A DNA stretch of 64,000 nt from Sycon ciliatum (Eukaryota; Porifera; Calcarea; Leucosolenida; Sycettidae). The translations under genes and the position numbers were made by a program. The notes below the pieces were generated by a model, which ran no database searches, was not told the origin of the DNA, and was given only the letters and a program-made list of their open reading frames with translations. Of the stretch, positions 1 to 64,000 are shown in pieces (positions within the stretch are counted from its first letter, which is position 1; each line of letters begins with the position of its first letter). Where the stretch lies: the NCBI RefSeq assembly GCF_964019385.1, contig NC_088653.1, positions 13,733,154-13,797,153 on the forward strand, given 5' to 3'.

Positions 1-584
1 AATTTGTAAAATGGAATCATAAACTGGGATATTCGGTAATCAATGTTCTGAAGTTGATAGATATCACTTCAAGGATTGCTAGTGGATGAAAATTAATCTA
101 TCAACAGAGGAGTGAACTGCATTGTATGCTGCGAAAGCCGTGTTTTTGTATTTGTAACTGGTGGCTGTGTTACACGGTGGATTTGGATAGGCAGCATAGC
201 ATCGCAACCATGTTGTCGTTCTCACAGAGTGTATTCCGTGACCTACTCTTCTTCATTACTGTCTTTAGTGATGGCAAGATGGCCTGACGCCGTCCAAAGG
301 CCCTGCGGAAGCAATTCACTGCCCTCCTCGTGTATTCAGGGTCCCATTTTACACTTTTTACACAAAATGGCAAAGCACCCACCACTAGTTATACCGACGT
401 GGCAGGGAGAATTGAATTATATGCACCAAATGTTCTGGTCAATGTTGATCTACAATAAACTGGCTCTCATTTGCCACCACCCATGTTTCGATACAGCCAT
501 CCGGAGCAGAAAAAACAGCCAGAAGAAAATTTTTTTTACACATTTCTTAAAAAATGCCAAATGTCAAAAAAAGGCCAAATCACC

Positions 585-776
585 TCGTACGGGCAAACAC
601 AGAAGATGGTAACACCGGCCTGACACAACAACTGAAGAAAAAGGAAACACACAATTCACTGATTTGAGGGAAAACCAAAAACGGGAAAAGTCTGAACAAA
701 AATTGATGGTCACCACCAGTACTCGAACCAGGGACCCTCGCCTTTAGCTGGCGACGCCCTAACCACTATTAAAGAC
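585..776 (-). mobile_element. tRNA-derived SINE
   Basis: Read on the minus strand, about 776-717 gives a tRNA-like head. It has an A-box-like TAGTGGTTAGGGCGTC, an anticodon-like arm (CGCC, 7-nt loop, GGCG) and a B-box-like GGTTCGAGTACT. A non-tRNA tail runs towards about 585. A head without the tail sits at 48237-48285, and a tail-like fragment lies near 60000. The element is Pol III-type and non-autonomous. Its ends are approximate. Confidence 0.65.
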
Positions 777-1039
777 AAAACATATATAGACATTTTTTTA
801 AGAAAATTGCATTTGACAAATCTGCTCACCATGGAAAATCCATTCGTTGTAGTCTCTGTTAGACCAGTCTGTATCCGTTACACGTGTTAGCTCGTTGCCA
901 ACAAGCTTTAAGTAAAACCAAATCAAATTCATGCAGAGTTGTGATCGGTGAAGTCTACCCCTAAAGTGCATACATGTACTTGTCGTCTTTAACATCCTTG
1001 GATACGTACTCCCTGAAAGTGGTACGAGTGAGGCTGGAC

Positions 1040-1501
1040 CTATTCGTGCGCAAAAACAGGGACGTGAAGAAGAGGTCGGTGCGCCTTCGGCGATGCTTGG
1101 GGAATTCTGTGTTGCTCACTAGGTGGGAGCTCGCGTGTTTCCTGCCGAGATGAATTCTCACTGACTGAATCACGACTGCCATCCAGAGCAGAGGAGGCGT
1201 CCATCGAACAGTCCACTCCGCAACCCTGCAAAAAGCACCGAATCCGTACTCGAGTCGCTGGCCACCCTGACTCCTTGGAAATGATAGCAGTCCTGATGGA
1301 CGTGCACATATACAAGAACAGAGTCGTAGTCGAGACTAGTCCATGGCTCCAGTTTTTATCCCCTAGTCGGATTTCAGTGAGTGCCACTGTACATAATCTC
1401 TGTATCTCTACCGGCAGCTCTAGTGTCAGGCAATAGTGGGATTGTGCCATGCTTCTATTCTCATAGTTCATCTTGTCCGACTTTCGACCTGTCCACACCA
1501 C
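1040..1501 (-). CDS. Unrecognised 153-codon ORF, also open in the duplicate
   Basis: This minus-strand frame is open for 153 codons, and the equivalent frame at 48550-49011 is also exactly 153 codons with many substitutions. That could mean constraint or only recent duplication. I recognise no domain, signal peptide or membrane segment. Related blocks at 3540-3960, 4615-4960 and 16430-16750 do not keep the frame, which argues against a real gene. A substitution pattern across the two copies would decide. Confidence 0.2.
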   Translation of the reverse strand: MVWTGRKSDKMNYENRSMAQSHYCLTLELPVEIQRLCTVALTEIRLGDKNWSHGLVSTTTLFLYMCTSIRTAIISKESGWPATRVRIRCFLQGCGVDCSMDASSALDGSRDSVSENSSRQETRELPPSEQHRIPQASPKAHRPLLHVPVFAHE

Positions 1502-1902
1502 TTGCCTGACTATCGTTTCAGCTGTAACCTGAAGTCAATCTGCGATAAAATGATCCGCTGTAGCACCTACTCCACTTTTATGTTTATGTATCTATGTCAT
1601 CCGGATCTTCCCAAGTTGTAAAATGTACTGTTGAGATACCGAATTCAAATAAATCAATACCATCAAATACCAAGTCGATACCATCACGCCCTGTACAAAG
1701 AAAACGCAACCCATATATTGATAATGCGCATAGTGAGTGCATTGAATGAACGCATTCAAGAGGAATGCACGGCAACATTAGTACTAGTGTTTAGGAGTTC
1801 TAACTGTGTTAGAAGTGAGCTCTAAGGCAAACACAAAATAATCACGTGATGTACTATCACTGGACGTACATGTAGAACAATACCTACAGTCTCCATAATT
1901 AT

Positions 1903-4900
1903 ACTATCTACAGTGCATGCTGAAGTTCAGCATGAAAGCCGCTCAGTTGCACCTCAGCATAACGATGCATTGCTTTTTTTCTCCCACTGTCGGATCTCAG
2001 TGAGTGCAACTGTACATATGCCTGTATTTCTCCTGGCAACCCTAGTATCAGGCAATACAAGGATTGTGCTATGTTGTTACTCTTAGTTTGTCTTGTCCGA
2101 CTTTTAACCTTTCTGCTTGCCTGGCTACAGTGTCATCTCAGACCACTGGTCAATGCATTCACACCTAGCACACCGTCAACCCAAACTCTGTATTGACTAA
2201 GTATGTAGTGATTGCATTGACGGAAGATATTCAGACCAATGCAGCGTAGGAGTGATGCTAGTCGTCACGAGCTTCAAGAGTGAAAAATAACGCAAACAAA
2301 ATGTTACAGGCTAATGTATCATGGGAAGTACAAAAATCTCAACAGTGTCCAAACTGCATATGACTTGACAGTTTGTGCGGAGGTTGAACATGCAGGCACA
2401 TCAGTTGCATCACAGCATATTGATGAATTTTCCTGTTTCGGGAATTCTCTTTTTTAGATGCGACATCCTGTGTACGCATGATGTATCTGCCAGATATCAG
2501 AAACTGCAACGATTCTCAAAAGTTGTATAACACAACGGGAGATATTTAAAAATGGAAGATGTTCAGAATAATAATAATTAAAATTTGAGCGAAATCGGAG
2601 AGATCCACTTGCACACATACTTTGGTATTCTCAGACATGCTAGGTTCCCTTTGGGGTTTGTATCGATTGTGCAAAGCTCTTGAAAAGTTTCTGAAGGGAA
2701 CCTTGAAATTTGCATACCCCTCAAAAATGGCCGAAATATCACATTATTTATGGGTCTAGAAACGAGTCACGCCACAGCGTATACGAACAAGCTATGAACA
2801 AAACTCCATCAAGCCAACATTGCCTCACCTTAGAAGAGTTCCTGGAGCAGTACCGCTTAGCCACGCCAGCATCCCAGAAGACGAGTTCCATCACCCCCTG
2901 ACGCCACAAATGATCGTCTTGAAAATAGCCAATTTACAAGCGCTGGCAAAACAGCCAGCTACGTCCTCAATTGGCCAGAACTATACACCGGCAGATAGTA
3001 GAACACCTCTTCTAGCGCTGAGGACATGTCCCCCATCTTCCTTTTGGGGTTTTCTTGAAATAAACTTTTTTGAATTTTTCCACTCGACCATGCTGAAATA
3101 CGGCCAAAATCATACCTGCGCAGGAAAGCTCGCCCCTCCGCGACGTCTCCTCGGCAATGTCTACTCGAACACTACTCCCAAGGCCGAATAACAAAGTGTA
3201 GTGTTGACTCTGACAAGGAAAAGCAGCGGTGATCACTTGTCACTCCAAACGACAAGCTTCTCCTTGCGCCACCAATAATTTTTTGTGCGACTGCTGGTGC
3301 AAAAGTGACTGAACAGTCTGAAGTCCTGAGCGTAGTTTTTGAATTTTACTACAAGAGGCACGGTGAAATCACGTGCCTTGTGACGCAAGAATGCCAAGTC
3401 GCGTTGATCACGGCTCACGAGATTTCAGAGTCACCTTCGTAAAGTGCGCTTGTTACTGGCCTTGAACGCCCGTTCCGGCGTTGGTCTGGAAGTGATCACA
3501 CTTGTGTTGTTACTGCGCTCAAGATCACGCTGACTGGGTTGTAGGCCCACCACCTGATGCTGATGGACGTGAACATGTACAAGAACAGGGTCATAGTCGA
3601 GACTAGCCCATGGCTCCAGTTTTTATCCCCTAGTCGGATTTCACAGAGCGAAACTGTACATATGTCTGTATTTCTCCGGGCAACCCCAGTATCAAGCAAT
3701 ACTGGGATTGTGCCATGTTTCTATTCTTATATATTGTCTTGTCCGATTTTAACCTGTCCTCTTGCCTGGCTTTCGTGTCGGATCCAACTCGCACAAAAAC
3801 AAGGCAAGCTCTGCATTGATAATGTACATAGTGAATGAGTTGAATGAACAAATGCAGGGCACAATTAGTTCTATGTGGTAAGGAGTTCTAGAGGTGAGCT
3901 TTCAAGCAAACACCAAATCACCGGCTGCACTGTCACCGTAAGTACATGTACAATATAACCGACAACCTCCGTATTGCATATAACTCTACAGTGCATGCTG
4001 AAGTTCAGCATGGATGCGCATCAGTTGCTTCTCAGCAAAACGATACATTTTGTGAAGTTTTTCTCCCACTGTTGGATGTCCTTGAGCACAACTGTACATT
4101 ATATGTCTGTATTTCTCCTGGCGGACTAGTATCAGGCAATACTGGGATTGTGCCATGTTGTTACTCTTCGTTTGTCTTGTCTAGCTTTTAACCTGTCTGC
4201 GTGCCTGGCTACAGTGCCATCTCCGACCACAGGGCAATGCATTCACACCTAACACACCATCAACGCAAAACCTGTATTAACTAAGTAGACAGTGAATGCA
4301 TTGACGGAAGATATTCAGACCAATGCAGTGAAGGAGTGATGCTAGTCGTCACGAGCTACAAGAGTGAAAAATAAGGCAAACAAAAGTCACAGGCTACTGT
4401 GTCACGGGAAGTACAACAATCTCAACAGTGTCCAAAATGCACATATGACTCGACTGAGTGTGCTGAGGTTGAGCGTGGATGCAGTTGCTTCACAGCTTAA
4501 TGATGAACTGTCCTGTTAAGGCGGCAGACCACCTTCACAGGGGTCAAAATTTGAAGTTCCTCATATCGCGCAAACGGCATCAACTTAGGAATGGATATAT
4601 CCTAAAGGGTCGAGAGTAGTCCATAGCTCCAGTTTTTATCCCCTAGTGGGATGTCAGTGAGCGAAACTGTACATATGTCTGTATTTCTCCGGGCAACCCT
4701 AGTATCAGGCAATACTGGGATTGTGCCATGTTTCTATTCTTATAAATTGTCTTGTCTGATTTTAACCTGTCCTCTTGCCTGGCTTTCGTGTCGGATCCAA
4801 CTCGCACAAAAACAAGGCAAGCTCTGTATTGATAACGCACATAGTGATTGAATTGAAAGGACAAATGCAGGGCAAAATTAGTTCTATGTGTTTGGGAGTT

Positions 4901-5480
4901 CTAGAGGTGGGCTTTCAAGCAAACACAAAATCACCGGCTGCACTGTCACCGCAAGTACATGTACAACATAACCGACAACCTCCGTATTGCATATAACTCT
5001 ACAGTGCATGCTGAAGTTCAGCTTGGATGCGTACAAGTTGCATCTCAGCAACACGATACATTTTGTAAAGGTTTTCTCCCACTGTCGGATCTCAGTGAGC
5101 GTAACTGTACATATGTCTGTATTTCTCCTGGCAGTCCTAGTATCAGCCACTACTCGGATTGTGCTATGCTGCTACTCTTAGTTTGTCTTGTCCGACTTTT
5201 AGCCTGTCTGTTTGCCTGGCTACAGTGTCATCTCAGACATAGTAGCCTTTGACTTTTGTTTGCCTTATAGTTCACTTTTGGAGCTCGTGACGACTAGCAC
5301 CACTCCCACACTGCAGTCTGCTGCATATCTTCCGTCAATGCATTCACACCTAACACACCGTTAACGCAAACCCTGTATTGACTAAGTATGTAGTGAATGC
5401 ATTGACGGAAGATATTCAGACCAATGCAGTGTAGAAGTGGTGCTAGTCGTCACGAACTTCAATAGTGAAAGATAAGGCAA
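1903..5480. repeat. Conserved intergenic modules, locally duplicated
   Basis: No convincing gene is seen here apart from array modules. Recurring blocks include one ending in a tagtatcaggcaatac-type tract, one around tgcattgacggaagatattc, and one around gtgctagtcgtcacgagc. They recur at 5100-5480, 16880-17200, 52620-53080 and elsewhere in the same order upstream of each gene copy's 3' end. Blocks 3540-3960 and 4615-4960 are close copies of each other, so part of the unit was duplicated locally. Confidence 0.75.
2585..3535. other. Non-unit insertion, no gene recognised
   Basis: About 950 bp unlike the flanking modules. It contains a short plus-strand open stretch (2710-2901) and an overlapping 123-codon frame (2820-3191), neither with a recognisable domain. 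No clear terminal inverted repeats or target duplication were found. It may be an old mobile-element fragment. Confidence 0.35.
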
Positions 5481-5811
5481 ACAAAAAGCCCCGCGCTACT
5501 GTGTTACGAGAAGTACAACAATATCAACAGCATCAACACTGAATATGAAACGACAGTGTGTGGTGAGGTTGGGCGTGAATGCAGTTGCATCAAAGCATAA
5601 TGAGGATTTGTCCTGTTTAGGACAATCGATATTTTGGGATACGATAGTTCTTTGTGCGCATATTTATCTGCCAGATATCCGAAACTGCAACGACTCTCAT
5701 AAGGTGTAAAACACAATGGGAGATAATTTCAAAAGAAAGAGATTCATAAGAATAATTATTCTACTGCATAAAGAACAAAAGCAAATCAAATATGTTAGAT
5801 GAAAGCTCGGT

Positions 5812-5817
5812 TTTATT
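5812..5817 (-). terminator. Poly(A) signal of gene copy A
   Basis: AATAAA on the minus strand, about 21 nt after the copy A stop codon. The same hexamer in the same context recurs behind copies C (17562-17567) and E (26985-26990). It is degraded behind D, H and I. Confidence 0.65.
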
Positions 5818-5837
5818 TCTCCAAAAAGCTGCGTTCA

Positions 5838-6921
5838 TTATGTAGGGGAAAGAAGTGTTGTTACAGCGTTTGTAAACAGAGATTTTTGAAGTTCTTCACT
5901 TGTTTTCGAATCCAATGCAGGAGTGCAACCTGAACCAATCGATACTCCGCTATCATTCGCATGAGCACGGCCCCAATCGCACGAAAGGTTAATCCTATGG
6001 AACACATAGCGTGGCATAAAGAATTGAAAATCAGCTAGAATATTTATTATTAAAAGGCAAACTATGCGTGCAGAAACCACTGTTCTTGTGCATCGCTCAC
6101 AGCCAGAAATATAAATCGTGAAATCGTTCCTCCATTCAATTCGCCCTCCCACCAAAAAAGCTATGACATAAAATGACCTTGGGTTCCCAGTAAAAAGGCA
6201 ACGCCTGTTGGGACTCCCCTGGTAAATTAATCAAATCTACTACTACTACTACCTACTTTCTGACATTTTCAATTGGGAATCTCGGTATTAAACCTAACGA
6301 TACGGAAGCGTGTATGAATTTTAGATTGAATAATGAACGGATTTTGGGAACGTCTGAAGGGTATAAGCCTCCACACCGGAACTTTAATTCCTCGATCAAC
6401 TGCTCCGTGCCTAACAAATGATAACTGGACCACAGGGACGGATATCTGGGGATCATAAATCCGATACAATTCAGCCATGACTCTTGGTAGATATGACTTG
6501 GTGTGAGCTTCTCCCATGATGATCCGCTCACTGCTGTTACATCTAAATCTTCGTTATCTCCTTCAAAGCACTCTGGTGTTCGCCAGACACAAACCTCCTC
6601 GACAACATAAGCTGCCCAATGGCTAGGACAATCGATAACGGCTATCCGTAGATCTTCACGACAAGCCAAATGCAGTCGACCCAGTGCATTCACGAAGTTC
6701 TCTTCAACTTAACCATCAAAAGATTGCGACGCACTACTGCAATCTCGGAGATTGATGACTAACCTTTTGCATCGGCAGAGGTCGAGGGTGGTGTAGTTCT
6801 CCAATAAAAGTAAAGTGGGACCAAATCTCAAATCCAAAAACCTTCAGAATCTGAACAGCCTCGTCACAGTCAGCATCATAATGATGTTTCGGTCTTGAAA
6901 AACAAATTCTATATTGACCAG
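5838..6921 (-). pseudogene. Array gene family, type 1, copy A (broken)
   Basis: This is a member of the unrecognised array family. The middle is well kept, with the family landmarks EENFVNAL, VIDCPSHWA, SGSSWE.LTPSH.YQES and PRFPIENVRK, and the C-terminal part ends in LLSP. The start codon has changed from ATG to CTG at 6919-6921, two in-frame stops lie in the N-terminal part, and a LINE tail is inserted at about 6171-6252. The function is unknown. No signal peptide or clear membrane segment is visible. An AATAAA follows the stop and a TATA/initiator precedes the gene, so it was once a complete short transcription unit. Confidence 0.75.
6171..6252 (-). mobile_element. LINE 3'-tail insertion with (CTA)n end
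   Basis: About 80 bp interrupt copy A where sister copies read straight through. Read on the minus strand it runs from a ttcccagtaaaaagg-like end through GTTGGGACTCCCCTGGTAAA into a (CTA)n-type tail. The same block in the same minus orientation lies at 59383-59452. This resembles the 3' end of CR1/Jockey-group LINEs. A few host bases are missing at the junction. Confidence 0.65.
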
Positions 6922-7049
6922 ATTCTAGCTGATTGCTAGGCTAAGATCAGGTTCACGCAAACTTGTCAGGAATTGTGAAGGACTCAGTCCTTATGAAGCC
7001 GTCGACGGTGACCGACCAGATCTGCCCTGCTCTTTCAAATGAACCTGAT

Positions 7050-7090
7050 GAACACTGACTGCTACTCTATAGAAACTAATTACTTATAGG
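7050..7090 (-). promoter_or_regulatory. TATA/initiator promoter of copy A
   Basis: TATAAG at 7088-7083 (minus strand) and an initiator-like TCAGTG whose A is at 7056, 32 nt downstream. The putative leader to the former start codon is 135 nt. A GTCGAC-centred palindrome (6999-7008) lies inside the leader. The layout is the same in copies E, G, H, I and J. Confidence 0.7.
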
Positions 7091-7329
7091 TGAAAACAAA
7101 GGAGATTGTCCTCATCTCTTTTTTTTAGTTCTTGAGCTGCTGATCGGTGAGAGTTAAGACTCGCTATTTTCGAAATCAGGTAAGTGTGAGAAAGAATGTG
7201 CTTACTTTCGGTGTGCAGATTACGTTCAGGGTCCAGTTTGAAAAACGTCCGTTCACTGTTGTGACTTATATTCCAAGAAAGTTTTACGCAATGTGACACG
7301 TTTGTGAGAAATTTAGACCAGCGCTCTGC

Positions 7330-8150
7330 ACAGAATGTATCAAATCCGGCCGTACCTATCGAGACCGAGAAATTCCACGCGGCTTCTGCTGGGCGAACAC
7401 TTATAATAATAATGGGAAGGGAAGCAACATGCAGTCATTCATTAACGGGCTTACTAGCTTACTAGCAGTGGTAGTAATGGGTAAAGCTCCAGCAGTGAGA
7501 TCGGAAGCAAACACAAAGTCACAATCTACACTGTCACTGGAAGTACAAACATTACTTTTCATAACTATGACTCCACATTGCATGCTGAGGTCGGCGTATT
7601 TGAGAAATTTTCTGGAAGAGCAACACTATAACATAAACGAAACTCATTTTCGATGTGTTGAAGTGGTAATTCTCCTTTCAATCATTGTCATTGTGAGAAC
7701 ATCTGAGATTGAAATCGACGACATCGGAGGAGAATCAATTTGCAGTTTGTTAAGGGGCTACGATGGTTTCGGATCGTGAAGCATTTGGGATTATCACATG
7801 GCAAGTGATCGTTGCCCATACTCCAGGGAATCAGCACCTTTCGCGCCGCGGGCAATAAACGGCGACATTTCCCGCAAAAAAATATTTTATTTCAGTGATC
7901 GCGTAAGTACGACGACTCTCTAGACTTAATGTACGACTTTATGCCAAGTCGCACTGTAGCATTGAGACGAAGATGGAATTCCTTTTGGAGATGGACGTCC
8001 GGGAAATGGACAGGGGCTCGGACGTCTGCCATGTGGCGCTTACAGGGATCATTTGTTCAGTAATGTCTTGCAGCGTTCCCTTCGATAAGCTTTTGGATAA
8101 AGATTCAGTTCTGCTCGATGCGGTACTGTGATCACAAACAATTATTTGGA
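7330..8150. repeat. Array module remnants
   Basis: 7430-7780 resembles 45300-45620 (gagatcggaagcaaacacaaag-type block and following), so this is unit sequence. 7790-8150 has no feature I can name. Confidence 0.5.
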
Positions 8151-8161
8151 ATAGCACAAAT

Positions 8162-8893
8162 TCAACTCATCATCGTGCGTTTGCTGAACCTACGATGTGC
8201 AGATGACACAGGATTGTGTGCACATCCATCAGAAGTGTCAACCCTCACCAATGCTGTTATTGACACTGGAAGAGAGAAGGGCCTGTCACTGAATCTGTCC
8301 AAAACCAAGATCATGCATATCGGAACCTGAACTGCTGGTGCAAACGATCCTGCTCCAACGCCACTTGTGGTCGATGGAGAACGAATTGCAGAGGTGAGCA
8401 GTTTCAATTATCTCGGATCCTGGAAGACAACAAACGGTGATTGCAGTCTCGATATTCGATCAAGAATTGCCATGGCGAAAGAGCGTATGCTCCAGTTGGA
8501 AAGACCACAACACCTCCAGACAGCTGAGAATCCGGATAATGCATGCTCTTGTGTGGTCTGTCCTGCTGTATGGAGCTGAGAGTTGGACTCTCCGGAAGAC
8601 AGATGAACGACGAATACAGGCAGCAGAAATGAGGTGCTACCAACGTCTGCTCGGAGTATCCTAGTTGGAGAAGCACCCGAATGAAAGTATCCTGGTGAAG
8701 TTGGGAGTACAGAAACAGCTGCAAGCCAGGATCTCGATACGCAAACGGACCTATTTCGGGCAAACCTGCCGCCCGTCTGGCTTGGAGCTTGAACCTGACA
8801 TGATGTTTGGGTTCGTGGATGGTAAGAGAAAGCGTGGTCGTCCGAAGATTTCCTTTGCTGACAATATCGTTTCGTGCGCTGGTGCACTCGATT
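8162..8893 (+). pseudogene. Degenerate LINE reverse transcriptase C-terminal fragment
   Basis: Split plus-strand frames give the downstream part of a non-LTR reverse transcriptase. Visible landmarks are CADDTGL (decayed YADD box), LSLNLSKTKIM, FNYLGS, RIAMAKERM, VLLYGAESWTLRK, MRCYQRLLGV and KRKRGRPKISF. The same order appears in the intact ORF at 12708-14384, so both belong to the same RTE-like type. Stops and frameshifts break it several times. The upstream palm and endonuclease are absent, which indicates 5' truncation. It joins directly to SINE-like tail sequence at about 8893. Confidence 0.8.
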
Positions 8894-9010
8894 TTTTTCT
8901 CTTTTCAGGCAGTTCACTTCCCCAACTGATTCTTTGAATTTGAAGTTCTCCCAATCCTTTCAAAACTTTATCACTCTCTTTCACTTCTGTTAGGGTCAAG
9001 AAACTGACCA
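8893..9010 (+). mobile_element. SINE body fragment
   Basis: This is the same body as in the SINE at 9120-9335 (ttttttctcttttca, then agttcacttccc, then ttctcccaatcctttc), without the tRNA head. It abuts the LINE fragment, so either a SINE inserted there or the SINE borrowed that LINE's tail. Confidence 0.55.
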
Positions 9011-9119
9011 TAGGTGGTCCCCTGGGGTAGGGAGAAAGACCCAAGTGCCATTAGTATGTGTGGCATGTGTTGTGAGCTGCCTTTGGAGTGAAAAACTTGT
9101 CAATGCCTTCTAGGTTCAG

Positions 9120-9335
9120 CCCGGTTCCATGGCTCAGTAGTTAGAGCATTGCTCATGACAAGCAAGTTCCTGAGTTCGAGTCCTGGTGGGTCTGGGGATT
9201 TTTTCTCTTTTCATGAAGTTCACTTCCCAAACTGATCCTTTGAATTTGAAATTCTCCCAATCCTTTGAAAAATTTATTTATTTTACTTTTATAATTTTTT
9301 CGACAACGCAGATGATGATGATGATGATGATCGTG
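9120..9335 (+). mobile_element. tRNA-derived SINE with (GAT)n tail
   Basis: The head has A box TGGCTCAGTAG (9130-9140), a stem-loop like an anticodon arm (TTGCT, 7-nt loop, AGCAA) and B box GTTCGAGTCC (9174-9183). The body matches 8893-9010, and the element ends in a GATGATGAT run near 9310-9331. It would be transcribed by RNA polymerase III. I found no unambiguous target duplication. Confidence 0.75.
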
Positions 9336-9339
9336 TGTT

Positions 9340-10060
9340 CTCAGATCCTCGCAAAGTCACTGCCTGTGTGTGGTCTTCCTGTGCAACGCAAAACTCGTAC
9401 AAGGCTCATCTGTACTCTGCCTTCACCTTTGCTTGAACAACAAACACAACAATTCGTGAATGTTTTACAATGAAAAATATAGCTATCTGGAGCTGAAAAA
9501 AAGAAACATTGTCCTGAGAATTGCACACCAGGGAGTCGTCAAAATGCAGTACTGTATTTGACAATTACTGATACACATGTGAACATGAAGAAACTCTTTG
9601 TGCTAGCACTCTTAATTTATCATCTGAAATTATGATTCTGCTGCGTATTGTTGTGGTTGCCATGTACATTGCAATGACGAATTCTTACTTCTTCCGGCAA
9701 CCACAGAACATATTATTGAGTAGACAGAAGAAATGAACTGATAACAAATCATAAAGTAGAAGCACACCAGGTTCACACGATCTCACGGGGTCAAAAGGGG
9801 AAAGAACTGTTTTCCAAATAGGACCTGAAAATCCACAGCACTCTTGCTGCACAACGCTGGCACAACCCGCCAGGAACATCGCAGTTCAAAAACCGAACTG
9901 AATACACTATAACTATAAGGGGCGTTGTCACACACATTGTCCCACGTTAGCTGGGTAAGCCGTGGCTCACCATGATCAGACGCCTACCAAACTAAACTGG
10001 ATTCACACACTCGCATAAAGGAAGACTGAAGAGAACAGGGAGACTGAAGGAAGACAGGAA
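9340..10060. other. No feature recognised
   Basis: There are no shared array modules and no ORF with recognisable motifs. The stretch may belong to the LTR-flanked locus that follows. Confidence 0.3.
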
Positions 10061-10086
10061 AGAAAATGCCATACCTGGAATCAGCG

Positions 10087-10611
10087 TTAGTAACCACGGC
10101 GGCGGCTGGAGCTACGGCGGAGAGCAAGCCAGGTTTTATCTTCATCTTGGTTGAGCCGGTCACTCACAGCGGCTAGCTCGGCGTCAGACAGATCACTCCC
10201 TCCTCGTCTTGAATCGTGGTCTTCACATTGTCGATAGCATTGCTTGGCGCGACGTAAAGAGTGATGGTCTAGCCAGGAATAGTGTTAACGAAAATCTGCA
10301 TCCCACCAGGGAGGCGAAGTACCAAGTGAAGAGTGGGCTCCTGCTTCCGACTGCGTGCCGGCGAAAATCAAACGCTGCTGGTCTTGGGGAATACCCTCCT
10401 TGTCTTGGGCAGCAGCCTGCCTGTTGTCGTCCTCATCAGCTTCGCCATCACCACCAATAGTTAACATGTAGGTAGCGGGTCGCTTGGAATCGCCATCGGA
10501 GTCTCCAGTGAGTGCCGTGCGGAAAGAATGGTGATCCACGTTAGCACCCTGACTGAGCTGCAGGCTACTAAGCATGGCCAGGCCCAGGACGGCAAGAGTC
10601 ATGATTCTCAT
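10087..10611 (-). pseudogene. Secreted-protein/ubiquitin chimera (broken)
   Basis: The frame opens at 10611 with MRIMTLAVLGLAMLSS and continues to QLSQGAN, a convincing signal peptide. An acidic stretch follows and runs into [16 protein letters not shown], which is ubiquitin from about residue 32. A deletion removes the segment after about residue 50. Shifted sequence then encodes the ubiquitin end ([10 protein letters not shown]) and the start of a second repeat (MQIFV), with a stop ten codons in, up to IQDEEG near 10197. After it, another frame encodes DLSDAELAAVSDRLNQDEDK and a basic end, RRSSSRRRGY, with a stop at 10087-10089. The ubiquitin stretch (about 10197-10408) is one permuted repeat unit, so it looks inserted into a small secreted-peptide gene. 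It cannot make functional ubiquitin. Confidence 0.65.
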
Positions 10612-10689
10612 CTTGATTCGTCGCAGGGAGCTGCAGCGGGTTGAGCCATGGGGGTCTGGGGTCGAATCACGTTGTTTTATTTAAAACTA

Positions 10690-10703
10690 CACCGCTGCCA
10701 CCA
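10690..10703 (-). other. LTR-retroelement primer-binding site
   Basis: TGGTGGCAGCGGTG on the minus strand, one base after the LTR end. This is a typical PBS position and sequence. The next ATG downstream is the signal-peptide ORF at 10611. Confidence 0.55.
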
Positions 10704-10704
10704 A

Positions 10705-10913
10705 TGTAATGGTTTGCCGATCCTTATTCTTCGAGTTAGCTTTCATTGCTATCCAATCTAATCTAATCTTCTCTTCATCAAAACAGAAATGCGCAGCCGC
10801 TTATATGCAGCAGACGCCGCACGCTTACATACGAAGATACACTAAATATACGTCAGGCAAAGCTCCGTATTAGTTCCGTACTGCTTCCGTATTGGTCGGG
10901 CAGGGATACTACA
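10705..10913 (-). mobile_element. Short LTR (209 bp)
   Basis: Read on the minus strand it begins TGTAGTATCCC and ends CCATTACA, giving TG...CA boundaries, and it has an internal CATATAAG TATA-like box. A PBS follows at once. No second LTR or gag/pol was found in the window, so it is the 5' end of a truncated or recombined element. Array modules resume directly beyond it at 10914. Confidence 0.55.
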
Positions 10914-11590
10914 TTATCACTTGCCGAATCTCTCCTGGCAGGCCTAGTAACAGGCGCTTCTGCTATTGTGTTGTGTTTCTATTCTTAGTTTTACTTGTGT
11001 GACGGTGAACCAGTCTGTTTGTCTGGCTGTATTGCCGTCATGGATGGCAGATCAATACCATAATGGACAGCACATAGTCGATACAAGCCTTGCATTGACT
11101 TAGCAGTGAATGCATTGACTGACAACATTCAGAGTAATGACTACAATTTAGTAATGCTAGTCGTCACCCCATCTAGGTCTGAGATCTAAGGCAAACAGAC
11201 TGCTCTGTCACTGGAAGTGCAACAAACCAGACGGCGTCCAAATGACATAATGACAAGACAGTGCATGTTGATCTAGAGCCACGATACGCATCATTTTATT
11301 CACAGCGTCCTCGGTATTGCAAACTCTTTTTTGGATAGGATAGACCAGTGCATGAATAAAGGATGCCAAATATCAGAAACTGCAACGAATTTCAAAAGCT
11401 ATTATTATAACGCAACGAAGGATAGTGAAAAACAAAATTAATTAATAGTAAGCGTTGATTTGAGAAAACATTCTGCGGGCTAAAAAAAATATTAGATCAA
11501 TCACCTTCGGTATAACCTGATTGGAATGGAAGAAAGGTGTTTTACTCATGTAAAGATCGGCGGCGATACAAGCGATTGTCGGATATACAG
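10914..11590. repeat. Array intergenic modules before copy B
   Basis: Shared with 30360-30840 and 60500-61115: the same ordered blocks, including gcaaaccagacggcgtcc-like and gataggatagaccagtgc-like tracts. No ORF is supported. The 3' end of copy B follows. A variant signal AGTAAA (minus strand, in ttttactcatg) may replace AATAAA in this subfamily. Confidence 0.65.
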
Positions 11591-11594
11591 GCGT

Positions 11595-12635
11595 TCATGG
11601 TTTCGGTGATAAAACTGTTGTAACCACGTTTGTCTTCAAAAATGAAGCATAATATAATGTTGGAACATTGTTTGCCACCACAGATTCGTCAGATTCTTCC
11701 TTTGCCTTAGAAAACAATCCACGAAAATATAAACCCATTACTGCTTTGTTCCAACTTGATTCGCTAATATCAAAAAATGAAAAGCGGCCACCTTTTTCTA
11801 AAACATGTTGAAGCGTAATGGATTGAAAGTCAGCAAGAATATTGAGAAAATATTTGCGAGCGGAAACCACCAAACTTGTGCATAGCTCACAGCCTTCGAT
11901 AACCATCTGGAACTTTTTAGAGCACTGCCTTGTCTGAATCAGAAAAGCTAGTACAAAAGCGAACACCTTTCTGAAGTACTGAAGACGTAGATCACAATCT
12001 GGCTCTATGTCATGGTGTGAGCAGTTGAAGTCAAAATAATAACTCAAAGGGTTAAGGCGTTGTTTGTTCCTGGACGGTCCAATTACGAGTCCTAACCTCT
12101 CGGTCCTCGTCTCCGCGCCATACAAGCTAAATTCAGACCAGCGAACTTCAATTCTGCCGTGTTTAGGCGAAAAACGTTCCAAACAGTTGAGCAATGATGT
12201 TTGGTAGAGATTACTGGATGTGAGTGACTGCCATGGTGATCCAGTTACCATATCCACTTGTACGCTATCCATAGTTCTTTTGCAAGACAGCGTACATCGC
12301 CAGTTTAGAAGCGTATTGACAACTTCAGTTGTCCAATGGCTAGGGCAATTGATAACTATCACCGACAAATGAGCACGGGAATCTAATCAAAGTCTACGCA
12401 ATGCATTCACGAAGTTCTCTTCAGCGATACGACCAAATTTCCTCAACGCACTACTGCAACGTCCGAGATGTAAGATTAGCTTTTCGCATCGGGATAGGTC
12501 GAGGGTGGTGTAGCTCAGCAATAGTAAATTAGGACGAAATGCCAAATGCACAACCTGATTCATCGCAAAGTAATCGTGACGGGGCTCACGATAACCATAT
12601 ACCAAAGGCCGAAAAGCAACTTCTATCTTGACCAT
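11595..12635 (-). pseudogene. Array gene family, type 2, copy B (one stop)
   Basis: This is a nearly complete type 2 member, 347 codons from MVKIEVAF to VLSPKP. The frame is open throughout except for a single TGA at 12387-12389, where sister copy G has CGA. Landmarks are LLLLSYTTLDLSRCEKLIL, AEENFVNAL, VINCPSHWT, GSPWQSLTSS.LYQTSLLNC and EGCELCTSLV. The promoter side is separated from the ORF by the LINE at 12657-14423, inserted about 12 bp upstream of the start codon, which probably silences it. The function is unrecognised. Type 2 differs from type 1 throughout but shares the CPSHW and LSPKP landmarks and overall order. Confidence 0.8.
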
Positions 12636-12656
12636 ATTCTAGCTAATTGCTAGGAT

Positions 12657-14423
12657 GTATGTATGTATGTATGTATAACTCATAATCACAAGGTGATCGT
12701 AGAGGCATTAATCAGCGAGAGAATTGTGAATGATGTCTCTGAATCCATCTCTATCGTGTGCTGCATGAGAGAGAGCATGCAAGGGAAGACCCGTCCAACT
12801 TTTAATGTTAGAAATCCATGATGTTGCGGGCCTTCCTCTCGGTCGAGATCCAGGAGTTGATCCTTGCAGGAAGGGCTTGGAGAAAACGTCATGTCTCGTA
12901 ACATGGCCAAACCACATCAACTTAAATTTCTTGACTTCGTTCGCTAGCCGCATCCTTGCTCCGATGATGTCATTGATTTCTTCCAGGACAGATTGGTTGG
13001 TACGCCGGTCGTGGTATGTTACTCCTAAGAGTCGGCGGAAGCATTTCATCTCGAAGGATGAAATTCTTCTCATTGATGAGGCAGATAATGTCCAAGATTG
13101 GCATCCGTATAAAACAGTCGCTAGCACAATAGACCTAACAAAACGAAATTTAGTAGGCAAAGAAAGTGATGGCGATTTCCAAATGAATTGAAGCTCAATG
13201 ATCTTTTGCTTCCCTAGTGCTAAGCGTCTTCTTATCTCCACATCGGACTTGCCATCCGACGTGATTACGGCACCTAAGTATTTAAACTGGGATACCTCTT
13301 CTATTCGCTCATTGCCTACTTGAATGCACCCCAGATCACCACCGCCCTCCGGCGCTGCCATTGACTTGGTCTTGGAAGCATTGATCTGCATGCCTAGTCT
13401 TGTTGCACTCGTATCCACGTGCTCGGTCAGGTCCATCAGCTCCTCCACAGACGATGCGATTAGATCTATATCATCCGCAAAACGTAGGTTGGTCACGCAC
13501 ATGCCGCCGATATATACTGACCCATCAAACTCCTCCAAAGCGTCAGACATGATGTACTCCAGGAATACGTTGAACAGACAAGGCGAGAGTAAACAGCCCT
13601 GCCTGACACCCACTGACGTGGTGAACCAGTCGGTGATAGTGGATCCAACAACGATGGCAGCTTCAGTAGTAGCGTAAAGCGCTTCAATCAGGTCCACAAT
13701 TCTTGCTTCGATGCCATGCGCTCTCATAATCTTGAATAGCGCTTTGTGCCAAACCCTATCAAAGGCCTTACGGAAATCGATGAAGCAATGATACACAGCC
13801 TGCTGATGGTCACGGTACTTTTCAATTAACATTCTGAGGTTGAAGATTTGCTCCACTGTGCTTCTTCCCTTCCGGAACCCTGCTTGCTCGTCCGCCAGCA
13901 AACCCTCCACTTGCGGCTGCAGGCGCTTCAGCAAGATCCTCAGTAGCACTTTGCTCGGATGACTGATGAGGCTCACTGTCCTGTAGTTTTGGCACTGCCG
14001 AAGGTCTCCAGACTTAGGGATGGGAACAAGAATGGACCTTGTCCATGATGTTGGCCATCTACCATTCGTCCATACGAGGTCACAAATCCTGTGCATAACA
14101 GCCACCAACGTATCTCCACCATGTCGCAAAAGCTCGCCAGGAATGTTATCAAACCCCGCTGATTTGTTGTTCTTGAGGGAGTTGATAGCGTATTCGACTT
14201 CGGTCCTCAGAATGGGATTGTTGTTGGCATTATCTGATATGGCTGGAGTAACGATTGCGTCAAGGACTTTATCATCTACGTTCAGGTCCACGTTGTACAA
14301 AGATGCACCGTACTCACACCACCGCTGAGCTACTTCTTCCTTTTTCGTTAAAGTGGATCCGTCTGCTGCTTTGATCACCTGCATTGCTGATCCTGATTTC
14401 TTGCTGCATAGACTCTTCAGAGT
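12657..14423 (-). mobile_element. 5'-truncated RTE-like LINE with 10-bp target duplication
   Basis: The element lies between identical 10-bp repeats TTGCTAGGAT (12647-12656 and 14424-14433). Sister units contain this sequence once at the same place, so it is a verified target-site duplication. The 3' end is a (ATAC)n run at 12657-12676. The 5' end is inside the reverse-transcriptase frame, so the endonuclease and N-terminus are missing. The insertion splits copy B from its own promoter. The clade is judged from motif style only. Confidence 0.88.
12708..14384 (-). CDS. Non-LTR retrotransposon reverse transcriptase (partial, uninterrupted)
   Basis: 558 codons from the first ATG, and the same frame stays open to the 5' truncation at 14423. 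The order is: N-terminal linker; NNKSAGFDNIPGELL and CQNYRTVSLISHPSK (fingers); AGFRKGRSTVEQIF; FIDFRKAFDRVWH (palm box A); GVRQGCLLSPCLFN (box B); FADDIDLIAS (catalytic FADD, box C); NASKTKSM; FKYLGAVI; VLYGCQSWTL; MKCFRRLLGV; and a basic end, GSRPRGRPATSW. This would copy the element's RNA at a nicked target. No endonuclease domain is present. The absence of stops suggests recent insertion. The style matches RTE-like elements, but the clade is my inference. Confidence 0.88.
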   Translation of the reverse strand: MQVIKAADGSTLTKKEEVAQRWCEYGASLYNVDLNVDDKVLDAIVTPAISDNANNNPILRTEVEYAINSLKNNKSAGFDNIPGELLRHGGDTLVAVMHRICDLVWTNGRWPTSWTRSILVPIPKSGDLRQCQNYRTVSLISHPSKVLLRILLKRLQPQVEGLLADEQAGFRKGRSTVEQIFNLRMLIEKYRDHQQAVYHCFIDFRKAFDRVWHKALFKIMRAHGIEARIVDLIEALYATTEAAIVVGSTITDWFTTSVGVRQGCLLSPCLFNVFLEYIMSDALEEFDGSVYIGGMCVTNLRFADDIDLIASSVEELMDLTEHVDTSATRLGMQINASKTKSMAAPEGGGDLGCIQVGNERIEEVSQFKYLGAVITSDGKSDVEIRRRLALGKQKIIELQFIWKSPSLSLPTKFRFVRSIVLATVLYGCQSWTLSASSMRRISSFEMKCFRRLLGVTYHDRRTNQSVLEEINDIIGARMRLANEVKKFKLMWFGHVTRHDVFSKPFLQGSTPGSRPRGRPATSWISNIKSWTGLPLHALSHAAHDRDGFRDIIHNSLAD

Positions 14424-14433
14424 TTGCTAGGAT

Positions 14434-14914
14434 AAGACCAGCTTAATACAATCTTGTGAGGAGTTATGAAGGACTCAGTCTCTATGAAACCGTCGACGGT
14501 GACTGACCAGATTAAAGCTGCTCTCCTCTTTCAAATGAACCTGATGAACACTGCCTTCTTCTCTCTAGAAATCAAGTACTTAAAGGTGAAAACAAAGGTG
14601 ATCGTCTGCAACTCTGTGTTAGCGTTTGCATAGATGATAGGTGATAGTCGATAATGTTTCTACACACAATCGGGAAAGTGTGAGTAGGAATGTGTTAGGT
14701 GTCGGTGGTTAGGTTACTTTCGTTGTCCAGGTTGCTTAACATCCATTGACTGTTGATAATAATATTGTACGATGTGACACATTTGTGAGACATTTAGACC
14801 AGCGCTCTTCATATTACGTATCAAATCAAGCCGTACCAATCGAGACCGAGGAATTCCACGTAAAGTCTCACACGGAGCTTCTGGTGGGGGAGATCTGCCA
14901 GGCGAGTTCTTAGA
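14434..14914. repeat. Leader and promoter block of copy B (displaced)
   Basis: This is the unit's 5' region, now beyond the LINE. It holds the leader palindrome ACCGTCGACGGT at 14489-14500. The TATA position near 14575 reads CTTTAAGTA instead of CTATAAGTA, so the box has decayed. Confidence 0.6.
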
Positions 14915-14921
14915 ATAATAG

Positions 14922-15242
14922 CAAGAGTAGATAAACAAGAGTGTGCAACTCCCGGATCCGCGCGGATGGGTTGGCCCATGGCGGAATATTTTGTTAACGT
15001 AATCTTTTCGACCACCCACGCGCTGCTAGTCTTTTGGAAAGTTTTGCCTCGTGCACTTGGCCGCGCTTACATTACAATGTCGGTGCCCAGCACGTGCTTT
15101 CACACTGCTCTGCGGCAAGAAGCCCGTTTTGTCTGGAAAAAAGGTGACTTCAACAAAAGTTCTGCCGTGGGCAGGGGAAGGGGGTATCAGGAGATTGTGC
15201 AGGAGAGACCCGGAGTTGCACACTCTTGTTTATCTACTCTTG
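14922..15242. mobile_element. MITE, CAAGAGTAG family, copy 1
   Basis: 321 bp with long terminal inverted repeats (CAAGAGTAGATAAACAAGAG outermost). The flanks are a 7-bp direct repeat ATAATAG (14915-14921, 15243-15249), which sister units contain once, so the empty site is known. A second member lies at 33573-33876. It encodes no protein, and the 7-bp duplication does not assign it to a superfamily for certain. Confidence 0.88.
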
Positions 15243-15249
15243 ATAATAG

Positions 15250-15430
15250 TGATAACAGATGGAACATGCAGTCAGTCGGTAAAGCGGTGACTGTGGAGTC
15301 GTAATGGGCAGCATTTAGTGCAATATGTGCACCAAGGGGCAGTTTTATATTATAGTACTGCCAGCCGTGCTGCAACCCACAGTCAACTGGGAAATTGTGG
15401 CCAGGCACAAGGGGTACATGGATTCGGCTT
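15250..15430. repeat. Array module, upstream part
   Basis: Matches 32440-32610 and 62640-62810 (agtcggtaa, gtgcagcatttagtacaat and accaaggggcag tracts). It is interrupted by the MITE that follows. Confidence 0.6.
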
Positions 15431-15434
15431 ATAC

Positions 15435-15783
15435 CGTATTTTTCCGGTTGTAAGTCGACCTTTTACGACTTAAAATAGAAGGAGAAAGGGTGGGGGTCGA
15501 CTTACAACCGGAATTCGACTTATAACCGGGAACTATCAGTAAATGACCGGCACTGCATGCACGAGTGCACCATGTTTATACATTTTTGCCAGTTTATTGG
15601 CATTTTTCAAGGATTGGGACGTTATATCCTCCAATAAGGAATGTTTACATGATTTGTTGATTTGTTAGTAGCAGGAGGTGGTTAGTAGTGCTTCTTTGGG
15701 TGAAAACTTTAACACGCAGAATTGAGACCTCCAGATAGGGGGTCGACTTATAACCGGAGTCGACTAACAACCGGTAAAATACG
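15435..15783. mobile_element. MITE with CGTATTTTtCCGGTTGT termini
   Basis: About 349 bp. The left end is CGTATTTTTCCGGTTGTAAG and the right end, reversed, is CGTATTTTACCGGTTGTTAG. Subterminal gtcgacttataaccgg tracts repeat inside both ends. The flanking ATAC (15431-15434 and 15784-15787) is a possible 4-bp target duplication. Sister units at 32598 and 62810 lack the insertion. No ORF is present. Confidence 0.75.
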
Positions 15784-15829
15784 ATACCGTTATCGGCACT
15801 GGGGCCAGTGGTTGTGAGACTTTTACAGG

Positions 15830-16190
15830 GTGATATTTCTTACTGCCCCTTGGTGCCACGAAATTGCTCAGCACTCACAATTCAGTTGAAGGGCATATAA
15901 TCGCCGACGATGGTGCTAAGGTGCAAACCGACTCTAACGTCGAATCTCTGCAAACATTTTTGCTGGTATAGGACCTCTACGGAAACTGTCTGATACTCAA
16001 CGCCTCAGCCTGCCCCTTGCAGTATGTTCAGTAAAACAGCATGCCTATCGAGGGGGGACGTGGGCGAAGGCTGGCAACAAACTAAAATTTAAGTGCTGTC
16101 CCCGATCTAAAGCAGCCACCAAAATAACAGCCGTACAGTGGTACAGTGGTGAAATGAATTGCTATACGAAGGGATTTTTGCAAGCAGAAA
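15830..16190. repeat. Array module upstream of copy C unit
   Basis: Block starting near tgccccttggtgccacgaaa, with ggtgctaaggtgcaaaccgac. It recurs at 24715-24900 (inverted), 29028-29400, 30190-30340, 32735-33050, 44890-45020, 55620-55940 and 62940-63260. It is non-coding as far as can be seen. Confidence 0.7.
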
Positions 16191-16196
16191 ACAGTC

Positions 16197-16400
16197 ATGG
16201 GCAGTAGAAAGAGACGTGCGTTTGACTTGAGCAACCTAGACAAAATTCCTCAGTGCCAACGCAAGACAGTTGGCGGGCGACTTCTTACTGATCTGGATAA
16301 GTACAGGACTAAATGCACTGAAGATGACAAAAAAATTGAAGTTTATATCCTCCTGCTCGGGCACAGGAGATTCCAATACAGGCACAGATATGCTCAGTGA
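16197..16400 (+). CDS. Small basic ORF at a module edge, unrecognised
   Basis: 67 codons beginning MGSRKRRAFDLSNLDK, lysine- and arginine-rich. The equivalent positions in other units (29398, 55983, 63290) keep similar bases at the start (atggccagcagacagag type) but carry stops or lose the ATG. It is either a decayed first exon on the plus strand or an accident of a conserved non-coding block. No domain is visible. Confidence 0.2.
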   Translation: MGSRKRRAFDLSNLDKIPQCQRKTVGGRLLTDLDKYRTKCTEDDKKIEVYILLLGHRRFQYRHRYAQ

Positions 16401-16409
16401 AATCCGCTA

Positions 16410-17560
16410 CGAGGTCCGTACTCGAGTTGTGGCCCACCCTGACGCCCTAGAAATGATACCAGTGCTGATGGACGCGCACATGTACAAGAACAGGGTCGTG
16501 GTCGAGAGTAGTCCATGAGTCCCGTTTTTATTCCCATGTCGGATTTCAGTGAGCGCAACTGTACATAATTTTGTCCACTTGCCTGGCTATCGTGTCGGCT
16601 TCGACCTGAAGTCGATACTATCACGCCCTGCACAACGACTACGCAAGCCCTGTAATGATAATGCAAATAGTGAATGCGTTGAATGCACGCATTCAAGAGG
16701 AATGCAGGGCAACATTAGCACTAGTATTTAGGAGTTCTAGAAGTGAGCTCTAAGGCAAACACAAAAATTTAATAATCATGTGATGTACTGTCAAAGGAAG
16801 TACATGACTGTAAAACAATACCTACAGTCTCCATAATTATAGTATATAACTCTACAGTGTATTCTGAAGTTCAGCATGGATGTGTATCAGTTGCATCTCA
16901 GCAAAACTATACATTTGTGTAAAGTATTTCTCCTACTGTCGGATCTGAGGGAGCGAAATTGTACATGTGTCTGTATTTCTCCTGGCAACCCTAGTATCAG
17001 GCAATACTGCGATTGTGCTATGTTGTTACTCTTAGTTTGTCTTGTCCGACTTGTAACCTGTCTGCTTTCCTGGCTACAGTGTCATCTTAGACCCCAGGTC
17101 AATGCATTCACACCTAATACACCGTCAACGCGATGACGGTCGATATTGAGAGCAATGCAGCGTAGGAAGGGTGCTAGTCGTCACGAGCTAGAAAAGTGAA
17201 AAAATTAGGAAATATAAGCCAAACAAAAATTCACAGGCCACTGTGGAACGTGAAGTACAACAATATCAACAGCGTCCAAACTACACATATGACTCGACAT
17301 TGCGTGCGGAGGTTGAGCGTGGAAGCACATCAGTTGCATCAAAGCATAATGATTATTATTGTCCTGTTTCGGGTAATAACATTTTTGGATACGACAGTCC
17401 TGTGTACGCATAGGTATATGTCAGATATCAGAAACTGAAACGAATCTCATAAGCTGTATTACAAAACGGGACATCATTATAAATGGAAAAAGTTCATGAG
17501 AATAATTATTCTACTGCATAAAGAGTAAAAGCAAATCACTCAACTTAGATGAAAGCTCGG
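16410..17560. repeat. Array intergenic modules before copy C
   Basis: Same order as 1250-2580 and 48770-49265 plus 52605-53260: the gatggacgtgcacatgtacaag-type block, then the two caggcaata blocks, then the catatgactcgacattg block. No supported gene. Confidence 0.7.
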
Positions 17561-17589
17561 TTTTATTGATCCAAAAATCTGTGATCATG

Positions 17590-18570
17590 GTTGGGGGAAA
17601 GACATGTTGTACCATAGTTTGCAATCAGAGATTCTCGAAATTCTTCATCTGATGTCAAATACCAAGTAGGAGGACAACCCACATCAATCGATAATCCGCA
17701 TTCATTCGCATGGGAATGGCTCCAATCCCACAAAAGGTTAATCCTTTAGAACAAATAGCGTGGCATAAAGGATTGAAAGTCAGCAAAAATATTAAGGCAA
17801 AATACGCGTGCAGAAACCACTAATCTTGTGTAAAGCTCACAGCCAGCAATTTCTATCGTAAACTCTTTACACCAACCATTTCGCTTTTCCATCAGAAAGG
17901 CTATGACATAAACGACCAACCTTCTGACATTTTCAATTGGGAATCTCGAACTCGACCCTAACAGTACGCAATCGTGTATGCACTTTAGATTGAAACATGA
18001 AATAATGTTTGTGTAGCAGACTTCACTACTGAAGTATAATTCCTCACTGCTGCATTCAGAAACAAGCCAGCTATACCTGCACCTCCCAGCTTGATTTTCG
18101 GGGTATATTCTGTGAATACAATTCAGTAATGACTCCTGGTACAGATGACTGGGTGTGAGCGTCTGCAATTATGATCCGCTTACTACTTTGACATCGATAA
18201 TTTCCCTAGATCCTTTGACGTACTTTTGTGTTCGCCAGAAACAAAGCTTATGGACAACTTAAGCCGCCCAATGGCTAGGACAATCGATAACTTTTATCCA
18301 CAGATCTTCACGACAAGCTAAATGAAGACTATCCAGTGCACGGACGAAGTTCTCTTCAGCTACACCATCAAATGGGTGCGAAGCACTGCTGCAATCTCCG
18401 ATATTGATGACTAAACTCGGGCAACGGCATCGGTCGTGACTGGTATAGCTCTCCAATAATAAAGTTGCACCTATCCTCAAATTCAAAACCTGCAGAATCG
18501 GAACACTCTCGTCATAATCATGATAAGAAGCGTGTTTTGCGACAGTAAAATCTATTTCTATATTGACCAT
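17590..18570 (-). pseudogene. Array gene family, type 1, copy C (multiple stops)
   Basis: Starts MVNIEIDF. The family reading is clear to the CPSHWAA landmark, where AAA has become a TAA stop. A second stop precedes QTLTPSHLYQES and a third follows MPRYLF. A one-base loss shifts the last residues from LSPKP. Between these lesions the protein matches copies E and I closely (CIHDCVLLGSSSRFPIENVR, IAGCELYTRLV). AATAAA lies at 17562-17567 behind it. The TATA region at about 18750 is altered. This is a clear pseudogene of unknown function. Confidence 0.8.
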
Positions 18571-18836
18571 ATTCTAGCTAATTGCTAGGATGAGACCAGC
18601 TTCCCACAAACTTGTCAGGATTTGTGATCGACTCAGTATCTATGAACCCATCCACTCTAAAAGACCAGATTCCAGCTGCACCGCTCTTTCAAATGAATCT
18701 AATGATCGCTGACTGCTAATCTTTAGAAACCAAGGTCGTATAAGTGAAAACAAAGATGACTAGATTACCCGAAACTTGTTATACACGAAATCAGGCAAGT
18801 GCGACTAAATATTGTCTCAATGTGACATATAGCTCT

Positions 18837-19020
18837 GAATAGGATGAAGGCCGCAGACATCACGCAACTACGTTACTTGTTTGACATGAATTACTGTGTA
18901 TTTTATAACAAACATACTATGGGTTTTGGGTTTTCAATAATATTTTTGTTATAAAATACACAGTAATACATGTCAAACAAATAACGTAGTTGCGTGATGT
19001 CTGCGGCCTTCATCCTATTC
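18837..19020. mobile_element. Fold-back MITE with 8-bp target duplication
   Basis: 184 bp consisting almost wholly of two inverted arms of about 78 bp (starting GAATAGGATGAAGGCCGCAG) around a short AT-rich loop. The flanks ATAGCTCT (18829-18836) and ATAGCTAT (19021-19028) make an 8-bp near-perfect duplication, as in hAT elements. It sits in the upstream region of copy C. Confidence 0.85.
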
Positions 19021-19028
19021 ATAGCTAT

Positions 19029-19425
19029 ATTAAAATTATTATCTCCACGTAGGTCAATGTGACATGTTTGTGATAAATCTAGACCATTGCTCTACACGAA
19101 AGATATCAAATCCAGTTGTACCAAGGAATTCTAAGTAAATTCTCACACATGCCAGACAAGCGATTAGAGTAATAGCAGGAAAAGAAGCAGCATGTAATCA
19201 GTCTGTAAGGCGGTGACTCTGGAGGCGGAATGTGCCGCATTTAGTACAATATGAGCCGCAATCAGCGAATAGTACCCATAGACATTTCGTGGGTTTCATT
19301 ATTTGTTTGTCGCGCTGCAAACAAAGCGTCTTTGCAAGTTTGTGTCCATGTTGATGGTTTGGCTTTTAAAGCAGTATAATCAGTGGTGCTTTTCAGGCAC
19401 AATCTTGCTCGGCCTACTTAAGCTC
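19029..19425. other. Decayed unit sequence leading to the hammerhead-like site
   Basis: 19029-19250 is array module (gtgcagcattt-type tract). 19255-19425 matches no other unit and holds no ORF with recognisable motifs. Confidence 0.4.
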
Positions 19426-19427
19426 AG

Positions 19428-19460
19428 CTGATGAGGGTGAATAACCCGAAACACTTAGTA
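19428..19460 (+). ncRNA. Hammerhead-ribozyme-like core
   Basis: Core order is CTGATGA (19428-19434), a perfect 4-bp stem GGGT/ACCC (19435-19438 and 19444-19447) with a 5-nt loop, and GAAA (19448-19451). A two-pair stem III and a GTA cleavage triplet at 19458-19460 are possible. Flanking CTTAA and TTAAG could pair as stem I, but with an unpaired GCTCAG before the core, so the fold is imperfect. The tract agtggtgctttt occurs on both sides (19382, 19471). Such ribozymes are known in Penelope-like elements and retrozymes. Activity is not established. Confidence 0.5.
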
Positions 19461-19789
19461 TTAAGCAGGGAGTGGTGCTTTCTTGCAGGTTTGCCGATTG
19501 GAATGTGCGAAGTACTCCTCGTGTGTTCCGGATGCCAGTCGTGAGTCAATCGAGTGTCAAGGCAAGAAGCTTGTGTTCCTAAAAGTCATAGGCTACTGTG
19601 TCACGGGAAGAACAACAATCCCAATAGCGTCCGAACTGAATATGACTCGACAGTGTGTGCTGAGCTTGAGCGTGGATGCACATCAGTTGCGTCACAGCAT
19701 ATTGACAACAATTGAGAGTCCTCCGGCTCGGTGGAGTGCTCAATATTCGTTCCGAAAGGCTCGAGTAGAGCTATCTTACACACTGCACA

Positions 19790-19921
19790 GAGCACCAAGC
19801 ATCGTTCGTTGTAACTACAAGTAATAGTTTCATGCCCAACTGTTCAACCAGTATCAGTTGTCTGATGATTGCCTATGGGCAAGAAGCTATAAGTTACGAC
19901 GAACGATGCGAAGTGCTTTGT
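19790..19921. mobile_element. Small inverted-repeat element
   Basis: Arms of about 25 bp (agcaccaagcatcgttcgtt and its near-complement before 19918) enclose about 80 bp. It lies just outside the minisatellite-bearing element. No target duplication is clear. Confidence 0.4.
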
Positions 19922-19929
19922 GTCGTGTG

Positions 19930-20624
19930 TAGCCCTTTCTCAAAGGTGCTCACCCTTTTTTCGCTTTTTTTGGGCCATTTGGGAAAAGCCCGTTTTTTCA
20001 CCCTTTATTGCGTTTTTTGGTGAATATCGCCCTTTCTGAGCTGTTTTAGCTGTTAAAGTGCTAAAATCTGTTTGCTCATGCATGCGATCACGGTTTCCGA
20101 GTGCTCCATGGTCCTTGGCACGCCGCTTTTCTGGGGGCAACAAGTTGTGTACCCGGTGTACACATTGCTGTAAAAAGTGGGTTTCTTGAACTTTACTTCC
20201 TGTTTTGCCTTTCAATGACCGATGACTGGAAGAGCGCGTATTCATTTCTCAGCTTGGGTTCATATCTGAGTATGTATCATGGCTATGCTTCACTGACAAA
20301 AGAGCACTTTTTGGCTATTTTCACTGAAAAAAAGCACCTTTTGCCTGTTTTCACTGGGAAAAGAGCACTTTTTGGCTGTTTTCACTGAAAAATAAGCACA
20401 TTTTGCCTGTTTTCACTGAAAAAAGAGCACTTTTTGCCCGTTTTCAATGAAAAAAGAGCATTTTTTGCCAGTTTTCACTAAAAAAGAGCACTTTTTGCCT
20501 GCTCTCACTGAAAAAAGAGCACTTTTGGCCTGTTTTCACTGATAAAGAGCACTTTTTCAGCATATTACGAGGGGCGCGAAAAGCACTAAGTGCGAATTAA
20601 CAGAGGACCTTTGGGAAAGGGCTA
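19930..20624. mobile_element. hAT-like non-autonomous element carrying a minisatellite
   Basis: Terminal inverted repeats are TAGCCCTTTCTCAAAGGTGC on the left and the matching GACCTTTGGGAAAGGGCTA on the right. Flanks GTCGTGTG (19922-19929) and GCCGTGTG (20625-20632) form an 8-bp duplication with one mismatch. The interior is mostly a 30-bp tandem repeat. The right end of a second member lies at 43003-43081 with the same flank GCCGTGTG, so the two loci descend from one insertion or one duplicated unit. Confidence 0.75.
20285..20560. repeat. 30-bp minisatellite
   Basis: Roughly nine copies of a 29-30 bp unit of the type gagcactttttgcctgtttt followed by cactgaaaaa. The same repeat is at 37650-37864 and 43003-43018. 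Confidence 0.9.
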
Positions 20625-20872
20625 GCCGTGTGTAACAGCCTGATAAATTGTCCTGTTTCAGGAAATCTCCATTTTAATTACGATAGTCCTGTGTACGCGT
20701 ATGTATCTGCCAAATATCAGAAACTGCAATGAATCGCATAAGCCGTGGAACACAACGGGAGAACTACAAATGGAAGAAGTTCGTGAGAACAATTATTTGA
20801 CTACATAAAGAATAAACGCAAATCAAGCACCTTTTCATGAAATCTAGGTTTTGTTATTCCAAAAAGCTGCGT

Positions 20873-21198
20873 TCATGGTTTCGGGGAGAGAATTGTTGTA
20901 ACATCCTTTGCAATCAGAGATTCTCGAACATTTTCTTTTGATTTCAAATTCATCGCAGGGTTACAGCCGAAACCAATAGATAATCGGCTTTCATTCGCAC
21001 GGGCACAGCCCCAATCCCACAAAAGGTTAATCCTACTGAACATATAGTGTGGCATTAAGGATTGAAAATCTGCTAGAAATTAAGGCAAAAAATGCTTGCA
21101 GAAACCACTAATCTTGTGCACAGCTCACAGCCAGCAATATCAATCGTGAAATCTTTCCACCAATCAATTTGATTTCCCACGAAAAAAAAGCTATGACA
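20873..21198 (-). pseudogene. Array gene family, type 1, copy D (C-terminal remnant)
   Basis: The last 60 codons are open (MPHYMFSRINLLWDWG to TTILSPKP), and some 50 further decayed codons extend to the break at 21198. The rest of the gene is absent: sequence passes directly into the TIR element starting near 21204, and the far side (24229 on) is not the missing part. The poly(A) signal context is altered to ATAACA. It is closest to copy H in this region. Confidence 0.75.
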
Positions 21199-22291
21199 TG
21201 ATTATGTAGGACTCAGTATAGAGTCCATGCACTATATGTTGTCCAGCACCCTATATAGAGTCCATTGGTCCAAAATCCACTAAACAGAGTCCAGGAGTCC
21301 ACTCAGTTTTGATCAGCTTCATCCTGCCCCGCAATCCCCTATAAGGAGTACACTTTTTCTACAAGTCCCCTATTCACGGTCCAGGAGTCCAGTTTATCCA
21401 GTCACGCCGCGCCGTCCTGTGTGTTGTGCCCGAAAGAGAAAACACCTTTTCAGTTTTGCTTGCCTCATGGCAGCGTATTCCATTCTTCACTTCAGCCATG
21501 GCTGCCAGTTCTGCTGTGCAGTTGCTGACAGTAATCTGTCTCGAGGTAACCAAGGAGGATAAGGAGACGTTCAAAATCAAATCTGGAAAGCGTCTTGTGA
21601 TTCTCTGAAGACGTTTCATCCGTGCGCAGGATGAAAGCAGAAATTGCAGAACGAGAAAAGTTCAGCACAGTTCAAATCTGACGAGTCAGGTACACTGACA
21701 CTCTCTTTCGTTCGACGCCACAAGGATCCCCTGTTTGGCAGGCCATTGCTGCCAGGAAGGCGTTTGAACGATTTCATCAGAGCGAGAGATGAAAGCAGAA
21801 AGCGCAGAACGAGCAAAGTTCAGCACAGATCCAATCTGACGGGGCAGATACACTGACACTCTATTTCGTTCGACGCCACAAGGATACCCTGTTTGACTGG
21901 ACAAGAGCTGCCTGTACCACCGTGTCAAAAGGCTCTCCAAATACATGGCAGGACGATGACTGAGGTAAGAGAAGCTTTTACTCGTTTCGATTGGTCTGCT
22001 GTTCTGTCGCTATTCTTGAATTTTTTTCCATTTTCAAGGATCGTATCGCGTTTTTGTTTGTTGTTGCTTGAATGAATGCCATAAAAGTAATCAACCACTT
22101 CGTAATAGTCCTCAAGGACTGCAAGGACTTTGCATCAATCGTATACGATCGTCTAGCTATCATCAATTATTATTATTAGATTATTGTCCCCACCGTCACC
22201 TGTTCACAGGTCTTTGTGTGGATGGATTCTCATTGAGCATCACATTCGTTGAGAACTTGGTAGTTGTGTGCTCTCATGCATCATTACGGTA

Positions 22292-22924
22292 AGGGCGCGT
22301 TCAGAGTTCAGAGTGGCGTGATCGCGTGAATAGCCGCCTGAAAGCTGCAGCGGGAATCGCAATCACACTGCACGTGTATCCTGCTGGAATGGCCAGTACA
22401 TGTGAAGCTTCGACATTTGAAAAATTTGAGTTGACTCAGTTTCAGTTGGATATCAAAATAAACTAATTCAGTCTGTTGAGATACTGGATCATTGTGCTTT
22501 TGCGTGTTCTTGTCGACGGAAAGAATACTATGTCCGGAGTGTTTGGTGCTTGGGTGGCATTCATCCGCTCCGCGATCAGAGTATGCTTCTCGTTCGCAGT
22601 AACGTTTTGCCTGCAGAGCGGCCCGCAAAAATCACCACGTACAGCTCCATGAACTCCCTCTCCATTGCTGAGTCGAACAAAGACTTCAGCATGATGGGAG
22701 AAGTTTGCAGTCTAGAAGTCAAAACTCAAAACTCAAAAGCATGCAGTCAGACTGCAAGAGTAGAGGCTGAAATAAAACGAAAAGACGGAACATGTGGTGC
22801 AAGGATATCAAAAGCGCTCCGCGTGCCGCCGAAATCTGCATTCCACTGGCCTGCAGAGTGGTGGGAAACCTTTTCCGTGTTTACGCTGGCGGGAACGTCA
22901 CGTGAGCCAGTCTGAACGCACCCT
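22292..22924. mobile_element. Nested TIR element, AGGGCGCGTTCAGA ends
   Basis: 633 bp bounded by AGGGCGCGTTCAGA and its inverted partner TCTGAACGCACCCT. It contains a 121-codon frame (22550-22915) that looks accidental. Its right end is duplicated downstream at about 23200. Confidence 0.6.
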
Positions 22925-23396
22925 AATAAGCGTATCCTTGTGCTATCTATTTGTTGCAGGTGTGCTGATCTTCAGAAGCTTGCGGAACTGCTTGCTGCTG
23001 AACATTTGCATCGCCACGAGCAATGGTGAAGCTTGCTATTGCACTCTCAACATGTGCTAGTATTATGCTGACTACTGCACTGTGTTATTCTCTTACACTA
23101 TGTTATTCTCTACAGTCCGTGTTTACGCTGGCGGGAACGTCACGTGAGCGATTCACCTTGACAACTTTCACATTCCGCTTGTTTTTTACGCCAGTCTGAA
23201 CGAACCCTAATAAGCATATCCTTGTGCTATCTATTTGTTGCAGGTGTGCTGATCTTCAGAAGCTTGCGGAACTGAGTGCTGCTGAACATTTGCATCGCCA
23301 CGAGCAATGGTGAAGCTTGCTATTGCACTCTCAGCATGTGCTAGTATTATGCTGACTACTGCACTATGTTATTCTCTTACACTACTACATGTATGT
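22877..23396. repeat. Tandem duplication, period 242 bp
   Basis: The tract cgtgtttacgctggcgggaa starts at 22877 and again at 23119. The following sequence through the catgtgctagtattatgctg block is repeated with few changes. The second unit keeps about 50 extra bases before the ccagtctgaacg tract. Confidence 0.85.
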
Positions 23397-23555
23397 AAAC
23401 GTGCGTGCATCCGCCCACTTATGCATTCGTTTCGTATAATTATTTGTTATCCCTCTTGACTTTACGTGTAAATAGGTGGAAGTTTGCATGGCTGTTGGAG
23501 TTGCGTGTGTATTGTGTCTCTACTCTTTTCTTGGTGTTTTCTTGGCGTTGTATAA

Positions 23556-23705
23556 GTTTGTGTGTGTGTGTGTGCGCGCACGCACAAGAATTTGAAAACA
23601 AATAATTAATCCTCGTCTCTCCATTATATTCTCTTTCGATTCTTGTTTTTTTTCTAGGTATTTTCTTGGCGTTGTGTGTGTGTGTGCATGTGTGTGTGCG
23701 CGTGC
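23556..23705. repeat. (TG)n microsatellites, two runs
   Basis: Two related segments, each an interrupted TG/CG run after tttcttggcgttgt. The larger segment appears to have duplicated. Confidence 0.85.
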
Positions 23706-24228
23706 GAAATAATTTGGCAACACTACATGATTGAGATATTGTAATTTGCAGGGTCTGCGAAGAGACCACTTGATTTGAGGACTGTGTTTGTAGGGTTTTT
23801 TATGTAAGGAAGTGGATGCAGTGGCGCCTCAATACTTATTTTTTATCTTAAGAAGTGAATGATGTAAAGGATTAAAGGGAGAGGCCGTTTTCTGGTTAAT
23901 ATTCACAGCTTACAGCAGATCCTATGTCTAATTTCAAACTCTGGATAGGGGATGCCTATATGGCTGGACTTTATACAGGGAGTGTTGTCCACATAAAGAC
24001 TCCTTATAGTTGATTTCAAAGTTTGGACTTCATACAGTTGATTTTGGACCAATGGACTCTATATAGGGGTGAAGCCAATTGGCTGGACTCGATACAGGGA
24101 TGTCCATCTAAACTTTGAGCTCACAGTTGATTCCAAGTTTGGACTCTGTACAGTGGATTTTGGACCAATGGACTCTATATAGGGGTTGCACATCATATAG
24201 GGGCTGGACGCTCTACTGAGTCCAACAC

Positions 24229-24714
24229 ATAGAACACAGGGAAGTGCAACAATTGCGTTAGCTTTGGTATTTATTTCAATAATCACGGAATACATGGATG
24301 ACATCCACTGAAGTATGAGGCCCTACCAGAAAATGTTCTTCTACAGCCATAATCGCTCATTCAACGTTTACTTTTTTTCTTACGTTCCCCGTTTTATTGG
24401 GTACTTTTGGACCCCAGAAACGTTTTCGGTGGTATTCTTCCAAACTTGCAAATAATCCCGACAATCTTAAAATCTGTCAACAAATGCAGTTTGGTCACAG
24501 TTTGGTCACAGCATTTTTTTATTGGTCTATGGGAAGGAAACACAGCAAAAAAAATACCGAAAACGGAGGGCTTGCAGGATTACCACCCAAAACGTTCCTG
24601 GAATGCAAAAGGATCCCACTATACTGGGAATGGAGGAAAAGTCCACATGGGATGAGGGTTAAATTGGAGTTTGTCGCGAACCCTCGCCCATGTCCCCTCC
24701 CTAAAGCCTTAAGG
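24229..24714. other. No gene recognised
   Basis: Sequence between the TIR element and the inverted array module. A 135-codon plus frame at 24397-24804 has no recognisable motif and runs into the module, so I do not call it. Confidence 0.3.
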
Positions 24715-25330
24715 TGTTACTCAACACACTGCAAGCGACAGGCTGCAGCGCTGACCATCACACCGTTTTCTCTAGAGGTGCTGTATCGCCAAAGAGGTTT
24801 GTAGAGATTCAACGTGGGAGTCGGTTTCCACTTAGCACCATCTTCGGCGAATACACGTGCTTCAACTGAATTGTTATTCCCGAGAAAATTGGTAGCACCA
24901 CTGAGCAGTATCATTTTATTGTACTAAATGATGCACGTTCCGACTCCACAATCACCTCCTTATCGACTAACGACGAGTTGTTTCTCTTCCCCCTACAATT
25001 GTAAGCAATCACACGGCAGCACTTGCCCCGCAGAGACGGCGTGAAATTTTCACAGTTTCGACTGGTGCGGCTGGATTTGATATCTTACGTGTAGAGCGTA
25101 TGGCTAAATTTCTCAAAAGTTTGTTACTTTGCGACAATCTTTCCTACAAGATTTGTCAGAAAAGTCATTATACATTAATCAACCTGAACCCCGAACGTAA
25201 CCTGCACACCAAAAGTAAGCATTCTTACTCGCACTTGCCTGATTTCGTGTATAACAAGTTTTCGCTATCACCTCTAATCTAAACAAGAGCTAAGACTGAG
25301 TTGTAGATAATCAATCACCTTTGTTTTCAC
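24715..25330. repeat. Array upstream modules in inverted orientation
   Basis: These are the module found upstream of other genes (ttggtagcaccactgag..., gtgggagtcggtttcc) and the distal promoter block, but reversed. They belong to plus-strand copy E, so this unit as a whole is inverted relative to its neighbours. Confidence 0.75.
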
Positions 25331-25370
25331 CTATAAGTACTTGGTTTCTAAAGAGTAGCAGTCAGTGTTC
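25331..25370 (+). promoter_or_regulatory. TATA/initiator promoter of copy E
   Basis: TATAAG at 25332-25337 and initiator gTCAGTG with its A at 25364, exactly 32 nt from the first T. The leader to ATG 25502 is 138 nt. The leader GTCGAC palindrome is changed to gttcgac here. Confidence 0.72.
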
Positions 25371-25501
25371 ATCAGGTTCATTTGAAGGAGGAGAGCAGCT
25401 GTTATCTGGTCGGTCACGTTCGACGGATTCATAGAAACTGAGTCCATCACAACCCCTGACAAGTTTGTATGAAGCTGGTGTTAGCCAAGCAATTAGCTAG
25501 A

Positions 25502-26967
25502 ATATGGTCAATATAGCAATTTATCACTCTCTTATTATTGACCCCCACAGAAACTTGTGATCTCTAAGCGGTCAAATATCAGCATATATTGACCGCTTAT
25601 ATTGACCACTTATTATTGACCACTTAGCCTGAGGACTTAGATTTCCTCAACTTAGAAAAAAATCAGAACTGAAAGAAGAAAAATCTGAAGCCAAATGGTG
25701 GGATTCGAACCCAAACTGTCAGATTCTCAGTCAAAGGACTTGGGGAACATACTACAAGAGACAACTGAAAACTTTGGTTTACACAGAAGTAATGTCCAAT
25801 GTAAACGGCATATGTACATACTATTATACTATTACAATAGTATACCTTTCTTCCTATAGCAAAGCAAAATCAGTTTTAGGTATGCTATGTCGTGATAAAT
25901 TTATTATTGCCCTCATAATCGGTCAATATATGAAATATAGACCTCGTAAAAGACCTCGGGGGACCTCGGTCTTTTACTCGTTCTATATTTCATATATTGA
26001 CCTCTTTAATCGTGCAATAATAGATACATATTTTACTGCCACAGACCCCGCTTCTTATGATGATTGTGAAGAGACTGTTTCGTTTCAGCAGGTCTTGAAT
26101 TTGAAATTAGGTCCCACTTTACTATTGGAGAGCTGTACCACTCACGACCGATGCCTTTGCCTGTGTATAGTCATCAATCTCGGAGATTGCAACAGTGCTT
26201 CGCAGCCATTTGATGGTGTAGCTGAAGAGAACTTCGTGCGTGCACTGGATATTCTTCATTTGGCTTGTCGTGAAGATCTGTGGATAAAGGTTATCGATTG
26301 TCCAAGCCAATGGGCGGCTAAAGTTTTCGAGAAGCTTTGTTCCTGGCGAACACCAGATGACGTCAAAGGATCTAGGGAAATTATCGATGTAGAAGTAGAA
26401 AGCAGATCATCATTGGAGACGATCACACCCAGTCATCTGTACCAGGAGTCATTACTGAATTGTATCCACAGAATATACCCCGAAAATCAAGCTGGGAGGT
26501 GCAGTTATAGCTGGGTTGGTTCTATGTGGTGCAGTGAGGAATTATACTTCAGTAGTGAAGTCTGCTACCCAATCATTATTTCATGTATCAATATAAAGTG
26601 CATACACGATTGCATACTGTTAGGCTCGAGTTCGAGATTCCCAATTGAAAATGTCAGAAAGTTTGTCGTTTATGTCATAGCCTTTCTGATGGAAAAGCGA
26701 AATGGTTGGTGTAAAGAGTTTACGATAGATATTGCTGGATGGGAGCTATGCACAAGATGAGTGGTTTCTGCACGCGTATTTTGCTTTAATATTATAGCTG
26801 ACTTTCACTCCTTTATGCCACATTTCATGTTCTACAGGATAAACCTTGGAAGCGGATTATGGATTGATGTAGTTTGTTCTCCTACTTGGTATTTGACATC
26901 AGATGAAGAATTTCGAGAATCTCTGATTGCCAACTATGGTACAACATGTCTTTCCCCCAAACCATGA
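25502..26967 (+). pseudogene. Array gene family, type 1, copy E (inverted, interrupted)
   Basis: This is the only plus-strand copy. ATG at 25502 starts MVNI, then about 500 bp of foreign sequence (25521-26018) intervenes. The family frame resumes and runs through LLLESCTTHDRC, AEENFVRALD, VIDCPSQWAAK, TPSHLYQES, SSRFPIENVRKFVVYVI and AFLMEKRNGWCKEF. A TGA stop at 26758-26760 replaces a leucine codon. After it the frame continues to CLSPKP with a short deletion near YRINLGSG. AATAAA lies at 26985-26990. No domain is known for the family. Confidence 0.8.
25521..26018. mobile_element. Insertion with SINE fragment and long hairpin
   Basis: Absent from all sister copies. It contains a minus-strand tRNA-like B box GGTTCGAATCCC (25701-25712). 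It also has a hairpin whose perfect 21-nt arms lie at 25921-25941 and 25982-26002, with partial pairing of the 40-nt loop. Copies of the tract ttattattgacc repeat near the left side. The arm's outer bases GGTCAATATA equal the host sequence after the start codon, perhaps microhomology at insertion. Confidence 0.6.
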
Positions 26968-26984
26968 TCCCAGATTTTTGGAAC

Positions 26985-26990
26985 AATAAA
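26985..26990 (+). terminator. Poly(A) signal of copy E
   Basis: AATAAA 18 nt after the stop codon, the same layout as copies A and C on the other strand. Confidence 0.7.
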
Positions 26991-27271
26991 ACCGAGCTTT
27001 CATCTAAGGTGATTGATTTGCTTTTTTTCTTATGCAGTAGAAAAATTATTCACCTGAACTTCTTCCATTTTTAATTATCTCCCGTTGTGTTTTACACCTT
27101 TGGAGAATAGTTGCAGTTTCTGATATCTGGCAGATAAATATGCGTGAACAGGATTATCGCGTCCAAAAAAGAGATTGCCCGAAATTGGACAATTTATCTT
27201 TATGGTGTGATGCAACTGATGTGCATGCACGTTCAACCTCAGCACACACTGTCGAGTCATATGCAGTTTAA
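26991..27271. repeat. 3' flank of copy E, inverted, meeting copy F
   Basis: The 3' flanking module of the family (as at 5510-5800) in reverse orientation. It joins copy F at about 27271, so E and F are tail to tail with F's own 3' end lost. Confidence 0.75.
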
Positions 27272-27954
27272 AGTGACCAACTTTCTGACATTTTCAAATG
27301 GGAATCCGGGTATTGAACCCAACGGTAAGCAACCGTGTATGCATTTTATGTAGAAACATACAACGAATGTGGGGGAAAGGTGAGGGGTGTACGACTCCGT
27401 ATAAGAGGTTTAATTCCTCGGTCCACGCCTCACTGCCAAACAAACGATAACTGGACCACAAATTTGTATACCCGGGGTATATAAATTGGATATAGTTGAT
27501 TATTGATTCTTGGCACAGCTTAGTGGACGTGAGCGTCTCCCATGATGATCCGCTTACTACTTTTATAACTAAATCTTCCTGATCTCCTTGAAAGTACACT
27601 GGATTTCGCCAGAAATAAAGCTTTTCGACAACATTACCTGCCCAATGGCTAGGACAATCGATAACTGTTATCCGCAGATCTTCAAGACAAGCCAAGTGAA
27701 GTGTATCCAGTGCATGGACGAAGTTCTCTTCAGCTACATCATCAAATGGCTTCGACGCACTACTGCAACCTCCGAGATTGATGATTATACTTGGGTATCG
27801 GAATAGGTCGTGGGTGGTGTAGCTCTCCAATAGTAAAGGGGGACCAAATTTCAAATTCAAAACCTTTTGCATCGGAATAGCTTCGTCAAAGTCCTCATAA
27901 TAACCGTGTATTTTGACCCGAAACATTAATTCTATATTGACCATATTCGACCTA
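27272..27954 (-). pseudogene. Array gene family, type 1 (F/H subgroup), copy F (truncated)
   Basis: MVNIELMF starts at 27954. Upstream the frame remains open to 28127 because the usual TAG before the start is TCG here. The frame is clear through LLLESYTTHDLFRY, AEENFVHALD, VIDCPSHWAGNVVEKL, SGSSWETLTST, then a frameshift near 27370 (where others read YIKCIHDC). The copy ends at FENVRKL, where it meets the inverted flank of copy E, so roughly the last 110 residues are missing. It is closest to copy H. Function unknown. Confidence 0.8.
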
Positions 27955-28242
27955 ATTGCTAGGATAAAGCCAGCTTCAAACAAACTTGCCAGGTGTTGTG
28001 AAGGACTCAGTCTGTATGAAACCGTCGACGTCGAAGGACCAGATTGTAGCTGCTCTCCTCTTTCAAATGAACCTGATGAACACTGCCTGCTACTCTCTAG
28101 AAACAAAGTACCTATAGGTGAAAACAAAGGTGATTGATTATCTACAATTCTGTGTTAGCTTTTGCGTAGAAGATAGGTGACGGCTAAAACTTGTTGTACA
28201 CGCAATCAGGCAAGTATGAGTAAGAATGTCCTCACATTCGGT

Positions 28243-28301
28243 GTGCAAGTTACTCTAGGCTTGCAAGTTACTCTAGGCGTGCAGGTTACTCTAGGCGTGC
28301 G
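28243..28301. repeat. 18-bp tandem repeat
   Basis: Just over three copies of gtgcaagttactctaggc, expanded from a motif present once in other upstream blocks. Confidence 0.85.
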
Positions 28302-28584
28302 GGTAAATAAACGTGCGTTGACAGCGTTGACTACTGAATGCAGGAAGGGTGTCGCAATGTGACATTTTTGTGAGAAATTTAGACCTGCGCTGTACACTGT
28401 AGATATCAAATCCAGCCGTACTAATCGCGACCGAGGAATTACAAGTAAAACCTCATACGCGGCTTCTGGTGGGCGAGAACTGCCAGGCGAGGGCTTAGAA
28501 TAGTAGTAGAAATAGAAGCTACATGTAATCAGTCGGTAAGTGGGTGACTGTGGAGTCGAAATGTGCAGCATTTAGGACATAATA

Positions 28585-29026
28585 CAGGTGAAATGCTGAT
28601 AATTCGAACCTCAAAATGCCAGCAAAAAACTTCTAATTATCCAGACATTATGATTATACAAACATGAACCCACAACTCAATATTTTTGTCAAAATGCTCT
28701 GATGGTCACGCAGAGTTGCGCTACGTACCTCAGACACAAATTTGACGGACACTGAACTGACCGGCACAGCCTGCTCATGTAAACTGAACTGGCCAGTACA
28801 GAGTACAGTGAACTTCGAATTACACTTTCCTAACACAAATCTCACACATTTCCTATGTTAGTGGAATCTGTGGGACTTCTAATTAACCGATCATGTCCAG
28901 TTCGAGGTTCGAATTATCAGAAAAAAATATCTGGGTATCGTATTGATAGAAATCGGCCCTGGAAAAACTTCTATTTAAGCGGTATGTTCGAATTAAACCA
29001 TATTCGAATTATCGGGATTCCACCTG
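28585..29026. mobile_element. MITE with CAGGTG ends and TA duplication
   Basis: 442 bp with outer inverted repeats CAGGTGAAATGCTGATAATT and, reversed, CAGGTGGAATCCCGATAATT. TA dinucleotides flank both ends, as with Tc1/mariner-pogo elements. Several gataattcgaa-like tracts lie inside. Sister units read through this site. No ORF. Confidence 0.75.
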
Positions 29027-29027
29027 T

Positions 29028-29480
29028 AGCACTGCCCCTCGGTGCCATGAAATTTCTCGGGAATAACAATTCAGTTGAAGCGCGTGTATTCGCCAAAGAT
29101 GGTGCTAAGGTGCAAACCGACTCCCACGTTGAATCTGTACAAACCTCTTTGGCGGTACAGCACGTCTAGAGCACGTCTATAGAAAATATTGTGATCGTCA
29201 GCGCTTCAGCCTGTTCCTTGCAGTGTGGTGAGTGGCACCACATGGTTGTATCGAGGGGACGTGAGCGAGGGTTGGCAACAATCTCGAAATTGAGCGCTGT
29301 GCCCGATCTCAACCAGCCACAAAATAACAGCGTGCGGTTGTAGAGTGGTAAAGTGACTTGCAAAAATATTAGGGATGTCCAGAAACAGAAACCAGTTATG
29401 GCCAGCAGACAGAGACGCGCGTTGAAACCCTTGAAACCCTTGCTTGAAGTAAATGATTTGAAGGTAGTTGAAGTAGTGAT
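29028..29480. repeat. Array upstream module
   Basis: Same block as 55620-55990 (actgcccctcggtgccatga..., caaccgactcccacg). A G-rich tract (gaggggacgtgagcgagggt) lies at about 29254-29273. Confidence 0.65.
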
Positions 29481-29602
29481 GAGTTTCGGCTCAAGTGTTC
29501 CTTGACCCTGATGGGATGCCTGCGGACATCAGAGCTGCTCGCAGAGCACGCTCGGCGGTCATTGTGTACAACTGAAGCCTGGTCGGAAGGGGTTGCTTAA
29601 TT

Positions 29603-29966
29603 AGCGGCTGAAGTTCAGAGTGAGGATGAGACGCTCTTTGATTCCGACATCGATGTCGACAGGGAGACGGAATCGCAGCCGCCATTTCCTTTTGCGAACC
29701 GGCTCAAGGTGGCAGATGGTACGTCGGAGTCGGAAGATGAGGAGTCGTGCTATGAGAGAACATTTGTGTCTAAGGCTGGTGATGGCAGCGACGTCGTATC
29801 TTCAACTTCGGAGGAAGACAAGGAAGATGAGATTGCTGAACGACTCTACGCCGGATGCAGCCGCGAATGTGTTGACCATTCCCTCCCCAATCTTCAGACA
29901 TTCTTTGTTATTCAAGATTCTTATTGCACGTTTCCAAAGGTATTCAAGCTGCCCACCCACTTTTAG
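29603..29966 (+). CDS. Acidic open stretch, unrecognised
   Basis: A plus-strand frame open from about 29595 to 29966 reads LAAEVQSEDETLFDSDIDVD, then an acidic, serine-rich stretch with SEDEESCYERTFVSKAGDG and SEEDKEDEIAERLY. It has no ATG; the upstream boundary follows ttaattag, a possible splice acceptor. It resembles the acidic N-termini of some transposases, as does a short stretch near 37440-37590, but neither can be assigned. It is absent from sister units, so it is probably part of an inserted element. Confidence 0.3.
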
Positions 29967-30359
29967 AATGCTGATTATTCATTGCACACATACATCGTAT
30001 ACAAACATTGAACCATTTTGGAGTATATCTTGTATATTGGTGGTTATACTCAGTTTGAAGCGGATTGTTTCACTTTTTTTTGGCTAAGGTTCTTCAGGAA
30101 AATTAACATGTTTCAACAAATTTCTGACTCAAAAGGAATTTTGACAATGTTGACCTTAAAGGCGCTGGTTGAGGCCCATCTAGTACTGCCCTTTAGTGCG
30201 ACGAACTTGCACGGGAATAACAATTCAGTTGAAACGCGTGTAATCGCCGAGGGTGGTGCTAAGGTGCATACCGACTCTCACGTCGAATCTCTACAAACAT
30301 TAGGCGATACAGGACCTCTACTTAAAACTGTCTAATCTTCAGCGCTTCACCCTGACCTT

Positions 30360-30840
30360 TCAAGTGTGTTGACTAACATAGCATGGTTGTCTAGTGAATG
30401 CATTGACTGACAACATTCATAGTAATGACTACAATTCAGTAAACAGACTGCTCTGTCACTGGCAGTGTAGCAAACCAGACGGCGTCCAAAATACATAATG
30501 ACAAGACAGTGCATGTTGATCTAGAGCCACGATGCGCATAAATTTATTCACAGCGTCTTTGGTATGGCAATCTCTTTTTTGGATAGGCAGACCAGTGCGT
30601 GAATGTAGGATGCCAAATATCAGAAACTGCAACGAATTTCAAAAGCTATTATTATAACGCAACGAAGGATAGTGAAAAGCAAATTAATTAATGGTAAGCG
30701 TTGATTTGAGAAAATATTCTGCGGGCTAAAAAAAGAATTAGATCAATCACCTCAGCTATAACCTGATTGGAATGGAAGAAAGGTGTTTTACTCATGTAAA
30801 GATCGGCGGCGATACAAGCGATTGTCGGATATACAGGCGT
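30360..30840. repeat. Array intergenic modules before copy G
   Basis: Close match to 11100-11590 (before copy B). No gene supported. Confidence 0.7.
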
Positions 30841-31893
30841 TCATGGTTTCGGTGATAAAACTGTTGTAACCACGTTTGCCTTCAAAAATGAAAAAAATTC
30901 TTCAGATACTTCATTTGAAGCATAATACAGTGTTGGAACAGTGTTTGCCACCACAGATTCGTCAAATTCGTCAGATTCTTCCTCTGCCTCAGCATACAAT
31001 CCAGGAAAAGAGAAACACATTACTGCTCTGTTCCATTTTGCTTCCCTACGATCAAAAGATTAAAAGCGGCAACTGTCTTCTAAAACATACTGAAGCGTAA
31101 TGGATTGAAAGTCAGCAAAAATATTGAGAACATATTTGCGAGCGGAAAACACCAAACTTGTGCATAGCTCACAGCCTTCGATAACCATCACGAACTTTTT
31201 AGAGTACTGCCTTGTCTGAATCAGAACAGCTAGTACAAAAGCGAACACCTTTCTGAAGTACTGAAGACGTACATCATAACGACGTGGCTGTGTGTCATGG
31301 TGTAAGCACTTGAAGTTAAAATTAAAACTCAAAGGGTTAAGGCGTTGTTCGGGCCAGGACGGTTCAATGTTGAATTCTAACCTCTCGGTCCTCGTCTCCG
31401 CGCCATATAAGCTAAATTCAGGCCGGCGAACATCAATTCTGCCGTATTTAGACAAAAAACGTTCCAAACAGCTCAGTAATGATGTTTGGTATAGATAACT
31501 GGATGTGAGTGACTGCCATGGTGGTCCAGTTACCATATTCACTTGTACGCTATCCCAACTTTCTTTGTAATTCAGCGGACATCGCCAGTTAATAAGCGTA
31601 TTGACAACTTCACTTGTCCAATGGCTAGGGCAATTGATAACTATCACCGACAAATCATCACGGAAATCTAATCGAAGTCTACGCAAGGCATTCACGAAGT
31701 TCTCTTCAGCGACACCATTAAATCTCCGCGATGCACTACTGCAACATCCGAGATGTAAGATTAACTTTTCGCATCGGGATAGGTCGAGGGTAGTGTAGCT
31801 CAGCAATAGTAAATTAGGACGAAATTCCAAATTCACAACCTCGTTATGAGGCTCACGATAACCATGTTCAAAGGCTACTTCGATATTGACCAT
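30841..31893 (-). pseudogene. Array gene family, type 2, copy G (one stop)
   Basis: 351 codons in one frame from MVNIEVAFEHGYREPHNE to TTVLSPKP. The only visible lesion is TAA at 31060-31062, in RF-stop-SFD, where a serine codon is expected. Landmarks are NLLLLSYTTLDLSRCEKLI, GVAEENFVNALRRLRL, VINCPSHWTSEVV, SLYGAETRTERL, LNPLSFNFNFKCLHHD and EGCELCTSLVFSARKYVLNI. The C-terminal third, after the stop, has an acidic run EAEEESDEFDES. TATA, initiator and leader are intact, so a truncated product of about 277 residues could be made. Function unrecognised. Confidence 0.82.
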
Positions 31894-31969
31894 ATTCTAG
31901 CTAATTGCTAGGATAAGACCAGCTTAACACAAACTTTTCAGGAGCTATGAAGGACTCAGTCTCTATGAA

Positions 31970-31981
31970 ACCGTCGACGGT
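31970..31981. promoter_or_regulatory. Leader palindrome ACCGTCGACGGT (copy G)
   Basis: A perfect 12-bp palindrome in the putative 5' leader, about 77 nt from the ATG. It is identical in copy B (14489-14500), nearly so in A (6999-7008), and altered in H, I and J. Confidence 0.45.
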
Positions 31982-32029
31982 GACTAACCAGACTAAAGAG
32001 TTGCTCTCCTCTTTCAAATGAACCTGATT

Positions 32030-32070
32030 AACACTGCTTGCTACTCTCTAGAAATCAAGTACTTATAGGT
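32030..32070 (-). promoter_or_regulatory. TATA/initiator promoter of copy G
   Basis: TATAAG with its first T at 32067, and initiator CAGTGT with its A at 32035, 32 nt away. The leader to ATG 31893 is 142 nt. Confidence 0.72.
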
Positions 32071-32439
32071 GAAAACAAAGGTGATTGTCTACAACTCAGT
32101 TTTAGCGCTTGCTTAGATGATAGATGATAGTCGATAATTGTTATACACACAATCGGGTCAGTGTGAGTAGGAATGTGTTTCGTGTCGGTGGTCAGGTTAC
32201 TTTCGTTGTCCAGGTGACTTAACGTCCATTGACTGTTGAGAATAATATTGTACGATATGAAATGTTACTGAGAAATTAAGACCGCACTCTACATAGTACT
32301 TATCAAATCAAGCCGTACCAATCGAGACCGAGGCATTACACGTAAATTCTCACACCAGGCTTCTGGCGGGCGAAAACTGCCAGGCGAGTGCTTAGAATAA
32401 TAGTGTAAAGAGATGGAACATGTATATGTATATGTATAG

Positions 32440-33060
32440 TACTAGTAATAGTAGTAAGTCGGTAAATCGGTGACTTTGGAGACGGAATGTGCAGCATTTA
32501 TTACAATATATGGACCAAGGGGCAGTTATATTATAGTACTGCCAGCCGTGCTGCTACCCCAGTCAACTGGGAACTTGTTGCCAGGCACAAGGGGTACATG
32601 GACGCAGCTAATGGGGTCGTTCTCGGCACTTGTGCCAGTGGTTGTGAGACTTTTACCGGGTGATAGCGCCCGTCGTGAGTAGGCTTCGGGAACGGACAAG
32701 ATAATTTCCTTTTCTTTTCTCTGCCCCTTCGTGCGACGAAATTGCTCAGCACTAACAATTCAGTTGAAGCGCATATAATCGCCGATGATGGTGCTAAGGT
32801 ACAAACCGACCCTAAATTCGAATCTATGCAAACATCTTATATGTATAGGACGTGTACGGAAACTGTCCGATTCTCAACGCCTCAGCCTGTCTCTTGCAGT
32901 TTGTTTAGCAAGACAGTATGGTTATGGAGAGGGGGCGTTGGCGACGGTTGGCGACAAACTAAAATTTAAGCGCTGTCCCCGATCTAAACCAGCCACCGAA
33001 ATAACAGCCGTACAGTGGTACAGTGGTAAAATGAATTGCTATACTAATGAATTCTTCTTA
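32440..33060. repeat. Array upstream module
   Basis: Matches 15250-16160 (without its MITE) and 62640-63250. It serves as the empty-site reference for the MITE at 15435. Confidence 0.7.
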
Positions 33061-33112
33061 TTATTATTTTAAAACGAAGGTAAGTTATGGGTCGCAAGTA
33101 TCCACGCAAACA

Positions 33113-33465
33113 CATGAAGGCTGCCCAGCAATTTAAGCTTGCCTCCATCCCCTACACCTTGCAATGGATGCTCTGTCTGACTTTTCCCGTCCACACACCA
33201 CGTCATTTACTCTTCTCTGCGCGCTTGTGCGCTTATGAACTCTTTGTGTTCCCTCTGTTGACGCTTCAAAGTCGCTCTATTGTCACTGCAAAATCGCTCT
33301 GTTGACGCTGCAAAATTGCTTATAATCCCCCCCTCCCCCCCCCCTCTCTCTCTCTCTCTCCCCGTAGCTCTCTCCCTTTTGAAATTCGCTTCCATAGAAT
33401 TGGGCACCATCGCGCGTTTGGCCTTGCGAAGCAAAATAAAAATAAACAACAACAACAACAACAAA
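33113..33465 (+). mobile_element. Retroposon with (CAA)n tail inside the Penelope arm
   Basis: About 350 bp absent from the right arm. It ends in an (AAC)n run at about 33447-33463 and is flanked by cacaca-rich tracts that could be a short target duplication. It includes a C/CT homopyrimidine run (33328-33362). It has no recognised head. Confidence 0.55.
33328..33362. repeat. Homopyrimidine C/(TC)n tract
   Basis: A C-run followed by a CT dinucleotide run, a simple repeat. Confidence 0.9.
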
Positions 33466-33572
33466 ACACACATTCAGTCATAATAAGGCACTTGTCATAA
33501 GTATCCGAACGTTTTCGGTTCCTTTTTATCAAGGATTGTACAGGGAATGGCTCAAGTTGGAAAGACTAAAAC

Positions 33573-33876
33573 CAAGAGTAGATAAACAAGAGTGTGCAAC
33601 TCGCGGATGGGTTAGCCCACGGCGGAATTTTTTGTTGACGTAATCTTTTTGAAGACGCACGCGCTGCGAGGCTTTTGGAGAGTTTTCCCTCGTGCACTTC
33701 GCTGGGCTTTACACTACAAGGTCGGTGCCCAGCACGTGCTCTCACACTGCTCTGCGGCAGAATCCGCGTTTCTCTGAAAAAAGGTGACGTAAACAAAAAA
33801 TTCCGCCGACGGCGCGGGGTATCTGCAGTTGTGCAGGAGAGATCCTGAGTTGCACACTCTTGTTTATCTACTCTTG
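33573..33876. mobile_element. MITE, CAAGAGTAG family, copy 2
   Basis: 304 bp, same termini as 14922-15242. It is flanked by the 7-bp direct repeat CTAAAAC (33566-33572, 33877-33883). The uninterrupted right Penelope arm (near 35241-35247, reversed) contains this site once, so the insertion is verified against an internal empty site. Confidence 0.88.
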
Positions 33877-33959
33877 CTAAAACGTATATAGTGTAAAGAT
33901 AATTAGATAACAACACTCGTGACAAGGTGGAAAATTATCAAGTTCAGCACGACAATAAA

Positions 33960-35119
33960 CTCGAAGGAAAAAGCCGAACAACGGCTATCCAAAGGAATTT
34001 CTGGCCAAGCTTATCAACGAAATACCGGCGACAGACAAGCCTATCCAATTTGGACCTGACCGTTGCCCAGTGGTGCTCCGTTTACTCTGGGTTGGCACCG
34101 GTACTGTGCGCGTTGAGAAGGATGTTCGTGGTATCGTATGTCCACCATATCCGTGCTTCAAGCCGTACGTCATATTTGGGACAGTGCGTGCGTTCAGTGT
34201 GAAGAAGGATGTTCTACCTACCCTTAGTAAAAGTAACCTGATGTATTTTTTTCAATGCCGACAATGTGAAGATCAATATGTAGGTAGAACCCTTGAGCAC
34301 CTGGGCGCACGAATTCGTCAACATGTACCGTTAAGTTGTGTTTCGCTTGATGCGCGCGATTGTCGTCCTCGCCGTGGTCGTCCTCCAAAATGTGCTGTCC
34401 AGTCCATCCGTTGATCTTCCTCTTCCTGTGAAGATGTGACTGCATGCCCGTCCTCCTCTGCGTGTGTAGGACACGGGCCAGCTGAGAACAGCATAAAAGA
34501 TGGTGAAAGACCGACACGTAAACCACCGAAACTGACAAAGGATCTGTCGGCGTCGGAAAGGGTGACGAGAAGCCAAGTGAAAATACGGACTGGTGAGGAC
34601 GAACGTACAACGACAACGGAAGTGACAACAACAGTCAATATTCGAAAACGTGGTCGACCGCGAAAACGAACCTCAATATCGGACACCGGACAAGTTGGAG
34701 TAAGAAGCTCAATAGAAATCCGCAATGGAGGAGACGTAGCTGAAAGGACACTTTGTATCGCGCACCCGACGGTTAGTGTCAAGAAACGTGGAAGGCCGCG
34801 GAAACGCGAAGAGACGGATAGTGGTGATGCCACGAAGAGGCGAGATAACGGGACATTGGAGGAGACAACACCCAACGGAGGTAAGAATCGCACTTCGTCA
34901 ATCAAGCAACATCTCTCAGCCCGTACCAATTGTCGTTAGTTGTACAGTGATAATGTTTTCTCAATATTGTCACGTGGTGGATGTGCCTTGCATTTGGCTG
35001 TGTTAGAAGCTTTGTATATCCGTAAGTTAGATCCTGAACTTTGCGTACAGAAAGAAAATGTGTTGTCGCTACAATTGTTTGGTGTTACTCCTCGTCGAGG
35101 TAGTAACAATGTAACTTAA
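33960..35119 (+). pseudogene. Penelope-like GIY-YIG endonuclease region with AT-hook insert
   Basis: One plus-strand frame with two in-frame stops (TGA 34412-34414, TAG 34937-34939). The order is: linker with GYPKEFLAKLINEIP; LRLLWVGTG; a CxxC finger in FFQCRQCEDQYVGRT, where YVG is the GIY-YIG core; and GARIRQH. An unusual insert of about 190 codons follows, with three AT-hook cores (RRGRPPK, KRGRPRKR, KRGRPRKR). The nuclease then resumes as SSIKQHLSA, SDNVFSILSR and LHLAVLEALYIRKLDPELC, with the catalytic glutamate in LEAL. The nuclease nicks target DNA to prime reverse transcription. Split placement of the hooks is the notable feature. Both stops look like single-base changes. Confidence 0.82.
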
Positions 35120-35399
35120 TTTGCTCATTATGTTCTTGTCACTATTATTATTTTCCTTCGAGTTTTGTGTCGTGCTGAACTTGATAATTTTTCACCTTGT
35201 CACGAGTGTTGTTATCTAATTATCTTTACGCTATATAAGTTTTAGTCTTTCCAACTTGAGCCATTCCCTGTATAATCCTTGTTGAGAAGGGACCGAAAAC
35301 GTTCGGATACTTATGACAAGTGCCTTATTATGACTGGATGTGTGTTTGCGTGGATACTTGCGACCCATAACTAACCTTCGTTTTAAAGTATTATCCGCC

Positions 35400-36210
35400 T
35401 CCGACCTCTTTTAAAAATTATTATTATTATTGTGATTTATTCGCAATCACGTGGCACTAGCAGTGGGCGATAGCCAGCCATGGAGGTAATAGAGGGGAGA
35501 AAGAAAAAGAATGAAAGGGAAACTGAAAAGTAAGACTCACTTATATATATTGTTATACACGTAGATCATGTCCATGATGCCTTTCCTTTGCGCAGGTCCA
35601 CCGCACTATTGTTTTAAAGATTAACATAATTAATGCATTACACACTATGATCACGCTGGCTCAATCCCTAATTTCCTAAGCTACCCTCCCCAGGTGCGTC
35701 TGCCCAGTGTTGACCCCTAGACCCACAGTCGGACGAGCTGCCCAGGCCTCACCACCACTGCCGTTTCTGTGCCGCCTTCTCGATACATATGTATGTACAC
35801 TGTATACCATGTGCACATTCACATGTCTGAAGGTTTGTGGTTTTTCAATAAAAAAATTATAGGGGTGAAACGATTAGATCGAATATTCGAGTATTCGTTC
35901 GAAAATCTCAAACGAGCGAGTATTCGAAATTTTGCACTTTTTTTGTTTTTTTTGTTTTTTAGTACTGGCATTCTATTTTTAAAAACTCCTGTAACTCCTG
36001 CTCATCGACTGGTATGCGCATTATTCGTGCCTTTGAGTCAGTATTTTATGACTTGGACGATGCGATCACCACGGCCAGTAACGTTATTTTTTTTGAGATA
36101 ATGAAAGTGCTGGTGAAGATCGTTACTTTACACTCTGTACAAGACGTTGGCGACTTTTGTTCTATGTTCACAGATAATTTCTTCCGAATTAGTCGAGAAC
36201 TCACAAATCT
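35400..36210. other. Mixed mobile-element remnants
   Basis: An (ATT)n run near 35416-35431 beside gtgatttattcgcaatcacg looks like a LINE 3' end on the minus strand. 35862-35945 begins ggggtgaaacgattagatcg and continues with attcgagtattcgttcg, like the end of an hAT-type element, without a recognised partner. No gene is supported. Confidence 0.4.
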
Positions 36211-36211
36211 A

Positions 36212-36260
36212 GCGCTTCTCTTTTTTATTTATTTTTAAAATAAATAAAAAAGAGAAGCGC
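36212..36260. repeat. Perfect 24-bp palindrome with 1-nt spacer
   Basis: Arms 36212-36235 and 36237-36260 are exact complements, starting GCGCTTCTC and ending GAGAAGCGC around an A/T-rich centre. It lies at the 3' end of the LINE fragment that follows, so it may have formed at an insertion junction. It would form a strong hairpin or cruciform. Confidence 0.9.
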
Positions 36261-36288
36261 GGGGAGCTAGGGCAGGGCTGGATATCAA

Positions 36289-37143
36289 CTAGTATGTTGC
36301 ATCCTGGAGTAGCTGTGTGAATGTATTGTAACGTTGGCAGGATTTTAGATTTTGTGGGAGGAGAGACGAGTTGCGGTAAGCAAGGAAGAGAGGAGATGTT
36401 TGCATATAGGCAGACCGCGCAATAGGGAAGCGGAGAGAGTTTCTTGCGGGAATGTCTTGAGATTGAATAAACCAGCTTAGGCAGGAGAGAGCATGAGGAG
36501 GAGCAATGCCCAGCATAATTTAGTGACTTGTCTGGCACGCCAAAATCCGCACGAGGACCTAGAGCAGCACAGCAAAAGCAATGCGGTGTAAGTCTGTGCT
36601 TGGAGTCAGGCGAGGAAGCCGAAATAATATTTTCAGAAGGCGCCTTTGCATAACTTCGAGTCGAGCAATCAGTGTTTTAGAAATGCCAGCCCAAATTATG
36701 CAGCAGTAATCAAGAACAGGCAGAATATAAGATGTGTAGATAACATGGCGACAGTCGGTGTGGAGGTGGGTGATGTGTGATGAGAGAAATCCCATTACTG
36801 AGCTAGCACGGCTGTCTAAACTTTCGATCTGGGATTTCCAGGTTAAGTGTTGGTCAATAATGACGCCAAGATGTTTGTGTTTTTCAACGATGCAGAGCGG
36901 GGTTGCGGTGCTTGGAAAGGTATAGGGACTGGTTTCTAATGAAGATAGGTCACAAGAATAACTGGGGCGGATACACATTACAGAATTTTTCGAAGAGCTG
37001 GGCTGCACATTCCATTTTGCCATCCAATGAATAACGCCATCTATGTTGGACTGTAACTTGGCACTAGCCTCGGGGAGAATGGATGCTGTCACACGTAGTG
37101 CTGTATCATCAGCATATGAGCCCGGATCAGCGAAAACCATCAC
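36289..37143 (-). pseudogene. LINE reverse transcriptase C-terminal fragment
   Basis: The minus-strand frame opens with the catalytic box YADDTALRV and continues through a WMAKWNVQPSSSKNSVMCI thumb region, KHKHLGVIIDQHLTWKSQI, MGFLSSHITHLH, YILPVLDYCCIIWAG and LEVMQRRLLKILF. Another frame (36289-36516) completes the C-terminus with SLRFPIARSAYM and LKSCQRYNTFTQLL. This is CR1/Jockey-group style and different from the RTE-like copy at 12.7 kb. It is 5'-truncated within the palm and frameshifted near 36540. Confidence 0.82.
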
Positions 37144-37640
37144 TTGTGTTTGATATCAAGTTGATCAAAAAGTGACGTTGAAGTCGAGCGAAAGAAAAGT
37201 CGCGGACCTAACAACTACCCATCACCTTTCTGTCTTTATTGTCACTAGTCTTTCTTTCTGCCTCCCAAGCTAGTGTTTGTTTGTCTGTCAGTGACTAGCT
37301 AGCTAGGCAAGCCCCAAGCAAGTGAGGAGACATGGCTGGGAAACCCCACGCACCTGAGCTTGGCTGGCGGATAGGTACGACCACGGGGCGCGAACATCGC
37401 GCGCGCATCGATCGGCGTTGACGCCAATCACGACACGACATTTTTTGGTGATGACTGGGATGGGGATAGCTCATCAAGGGAGTCAGGTGAAAGCCGCGGA
37501 GCTCCAGAAGACGACGCCCTCCTGCCGCAAAGCGACTCGGCGAGGCTGCAGACTTCGTGTAGAAGAAAGCAGCGCTGTTGAGAATGATGAAGACTCGAGT
37601 GGATATTGTTGAGCGATGAATGACTCCTTCACTAGCAGGT
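37144..37640. other. Unassigned sequence next to a minisatellite
   Basis: It contains an acidic open stretch near 37440-37590 (FFGDDWDGDSSSRESGESRG) without an ATG or recognisable domain. Possibly the left part of the minisatellite-bearing element, but it does not match 19930-20284. Confidence 0.3.
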
Positions 37641-37649
37641 TTGTTTTCA

Positions 37650-37864
37650 CTGAAAAAATGAGCACTTTTCGCCTGTTTTCACTGAAAAATGAGCACTTTT
37701 TGCATGTTTTCACTGAAAATAGAGCACTTTTTGCCTGTTTTCACTGAAAAAAAGAGCACTTTTCGCCTGTTTTCACTGACAAAGAGCACTTTTTACCTGT
37801 TTTCACTGAAAATAGAGGTCTTCTTGCCTGTTTTCACTGAAAAAGAGCACTTTTTGCCTGTTTT
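37650..37864. repeat. 30-bp minisatellite, left part of split array
   Basis: Seven copies of the gttttcactgaaaaa/gagcactttttgcct unit, ending exactly where the Ngaro-type element starts. The rest of the array is on its far side at 42997-43018. Confidence 0.88.
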
Positions 37865-38190
37865 GTCGCAGTAATGTAGTTAGTGTGTGTTAGCATCCAC
37901 TGATCACACTACCCATGTTTGCATCTGCCGCGCAACGCTGCATCAATGCATTGCGCACTTCACTCACACTGCCAGCGCATAGATTTGGGCATGCTTAGCC
38001 TGACGTCACACAACTGCTTCCTTTGAACTTTTTCTCACTGCACTCACACTGCCAGAGCATGGATTCGGGCGCGCTTAGCCTGACGTCGTACAACTGCTTC
38101 CTTTGAACTTTCTCTTTCTTTCTTGCTGTTGGCTTCACTTCAAAGACTAGCCTAATTAGTGGTGACTTTTAGCTTTTGCCAGCATCAAAT
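37865..38190. repeat. Split direct repeat A1
   Basis: Starts gtcgcagtaatgtagttag. It matches A2 (42349-42673) along its length and contains an internal duplication of the cactgccag...ctgacgtc block. Confidence 0.88.
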
Positions 38191-38293
38191 TTTCCAGCTC
38201 TCTCAGTTTTGCTTCTAGCTTTTGGTAGCTTTGAGTAACTAATTAGCCAGACGCTTCGATTGGGTTCAGCTCGTACTGTTGGTGCCTGAAACA

Positions 38294-39426
38294 ATGCCGT
38301 CTATTGTGCATCGGATGCGGGTGGCAGAACTGCGAGCCGAGCTGGACGATCGAGGTCTGCTGACCACCGGAAAGAAATCCATTCTGGTTCTGAGATTACT
38401 GGGCGACATGGAGCGAGAAAACCTGGGTCCAACTCAACCTTCAGCAAACGACTTTGTCGAACCCACTGTGGATACATGCGAGGTGCTCGCCGATCCCCGG
38501 ACACCTTGGATCCGACTGGTATTCGCGAACTTATTCGGGCTGAAGTTCGTTCTGCCGTCACAGACGAGATTGGAGCATCTTTTCTGTCGCAGCCAAGTGC
38601 GGCACCAGCGCCACCAGCTGCGTCATCCGACATTGGCGTGGGTGCTGCGTGCTCCACACCGCCTCACGCTGGAAATCTGCACGTCCCAAAGTCGGCGCAG
38701 GATAAGATATTGCGGGGTGAGTTTGTGGACTTCGACCAATTGTTGCCTGAGATCTTGGGGGCAGTTGATAGCAATAAGTCGTTCGAGCTCAGATCCTGTT
38801 CATCCGGGGGTGCACTGGAAGTCGTAGAGGTGAACACCACTCGCCCGGTTCGTAGACGTGTGCACGATATCGCCACTTGGTTAGAAGCATGGTCTCTGTA
38901 TATGCATGTTGTGATCAGCAATGCACCCCACCGCACAGCAGAACTCCTGTCATACCAGTGCATGATCTTGGCGGCCAACAGGCAGTATTTTGCAGAGGCT
39001 TGGCTTATGTATGACCAGCAATTTCGAAGGCTTGTCGCTTCACAACCCGGCAAGCGCTTTGATACGATTGACATAAATACAAGGCAGCTGTGCATCACAG
39101 GCAAGGCCAGGCATAGATGTCAGTCGTGCAGCCTTGTTCACCCAGCGGCTGCAAGCAACATGTGTCCTTTTCGTCCCAAACATGCACACCAAGCTCAAAC
39201 AACATCATCCTCACTGCTCACCCGCAACAACACAGGTGCCGTCATCTGCGGAAACTTCAACCTTGGCAAGTGTAGCTGGTCAAATCGCTGGTTCGCCCAC
39301 ATCTGCAACCGCTATGGCAAGGACCACCCCCGCAGCAAGTGTTCTGGCAAAGGTCAGCGACCAGCCCAGTATGTTGGGATTGCAATCCCAGCCCGAGCAA
39401 CCAATAACTGTTGCATGTGTACATAA
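38294..39426 (+). pseudogene. Ngaro-type gag-like protein (frameshifted)
   Basis: The ATG at 38294 starts a SAP-type DNA-binding motif (MRVAELRAELDDRGLLTTGK then ILVLRLLGDM, about residues 6-40). A frameshift near 38500 moves the reading to a second frame that runs to 39426. It carries IRELIRAEVRSAVTDEIG, a central domain with DIATWLEAWSLYMHVV, and a decayed CCCH-like finger (CGNFNLGKC, FAHIC, HPRSKC) missing two expected cysteines. The product would package element RNA. Confidence 0.75.
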
Positions 39427-40965
39427 TTTTCTTCCCCCTCACATTAATAATTCCTCCGTACATACCCCTTTGAGTGTCTCCCGTTTTGAGCTTTTATTGC
39501 GTCATCACCCCGATAAAGAATTTGCTTCCTATGTGCTAAACGGGCTGCGCTACGGCTTTAGCATAGGTTTCACTGCTTCACGCGACATTTCTGCCCAGTC
39601 TGCTAATCTGCCATCTTCTGATGCTTGTGCCTCCTTTATTTCTGACCAGCTTTATGCTTCTTGCCAGCGTGGCGAAACTGCTGGTCCTTTTAGTGCAGGC
39701 TCGTTCACCTTCATGCGCTGTTCTGGTGTCGGCGCGGTACCGAAGAAGAACGGCAAGCTTTGTATGATTCACCATCTCTCTAGCCCCGCCGGTAATAGTG
39801 TGAACGACGGAGTTCCAGCTGACCAGTTGTCCCTGCACTACATCAGTATTGACGATGCAATCGAGTTTATTATGTCCTAACCTCAGCCGGTGTACCTCGC
39901 AAAGCTGGACATCAAAAGTGCATTCCAGCAAATCCCAGTTCGTGCTGAAGACCACTCACTACTCGGCATATTCTGGCAAGGCAACTACTATTACGAGCGG
40001 GTGCTACCGTTTGGGCTTCGCTCCAGCCCAGCCAATTTCCATTCCGTTGCCTCGGCAATAGAGTGGATTATCCGGAACCATTTCTCCATTGCCGACCTAT
40101 TCCACTACTTGGACGACTTCCTAAACGTCACAACGGGCCATACTGTCGCCCAGCGTCAACTAGCAATCCTGCTGCGGGCCTTCATCTATTTGGGCGTGCC
40201 ACTAGCGCCAGCAAAGGTGGAAGGTCCTGCGAGATCACTGACGTTCCTCGGCATTATTCTGGACTGCGAGCGGCTCGAGGCCAGGCTCCCCATGGACAAG
40301 CTCAACGACCTCTGATCGCTATTGGCCAGCACGATCAACAGCCGGAATATATCCCAACGCCAACTCGAGTCCCTATTGGGTAAGCTCTCGTTTGCTGCGC
40401 CCGTGTCATCACTCCAGGCCGTACCTTCATGCGTCGTCTGTGGTCCGTCTGCTCACGGTTTCAGCAACCACACTACTCAATAACTTGGACCCAAGAATGC
40501 GTGGATGACCTGCTATGGTGGATGAGGCTGCTTAGTGAGTGGAACGGGAAGTCCTTCTTCTTGCACCCAAACTGGACCCCATCACCAGATCTCCGGCTGC
40601 ACACAGATGCAAGTGGCACTCGCGGCTGGGGTGCTTACAATAATGGGAAGTGGATTCAAGGTTCATGGAACAGTGCCCAGATGCTGCAGTCTATCGAGTG
40701 GAAGGAGCTGTTTGCCCTCGTAGCAGCCTGCGCCACATGGGGCGACGAATGGGCTAAGCTCCGGATTCGGGTACAGTGCGACAACTCGGCGATAGTGGAC
40801 TGCATCCGTTGGGGCACGTACAAAGCCCCAGCTGTGATGAAGGTGCTACGCGAACTGTTCTTCGTTTGCTATGAGTTCAACTTTCATGTTAGCGCTGTGC
40901 ACATTGCTGGCTCCAAGAACGTCATTGCAGATTGCCTTTCTCGTTTTCTTATGCAGGAATTTTGA
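39134..40965 (+). pseudogene. Ngaro-type reverse transcriptase-RNase H (broken)
   Basis: The polymerase part includes GVGAVPKKNGKLCMIHHLSS, AKLDIKSAFQQIPV (box A), LPFGLRSSPANFHSVA (box B) and FHYLDDFLNV (catalytic YLDD). RNase H has LHTDASGTRGWG, SIEWKELFALV and QCDNSAIVDCIRWG, ending KNVIADCLSRFL. Lesions are TAA at 39878-39880 inside the palm, TGA at 40313-40315, and a two-base insertion near 40396. It overlaps gag at its start and YR at its end, as is usual in the group. Confidence 0.85.
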
Positions 40966-41954
40966 CGTCATGCTCCGTTAGCCCGGCCGAGTCCAGACCG
41001 TGCTCGTCTTCCGGCAGTCTTGTGAGCGAAGTCACTAAGTACGCTGCCTGTGCAATTGCTGCTAAAACAAGACGCACCTACTCTGCCGGTGAGCGTCGTT
41101 TTGTCAGTTTCTGCTCCCTTTGCAATCTGCAACCTTACCCAGCTTCTGATCTTACCCTCAGCTGCTTTTGCGCTTTTCTTGCTCGCTCTGTCCGCCCTTG
41201 CACGATATCTGTTTATTTTCAAGCTGTACGGAATGCACACATTGAACAGGGGCTAGAGGATCCCCTGATCGAGACCTGGCTTCTCAAGATAGTGTTGAAG
41301 GGTGTGCAACGGTGCCATGGGACCGAGACAGTAAAGCTTAGATTGCCCATAACTATGCCAACTCTAAGGAAATTAGTCGATGCCTGTGATCACCTCCCCG
41401 TGTTGCCCGAGCATGACCGAGTTCTCTTCAAGTCTGCTGTGCTGTTGGCATTCTTTGGTTTCCTAAGATGCTCCGAATTTACAGAGGGCCTTACAAGAGA
41501 GAGTATCAGATTGGAGTCAGGCAGCATGACCATCCTGCTAAAGAGATAAAAGCCAGACCATTTTGGGAAGGGAGTCCACATTGTCATTGGACCGGCCGGC
41601 CGCCCTTACTGCCCGGTGTATGCTATGCTACGCTACCTGGCGATGATTGGCAGTCGAAACGCATCCACTCCTCTGTATGTACTTGCCAAAGGTGTGCCGT
41701 TATCCAGAGCTGTTTTCACCAGTACTGTGCGCTTGCTGCTTGAAAAGGCTGCGGTGCCAAACATCGAACTCTACTCGGGACACTCATTCCGAATTGGCGC
41801 AGCTACTACCGCCGCCATGGCAGGGATACCCGATTCGCTGATTCGTTCTGCCGGCAGGTGGCAGAGCGATGTGTGTCTACGCTGTATGCGAATGCCAATG
41901 GGGACCAAGTCCAAGATCTCGGCTCAGCTTACCTCAGTGAGTGACCTTATCTGA
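40932..41954 (+). pseudogene. Tyrosine recombinase of the Ngaro-type element (nucleophile lost)
   Basis: One frame with a single TAA (41547-41549). The N-terminal DNA-binding part has KTRRTYSAGERRFVSFCSLC. The catalytic part has FFGFLRCSEFTEGL (first arginine), GHSFRIGAATTAAM (HxxR) and SAGRWQSD (tryptophan position). Where the family has a tyrosine in a GRW.S....Y.R-type end, this reads CLRCMR, so both candidate tyrosines are cysteine (TGT, one base from TAT). Even without the stop, strand cleavage would be impaired. It would integrate circular DNA copies. Confidence 0.82.
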
Positions 41955-42071
41955 TTCTTTGCACGGACAGTTTATGTTCCATCCCTGAAGTCCTAGCATA
42001 GGAATGTCACTGCTCGATAATTTCTTAATGCTGGGGGGTTGTTCGGGGATAGTGTTGCTGCTTTGTGGAGC

Positions 42072-42347
42072 TCTATCGCTCCTAACTGGTCACTTGCTTT
42101 GCTAGTTGCGGCTCTTCACGAGCCAGTTGTTGCCAATTGCATTGGCTTTGCCTTGCAACCCCAAAGTGGCACAATGTGGGCTTATTGCGGCTCCTCGCGA
42201 GCCAGTTGCTGCCAAGGGCCTGGCATTGCTTTCCAGCTCTTCGACCTTTTGCATTACAAGACCAGTTACTCGAAGCAGCACACTATCTCCAAAACAATTC
42301 CTTGTTGCCTTGGGCTGAGTATGAGTGTGTGAGGGATATGGTGCTAA
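42072..42347. repeat. Split direct repeat B1
   Basis: Begins tctatcgctcctaactggtc and ends gggatatggtgctaa. It matches B2 (42730-42996). It abuts A2 with one base between. Confidence 0.88.
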
Positions 42348-42348
42348 T

Positions 42349-42673
42349 GTCGCAGTAATGTAGTTAGTGTGTGTTAGCATACACCGATCACACTGCCATG
42401 TTTGCATCTGCCGCGCACCGCTGCATCAGTGCATTGCGCACTGCACTCACACTGCCAGCGCATAGATTTGGGCACGCTTAGCCTGACGTCAAACAACTGC
42501 TTCCTTTGAACCTTTGCTCACTGCACTTACACTGCAAGCGCATGGATTCGGGCGCGCTTAGCCTGACGTCGTACAATTGCTTCCTTTGAACTTTCTCTTT
42601 ATTTCTTGCTGTTGGCTTCACTTCAAAGACTAGCCTAATTAGTGGTGACTTTTAGCTTGTGCCAGCATCCAAT
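42349..42673. repeat. Split direct repeat A2
   Basis: Near-identical to A1, ending near gccagcatc. Confidence 0.88.
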
Positions 42674-42729
42674 GTTCACCCTCCATTCGTCTCATCTTAT
42701 CTTGCTAATGGTACTAGGGAACATTTAGT

Positions 42730-42996
42730 TCTATCGCTCCTAACTGGTCACTTGCTTCGCTAGTCGCGGCTCTTCACGAGCCAGTTCTTGCCAATTGCAT
42801 TGGCTTTGCCTTGCAACCCCATTGTGGCACAACGTGGGTTTATTGCGGCTCCTCGCGAGCCAGTTGCTGCCAGTGGCCTGGCATTGCTTTCCAGCTCTTC
42901 GAGCTTTTGCATTAAAAGACCAGTTACTCGAAGCAGCACACTACAATTCCTTGTTGCCTTGGGCTGAGTATGAGTGTGTGAGGGATATGGTGCTAA
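42730..42996. repeat. Split direct repeat B2
   Basis: Near-identical to B1 with a short deletion (about 9 bp) before the final block. It forms the right terminus of the element. Confidence 0.88.
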
Positions 42997-43089
42997 CGCT
43001 GAAAAAGAGCACTTTTTCAGCATCTGAGGGACGCGAAAAGCACTAAGTGCGAATCAATAGAGCACCTTTGCGGAAGGGCTAGCCGTGTG
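42997..43089. mobile_element. Right end of the minisatellite-bearing hAT-like element, copy 2
   Basis: Matches 20535-20632: partial minisatellite, gcgaaaagcactaagtgcga, terminal GGAAGGGCTA and the flank GCCGTGTG (43082-43089). It was split from its left part by the Ngaro-type insertion. Confidence 0.75.
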
Positions 43090-43284
43090 TCACAGCCTGA
43101 TGATAAATTGTCCTGTTTCAGGAAATCTCCATTTTGATATGATAGTCGCATAAGCCGTGGAACACAACGGGAGAATTACAAATGGAAGATGTTCGTGAGA
43201 ATAGTTAATCTACTGCAAAACCAATAAACGCAAATCAAGCACGTTCGATGAAAGCTCGGTTTGAATATTCCAAAAAAGCTGCGT

Positions 43285-44278
43285 TCATGGTTTCGGGGAG
43301 AGAAATGTTGTAACATCCTTTGCAATCAGAGATTCTCGAACATGTTCATTTGATTTCCAATTCAATGCAGGGTTACAGCCGAAATCAATCGATAGTCCGC
43401 TTTCATTCACACGGGCACAGCCCCAGTCCAATTCAAGGTGAATCCTATTGAACATAATTATAGTGTGGCATAAAGGATTGAAAATCAGCTAGAAAATTGA
43501 GGCAAAAAATGCCTGCAGAAACCACTAATCTTGTGCACCACACACAGCCAGCAATATCAATTGTCAAATCTTTCCACCAATCAATTTGCTTTCCCACCAA
43601 AAAAGCTATGACAAAAACGACCAACTTTCTGACATTTTCAAGTGGGAATCCGGGGATTGAACCCAACGGAAAGCAATCGTGTATGCATTTTATGTATAAA
43701 CATAAACCAAAGTGGGGAAGAGGTGAGGGGTATACGACTCCATAAGTGAGGTTTAATTCCTCGGTCCACGCCTTACTGCCAAACAAACGATAACTTGACC
43801 AGAGATTTGGATATCCGGGGTATATAAATTGGATACAGTTGAGTATTGACTCCTGGCACAGCTTAGTGGGCGTGAGCGTCTCCCATGATGATCTGCTTAC
43901 TACTTTTATAATTAAACCTTCTTGATCTCCTTTAAAGTACACTGGATTTCGCCAGAAACAAAGCTTTTCGACAACATTACCTGCCCAATGGCTAGGACAA
44001 TCGATAACTGTTATCCGCAGATCTTTACGACAACCCAAGTGAAGTCTATCCAGTGCATGGACGAAGTTCTCTTCAGCTACATCATCAAATGGCTTCGACG
44101 CACTGCTGCAAACTCCGAGATTGATGATGATACTTGGGCATCGGCATAGGTCGTGGGTGGTGTGGCTCACCAATAACAAAGGGGGACCAAATTTCAAATT
44201 CAAAACCTGCTGGATCGGGTTATAGTCATCATAAAAATCGTCTACTTCGACCCGAAAAACTAATTCTATATCGACCAT
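43285..44278 (-). pseudogene. Array gene family, type 1 (F/H subgroup), copy H (one frameshift)
   Basis: ATG at 44278 (MVDIELVF). The upstream frame is also open to 44317. The family frame is uninterrupted for about 278 codons: LLLVSHTTHDLCRC, AEENFVHALDRL, VIDCPSHWAGNVV, RSSWETLTPTKLCQES, GSIPGFPLENVRKLVVFV and AFLVGKQIDWWKDLTID. A four-base insertion near 43459, after MPHY, shifts the end. The original end is readable in the next frame to TTFLSPKP, stop 43285-43287. Promoter intact; the AATAAA position is degraded. Function unrecognised. Confidence 0.82.
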
Positions 44279-44412
44279 ATTCGACCTAATGGCTAGCATA
44301 AAGCAAGCTTCACACAAATTTGCAAGGAGTTGTGAAGGATTCAGTCTCTATGAAACCGTCCACGGTGACCGACCAGACTGCAGCTGCTCTGCTCCTTCAA
44401 ATGAACCTGATG

Positions 44413-44455
44413 AACACTGACGGCTATTCTCTAGAAACCAAGTACTTATAGGTGA
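44413..44455 (-). promoter_or_regulatory. TATA/initiator promoter of copy H
   Basis: TATAAG with its first T at 44450, initiator TCAGTG with its A at 44418 (32 nt). The leader to ATG 44278 is 140 nt. Confidence 0.72.
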
Positions 44456-44879
44456 AAACAAAGGTGATTGATTATGTACAGTTCTGTGTAAGCCCTTTAG
44501 TAGATTATAGGTGATAGCCGAAACTTGTTATACACAAAATCAGGCAAGTCTGAGTAAGAATGTGCTTACGATCGGTGTGCAGGTTCCGTTCGGTGTCCAG
44601 GTTGATTAACGTCCAATAAGTGTTGTGACTACGAATGCAGAAAGGGTGTCGCAATTTGACATTTTTGTGAGGAATTTAGACCTACGCTGTACACTGCAGA
44701 TATTAAATCCAGCCGTACTAATCGCGACCGAGGAATTACAAGTAAATTCTCACACGTGGCTCCTGGTAGGCAAAAGCTGCCAGGCGAGTGCTTAGAATAA
44801 TAGTGGGAAAAGAAGCAACATGGAATCAGTCAGTAAGTGGGTGAATGTGGAGACGGAATGTGCAGCATTTATTATAATA

Positions 44880-45837
44880 ACTATATAGTGCTGACTAGTG
44901 GTGCTACGAACGTGCGGGGAATAACAGTTCAGTCGAAGCGTATTATCACGGAAGATGGCGCTAAGGTGTATACCGACTGTCGCGTTGAATCTCTACAAAT
45001 ATCTTTGGCGATACAGGACTTGTACTGAGAACTTTGTGATCGTCAGCGCTATACATTGTGTAAAGTGGTTGTCCCCCTGTCGCATTTCAGCGAACTCAAC
45101 TGTACATATCCGTAATTATAGCTGTATCCCTACTGGCAGCCCTAGTGTCAGGCAACACTGGTATTGTGCTACGCTGCTACTCCTAATTTGTCTTGTCCGA
45201 CCTTTAGCCTGTGGGCTTGCCTGATTCTGACCACACATCAATGCCATTATCCCCATCACACAGTCAACGCAACTACTGTAGTGAATGCATTGACTGACGA
45301 AATTAAGAGTATAACAGCGTACTAGCAGCAGTGCTATTCTTTACAGCTCAAGTACTGAGATCGGAGGCGAACACAAAGTCACAGGCTGCACTGTTACTGG
45401 AACTACATTTATGCTTACAGCGTCTGGACATGCTGAGCGTAGACGGGCGGGATCAGTTGCACCACAGCACAATCATACATGTTCCTTGGTTTGGCAATAT
45501 CTTGTATGGATACGATAGCCCCGTGCATGCGGAGGGACCTGCCATCATAATATATCAGTAACTGCAACGACTTTCGAAACCTTTATAACGCATCGGAGGA
45601 GAATCAATTTGCACTTGATGAAGAGTCTGCAATGGAGTCGGAAGGTGCAGCATTTCGTACAATAATTTGTACGGTGCAGGGCTATATGACCACCCATGAT
45701 GTTGCTAAGATGCAAACCTACACTGCCGTTGAAACCGTACAAACTCCTTTTGCGCTACACGCCCACTGTAGAAATCTGTCTGATCCTCAGCGCTTCAACT
45801 TATTTTTCGCTGCTTGTATAATATTACAGAATTATTA
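44880..45837. repeat. Array upstream modules
   Basis: The same block as 15830-16000 at its start, then modules shared with 7430-7780 and 59160-59580. No gene supported. Confidence 0.6.
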
Positions 45838-45866
45838 GGCGGAGGGGGGTTGGGGTGGGGGGCGCT
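45838..45866 (+). other. G-quadruplex-prone tract
   Basis: Four G runs within 25 bp (GGAGGGGGG, GGGG, GGGGGG). The homologous module position at 59549-59570 is also a long G run, although the sequences around have diverged. Confidence 0.6.
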
Positions 45867-45899
45867 GCATCCGATGTAAACGAAGCAGGAAAAGAATAG

Positions 45900-46834
45900 A
45901 CATTATGGTGAGACGGTGCTGAAGTTACGAGCTACAAAAGTATTATCTTGGAAGTGGGACATTCAGGAACAGAAACCAATCTTGGACTGTAGACATGCAG
46001 GTGCTTGACTGGAATGACTCTGACCGCCATTGACCAGTCTCATCGCAAGTCATCTGGTTGGCCGACCTCCTAAACTTGATAAGTGAAGAAATGAATGTAC
46101 TAAAGGTGGCTCCGTTCTTGTAGGCTACGTAATGCTGCTTAGGCACAGGACAATAATAGCACGATGATGCCTGGATGTTGGCCCACACCAACACCTGTAA
46201 AAGGCTACTTTTTTCCTATGTTAGCACTACCTGCTCAATGATCGGTAAATTTGCCGTCCCTAGGACAAATTACACGATGCTCAGCTTCCTTGAAATGTCT
46301 TGAAACAAGGAACAAAATAATTGCTAAGTCAGCTCTTAGCGAAATACAAAGCCCATGCTACAGTCTGGCAATCTTCACCTACGCGCTCGACTGACTTGAG
46401 TGTGGAAAAGAGGCAAGACAATCAGATGCCACTTCGGTCTCCTAGCTCATAGTGAGTTAAACATTTGTTGATCACTCCCGAGATCCGCCACCATCATTGT
46501 TGTCGTGTGCATAATTCTCTTATATATTGCTCGTGGCCTGGCATGAGTAAAGCATGGATGTGGCAAATGGGATTTAGGCCTCTGGCCTAGCATTGGTGGA
46601 TCTGATCTATCCTCCCCCATCGTTAAGGAGCCGCATCTGACGCCTGATCATGGGGTGTTGGCGTACCACGGAAGCGGAAAGGTGGTTCTTGACCAGGGAG
46701 TTGTACGACGCCTTGTTCTTGACCTGCCCGGTACGCAAACCGGTCGAAATAAATCTCCTATACGAGGTGATTTGGCTTTGCTCAACATAGTTGTAAAATG
46801 ACGTTTTTTCAGTCACTTCTAGACACGCTACGTC
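45900..46834. other. Module remnants, then no feature recognised
   Basis: 45900-46330 resembles 59620-59980 (cattcaggaacagaaaccaat, then ccaccattgacc-type tracts), so it is unit sequence. 46330-46834 holds no named feature. A 76-codon minus frame there lacks motifs. Confidence 0.4.
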
Positions 46835-47055
46835 CAATTTTTATTTTTTTATTTATTTTTTACTAAGGCCACAGCTTCCAATCATGACATGCAAAGCAGC
46901 GGTGCAGCATCGCAGGCATGAATCGTGGAAGTGGTGACGGGGTCTTGTGTTCTCCACCGACCTAGGGTCTCGGCTTCACTGCACAGCAAACGCGTCGAAA
47001 GAAAACGGGGGCTAATAATTATCGGGAGATGGGGGGGAGAGAAGAAGAGAAGAAA

Positions 47056-47154
<99 letters not shown>

Positions 47155-47591
47155 GGGAGATAGAAGAGCACAGTGCTCTTAGTGATGGGAACTGCGAAGG
47201 ATAGCAGGTTCTGGGACATGTGGAGAATCAGAATATTGGTGATGATGGCAGCAGGGTTATAAGGTAAGCAGCTGAACACTAATAAGAACAGGGAAAGCGT
47301 GGGCGAGCAGATTCAAAGTGCATCAGTAGCAGAGAGCCAGTCCTGAGCAAGAAAGTGACGGTACACCTTTTTCTTAAAGCTTTGCATGTGGGGCTGGGCG
47401 GGTGGGTGGTGGAACAGGTCTGGTGGCAGGGCATTCCATGTTGCAACGGTGCAAGCAGGGAATCCTTGGAGACAGCTATTCCGGGTGTTGGCAGGCAGGC
47501 CAGTTGTCATCTGGTATGGATGAAATGAATTGTTGCAATTGGAAGTACTATCCTTTATGCTCGTTGTGTCCAAAAATGAGAATAATCCCAC
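46835..47591 (-). mobile_element. LINE 3'-end fragment
   Basis: The minus-strand frame 47591-47313 is a non-LTR C-terminus: LPANTRNSCLQGFPACTVATWNALPPDLF then SFKKKVYRHFLAQDWL and a stop, comparable to the end of the LINE at 56.7 kb. A 3' untranslated part and A/T-rich tail run to about 46835 (tttattttttta in plus orientation), the same tail style as at 56075. It contains the GA repeat. Confidence 0.75.
47047..47153. repeat. (GA)n microsatellite
   Basis: About 100 bp of near-pure GA dinucleotides within the LINE 3' region. It creates artefactual open frames on both strands. Confidence 0.95.
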
Positions 47592-48236
47592 TTTGGAAAG
47601 TGTCTTGAATCATGTCCTACTTTCATAGTCTACTCAGGATTCAAATAATTGGTGTGTCATTTTTTAACAAATTTGTAAAATATCATCATAAACTGGGATA
47701 TTCGGTCATCAATGTTCTGAAGTTGATAAAATATCACTTCAAGGATTGCAAGTCGATGAAAATAATTCTTTCAACAGAGGAGTGAACTTCATTGGATGCT
47801 GCAAAAGCCGTGTTTTTGTATTTGTAACTGGTGGCTGTGTTATTCAGTAGATTTGGATAGGTAGCATAGCATCGCAGCCATGTTGTCTTTCTCACAGAAT
47901 GTATTCCGTGACCTACTGTTCTTCATTACTATCTTTAGTGATGGCAAGACGGCCTGACGTCGTCGAAAGGCCCTGCGGAAGCAATTCACTGCCCTCCTCG
48001 TGTATTCAGGGTCCCATTTTACACATTGTACACAAAATGGCAAAGCACCCACCACTAGTTATACCGACGTGGCAGGGAGACTTGAATTATATGCACCAAA
48101 ATTTCTGGTCAATGTTGATCTACGATAAACTGGCTCTCATTTGCCACCACCCATGTTTCGATACAGCCATCCGGAGCAGAGAAACAGCCAGAAGAAAAGC
48201 AAATTTTACACATTTGTTAAAAAAATGCCAGTATTC

Positions 48237-48285
48237 GAATCAGGGACCCTCACCTGTAGCTGGCGACGCCCTAACCACTTTTAAA
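48237..48285 (-). mobile_element. SINE head fragment
   Basis: Same tRNA-like head as 717-776 (AGTGGTTAGGGCGTC, then GATTCGAA in the decayed B box) but without the body. The body was deleted from this copy. Confidence 0.55.
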
Positions 48286-48549
48286 GACAAAATATATAGC
48301 CTTTTTTTAAGAAAATTGCACTTGAGAAATCTGCTCACAATGAAAAATCCATTCGTTGTAGTCTCTGTTAGACCAGTCTGTATCCGTTACACGTGTTAGC
48401 TCGTTGCCAACAAGCATTGAAGTACAATCAAATCATATACATGCAGAGTTGTGATCGGTGAAGCCTGCCCATAAAGTGCATACATGTATTTGTCGTCTTT
48501 AACATCCTTGTATATTGTCTCCCTGGAAATAGTACGAGTTAGGCTGGAC

Positions 48550-49011
48550 CTATTCGTGCGCAAGAACAGGGACGTGAAGAAGAGGTCGGTGTGCCTTCGG
48601 CGATGCTTGGGGAATTGTGTGTTGCTCACGAGGTTGGAGCTCGCGTTTTTCCTGCCGACTTGAAATCTCACTGACTGAATCACGACTGCCATCCAGAGCA
48701 CACGAAGCGTCAATCAAACAGTCCACTCCGCAAACCTGCAAAAAGCACCGAGTCCGTACTCGAGTCGTTGGCCACCCTGACTCCCTGGAAATGATAGCAG
48801 TGCTGATGGACGTGCACATATACAAGAACAGGGTCGTAGTCGAGACAAGTCCATGGCTCCAGTTTTTATCCCCTAGTCGGATTTCAGTGAGTGCAACTGT
48901 ACATAATCTCTGTATCTCTACAGGCAGCCCTAGTGTCAGGCAATAGTGGGATTGTGCCATGCTTCTATTCTCATAGCTCATCTTGTCCGACTTTCGACCT
49001 GTCCACGCCAC
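48550..49011 (-). CDS. Unrecognised 153-codon ORF, duplicate of 1040-1501
   Basis: Same length and frame as its partner, with about twenty amino-acid differences by eye and no recognised domain. See the partner for the reasons to doubt it. Confidence 0.2.
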   Translation of the reverse strand: MAWTGRKSDKMSYENRSMAQSHYCLTLGLPVEIQRLCTVALTEIRLGDKNWSHGLVSTTTLFLYMCTSISTAIISRESGWPTTRVRTRCFLQVCGVDCLIDASCALDGSRDSVSEISSRQEKRELQPREQHTIPQASPKAHRPLLHVPVLAHE

Positions 49012-49994
49012 TTGCCTGACTATCGTTTCAGCTGTAACCTGAAGTCGATACCATCACGCCCTGTACAAAGAAAACGCAACCCATGTATTGATAATGCAAA
49101 TAGTGAATGCGTTGAATGAACGCAGTCAAGAGGAATGCAGGGCAACATTAGTACTAGTGTTGAGGGGTTCAAGAAGTGAGCTCTAAGGCAAACACAAAAT
49201 AATCACGTGATGTACTATCACTGTAATTACATGTAGAACAATACCTACAGTCTCCATAATTATATAGTCCTGCGGCCCAAATCTAAAAGACGTTGTTTTG
49301 CAAGTCCCGCTTCAGTCTCAAGCAGACAACCTGAGCTTTGCATGGGTGGAAAGACCATGTCCTAGGGATGTCGAAACGGCTTGTTGTCATGTCCAGAACT
49401 AGGGCATAAGCTGGGGAGAACCAATTTTAGGTTTCGTTACGGAAGTCGTTATTTTACGTTATTTTACGACTACTTGATTGAAATTGGCAGCATGTTATAC
49501 GATATTTTATTGAAAATTAGTGGAGTCGATGTGAATTTGTGCTTGTGTTTGGATGATTTGTAGATCATGGTTGCCCTTTGCCGAGCGTTCATTTCCTATT
49601 GATGGTGATATCGATAAGAGATGGCACAGATTGATTTGTTGTAAATTTGGACCAATATCACCCCCAAACATGGATCTTTCGTTGGGAGGATTTCCTTTAT
49701 TGGGACACTATCTCGGCAACACCAGCGAAAGAGGCTAGCACGAGCGAAACAAAGGACAAGGGAAAACGGCAGAGTGATAGCGATCATAAGCTGATCTTAG
49801 CAAACGAGCGATATGGAAGATGTTGTAAATAATAGCGCAGTAGTGTATTTGTCATTTGCTGCAGAGTTGAAAAGTACAATTCAAATTCAAATCATTTAAA
49901 AAACTTCAATAGTGCGGTCCACCAGCCTTAACAGACTCACTGTCCGATTCACAGGCGGACTTACAGTCCAATCCACTGTCGAAACTGCCTTCAC

Positions 49995-50180
49995 CCTCAT
50001 CATGGCATTGTGTGCATGCGCGCGCGCGCACACACACACGTACACACACTGCACAACACATGGCATTTTGCACGCGCGCACACACACACACACACAAACC
50101 CCGCACGCACGCACACACACACACCGCACAACACATGGCATTGTGTGTGCGCGTCCGCGCGCGCACACACTCACACACCA
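49995..50180. repeat. (CA)n-rich microsatellite cluster
   Basis: Three related blocks of CA/CG dinucleotides separated by acaacacatggcatt tracts. A larger unit has been tandemly duplicated. Confidence 0.9.
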
Positions 50181-50189
50181 AATAGCACG

Positions 50190-50774
50190 CTAGAGATCAG
50201 CAAGAACCTGCTGCGACCGTGGTTGAGATGGCGCTGTAGAAGACACCGCAGCCGCCGCTGGTTGCCTCGCACCCGAGGTTGTAGTCAAAGCCGTACTAGC
50301 CGACACATCTGTACTGGAGGCTGATGTAGCACCCAGAGATGAAACTGGTCCACTGGTGTTCACCTGACGCGGTGGAGTAGCGGATCCTTTGAAGCCAAAA
50401 TGAGTGGGCAACACGACATTGGCGGGGACAGGCCCAGCGGATATGGCAGCGGGCCTATCGTAGCTCCTGGCAGTGAGCCTATCGTAATTCCTGGCAGTGG
50501 GCCCATCGTAACTCCTGGCATTGGGCCCGTTCTCTTGCCCGACACTGGGGTGCGGAGTGGATGTGGATGCGGGCAGGAAATCTGCGGCGACCGGCTGGAC
50601 TGGGATGGTTGGAGTCGGGCCAGGTGCGTTACTAGTATGACTGCTCGGCAAAGACTGGGTATTACCGGCCATCGGACCGTTTTCAGACGACACAGACAAG
50701 TGGTTGCTCCGCGAAGAGTGCGCCTGTATACCCTTGCCACTTACCATACATGTCAATTGCTGAAGGAAACACAC
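50190..50774 (-). CDS. Low-complexity open frame with degenerate peptide repeat
   Basis: 194 codons, rich in S, T, A, P. It has four tandem peptides of the type GPNARSYD, GPTARNYD, RLTARSYD. The frame begins beside a possible splice acceptor (ttccttcag on the minus strand) and crosses a possible donor (GGTAAGTGG, near 50746-50738), so only part may be exon. The opposite strand is also open because of the repeats. No domain is recognised. Confidence 0.3.
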   Translation of the reverse strand: MCFLQQLTCMVSGKGIQAHSSRSNHLSVSSENGPMAGNTQSLPSSHTSNAPGPTPTIPVQPVAADFLPASTSTPHPSVGQENGPNARSYDGPTARNYDRLTARSYDRPAAISAGPVPANVVLPTHFGFKGSATPPRQVNTSGPVSSLGATSASSTDVSASTALTTTSGARQPAAAAVSSTAPSQPRSQQVLADL

Positions 50775-51448
50775 AGTTCAAACACAAAACACAAATGAAA
50801 CACGCCAATGAAATTAGATCCTTAAACAAGTCAAGTTCGCAAGTCCGCGTTATCACAGGCTATACAATTGTGTTTAGAAAACAACCAGTTTATAATTCTG
50901 TCTCTTCTTGCATAAAGTCAGCCAGGAATACTGACGTCAGCTTTGGACATTACTCTGACTCGGACCACAAGCCCTGATTTATTCTGACCTACATGTGTGC
51001 CGTGTGAAGTAGCGCGAGAGCCAAGCTGGTCGTAATAATACGTGTAACAGCCACGAACGTACTTCAACCAAAGAAGACTACCACATTGCATGAGCATGAA
51101 CACTTGCATTCCATTTAAATCATTCCTATGTTGTTGATGTCAGGCACTGTAGTGTTCACGTCAAATACACATTGTGGCATTCCTTGGCCACCCAGACATT
51201 CAGGATAGCAGCGCATCGTGTTATGTTATGCATGCAGCATGTGCCGTTTCCCGAGCGCGCGTGTGAAATGAACTTAGCGGCTTTTACTTGCTGTGCATGA
51301 GTTGAGTCTGGACTCATGATCTGGTGTGTACATGCGATCATGTGATCTTGTAGTTGAGCGTATGTGTTATTTGGATTTCCTTGGTCATGACCAAACAATA
51401 AAACATGATCAAATTATTTCTACACATTCAACAATGCCAAGAACTCAC

Positions 51449-52194
51449 CTGGTCCCCAAGTAGCTCATTATCTTCTTTTTCAGCATGAAAGTTGGATACT
51501 AACGCGGAGTGTGATGGTCGGCCAAGCTGGTGCCGTTTGCAGTTATTGTACTTATCCGTGAGAAGCTTCATGGGCAAGACCCTTGCAGACTGCAACTCGG
51601 ACTGTATATACAGCACCAGGCTGTCAAAATGTTTCGTAGGCCGACGGCTGGTCACTCCCTTTGCCACTTCGTTGCCGGTGCATAGCGGCCAGGTGGGTGA
51701 AGGCACTGTAGCATGCTCCGACGTTGATAGTGGATTTCCGCTGCAACGCAATCTGGGCCATTCTGGAGCGAAAGCCAAAATTCTTGCGTTCTCCAACTCT
51801 GCTAGATGCACATGTCATGAGGCACAAGTCTGCAGATGTGGATTCAATCATTGTACATCTCTCCTTGTTCTACGCTTTGCTGGTACATGGTGTCCCATCA
51901 TCACATACATGAATCTCCGTCAATTCAGAATGGCTTGAAAAGTCATGGCCATGTCCAAGTGGCAGCCGACCCAGCAACGTTTTGTTAGTGTATGTACTGT
52001 AGAACTTGCGGTGGTACCATCCGCGGACGCTCTTCTCGGTGCAGTGGCTCTCGCACAAGAAGGTATAGCTCGTCCTGCCTGCATTTAGCAGCTTCAAACA
52101 AAGTTTCCCAACTCTGCAAAGTAAATCGGGTTTGCTTTTCCTGCGATGCATTGAACGCAATGGCACAAGCAAAATTCCCGCGATACAACGCCAT
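51449..52194 (-). pseudogene. Transposon-encoded protein, exon-like fragments
   Basis: Minus-strand fragments resemble the N-terminal region of uncharacterised transposon proteins. One is RFTLQSWETLFEAAKCRQDE then LVREPLHREERPR, and one frame over come WYHRKFYSTYTNKTLLGRL (a YHR..Y..YTNK..L signature). A downstream part has DSLVLYIQSELQSARVLPMK then LLTDKYN and ends LLGDQ at a textbook donor CAG/GTGAGT (51449/51448). Frameshifts separate the parts, so it is probably broken. The family assignment rests on memory of motif style. Confidence 0.45.
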
Positions 52195-52604
52195 TCCCAG
52201 GACGAGGCCTAAGCTCCACGGCCTCTTCCTCCATCATGCCAAAAGGTGTCTACCATGCTGTGAGCGGTGGGCAGGAGGCACTCAAACCGCGCGAAACGCA
52301 ACTACTTTGCAACTGACAAACGAAAATGCAATTCTACATTTCAAAGAGTATCCTGTCGGTGTCGTCGTCATCTTCAAAAATTTGAAAAAGGCGCTCCTTT
52401 CCGTGAACTGTGCACCCCCAGATGGTGCGCAGTATCGCTGACGAGAGCAGAGAAATTGGCTTCTCCTGAGCTTCTGCCCTCGCTCTGAAGATGACAACAA
52501 GCGGAATCCTGGTCAGGTATACATACTTTAGGCCGTAGTGCAGAACCCGGGTTGTCTGCTTGCGACTGAAACGGAATTTTTTTTGACGTTTGGGCCGCTG
52601 GACT

Positions 52605-53263
52605 AATAACTAGTATATAGCTCTACAGTGAATGCTGAGGTTCAGCATGGATGCGCATCACTTGCATCTCAGCACACCTATCCGTGTGTAAAGTTTTTCT
52701 CACACTGTTGGATCTGAGTGAGCGACACTGTACATATGTCTGTTTTTCTCCTGGCAGCCCTAGTATCAGGTAAAACTACGATTGTGCTATGTTGTTACTC
52801 TTAGTTTTGTCTTGTCCGATTTTTAACCTGTCTGCTTGCCTGGCTACAGTGTCATCTCAGACAACAGTAGCCTGTGACTTTGGTTTGTCTTATAATTCAC
52901 TCTCGGACCTTGTGACGACTGGCACCACTCCTACAATGCATTCGTCTGACTAACTTCCGTCAATGCATTCCCACCAAACACACCGTCAACGCAAACCCTG
53001 TATTGACTAAGTATACAGTGAATGCATTTACGGAAGATATTCAGACCAATGCATTGGAGGAGTGGTGCTAGTCGTCACGAGCTCCAGGAGTGAAAGATAA
53101 GGCAAACAAAAGTCACAGGTAACTGTATCACGGGAAGTACAACAATCTCAACAGCGTCCAAACTGCACATATGACTCGACTTTGCGCGGTGAGATTAAGC
53201 GCGGTTGCACATCATGGGCATCAAAGTGAAATAATAATTATTGTCCCGTTTCGGGTAATGATT
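52605..53263. repeat. Array intergenic modules before copy I
   Basis: Continues the segmental duplication past the TIR element. Same module order as 1903-2580 and 16850-17450. Confidence 0.7.
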
Positions 53264-53760
53264 TTTCTGGATGCAATAGTCCTGTGTACGGATATGTATC
53301 TGCCAGATATCAGGAACTGCAACGACTCTCAAAAGGTGTATAACACAACGGGAGATAATGACAAATTGAAGAAGTTCATGAGAATTATTATTCTACTCCA
53401 TAAAAACTAAAAGGAAATCAAACACCTTCAGTGATGAAAGTTTGGTTTTACTGATCCAAAAAGCTGTGATTATGGTTTTGGGGAAAGAAAAATGTACCAT
53501 AGCTCACAATCAGAGATTTTTGGATGCGATAGTCTTGTGTACGCATATGTATCTGCCAGATATCAGGAACTGCAACGACTCTCAAAAGATATATAACACA
53601 ACGGGAGATAATGACAAATTGAAGAAGTTCATGAGAATTATTATTCTACTCTATAAAAGCAAAAAGGAAATCAAACACCTTCAGCGATGAAAGTTTGGTT
53701 TTACTGTTCCAAAAAGATGTAATTATGGTTTAGGGTAAAGAAAATATGTACCATAGTTTA
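53264..53760. repeat. Tandem duplication (253 bp) of gene 3' end
   Basis: The ggatgc tract occurs at 53269 and 53522. Each unit holds the flanking module, the poly(A)-signal region and the reversed end of the gene (to caatcagagatttt). Copy I therefore has a second orphan 3' terminus. Confidence 0.85.
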
Positions 53761-54685
53761 CAATCAGAGATTCTCGAAATTCTTCATTTGATTTCAGAAA
53801 CCAAGTTGAAGAACAACCTACATCAAAACATAATCTACATTCTATCGCATAGGCACGGCGCAAATCCAAAAAATGGTTAATCCTATAGAACATATAGCGT
53901 GGAAAAAAGGATAGAAAGTCAGCTAAAATATTAAGACAAAATACGCTTGCATAAACCACTAATCTTGTGCATAGCTCACATCCAGCAATATTAATCGTAA
54001 ACTCTTTACACCAACGATCTCGCCTTTCCATCAGAAATGCTATGACATAAACGACAAACTTTCTGACATTTTCAACTGGGAATCTCGAAATCGAGCCTAA
54101 CAGTACGCAATCGTGTATGCACTTTAGATTGTAGCAGACTTCAAAACGGAAGTATAATTCCTCACTCCTGCATTCAGAACCAAGCCAGCTATACCTGCAC
54201 CTCCGAGCTGGATTTTTGGGGTATATTCTGTGGATACTGTTCAGCAATGACTCCTGGTACAGATGACTTGGTGTGAGCGTCTCCCATGATGATCCGCTTA
54301 CTACTTTTACATCTAAATATTCATCTTCTTGGACGTACTCAGGTTTTCGCCAGAAACAAAGCCTCTCGACAACTTTAGCTGCCCAATGGCTAGGACAATC
54401 GATAACTGTTATCCGTAGATTTTCACGACAAGCCAAATTAAGTCTGCCCAATGCATGCACGAAGTTCTCTTCAGCGACACCATCAAATGGCTGCGACGCA
54501 CAACTGTAAACTCCAAGATTGATCACTATACACGGGCAATGGCATCGGTCGTGAGTGGTATAGCTCTCCAATAGTAAAGTGGGACCAAATTTCAAATTCA
54601 AAACCAGCTTAATCGGAACAGGCTCATCACAGTCCTAATAATAACCGTGTATTGAGATCTTGAAACGTATTTCTATGTTGACCAT
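53723..54685 (-). pseudogene. Array gene family, type 1, copy I (one stop)
   Basis: 321 codons from MVNIEIRFKISIHGYY to FLYPKP in one frame. The sole visible lesion is TAG at 54635-54637, 17 codons in. Downstream, an ATG at 54601 opens 292 codons that could still be translated: NLKFGPTLLLESYTTHDRC, GVAEENFVHALGRL, VIDCPSHWAAKVV, SGSSWETLTPSHLYQES, SISRFPVENVRKFVVYVI and INIAGCELCTRLV. LSPKP reads LYPKP. The poly(A) position reads AGTAAAACC. Intact promoter upstream. Function unrecognised. Confidence 0.82.
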
Positions 54686-54825
54686 ATTCTAGCTACCGGT
54701 AATTGCTAGGATCAGACCAGCTTCACACAAACTTGTCAGGAGTTGTGAAGGACTCGGTCTCTATGAAACCGTCGACGACGACCGACCAGATAACAGCTGC
54801 TCTGCTCTTTCAAATGAACCTGATG

Positions 54826-54868
54826 AACACTGACTGCTTCTCTCTAGAAACCAAGTACTTATAGGTGA
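54826..54868 (-). promoter_or_regulatory. TATA/initiator promoter of copy I
   Basis: TATAAG with its first T at 54863, initiator TCAGTG with its A at 54831 (32 nt). The leader to ATG 54685 is 146 nt. Confidence 0.72.
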
Positions 54869-54984
54869 AAACAAAGGTGATTGTCTACAACTCTGTGTTA
54901 GCTTTTGCGTAGATAAAAAGGTACTAGTTAAGACTCGTTATACATGAAAGTGCGAGTAAGAATGTGCTTACTTTAGGTGTGCAG

Positions 54985-55290
54985 GTTCGCTATTTTTTAC
55001 GGTTCTCGTACCTTGATCACCTAAATAGCATTGAAGCTGCAGCGTAGAAACGTTTTGGGGGCTAATTTATCGTTGTGACCAACGGTACGTGTTTTAGCCA
55101 AATATTGCATAGTCCGTACGCATTTCACCTTGTATCGCGTATATGATGACAAAAATGGTTGTACCGCGCGAAATCACAGCTATTTTCTTGGCAACAGCAT
55201 ACTAAAAATCGCGTGCATCTTGCTAAAGGTGGAACCCAAATCACGAATTTTTCCACCTTACGATACTACCGTTACAACATAACCTTTTTT
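54985..55290. other. Insertion in the upstream region of copy I
   Basis: About 290 bp found in no sister unit, between gtgtgcaggtt and the gtccaatgactgttg tract. No termini or ORF are recognised. Confidence 0.4.
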
Positions 55291-55339
55291 GTCTAAGGGT
55301 GTCTAATGTCCAATGACTGTTGTGACTATTATTGTAGGA

Positions 55340-55388
55340 AAGATTGTCGCAAAATTGTCGCAAAATTGTCGCAAGATTGTCGCAATGT
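55340..55388. repeat. 11-bp tandem repeat
   Basis: Four copies of attgtcgcaaa or close variants, expanded from a single attgtcgcaatgtgac in sister units. Confidence 0.85.
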
Positions 55389-55606
55389 GACATGTTTGTG
55401 AGAAATCTACACCATAGCTCTACACACAAGATATCAAATCCAGCCGTACCAATGGAGACCGAGGAATTCTAAGTAAATGCTCACACGCGCCTTCTGGGGG
55501 GGCGAGAGCTGCCATGCGAGTGATTAGAGTAATAGTAGGAATAGAAGCAACATGTAATCAGTTGGTAATGGGGTTATTGTGGAGTCGGAATGTGCAACAT
55601 TTAGTA

Positions 55607-56070
55607 CAATCTAGTACTGCCCCTCGGTGCCATGAACTTGCTCGGGAATAACAATTTAGTTGAAGCTCGTGTATTCGCCGAAGATGGTGCTAAGGTGCAA
55701 ACCGACTCTCACGTTGAATCTCTACAAACCTCTTTGGCGATACAGCACGTCTATAGAAAAAACGGTGTGATCGTCAGTCCTGCAGCCTGTTCCTTGCAGT
55801 TGCAGTGTGGTGAGTAACATAGCATGGTTGTTGCGAGGGGACGTGAGCGAGAGTTCGCGACAAACTCCAATTTAAGCACTGTGCCCGATCTAAACTAGCA
55901 ACCAAAACGACAGTCGTACCGTGGTAGAGTGGTGAAGAGACTTGCTGTGTTATTATTGATATCCACAAACAAAAAAACATTCATAGCCAGCAGACAGAGA
56001 CTGGAATGTCTAAGACGGAATTGTTGAGTGCCAACGAAAGTCAGTTGGCGACCAGCTTCCTACTCATCTG
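55607..56070. repeat. Array upstream module
   Basis: Same block as 29028-29480, ending at the catctgga tract where the LINE is inserted. Confidence 0.65.
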
Positions 56071-56074
56071 GATT

Positions 56075-59000
56075 TTTATTTATTTTTTATTTTTTTACTA
56101 TTGACACAGCCCTACTGGAGAACAGGTGGAGAAAAAAAAGAAACGAGGAAAAGGACAAAACACAGGGGATGTAGGCACGACGTGCTCATGTGCTGGGAGC
56201 AACTCAACCGACCAGAGGTATGGACGTCAGCGTTGCAACTAGGCATCGAAAAATGTGTGTGTGTAGGGGGGGGGGGTTGCACAAGAACAACTGCAAAAAA
56301 AACAGAAGCTAGAGAATACCACAAAATAAAAACTTGGTGTGATATAATGAGAAGAAAATAATGACGCCCAAAAGCGCTAATACGAAATTAAGTTTTACGG
56401 TACGTACACAATATCAGTCGTTAAAGACTGATGCACCGCTAAGGGTTAAGAAAAAGGAAAATAATAAACCACATAGCGCTAAAGCTGCACCAAATAATAA
56501 TTTAAATTATAACTAAGCCGGGTGGAAAACCAAGAAATCATAACAAACAAGACAAACTCAATTATAAATTAATAATATAAAATTAAATAATAAAAGGTAA
56601 ATGAAGCCCAATATCATCAGCATAGCCGAACCGAACCAAGGAACATGGCCCATGCCACAGTCAAGAGTTCATCAGTAGAAGTCGGTAGCCATCAGCTAGT
56701 GTTAGTGCGTGAGGTACTTATGGACATCTACTTTGAACGTGTGGAGCCGCTTTAAGCTGAGTGTAGCTCTTACAATTTCGCTTGGCAAGCTGTTCCATAC
56801 TGAGACTACAGAAAACGGGAAGGAGCGAGAATCATAGGCAGGTGCTCTCCTGTCCAGGACTTGCTGCTGCTGCACATGGTGCTGCTGGCCAGGAGGGGGT
56901 TGACTCCCGGTGCGCCGAGCTTCTACATGGTTGGCTGGAGGGGGATCATGGGCCATTCATGGCGGTGAGCTGGGGTGGTCCTGGGATGCACTGGAGCTTG
57001 TACAGGTATACCAGCCCAGATACAATCCGGCGGTGGCACAGGCTTTGGAGAAGGGCACCAGGGCCAATAATGGCCATTGCACGTTTCTGTACACGGTCGA
57101 GTCGGGCGAGGTGGCTGGATGCAGCTCCCATCCACACAAGGGGAACATACTCGAGGACGGGTCGCACAAATCCCTTGTACGCACAAAGCCGGCCATGGTA
57201 ATCCAACACCCGACAAGCCCGACGGAGAGCACCCAGTCTCTGACAGCCACGTGTCGCAATTTAGTGCAAGTGATCCCGGAATGACAGCTTGGCGTCAAAT
57301 GTCACTCCAAGAAGCTTGATGGTGGTGGTTTCCGGAACAGCGATTCCTCCAAACTTGATGTCAGGGACAGCAGGGTGTGTGGCTTTCGTAGTCATCAGCA
57401 GCTGTTGCGATTTAGAGGGCTCGAATCTGATGCGCCAGCGTTCTCCCCACTCTTCAAGACGCTTGAGGCTGGATTGCAAGGCGGCAGTCATGTCATTCAT
57501 ATTGTCCTGCATGCGGATGAGGCTGTAGAGGGTTGCGTCGTCTGCAAAGGAACTTAGTCGCGTCTCGGGAGACAGGCACTGATCCAGGTCAGACACATAG
57601 AAGAGGAAAAGTGTCAGGCCAAGGATACTGCCTTGGGGCACACCTGCTGTTATGGGCGCCGGGGAGGATGAGTCGCCGTGGACCAGGACTGATAGTTTGC
57701 GGTTCAGGAGGTAATCCTGCAGCCAGTGCAGCAGACAGCCACCAATGCCAACGTTCTTGGCTTTGAAAATCAGTCCAGAGTGTGATACCCGATCAAATGC
57801 TCCTGCTATGTCCACCGCCACCATGTGACCATACCCTCCATCGCTGATAGTCTTGACCCACTCAGTGTGCAAAGCAGTGAGGATGTCGCACTTGCCTCTT
57901 CCTTGCCGACAGCCATATTGACTGTCGGGCAGAATATTGAAACGCTCCAGATAATTCACGAGCTGCTTGTTTACTATACTCTCCATTACTTTTGACAGGA
58001 TGGATAGTAGTGAAACTGGCCGGTAATTCTTGGGATCCGAGCGGGGGCTCTTCTTGAAGACTGGAACCACATGGGTCAGCTTCCATTTGGTAGGTTGAAC
58101 ACCGTGGCGAAAGCAGAGTGAGAACAGTTTGGTGACTGGTTCTGCAATCTCACTGGAACACTGAGCTAGGACTCTTGCTGGAATATTGTCAGATCCTGTT
58201 GCCTTCGATGTATTCAGCTTGGCTAGACGGCGGCGTACATCAGCAAGCCAGAAATGGATGCGGGCAATACCATGGCGGTCCAAATGCTGCATTTCTGGCA
58301 GATCGTCTGGAGAGATGTCATCATCTGCCTCGCTTCACTTCTGGGAGTAGTACCTGGCGAGGCAATTGGCCATTGCTTGGCGAGTTGGATACTCTGTGCC
58401 GTCGGTGTCCTTAAGCAGAGGTATCTCAGAGGCACGTTCCATCCCAGCAGCTCTCTTCATGTCGGACCACCATTGCTTGTCGTTAAGTGAGCCTGAGCTG
58501 AGCTTAGCTTTGACACGAGCATCATATGATGATTGGGCGCGCAGCAAAATAGCAGCTGTTCGGGCCACTAGGTCCATGAATAAAGCTCGCAACTCTCCAT
58601 CATCGGGGTGCTGATGCCACCGTTTCCATGCACGAGTCTTTGCTTGAACTAGAGTGCTGCACTCAAGTGTCCACCAACAAGTGTCTGTCGTCCGTACTGT
58701 CAGGGTCTTAGATGGTATAAACGTGTCCATTCCATCCCGAATTACAGTTGTGAGTTGTTTACATGCAAGTTCGGGGACATTGCAGACGACAGCTGCCCAG
58801 TCAAAGCTGCGTAAATGTGCCCTCAGTCTGCCCCAGTCTGCTTGGCCATAAAGCCATACTTTCCTACTGGTTGGCCGCTCCAGTACAGGAGCGATTTCCT
58901 GAAAGTTGGACAATACTACACAGTGGTCAGAGCGCCCGATGGGAGATGATCCTGCTGTGTGGACAGTGCCAGGAAAGTCGTACAAGACGAAATCCAATGT

Positions 59001-59075
59001 GTTTGGCCCACGGGTTGGCTGGGTCATGTGCTGGACAAGACAGTGTGGACAAGACATGATTTTTGAAAATTATAG
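56075..59075 (-). mobile_element. CR1/Jockey-group LINE, nearly complete except 5' end
   Basis: On the minus strand: the C-terminal end of an endonuclease, then reverse transcriptase, C-terminus, about 600 bp of 3' untranslated region and an A/T-rich tail (tttatttattttttattttt in plus orientation). The host tract CTGGAT occurs on both sides (about 56071 and 59086) as a possible short target duplication. Beyond 59080 lies a scrap of the array gene (ccctatgacataaacgaac), so the element inserted in or near another copy. Confidence 0.8.
56702..59057 (-). pseudogene. LINE endonuclease/reverse transcriptase ORF (two stops, one frameshift)
   Basis: The endonuclease tail has GPNTLDFVLYDF and SPIGRSDHCVV (the SDH motif). 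A linker with IRDGMDTFIPSKTLTVRTTD then CWWTLEC follows. TGA at 58335-58337 interrupts, but the same frame continues: SKATGSDNIPARVLAQ, PKNYRPVSLLSILSKVMESI, QYGCRQGRGKCDIL, VAVDIAGAFDRVSHSGL, GVPQGSILGLTLFLFYVSDL and the catalytic box SSFADDATLY, then KLLGVTFDAKLSFRDHLH. TAA at 57261-57263 comes next. The frame continues to VLEYVPLVWMGA, and one frameshift near 56950 leads to the C-terminus FPFSVVSVWNSLPSEIV. Few lesions mean fairly recent decay. Confidence 0.87.
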
Positions 59076-59382
59076 TGGCTGGATCAGAAACCCTATGACA
59101 TAAACGAACTCTTTGCTGACGTATTGAAGGGGTAATTCCTCTTTTGAATCGATATCATGGTTTAAGCATATGAATTTGAAATCGGAGACATCGGATTAGA
59201 AGAATTCTGCAGCTCGTAAAGAGACTATAATGAAGTCGGAACGAGCAGCATTTGGTATAGTAATTTGTACCGACCAGTGGTGCTTGTTGCGAATATAATG
59301 TTAGTTGAAGCCTATGTGAAAGTCTTTGATGGTGCTAAGCTGAAAACCTACACTGCCGTTGATGCCGTACAATCCCCTTAGT

Positions 59383-59452
59383 AGTAGTAGTAGTATTTAT
59401 TATTTGACTAGGGGAGTCCCAACAGGCATGGCCTTGTTACAGGGAAACCCTT
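59383..59452 (-). mobile_element. LINE 3'-tail insertion
   Basis: Starts with a (TAG)n run (59383-59394) and contains AGGGGAGTCCCAACAGGCAT. Same family and orientation as 6171-6252. The flanking ccctt on both sides may be a target duplication. Confidence 0.65.
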
Positions 59453-60149
59453 TGGCACTACATGCCCACTGTAGAAATCTGTCTGATCATCAGTGGTCGA
59501 AAATATCCTCCGCTTATTTGTTGTATAATAACACAGCATTATTGGTCGGGAGAGGTGGGGGGGGGGGGGGACAAACGCCAATGTAGCGCTGCACCCGATG
59601 TGAACGAAGCACGAAAACAATAGATATATTGGGGATACGGTGGTGACGTCAGCTGCTGCGAAAGTAAGATCTGAGGATAATCGCGAACAGAAACCATTCA
59701 TACACTGTAGACATACAGGAGTTTGACTGAAATAATGACATTGACCCGGCATTGACCAAACTGGGTATTTGCAGAACTGAATGAACTAATGGTGGCCCGT
59801 TTCCTTCAGACACGGTTATGCTGCTTAGCCAAGGGACAATAACCCTGTCAGCAAGATGCTATCTGGATGTCCCCTCACGAATTCCCCGGTCTTCAGCTTC
59901 CTGGAGAAGTCTTGAAACGAGGAACGAAATAATTGAAAACTCAGCTCGGCGCGAACCCCAAAGACCGTGCTACAGTCTGGCAAAATTCCCCCACATCACT
60001 GTTGTGACACAACAACTAAAGAAAAAGGTAAACCGAAGGACTATTACAAAATGTTCTTTAGAAAATGACAATTGAACTTGACAATCTCCAAACAATGCCC
60101 AATCCGTTCATGATAGTCTCTGTTAGATCAGTCTGTGTCCGTTACCCGT

Positions 60150-61110
60150 GTTAGCTAGATACCAACAAGCATTAACGTACATGCCCAAACAGAGGTAGGT
60201 AGGTATTGATTTATTTGAATTCGATATCTCAACAGTACAATGTACAACTTGGAAAGATCCGAAGTTGTGCTCGTTGAACCCAGCCCCAGATGTGCATACT
60301 TGTCGTCCTCAAAATACAATGCCCTTGTCTCCCTGGAAGTGGTACGAGTGCGGCTGGACGTGTTAGTGTGCTGAAACAGGACGTACAGGTTGGTGCGAAA
60401 CGATGGAGGCGGAAATTGTTCATGATGCAAGTTGTGCTCCTTTTGTTGGATTTCAGTGGGCCCAACTAAACATGAAGATGGATCTCTACTGGCAGCCCTA
60501 GTGTCAGGCACTTCTCTGGGGTTGTGTTGTTTTTCTATTCTTAGTTATGCTTGTGTGACGTTGAACCAGTCTGTTTGTCAGGATGTATTGACATCATGGA
60601 CGGCAGATCAATACCATACTGGCCAGAACATAGTAAACACAAGCCCTGCATTGACCTAGCACCTAGTGAATGCAATGACTGACAATATTCAGAGTAATGA
60701 CTTCAATGTAGTTATGCTAGTCGTCACCCCCTCTAGGTCTGAGATCTTAGGTTAACAGACTGCTCTGTCACTGGCAGTATAGGAAACCAGACGCCGTCCA
60801 AAATGTAAAATGACAAGACAGTGCATGTTGAGGTTGAGCCAGGATGCGCATCATTTGTTTCACAGCGTCCTGGGTTTGGCCATCTTTTAGTTGGTTATGA
60901 TAGCCCAGTGCATGATTATTGATTGGCAAATATCAGAAACTGCAACGAATTCCAAATAGCTATGATTATAACGCAACGGAGGATAGTGAAAGGCAAAATT
61001 AAATAATGGTAAACGATGATTTGAGAAAGGATTTTGCTGGCTAAGAAAAGAAAAGAAAATCAAACACGTCAGGTATAAGCTAATTGGAATGAAAGGAAGG
61101 TGTTTTACTC
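60150..61110. repeat. Array intergenic modules before copy J
   Basis: Matches 10914-11590 from about 60490 (gcagccctagtgtcaggc block). 60240-60470 is a diverged relative of 960-1190 on the same strand. Confidence 0.65.
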
Positions 61111-61120
61111 CTACAGACGT

Positions 61121-62114
61121 TCATGGTTTTGGTGATACAAATGTTGTAACAACGTTTGTCATCACAGATTCTTCAGATACTTTATCCGACCTACAAAATA
61201 TAAACAATGGGTCTTGTCTTCCGCTCACACGCCTTAGCACTACCGGGTTCAAATTTGGCTGGCTACGATCAAAAGATGAAAAGCGGCCTTCATTTGTGAA
61301 AAATAATTGAAGCGTAAAGGGTTGAAAGTCAGCGAATATTGAGAACATATTTGCGAGCGGAAAACACCAAACTTGCGCATAGCCCACAGCCTTCGATAAC
61401 CATCCTGAACTCTTTAGAGTACTGCGTTGTTTGAATCAGGACAGCTAGGAAAAAAGGGAACACCTTTCTGACGTACTGAAGTGGTATATCAAAATCTGAC
61501 TTTATTTCATGGTGTAAGCAGTAGGATCTAAAATGAAACGTCAACGGGTTGAGGCTTTGTCGGGGCCAGGACCGTCCAAATGCGAATCCTAACCTCTCGG
61601 TCCTCGTCTCCGTACCATACAAGCTAAATTGAGACCAGAGAATTTCATAGTTGCTGTATTTAGACGATACACATTCCATACAGTTCAGTAATGATGTTTG
61701 GTAGAGATAACTGGGTGTGGTTGACTGCCATGGTGATCCAGTTACTATATCCACTTTTACGCTATCCTCACGTCCTTTGCAGCACAGCGTACATCGCCAG
61801 TTTATAAGCGTATCGACAACTTTAGTGGTCCAATGGCTAGGACAATCGATAACTGTTATCGACAAATCATCATGGAAAGCTAATCGAAGTCTACGCAAGG
61901 CATTCATGAAGTTCTCTTCAGCGACACCATTAAATCTCCGCGATGCACTACTGCAACATCCGAGATGTAAGATTAACTTTTCGCATCGGGATAGGTCGAG
62001 GGTAGTATAGCTCAGCAATAGAATATTAGGACGAAATTCCAAATTCACAACCTCGTTATGAGGCTCACGATAACCATGTTCAAAGGCCCGAATAGTTACT
62101 TCGATATTGACCAT
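61121..62114 (-). pseudogene. Array gene family, type 2, copy J (one frameshift)
   Basis: MVNIEVTIRAFEHGYREPHN starts at 62114 and stays open for 261 codons: ILLLSYTTLDLSRCEKLI, GVAEENFMNALRRLRL, VIDCPSHWTTKVV, GSPWQSTTPSYLYQTSLLNC, SLYGTETRTERLG and VIEGCGLCASLVF. A two-base loss near 61335 (cagcgaatattg where G has cagcaaaaatattg) shifts the frame. The remainder is readable one frame over as FADFQPFTLQ to TTFVSPKP, stop 61121-61123. Promoter intact. A variant poly(A) signal AGTAAA follows. Function unrecognised. Confidence 0.82.
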
Positions 62115-62250
62115 ATTCTAGCTTATTGCTTGGATAAGACCAGCTTAACACAAAATTTTAAGGAGTTATGAAGGACACAGTCTCTATGAAACCGTCAACG
62201 GTGACTAACCAGACTAAACAGTTGCTCTGCTCTTTCAAATGAACCTGATG

Positions 62251-62293
62251 AACACTGCCTGCTACTCTCTAGACACCAAATACTTATAGGTGA
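62251..62293 (-). promoter_or_regulatory. TATA/initiator promoter of copy J
   Basis: TATAAG with its first T at 62288, initiator CAGTGT with its A at 62256 (32 nt). The leader to ATG 62114 is 142 nt. Confidence 0.72.
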
Positions 62294-62639
62294 AAACAAA
62301 GATAATTGTCTACAACTCAGTTTTAGCGCTTGCTTAGATGATAGATGATAGTCGATAATTGTTATACACACAATCGGGCAAGTGTGAGTAGGGACGTGTT
62401 TTTGCGTGGGTGGTTAGGTTACTTTTCTTGTCCAGGTTGCTTAACGTCCATTGACTGTTGAGAATAATATTGTACCAAAGCTTGTCGCAATATGACATGT
62501 TTGTGAGAAATTTAGACTAACGCTCTACATATAACAAATCAGATCAAGCCGTACCAGTCGAGACTGAGGAATTCCACGCAAATTCTCACACAAGGCTTCT
62601 TGTGGGAAAGAACTACCAGACGAGTGCTTAGAATAATAG

Positions 62640-63390
62640 TGGTAAGAGAAGCAACATGTAGTCAGTCGGTAAGGGAGTGATTGTCAACTCGGAATGTGCA
62701 GCATTTAGTACAATATGTGCACCAAGGGGCACTTTTATAATTGCCAGCCGTGCTGCTACCCACAGTCAACTTGTAGTTTGTGGCCAGCCACAACGGGTAC
62801 ATGGATGCAGCTAATGCGGTCGATATGGGCTCTTGCGCCAGTGGTTAGGAGACTTATCCACACACCCCCACCTTTACGCGCCGCATCTGCCGCTTGGGTT
62901 TACCGGGTGTTAGCGGCCATCGTGAGTTCACTTTTACTGCCTCTTGGTGCCACGAAATTGCTCAGCACTAGCAATTGAGTCAAAGCGCATGTAATCGCCT
63001 AGGATGGTGCTAAGGTGCACGCTGGCTCTAATGTCGAATCTATGCGAACATCTTTGACGGTATAGGACCTCTATGGAAAACTGTCCGATACTCAACGACT
63101 TCGCCTGTCCATTGAAGCGGGTTTAGTATGACAGCATGGTTGGCGAGAGGGGACGTGGGCTAAGCTTGGCGACAAGCAGAAATTTAAGCGCTGTCCCCGA
63201 TCTAAACCAGTCACCAAAATAACAGCAGTATGTACAGTGGTAAAGGGACTTGTTATACTAATAGGGATGTTCGCAAGCAGAAAATATTGATGGCCAGCAA
63301 ACAGTGACGTGCGTTTGACTGGAACGACTGAAATGGAATTGAACAGTGCCAACGCAAGTCAGTTGGCGGCCGACCTCCTACTGATCTGTA
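62640..63390. repeat. Array upstream modules
   Basis: Same order as 15250-16290 and 32440-33050 (MITE-free). The small ORF block at 63290 carries a TGA six codons in. Confidence 0.7.
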
Positions 63391-63444
63391 TATGTACAGT
63401 AGGAGTAGGATAATTACAAAATTGAAGAAGTTCAGGAGAATAAT

Positions 63445-63720
63445 TATTATCAGAGCTTCTCGAAATTCTTCACCTGATTTCAAATCCAATGCAGAGGTAC
63501 AACCTAAACGAATCGATATCCCGCTACCATTCGCATGGGCACGGCCCCAATCCAACAGAAGGTTAATCCTATGGAACACATAGCGTGGCGAAAAGGAATA
63601 AAAATCACCTAGAATATGGAGGCAAAATATGCGTGCAAAAGCCAGTAATCTTGTGCATAGCTCACAGCCAGCAATAAGGATCGTGAAACCCTTACACCAA
63701 CAATTTCGATTTTCCACCAA
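63445..63720 (-). pseudogene. Array gene family, type 1, copy K (internal fragment)
   Basis: About 90 codons, VENRNCWCKGFTILIAGCEL then CTRLL, FHRINLLLDWGRAHANG and SGEEFREALI. It is cut off at both ends: on the 5' side at 63723 inside an AFL..K-type stretch, and on the 3' side at about 63440 before the LSPKP end, where flanking module sequence is joined in. It is closest to copies A and D. Confidence 0.75.
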
Positions 63721-64000
63721 AAAAGCTACTTGGTCCGACTCATCGCAATTGTCGCTTATCTCCCACGCACGTTTGGACAGATAAAACGCAGTCCAATCAC
63801 GATAATGTGCAAGAACTAGAATGTAGGCGAAACTGGTTCATGAAGCCAGTTGCGCTCCTTTTGTTTGATTTCATTGCGCTTTACTATACATGAAGATGGA
63901 TCTCTACTGGCAGCCCTAGTGTCAGGCGCTTCTGGGGTTGTGTTGTGTTTCTATTCTTAGTTATACTTGTCTGTTGTTGAACCTGTCTGTGTTGTCAGGC
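63721..64000. repeat. Array intergenic module, cut by window end
   Basis: 63840-64000 repeats the gcagccctagtgtcaggc block of 60490. Nothing else is seen. Confidence 0.5.

Follow-up and report, generated by a model that had tools for sequence, protein, structure and literature searches.

The window, a stretch of 64,000 nt from the calcareous sponge Sycon ciliatum, carries a tandem array of 12 copies or fragments of a single gene family, identified by tblastn between 5.8 and 63.7 kb, where a preliminary description had counted at least eleven. Eleven have minus orientation and the remaining one, near 26 kb, plus orientation. The landmarks reported as common to the copies (CPSHW, AEENFV.AL, LYQ.SLLNC, [EA]GCELCT and LSPKP) were seen in the translations, though not every landmark in each copy, and the conserved non-coding modules said to surround the units indeed recur between them, both upstream and downstream. 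The features are as follows, by position in the window.

5997-6939, minus: coding remains of copy A, with a stop, a frameshift and an internal insertion; start codon not ATG
7034-7096, minus: copy A promoter (TATA block 7077-7096; initiator/leader block 7034-7059)
11595-12656, minus: copy B, open as far as LSPKP except for one in-frame stop
12657-14423, minus: LINE in the leader of copy B, with reverse transcriptase (RVT_1, E 2.6e-40)
14424-14592, minus: copy B leader and promoter, displaced (leader block 14530-14555; TATA block 14573-14592)
17617-18591, minus: copy C, three in-frame stops, frameshifted 3' end
20873-21186, minus: copy D, frameshifted 3' fragment
25324-25386, plus: copy E promoter and leader blocks, apart from its coding part
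25996-26964, plus: coding remains of copy E, one stop, 5' end replaced or displaced
27275-27965, minus: copy F, 3'-truncated gene adjoining the inverted copy E
28062-28124, minus: copy F promoter and leader blocks
30841-31914, minus: copy G, open as far as LSPKP except for one in-frame stop
32013-32075, minus: copy G promoter and leader blocks
43285-44299, minus: copy H, 284 open codons, then a frameshift ahead of the LSPKP end
44396-44458, minus: copy H promoter and leader blocks
53723-54688, minus: copy I, open apart from one early in-frame stop
54809-54871, minus: copy I promoter and leader blocks
59079-59183, minus: copy J, short fragment
61124-62135, minus: copy K, 3' half frameshifted
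62234-62296, minus: copy K promoter and leader blocks
63568-63729, minus: copy L, fragment

An uninterrupted full-length frame is found in none of the 12 window copies, because stops, frameshifts, truncation or a fragmentary state affect every one: copies B, G and I have one in-frame stop each, a frameshift or truncation is present in copies A, F, H and K, and copies D, J and L are mere fragments. The earlier picture of one open reading frame per complete copy, and of the window copies as working genes, is thus not borne out. In copy B, the LINE is flanked on either side by TTGCTAGGAT, which reads as a target-site duplication. Intact copies are present elsewhere in the same genome, and the nearer (3') end of one intact relative, L010, lies about 0.5 kb past the right end of the window.

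The window copies are part of a superfamily that comprises four or more subfamilies and has most of its members on one chromosome. With the query excluded, copies that show no stop across 84% or more of the query number 29 of 37 in subfamily E, 21 of 27 in subfamily D and 10 of 32 in subfamily W, that of the window copies. Intact members consist of a single exon, as expected of the compact intronless gene first described, and their frames span 293-388 aa, with 40 of 42 falling within 327-374 aa. A tree built on these 42 intact members also backs the superfamily; since a P[KR][PSL] tail served to select them, its conservation among them is by construction. Profile self-comparison revealed no significant internal repeat in the family.

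The units share a promoter. Within the window, a TATA block and an initiator/leader block each occur 8 times, before 8 of the 12 copies, and neither occurs in 100 shuffles; the leader block lies 114-174 nt from the ATG in 39 of 42 intact relatives. The TATA element, initiator and leader that had been ascribed to each complete unit are thus borne out before these 8 copies, while the poly(A) signal is not: AATAAA or ATTAAA was found within 300 nt of the stop in just 8 of 42 intact relatives and is therefore no general part of the unit. A 27-nt leader pattern, allowing up to 3 mismatches, has 76 matches in the 538 Mb genome, against 0 for the reversed control, and all 76 lie on stretches that also carry family members. 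When set against a partial list of coding matches compiled from the family searches, 61 of the 76 have a coding match within the next 700 nt downstream, at 120-211 nt in 54 of them; of the 15 others, seven were inspected, and five of the seven stretches contain a family fragment. A promoter consensus, derived from the leaders of the same members on which it is scored, scores higher than any of 200 shuffles in 32 of the 42 intact members. Eight of the remaining ten are members of subfamily D with the block in the expected place, and two, L015 and L039, show no block. The promoter blocks are recognisable between subfamilies at about 20% protein identity. One pattern picks out many members in different subfamilies, which provides a direct handle on the family.

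Searches for a known family, made with single sequences and two alignments, bore out the initial view that this one is unrecognised. Pfam-A gave no match above a curated cut-off or with E below 0.001 for overlapping sets of 5, 17, 6 and 21 proteins (best E 0.026), the weak matches being confined to one member each. NCBIfam (6 proteins) and PHROGs (4 proteins) gave no match, and PDB chain sequences, searched by sequence or profile, none with E below 0.2. One of the weak Pfam matches, of the C-terminus of copy B to DUF1139 (PF06599; E 0.069, 13 bits against a cut-off of 25), had no counterpart in the sets of 17, 6 and 21 members scanned and was taken as chance. A collection of genome contigs yielded no relative in one single-protein scan, and among the papers listed by our literature searches we recognised none on this family. 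COX1, by which the host might have been identified, had no match in this assembly.

Because the copies are many, intronless and provided with common promoters, they might be taken for a mobile element or viral gene family that has spread through the genome. The preliminary description had itself named a strong match to a transposon or host family as one result that would speak against it, and none appeared in Pfam, NCBIfam, PHROGs or PDB sequences. The open reading frame carries no transposase, integrase, reverse transcriptase or viral family, RVT_1 being confined to separate LINE frames, and a collection of viral contigs gave no relative in three scans, two of which were run with single proteins and were sensitive only to close relatives. 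Furthermore, homology between copies extends over several kilobases of common flanking modules, and the copies cluster on a few chromosomes. Spread as a mobile or viral element is for these reasons very improbable.

Intact genomic copies are under selective constraint on their reading frames. Neutral simulation left a mean of 0.01 stop-free tips out of 18 (100 replicates), against the 21 of 27 long copies in subfamily D, so that neutrality predicts almost none of the stop-free copies seen there and in subfamily E; constraint of this kind in intact copies had been named beforehand as a test of the proposal. Whole-gene omega under codon models is 1.04 for D and 1.00 for E, values that look neutral and that, along with a window subfamily that is mostly broken, would suit a family of relaxed, largely non-functional repeats dying everywhere, with omega near 1 as the mark of lost function. 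We consider this improbable in view of the stop-free counts, of the promoter blocks preserved across such divergent subfamilies, and of the site classes with omega at or below 0.5 and at or above 1.5 that coexist in the codon models.

Tests for sites with omega above 1 gave 2dL values of 54.8 for 10 D sequences and 40.7 for 10 E sequences, where simulated nulls (25 each) reached a maximum of 8.8 and 6.9, respectively. The two halves of D, each analysed on its own tree, keep the signal (2dL 12.3 and 43.5), but their trees appear to differ, so gene conversion, which is likely in this family, may inflate the site tests. The pair L004/L005 shows 49.5 replacement changes against 4.5 silent ones (Fisher P 0.003, uncorrected). 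Pairwise dN/dS is mostly below 1: six of the 55 pairs in D exceed that value, as do two of the 36 in E. The finding of sites above 1 accordingly rests on the codon model. Among 20 chosen close pairs, 6 exceed 1, with one undefined, and a single pair reaches significance by itself. The flanks of several pairs have diverged less than their silent sites, which makes the neutral rate uncertain. Fast change of the kind seen in the intact members is often found in recognition or defence proteins, and these signs of diversifying selection would favour an immune, reproductive or silencing role.

Selected sites in D are enriched at lags 2, 4 and 6 (P 0.005, 0.06 and 0.006) and not at lags 1, 3 and 5, in a test that was post hoc, made after the alternation had been noticed, and that covered three sets and six lags. 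The period-2 spacing is absent in E (34 sites). The D sites may thus alternate as residues on one face of beta-strands would. Those predicted to be exposed on strands are 182/184, 198/200/202, 242/244/248/250, 291/293/295 and 325/327/329 (L014 numbering).

No signal-peptide-like N-terminus was seen in 15 members examined, and a mid-protein stretch rises above 1.6 (19-residue Kyte-Doolittle window; maximum 2.07) in 7 of the 15, for which hydropathy is compatible with a membrane span. These features bear on two other forms that an arms race could take. In one, the same host family would serve reproduction or the germline, in gamete or self recognition or as egg or sperm proteins; rapid evolution, gene birth and death in tandem, and single-exon structure suit reproductive families too, as does a possible membrane span, yet the lack of a signal-peptide-like start in the members examined and a family larger than most reproductive families become make this unlikely. 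In the other, the proteins would act within cells against transposons or viruses, by silencing or in a restriction-like manner. That would accord with the same lack of signal peptides, with the LINEs that family clusters contain and with the signs of diversifying selection; against it, Pfam recognised no nuclease, helicase, RNA-binding or zinc-finger family in the members scanned, and we regard it as rather unlikely.

NACHT clusters are known immune arrays of sponges. Among the 102 NACHT matches listed in this genome, most lie on C5 at 36.5-38.5 Mb, C12 at 21.3-22.9 Mb and C14 at 0.2-2.8 Mb, and none at 6-14 Mb on C12; linkage of the family to NACHT clusters was not found, and among the matches listed these clusters lie apart from it. 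A study of Dysidea avara describes a very large expansion of NLR genes (NACHT plus LRR) that group by species rather than by category, and counts immune genes via conserved domains (PMC12909245). The present family resembles those NLRs in the great size to which it has expanded in a sponge. It differs from them in that its members gave no Pfam match to a NACHT or LRR domain.

A second point of reference is the kind of innate immune family that has expanded in tandem within one lineage, for example the SpTransformer (Sp185/333) system of the sea urchin, whose proteins are secreted and are not known to have recognisable relatives outside their own lineage. Unlike these, the family described here lacks a signal-peptide-like start in the members examined. 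The likeness drawn here is one of size, of rapid diversification and of the lack of recognised relatives in the collections searched; SpTransformer is described as a large family of immune-type genes that diversifies rapidly (PMC8634487).

Considering the array, the family promoter, the constraint, the sites with omega above 1 and the period-2 placement in D together, we infer a job in recognition. The reading we favour, at a little under an even chance, is that the genes form a birth-and-death family whose proteins are of a recognition type, probably for defence; on this view the window holds a decayed part of a host multigene superfamily, as opposed to a mobile element. An intact gene would comprise one exon, mostly of 327-374 codons, with a core promoter and leader private to the family, and the family would grow and shrink through duplications, tandem and segmental, that fall mostly on one chromosome, probably along with gene conversion. 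The products, probably soluble and intracellular, would adopt a predicted alternating beta/alpha fold with a C-x-H ... C-x-x-C set, the exposed face of some strands forming a diversifying surface. They may bind variable non-self or selfish targets, in innate defence or allorecognition, and members may be activated together via the common promoter.

A bolder version, which we put forward as possible but doubtful, is that the family constitutes an undescribed intracellular recognition repertoire of the sponge, an analogue of NLRs and SpTransformer on a new fold, with scores of intact and many more broken single-exon genes in at least four anciently split subfamilies, a family-private promoter that switches members on together, and variation carried on one beta-strand face. 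Large, fast-evolving families without known domains escape domain-based immune surveys and, if this proposal is true, part of the recognition repertoire of a sponge would be absent from domain-based counts.

Searching the window by tblastn with three of its own open reading frames, we recovered 12 copies or fragments (A-L) of the orphan single-exon family, 11 of them on the minus strand and the twelfth (copy E) on the plus strand, in agreement with the tandem array of at least eleven copies put forward in the preliminary description, whose landmark motifs (CPSHW, AEENFV.AL, LYQ.SLLNC, EGCELCT/AGCELCT and LSPKP) are present among these copies, not each in every one. Because self-comparison reveals that the units share several non-coding modules as well as their coding parts, with the likeness running over kilobases, as also proposed there in part, the window is an old tandem array, later rearranged and with transposon insertions. 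The further claim of one ORF per complete copy did not hold up, as none of the 12 copies has an uninterrupted full-length frame. The copies and other elements were as follows.

Copies B, G and I: one stop each
Copy C: three stops
Copies A, F, H and K: frameshifted or truncated
Copy E: one stop and a displaced 5' end
Copies D, J and L: fragments
9122-9195: tRNA-Ser (TGA), predicted by ARAGORN
20289-20557 and 37642-37864: a 31-bp repeat that forms an array at each position, the two being separated by 17 kb
37864-42996: DIRS-like retrotransposon, recognised by eye from ORFs at 38.3-41.0 kb
57261-59057: LINE with RVT_1 (E 2e-32), adjoining family fragment J

The DIRS-like element carries split direct repeats (37864-38194/42348-42677, 94%; 42069-42347/42727-42996, 92%) in the layout A1-ORFs-B1-A2-B2, and the three of its ORFs tested against Pfam gave no match. 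TATA and initiator/leader blocks, previously ascribed to each complete copy, precede eight of the 12 (A, B, E, F, G, H, I and K; 0 in 100 shuffles); in copy B, a LINE has inserted into the leader, with TTGCTAGGAT flanking it on both sides. An intact family gene (L010) lies just beyond the window, which is the graveyard edge of the family.

The window occupies positions 13733154-13797153 of chromosome C12 in a 538 Mb genome (575 Mb and 15 chromosomes are given for Dysidea avara in PMC12909245), and its superfamily comprises at least four subfamilies. The window's own type, W, lies mainly at 13.6-13.98 Mb of C12 (at least 113 matches at E<=0.001, part of them to D), with D at 12.85-13.58 Mb (at least 116 at E<=1, including some to W, E or the C5 type) and E at 6.0-11.1 Mb (at least 115 at E<=1, including a few to D), the totals being lower bounds from overlapping match lists. 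E has outliers on C10, C11, C13 and at 16.3 Mb of C12, and the fourth type comprises one gene on C5 plus a copy with 96% identity, carried by a contig of 35 kb that may be allelic. Several pairs of places score identically, for example C12 13.679-13.686 and 10.085-10.092 Mb, 3.6 Mb apart, which reflects either recent segmental duplication or duplicates in the assembly. In three broken E members (L095, L097 and L098), LINE reverse-transcriptase remains, read by eye, follow the first ~38 codons, which suggests one interrupted copy afterwards duplicated to three loci.

We picked 42 intact members on two criteria, an open frame of 280 aa or more and a terminal P[KR][PSL]; these measure 293-388 aa (327-374 aa in 40). 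Their tree gives 100% bootstrap for E, W and the C5 type and 84/91 for D, but the tree program flagged long branches that join one another, so the deep branching order is unsure. At the protein level, identity with the C5 gene amounts to 17-24%. In L044 numbering, C194 is kept in 40/42, H196 in 36, C239 in 40 and C242 in 41, with all four in 33, and this C-x-H ... C-x-x-C set could form a putative metal-binding site. Among 15 members examined, none had a signal-peptide-like start, and a mid-protein stretch scored 1.2-2.1 on a 19-residue Kyte-Doolittle scale (>1.6 in seven), which we take to be a probable buried helix, a membrane span being a conceivable alternative.

Intact members from each of the four subfamilies are preceded by a TATA-like element and then a block close to GTCARTGTTCAYCAGGATCANNTGAAGA, which in 39 of the 42 lies 114-174 nt upstream of the ATG. 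In 32 members the consensus, itself written from such leaders, scored higher than in any of 200 shuffled versions of that upstream region; eight of the remaining ten are D members with the block in its expected position following the TATA box, and a convincing block is absent from two intact members (L015 and L039). Genome-wide, the pattern occurs 76 times at up to three mismatches (reversed control, 0), always on stretches containing family members. Measured against coding matches drawn from a subset of rows of the genome match lists, 61 occurrences lie within 700 nt upstream of a match, 54 of them at 120-211 nt; seven of the other 15 were fetched, five with a family fragment and two without. 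The poly(A) signal claimed for each complete copy was found within 300 nt of the stop in 8 of the 42.

Among rows spanning at least 84% of the query, 29 of 37 for E, 21 of 27 for D and 10 of 32 for W (at >=37% identity) were stop-free, counted by hand with the query's own row left out and with frameshifts, which split rows, falling outside the counts. Neutrality alone is not sufficient for these open frames, since neutral simulation on the D tree leaves 0.01 of 18 tips stop-free; since those 18 sequences had been preselected for being intact, the proper value to set against it is the 21 of 27. Selective constraint in intact genomic copies, which the preliminary description had left to be checked, is thus seen as frames open beyond neutral expectation.

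Whole-gene omega under a codon model was 1.04 (18 D sequences) and 1.00 (10 E), and simple pairwise ratios were lower, with six of 55 pairs in D and two of 36 in E exceeding 1. Compared with mixtures capped at 1, those with omega>1 yielded 2dL of 117 (18 D), 54.8 (10 D) and 40.7 (10 E); capped-model nulls, simulated 25 times each for the 10 D and E sets and fitted with tree scale varied in coarser steps, reached maxima of 8.8 and 6.9, respectively. The two halves of D appear to yield differing trees, which suggests gene conversion, and omega>1 was still favoured in each half on its own tree (12.3 and 43.5). In 20 hand-chosen close pairs, dN/dS exceeded 1 in six (one undefined), L004/L005 being the sole pair significant by itself (P 0.003, uncorrected). 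Among D sites with P(omega>1) >0.95, spacings of 2, 4 and 6 were in excess but those of 1, 3 and 5 were not, in a post hoc test made after the alternation was noticed in the site list, a pattern as would be expected for one face of beta-strands; the same test gave no signal among E sites. Of the selected D sites, none falls within 209-241 and a single one (266) within 251-286; both stretches may be helices.

A second expanded family in this genome is a tandem array at ~16.5-18.6 Mb of C14, with several dozen homeodomain-like open frames, apparently single-exon (one read, in L091) and many of 400-630 aa. Genome-wide there are 117 homeodomain places; 16 of 19 fetched read as homeodomains, by eye presumably NK-, Msx/BarH-, POU-, LIM- and SIX-like. 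None of the 16 appeared Hox-like by eye, which is what one would expect of a sponge. Among the matches listed there were also NACHT clusters (C5 36.5-38.5, C12 21.3-22.9 and C14 0.2-2.8 Mb) with very long single open frames of ~900-1200 aa, some >2000.

The family has no convincing match in the libraries searched (Pfam, NCBIfam, PHROGs and PDB sequences), consistent with its earlier designation as unrecognised, and our full-text literature search turned up no description that we recognised as this family; lineage-specific tandem families under diversifying selection are, as a kind, already known. What emerges is a large family of host genes that share a private promoter and whose frames selection has kept open; it is subject to tandem growth and decay and has sites called diversifying by codon models. 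Its products would be intracellular proteins that may use a strand face to bind variable partners, its members would be switched on together, and its role would most likely lie in defence or self/non-self recognition.
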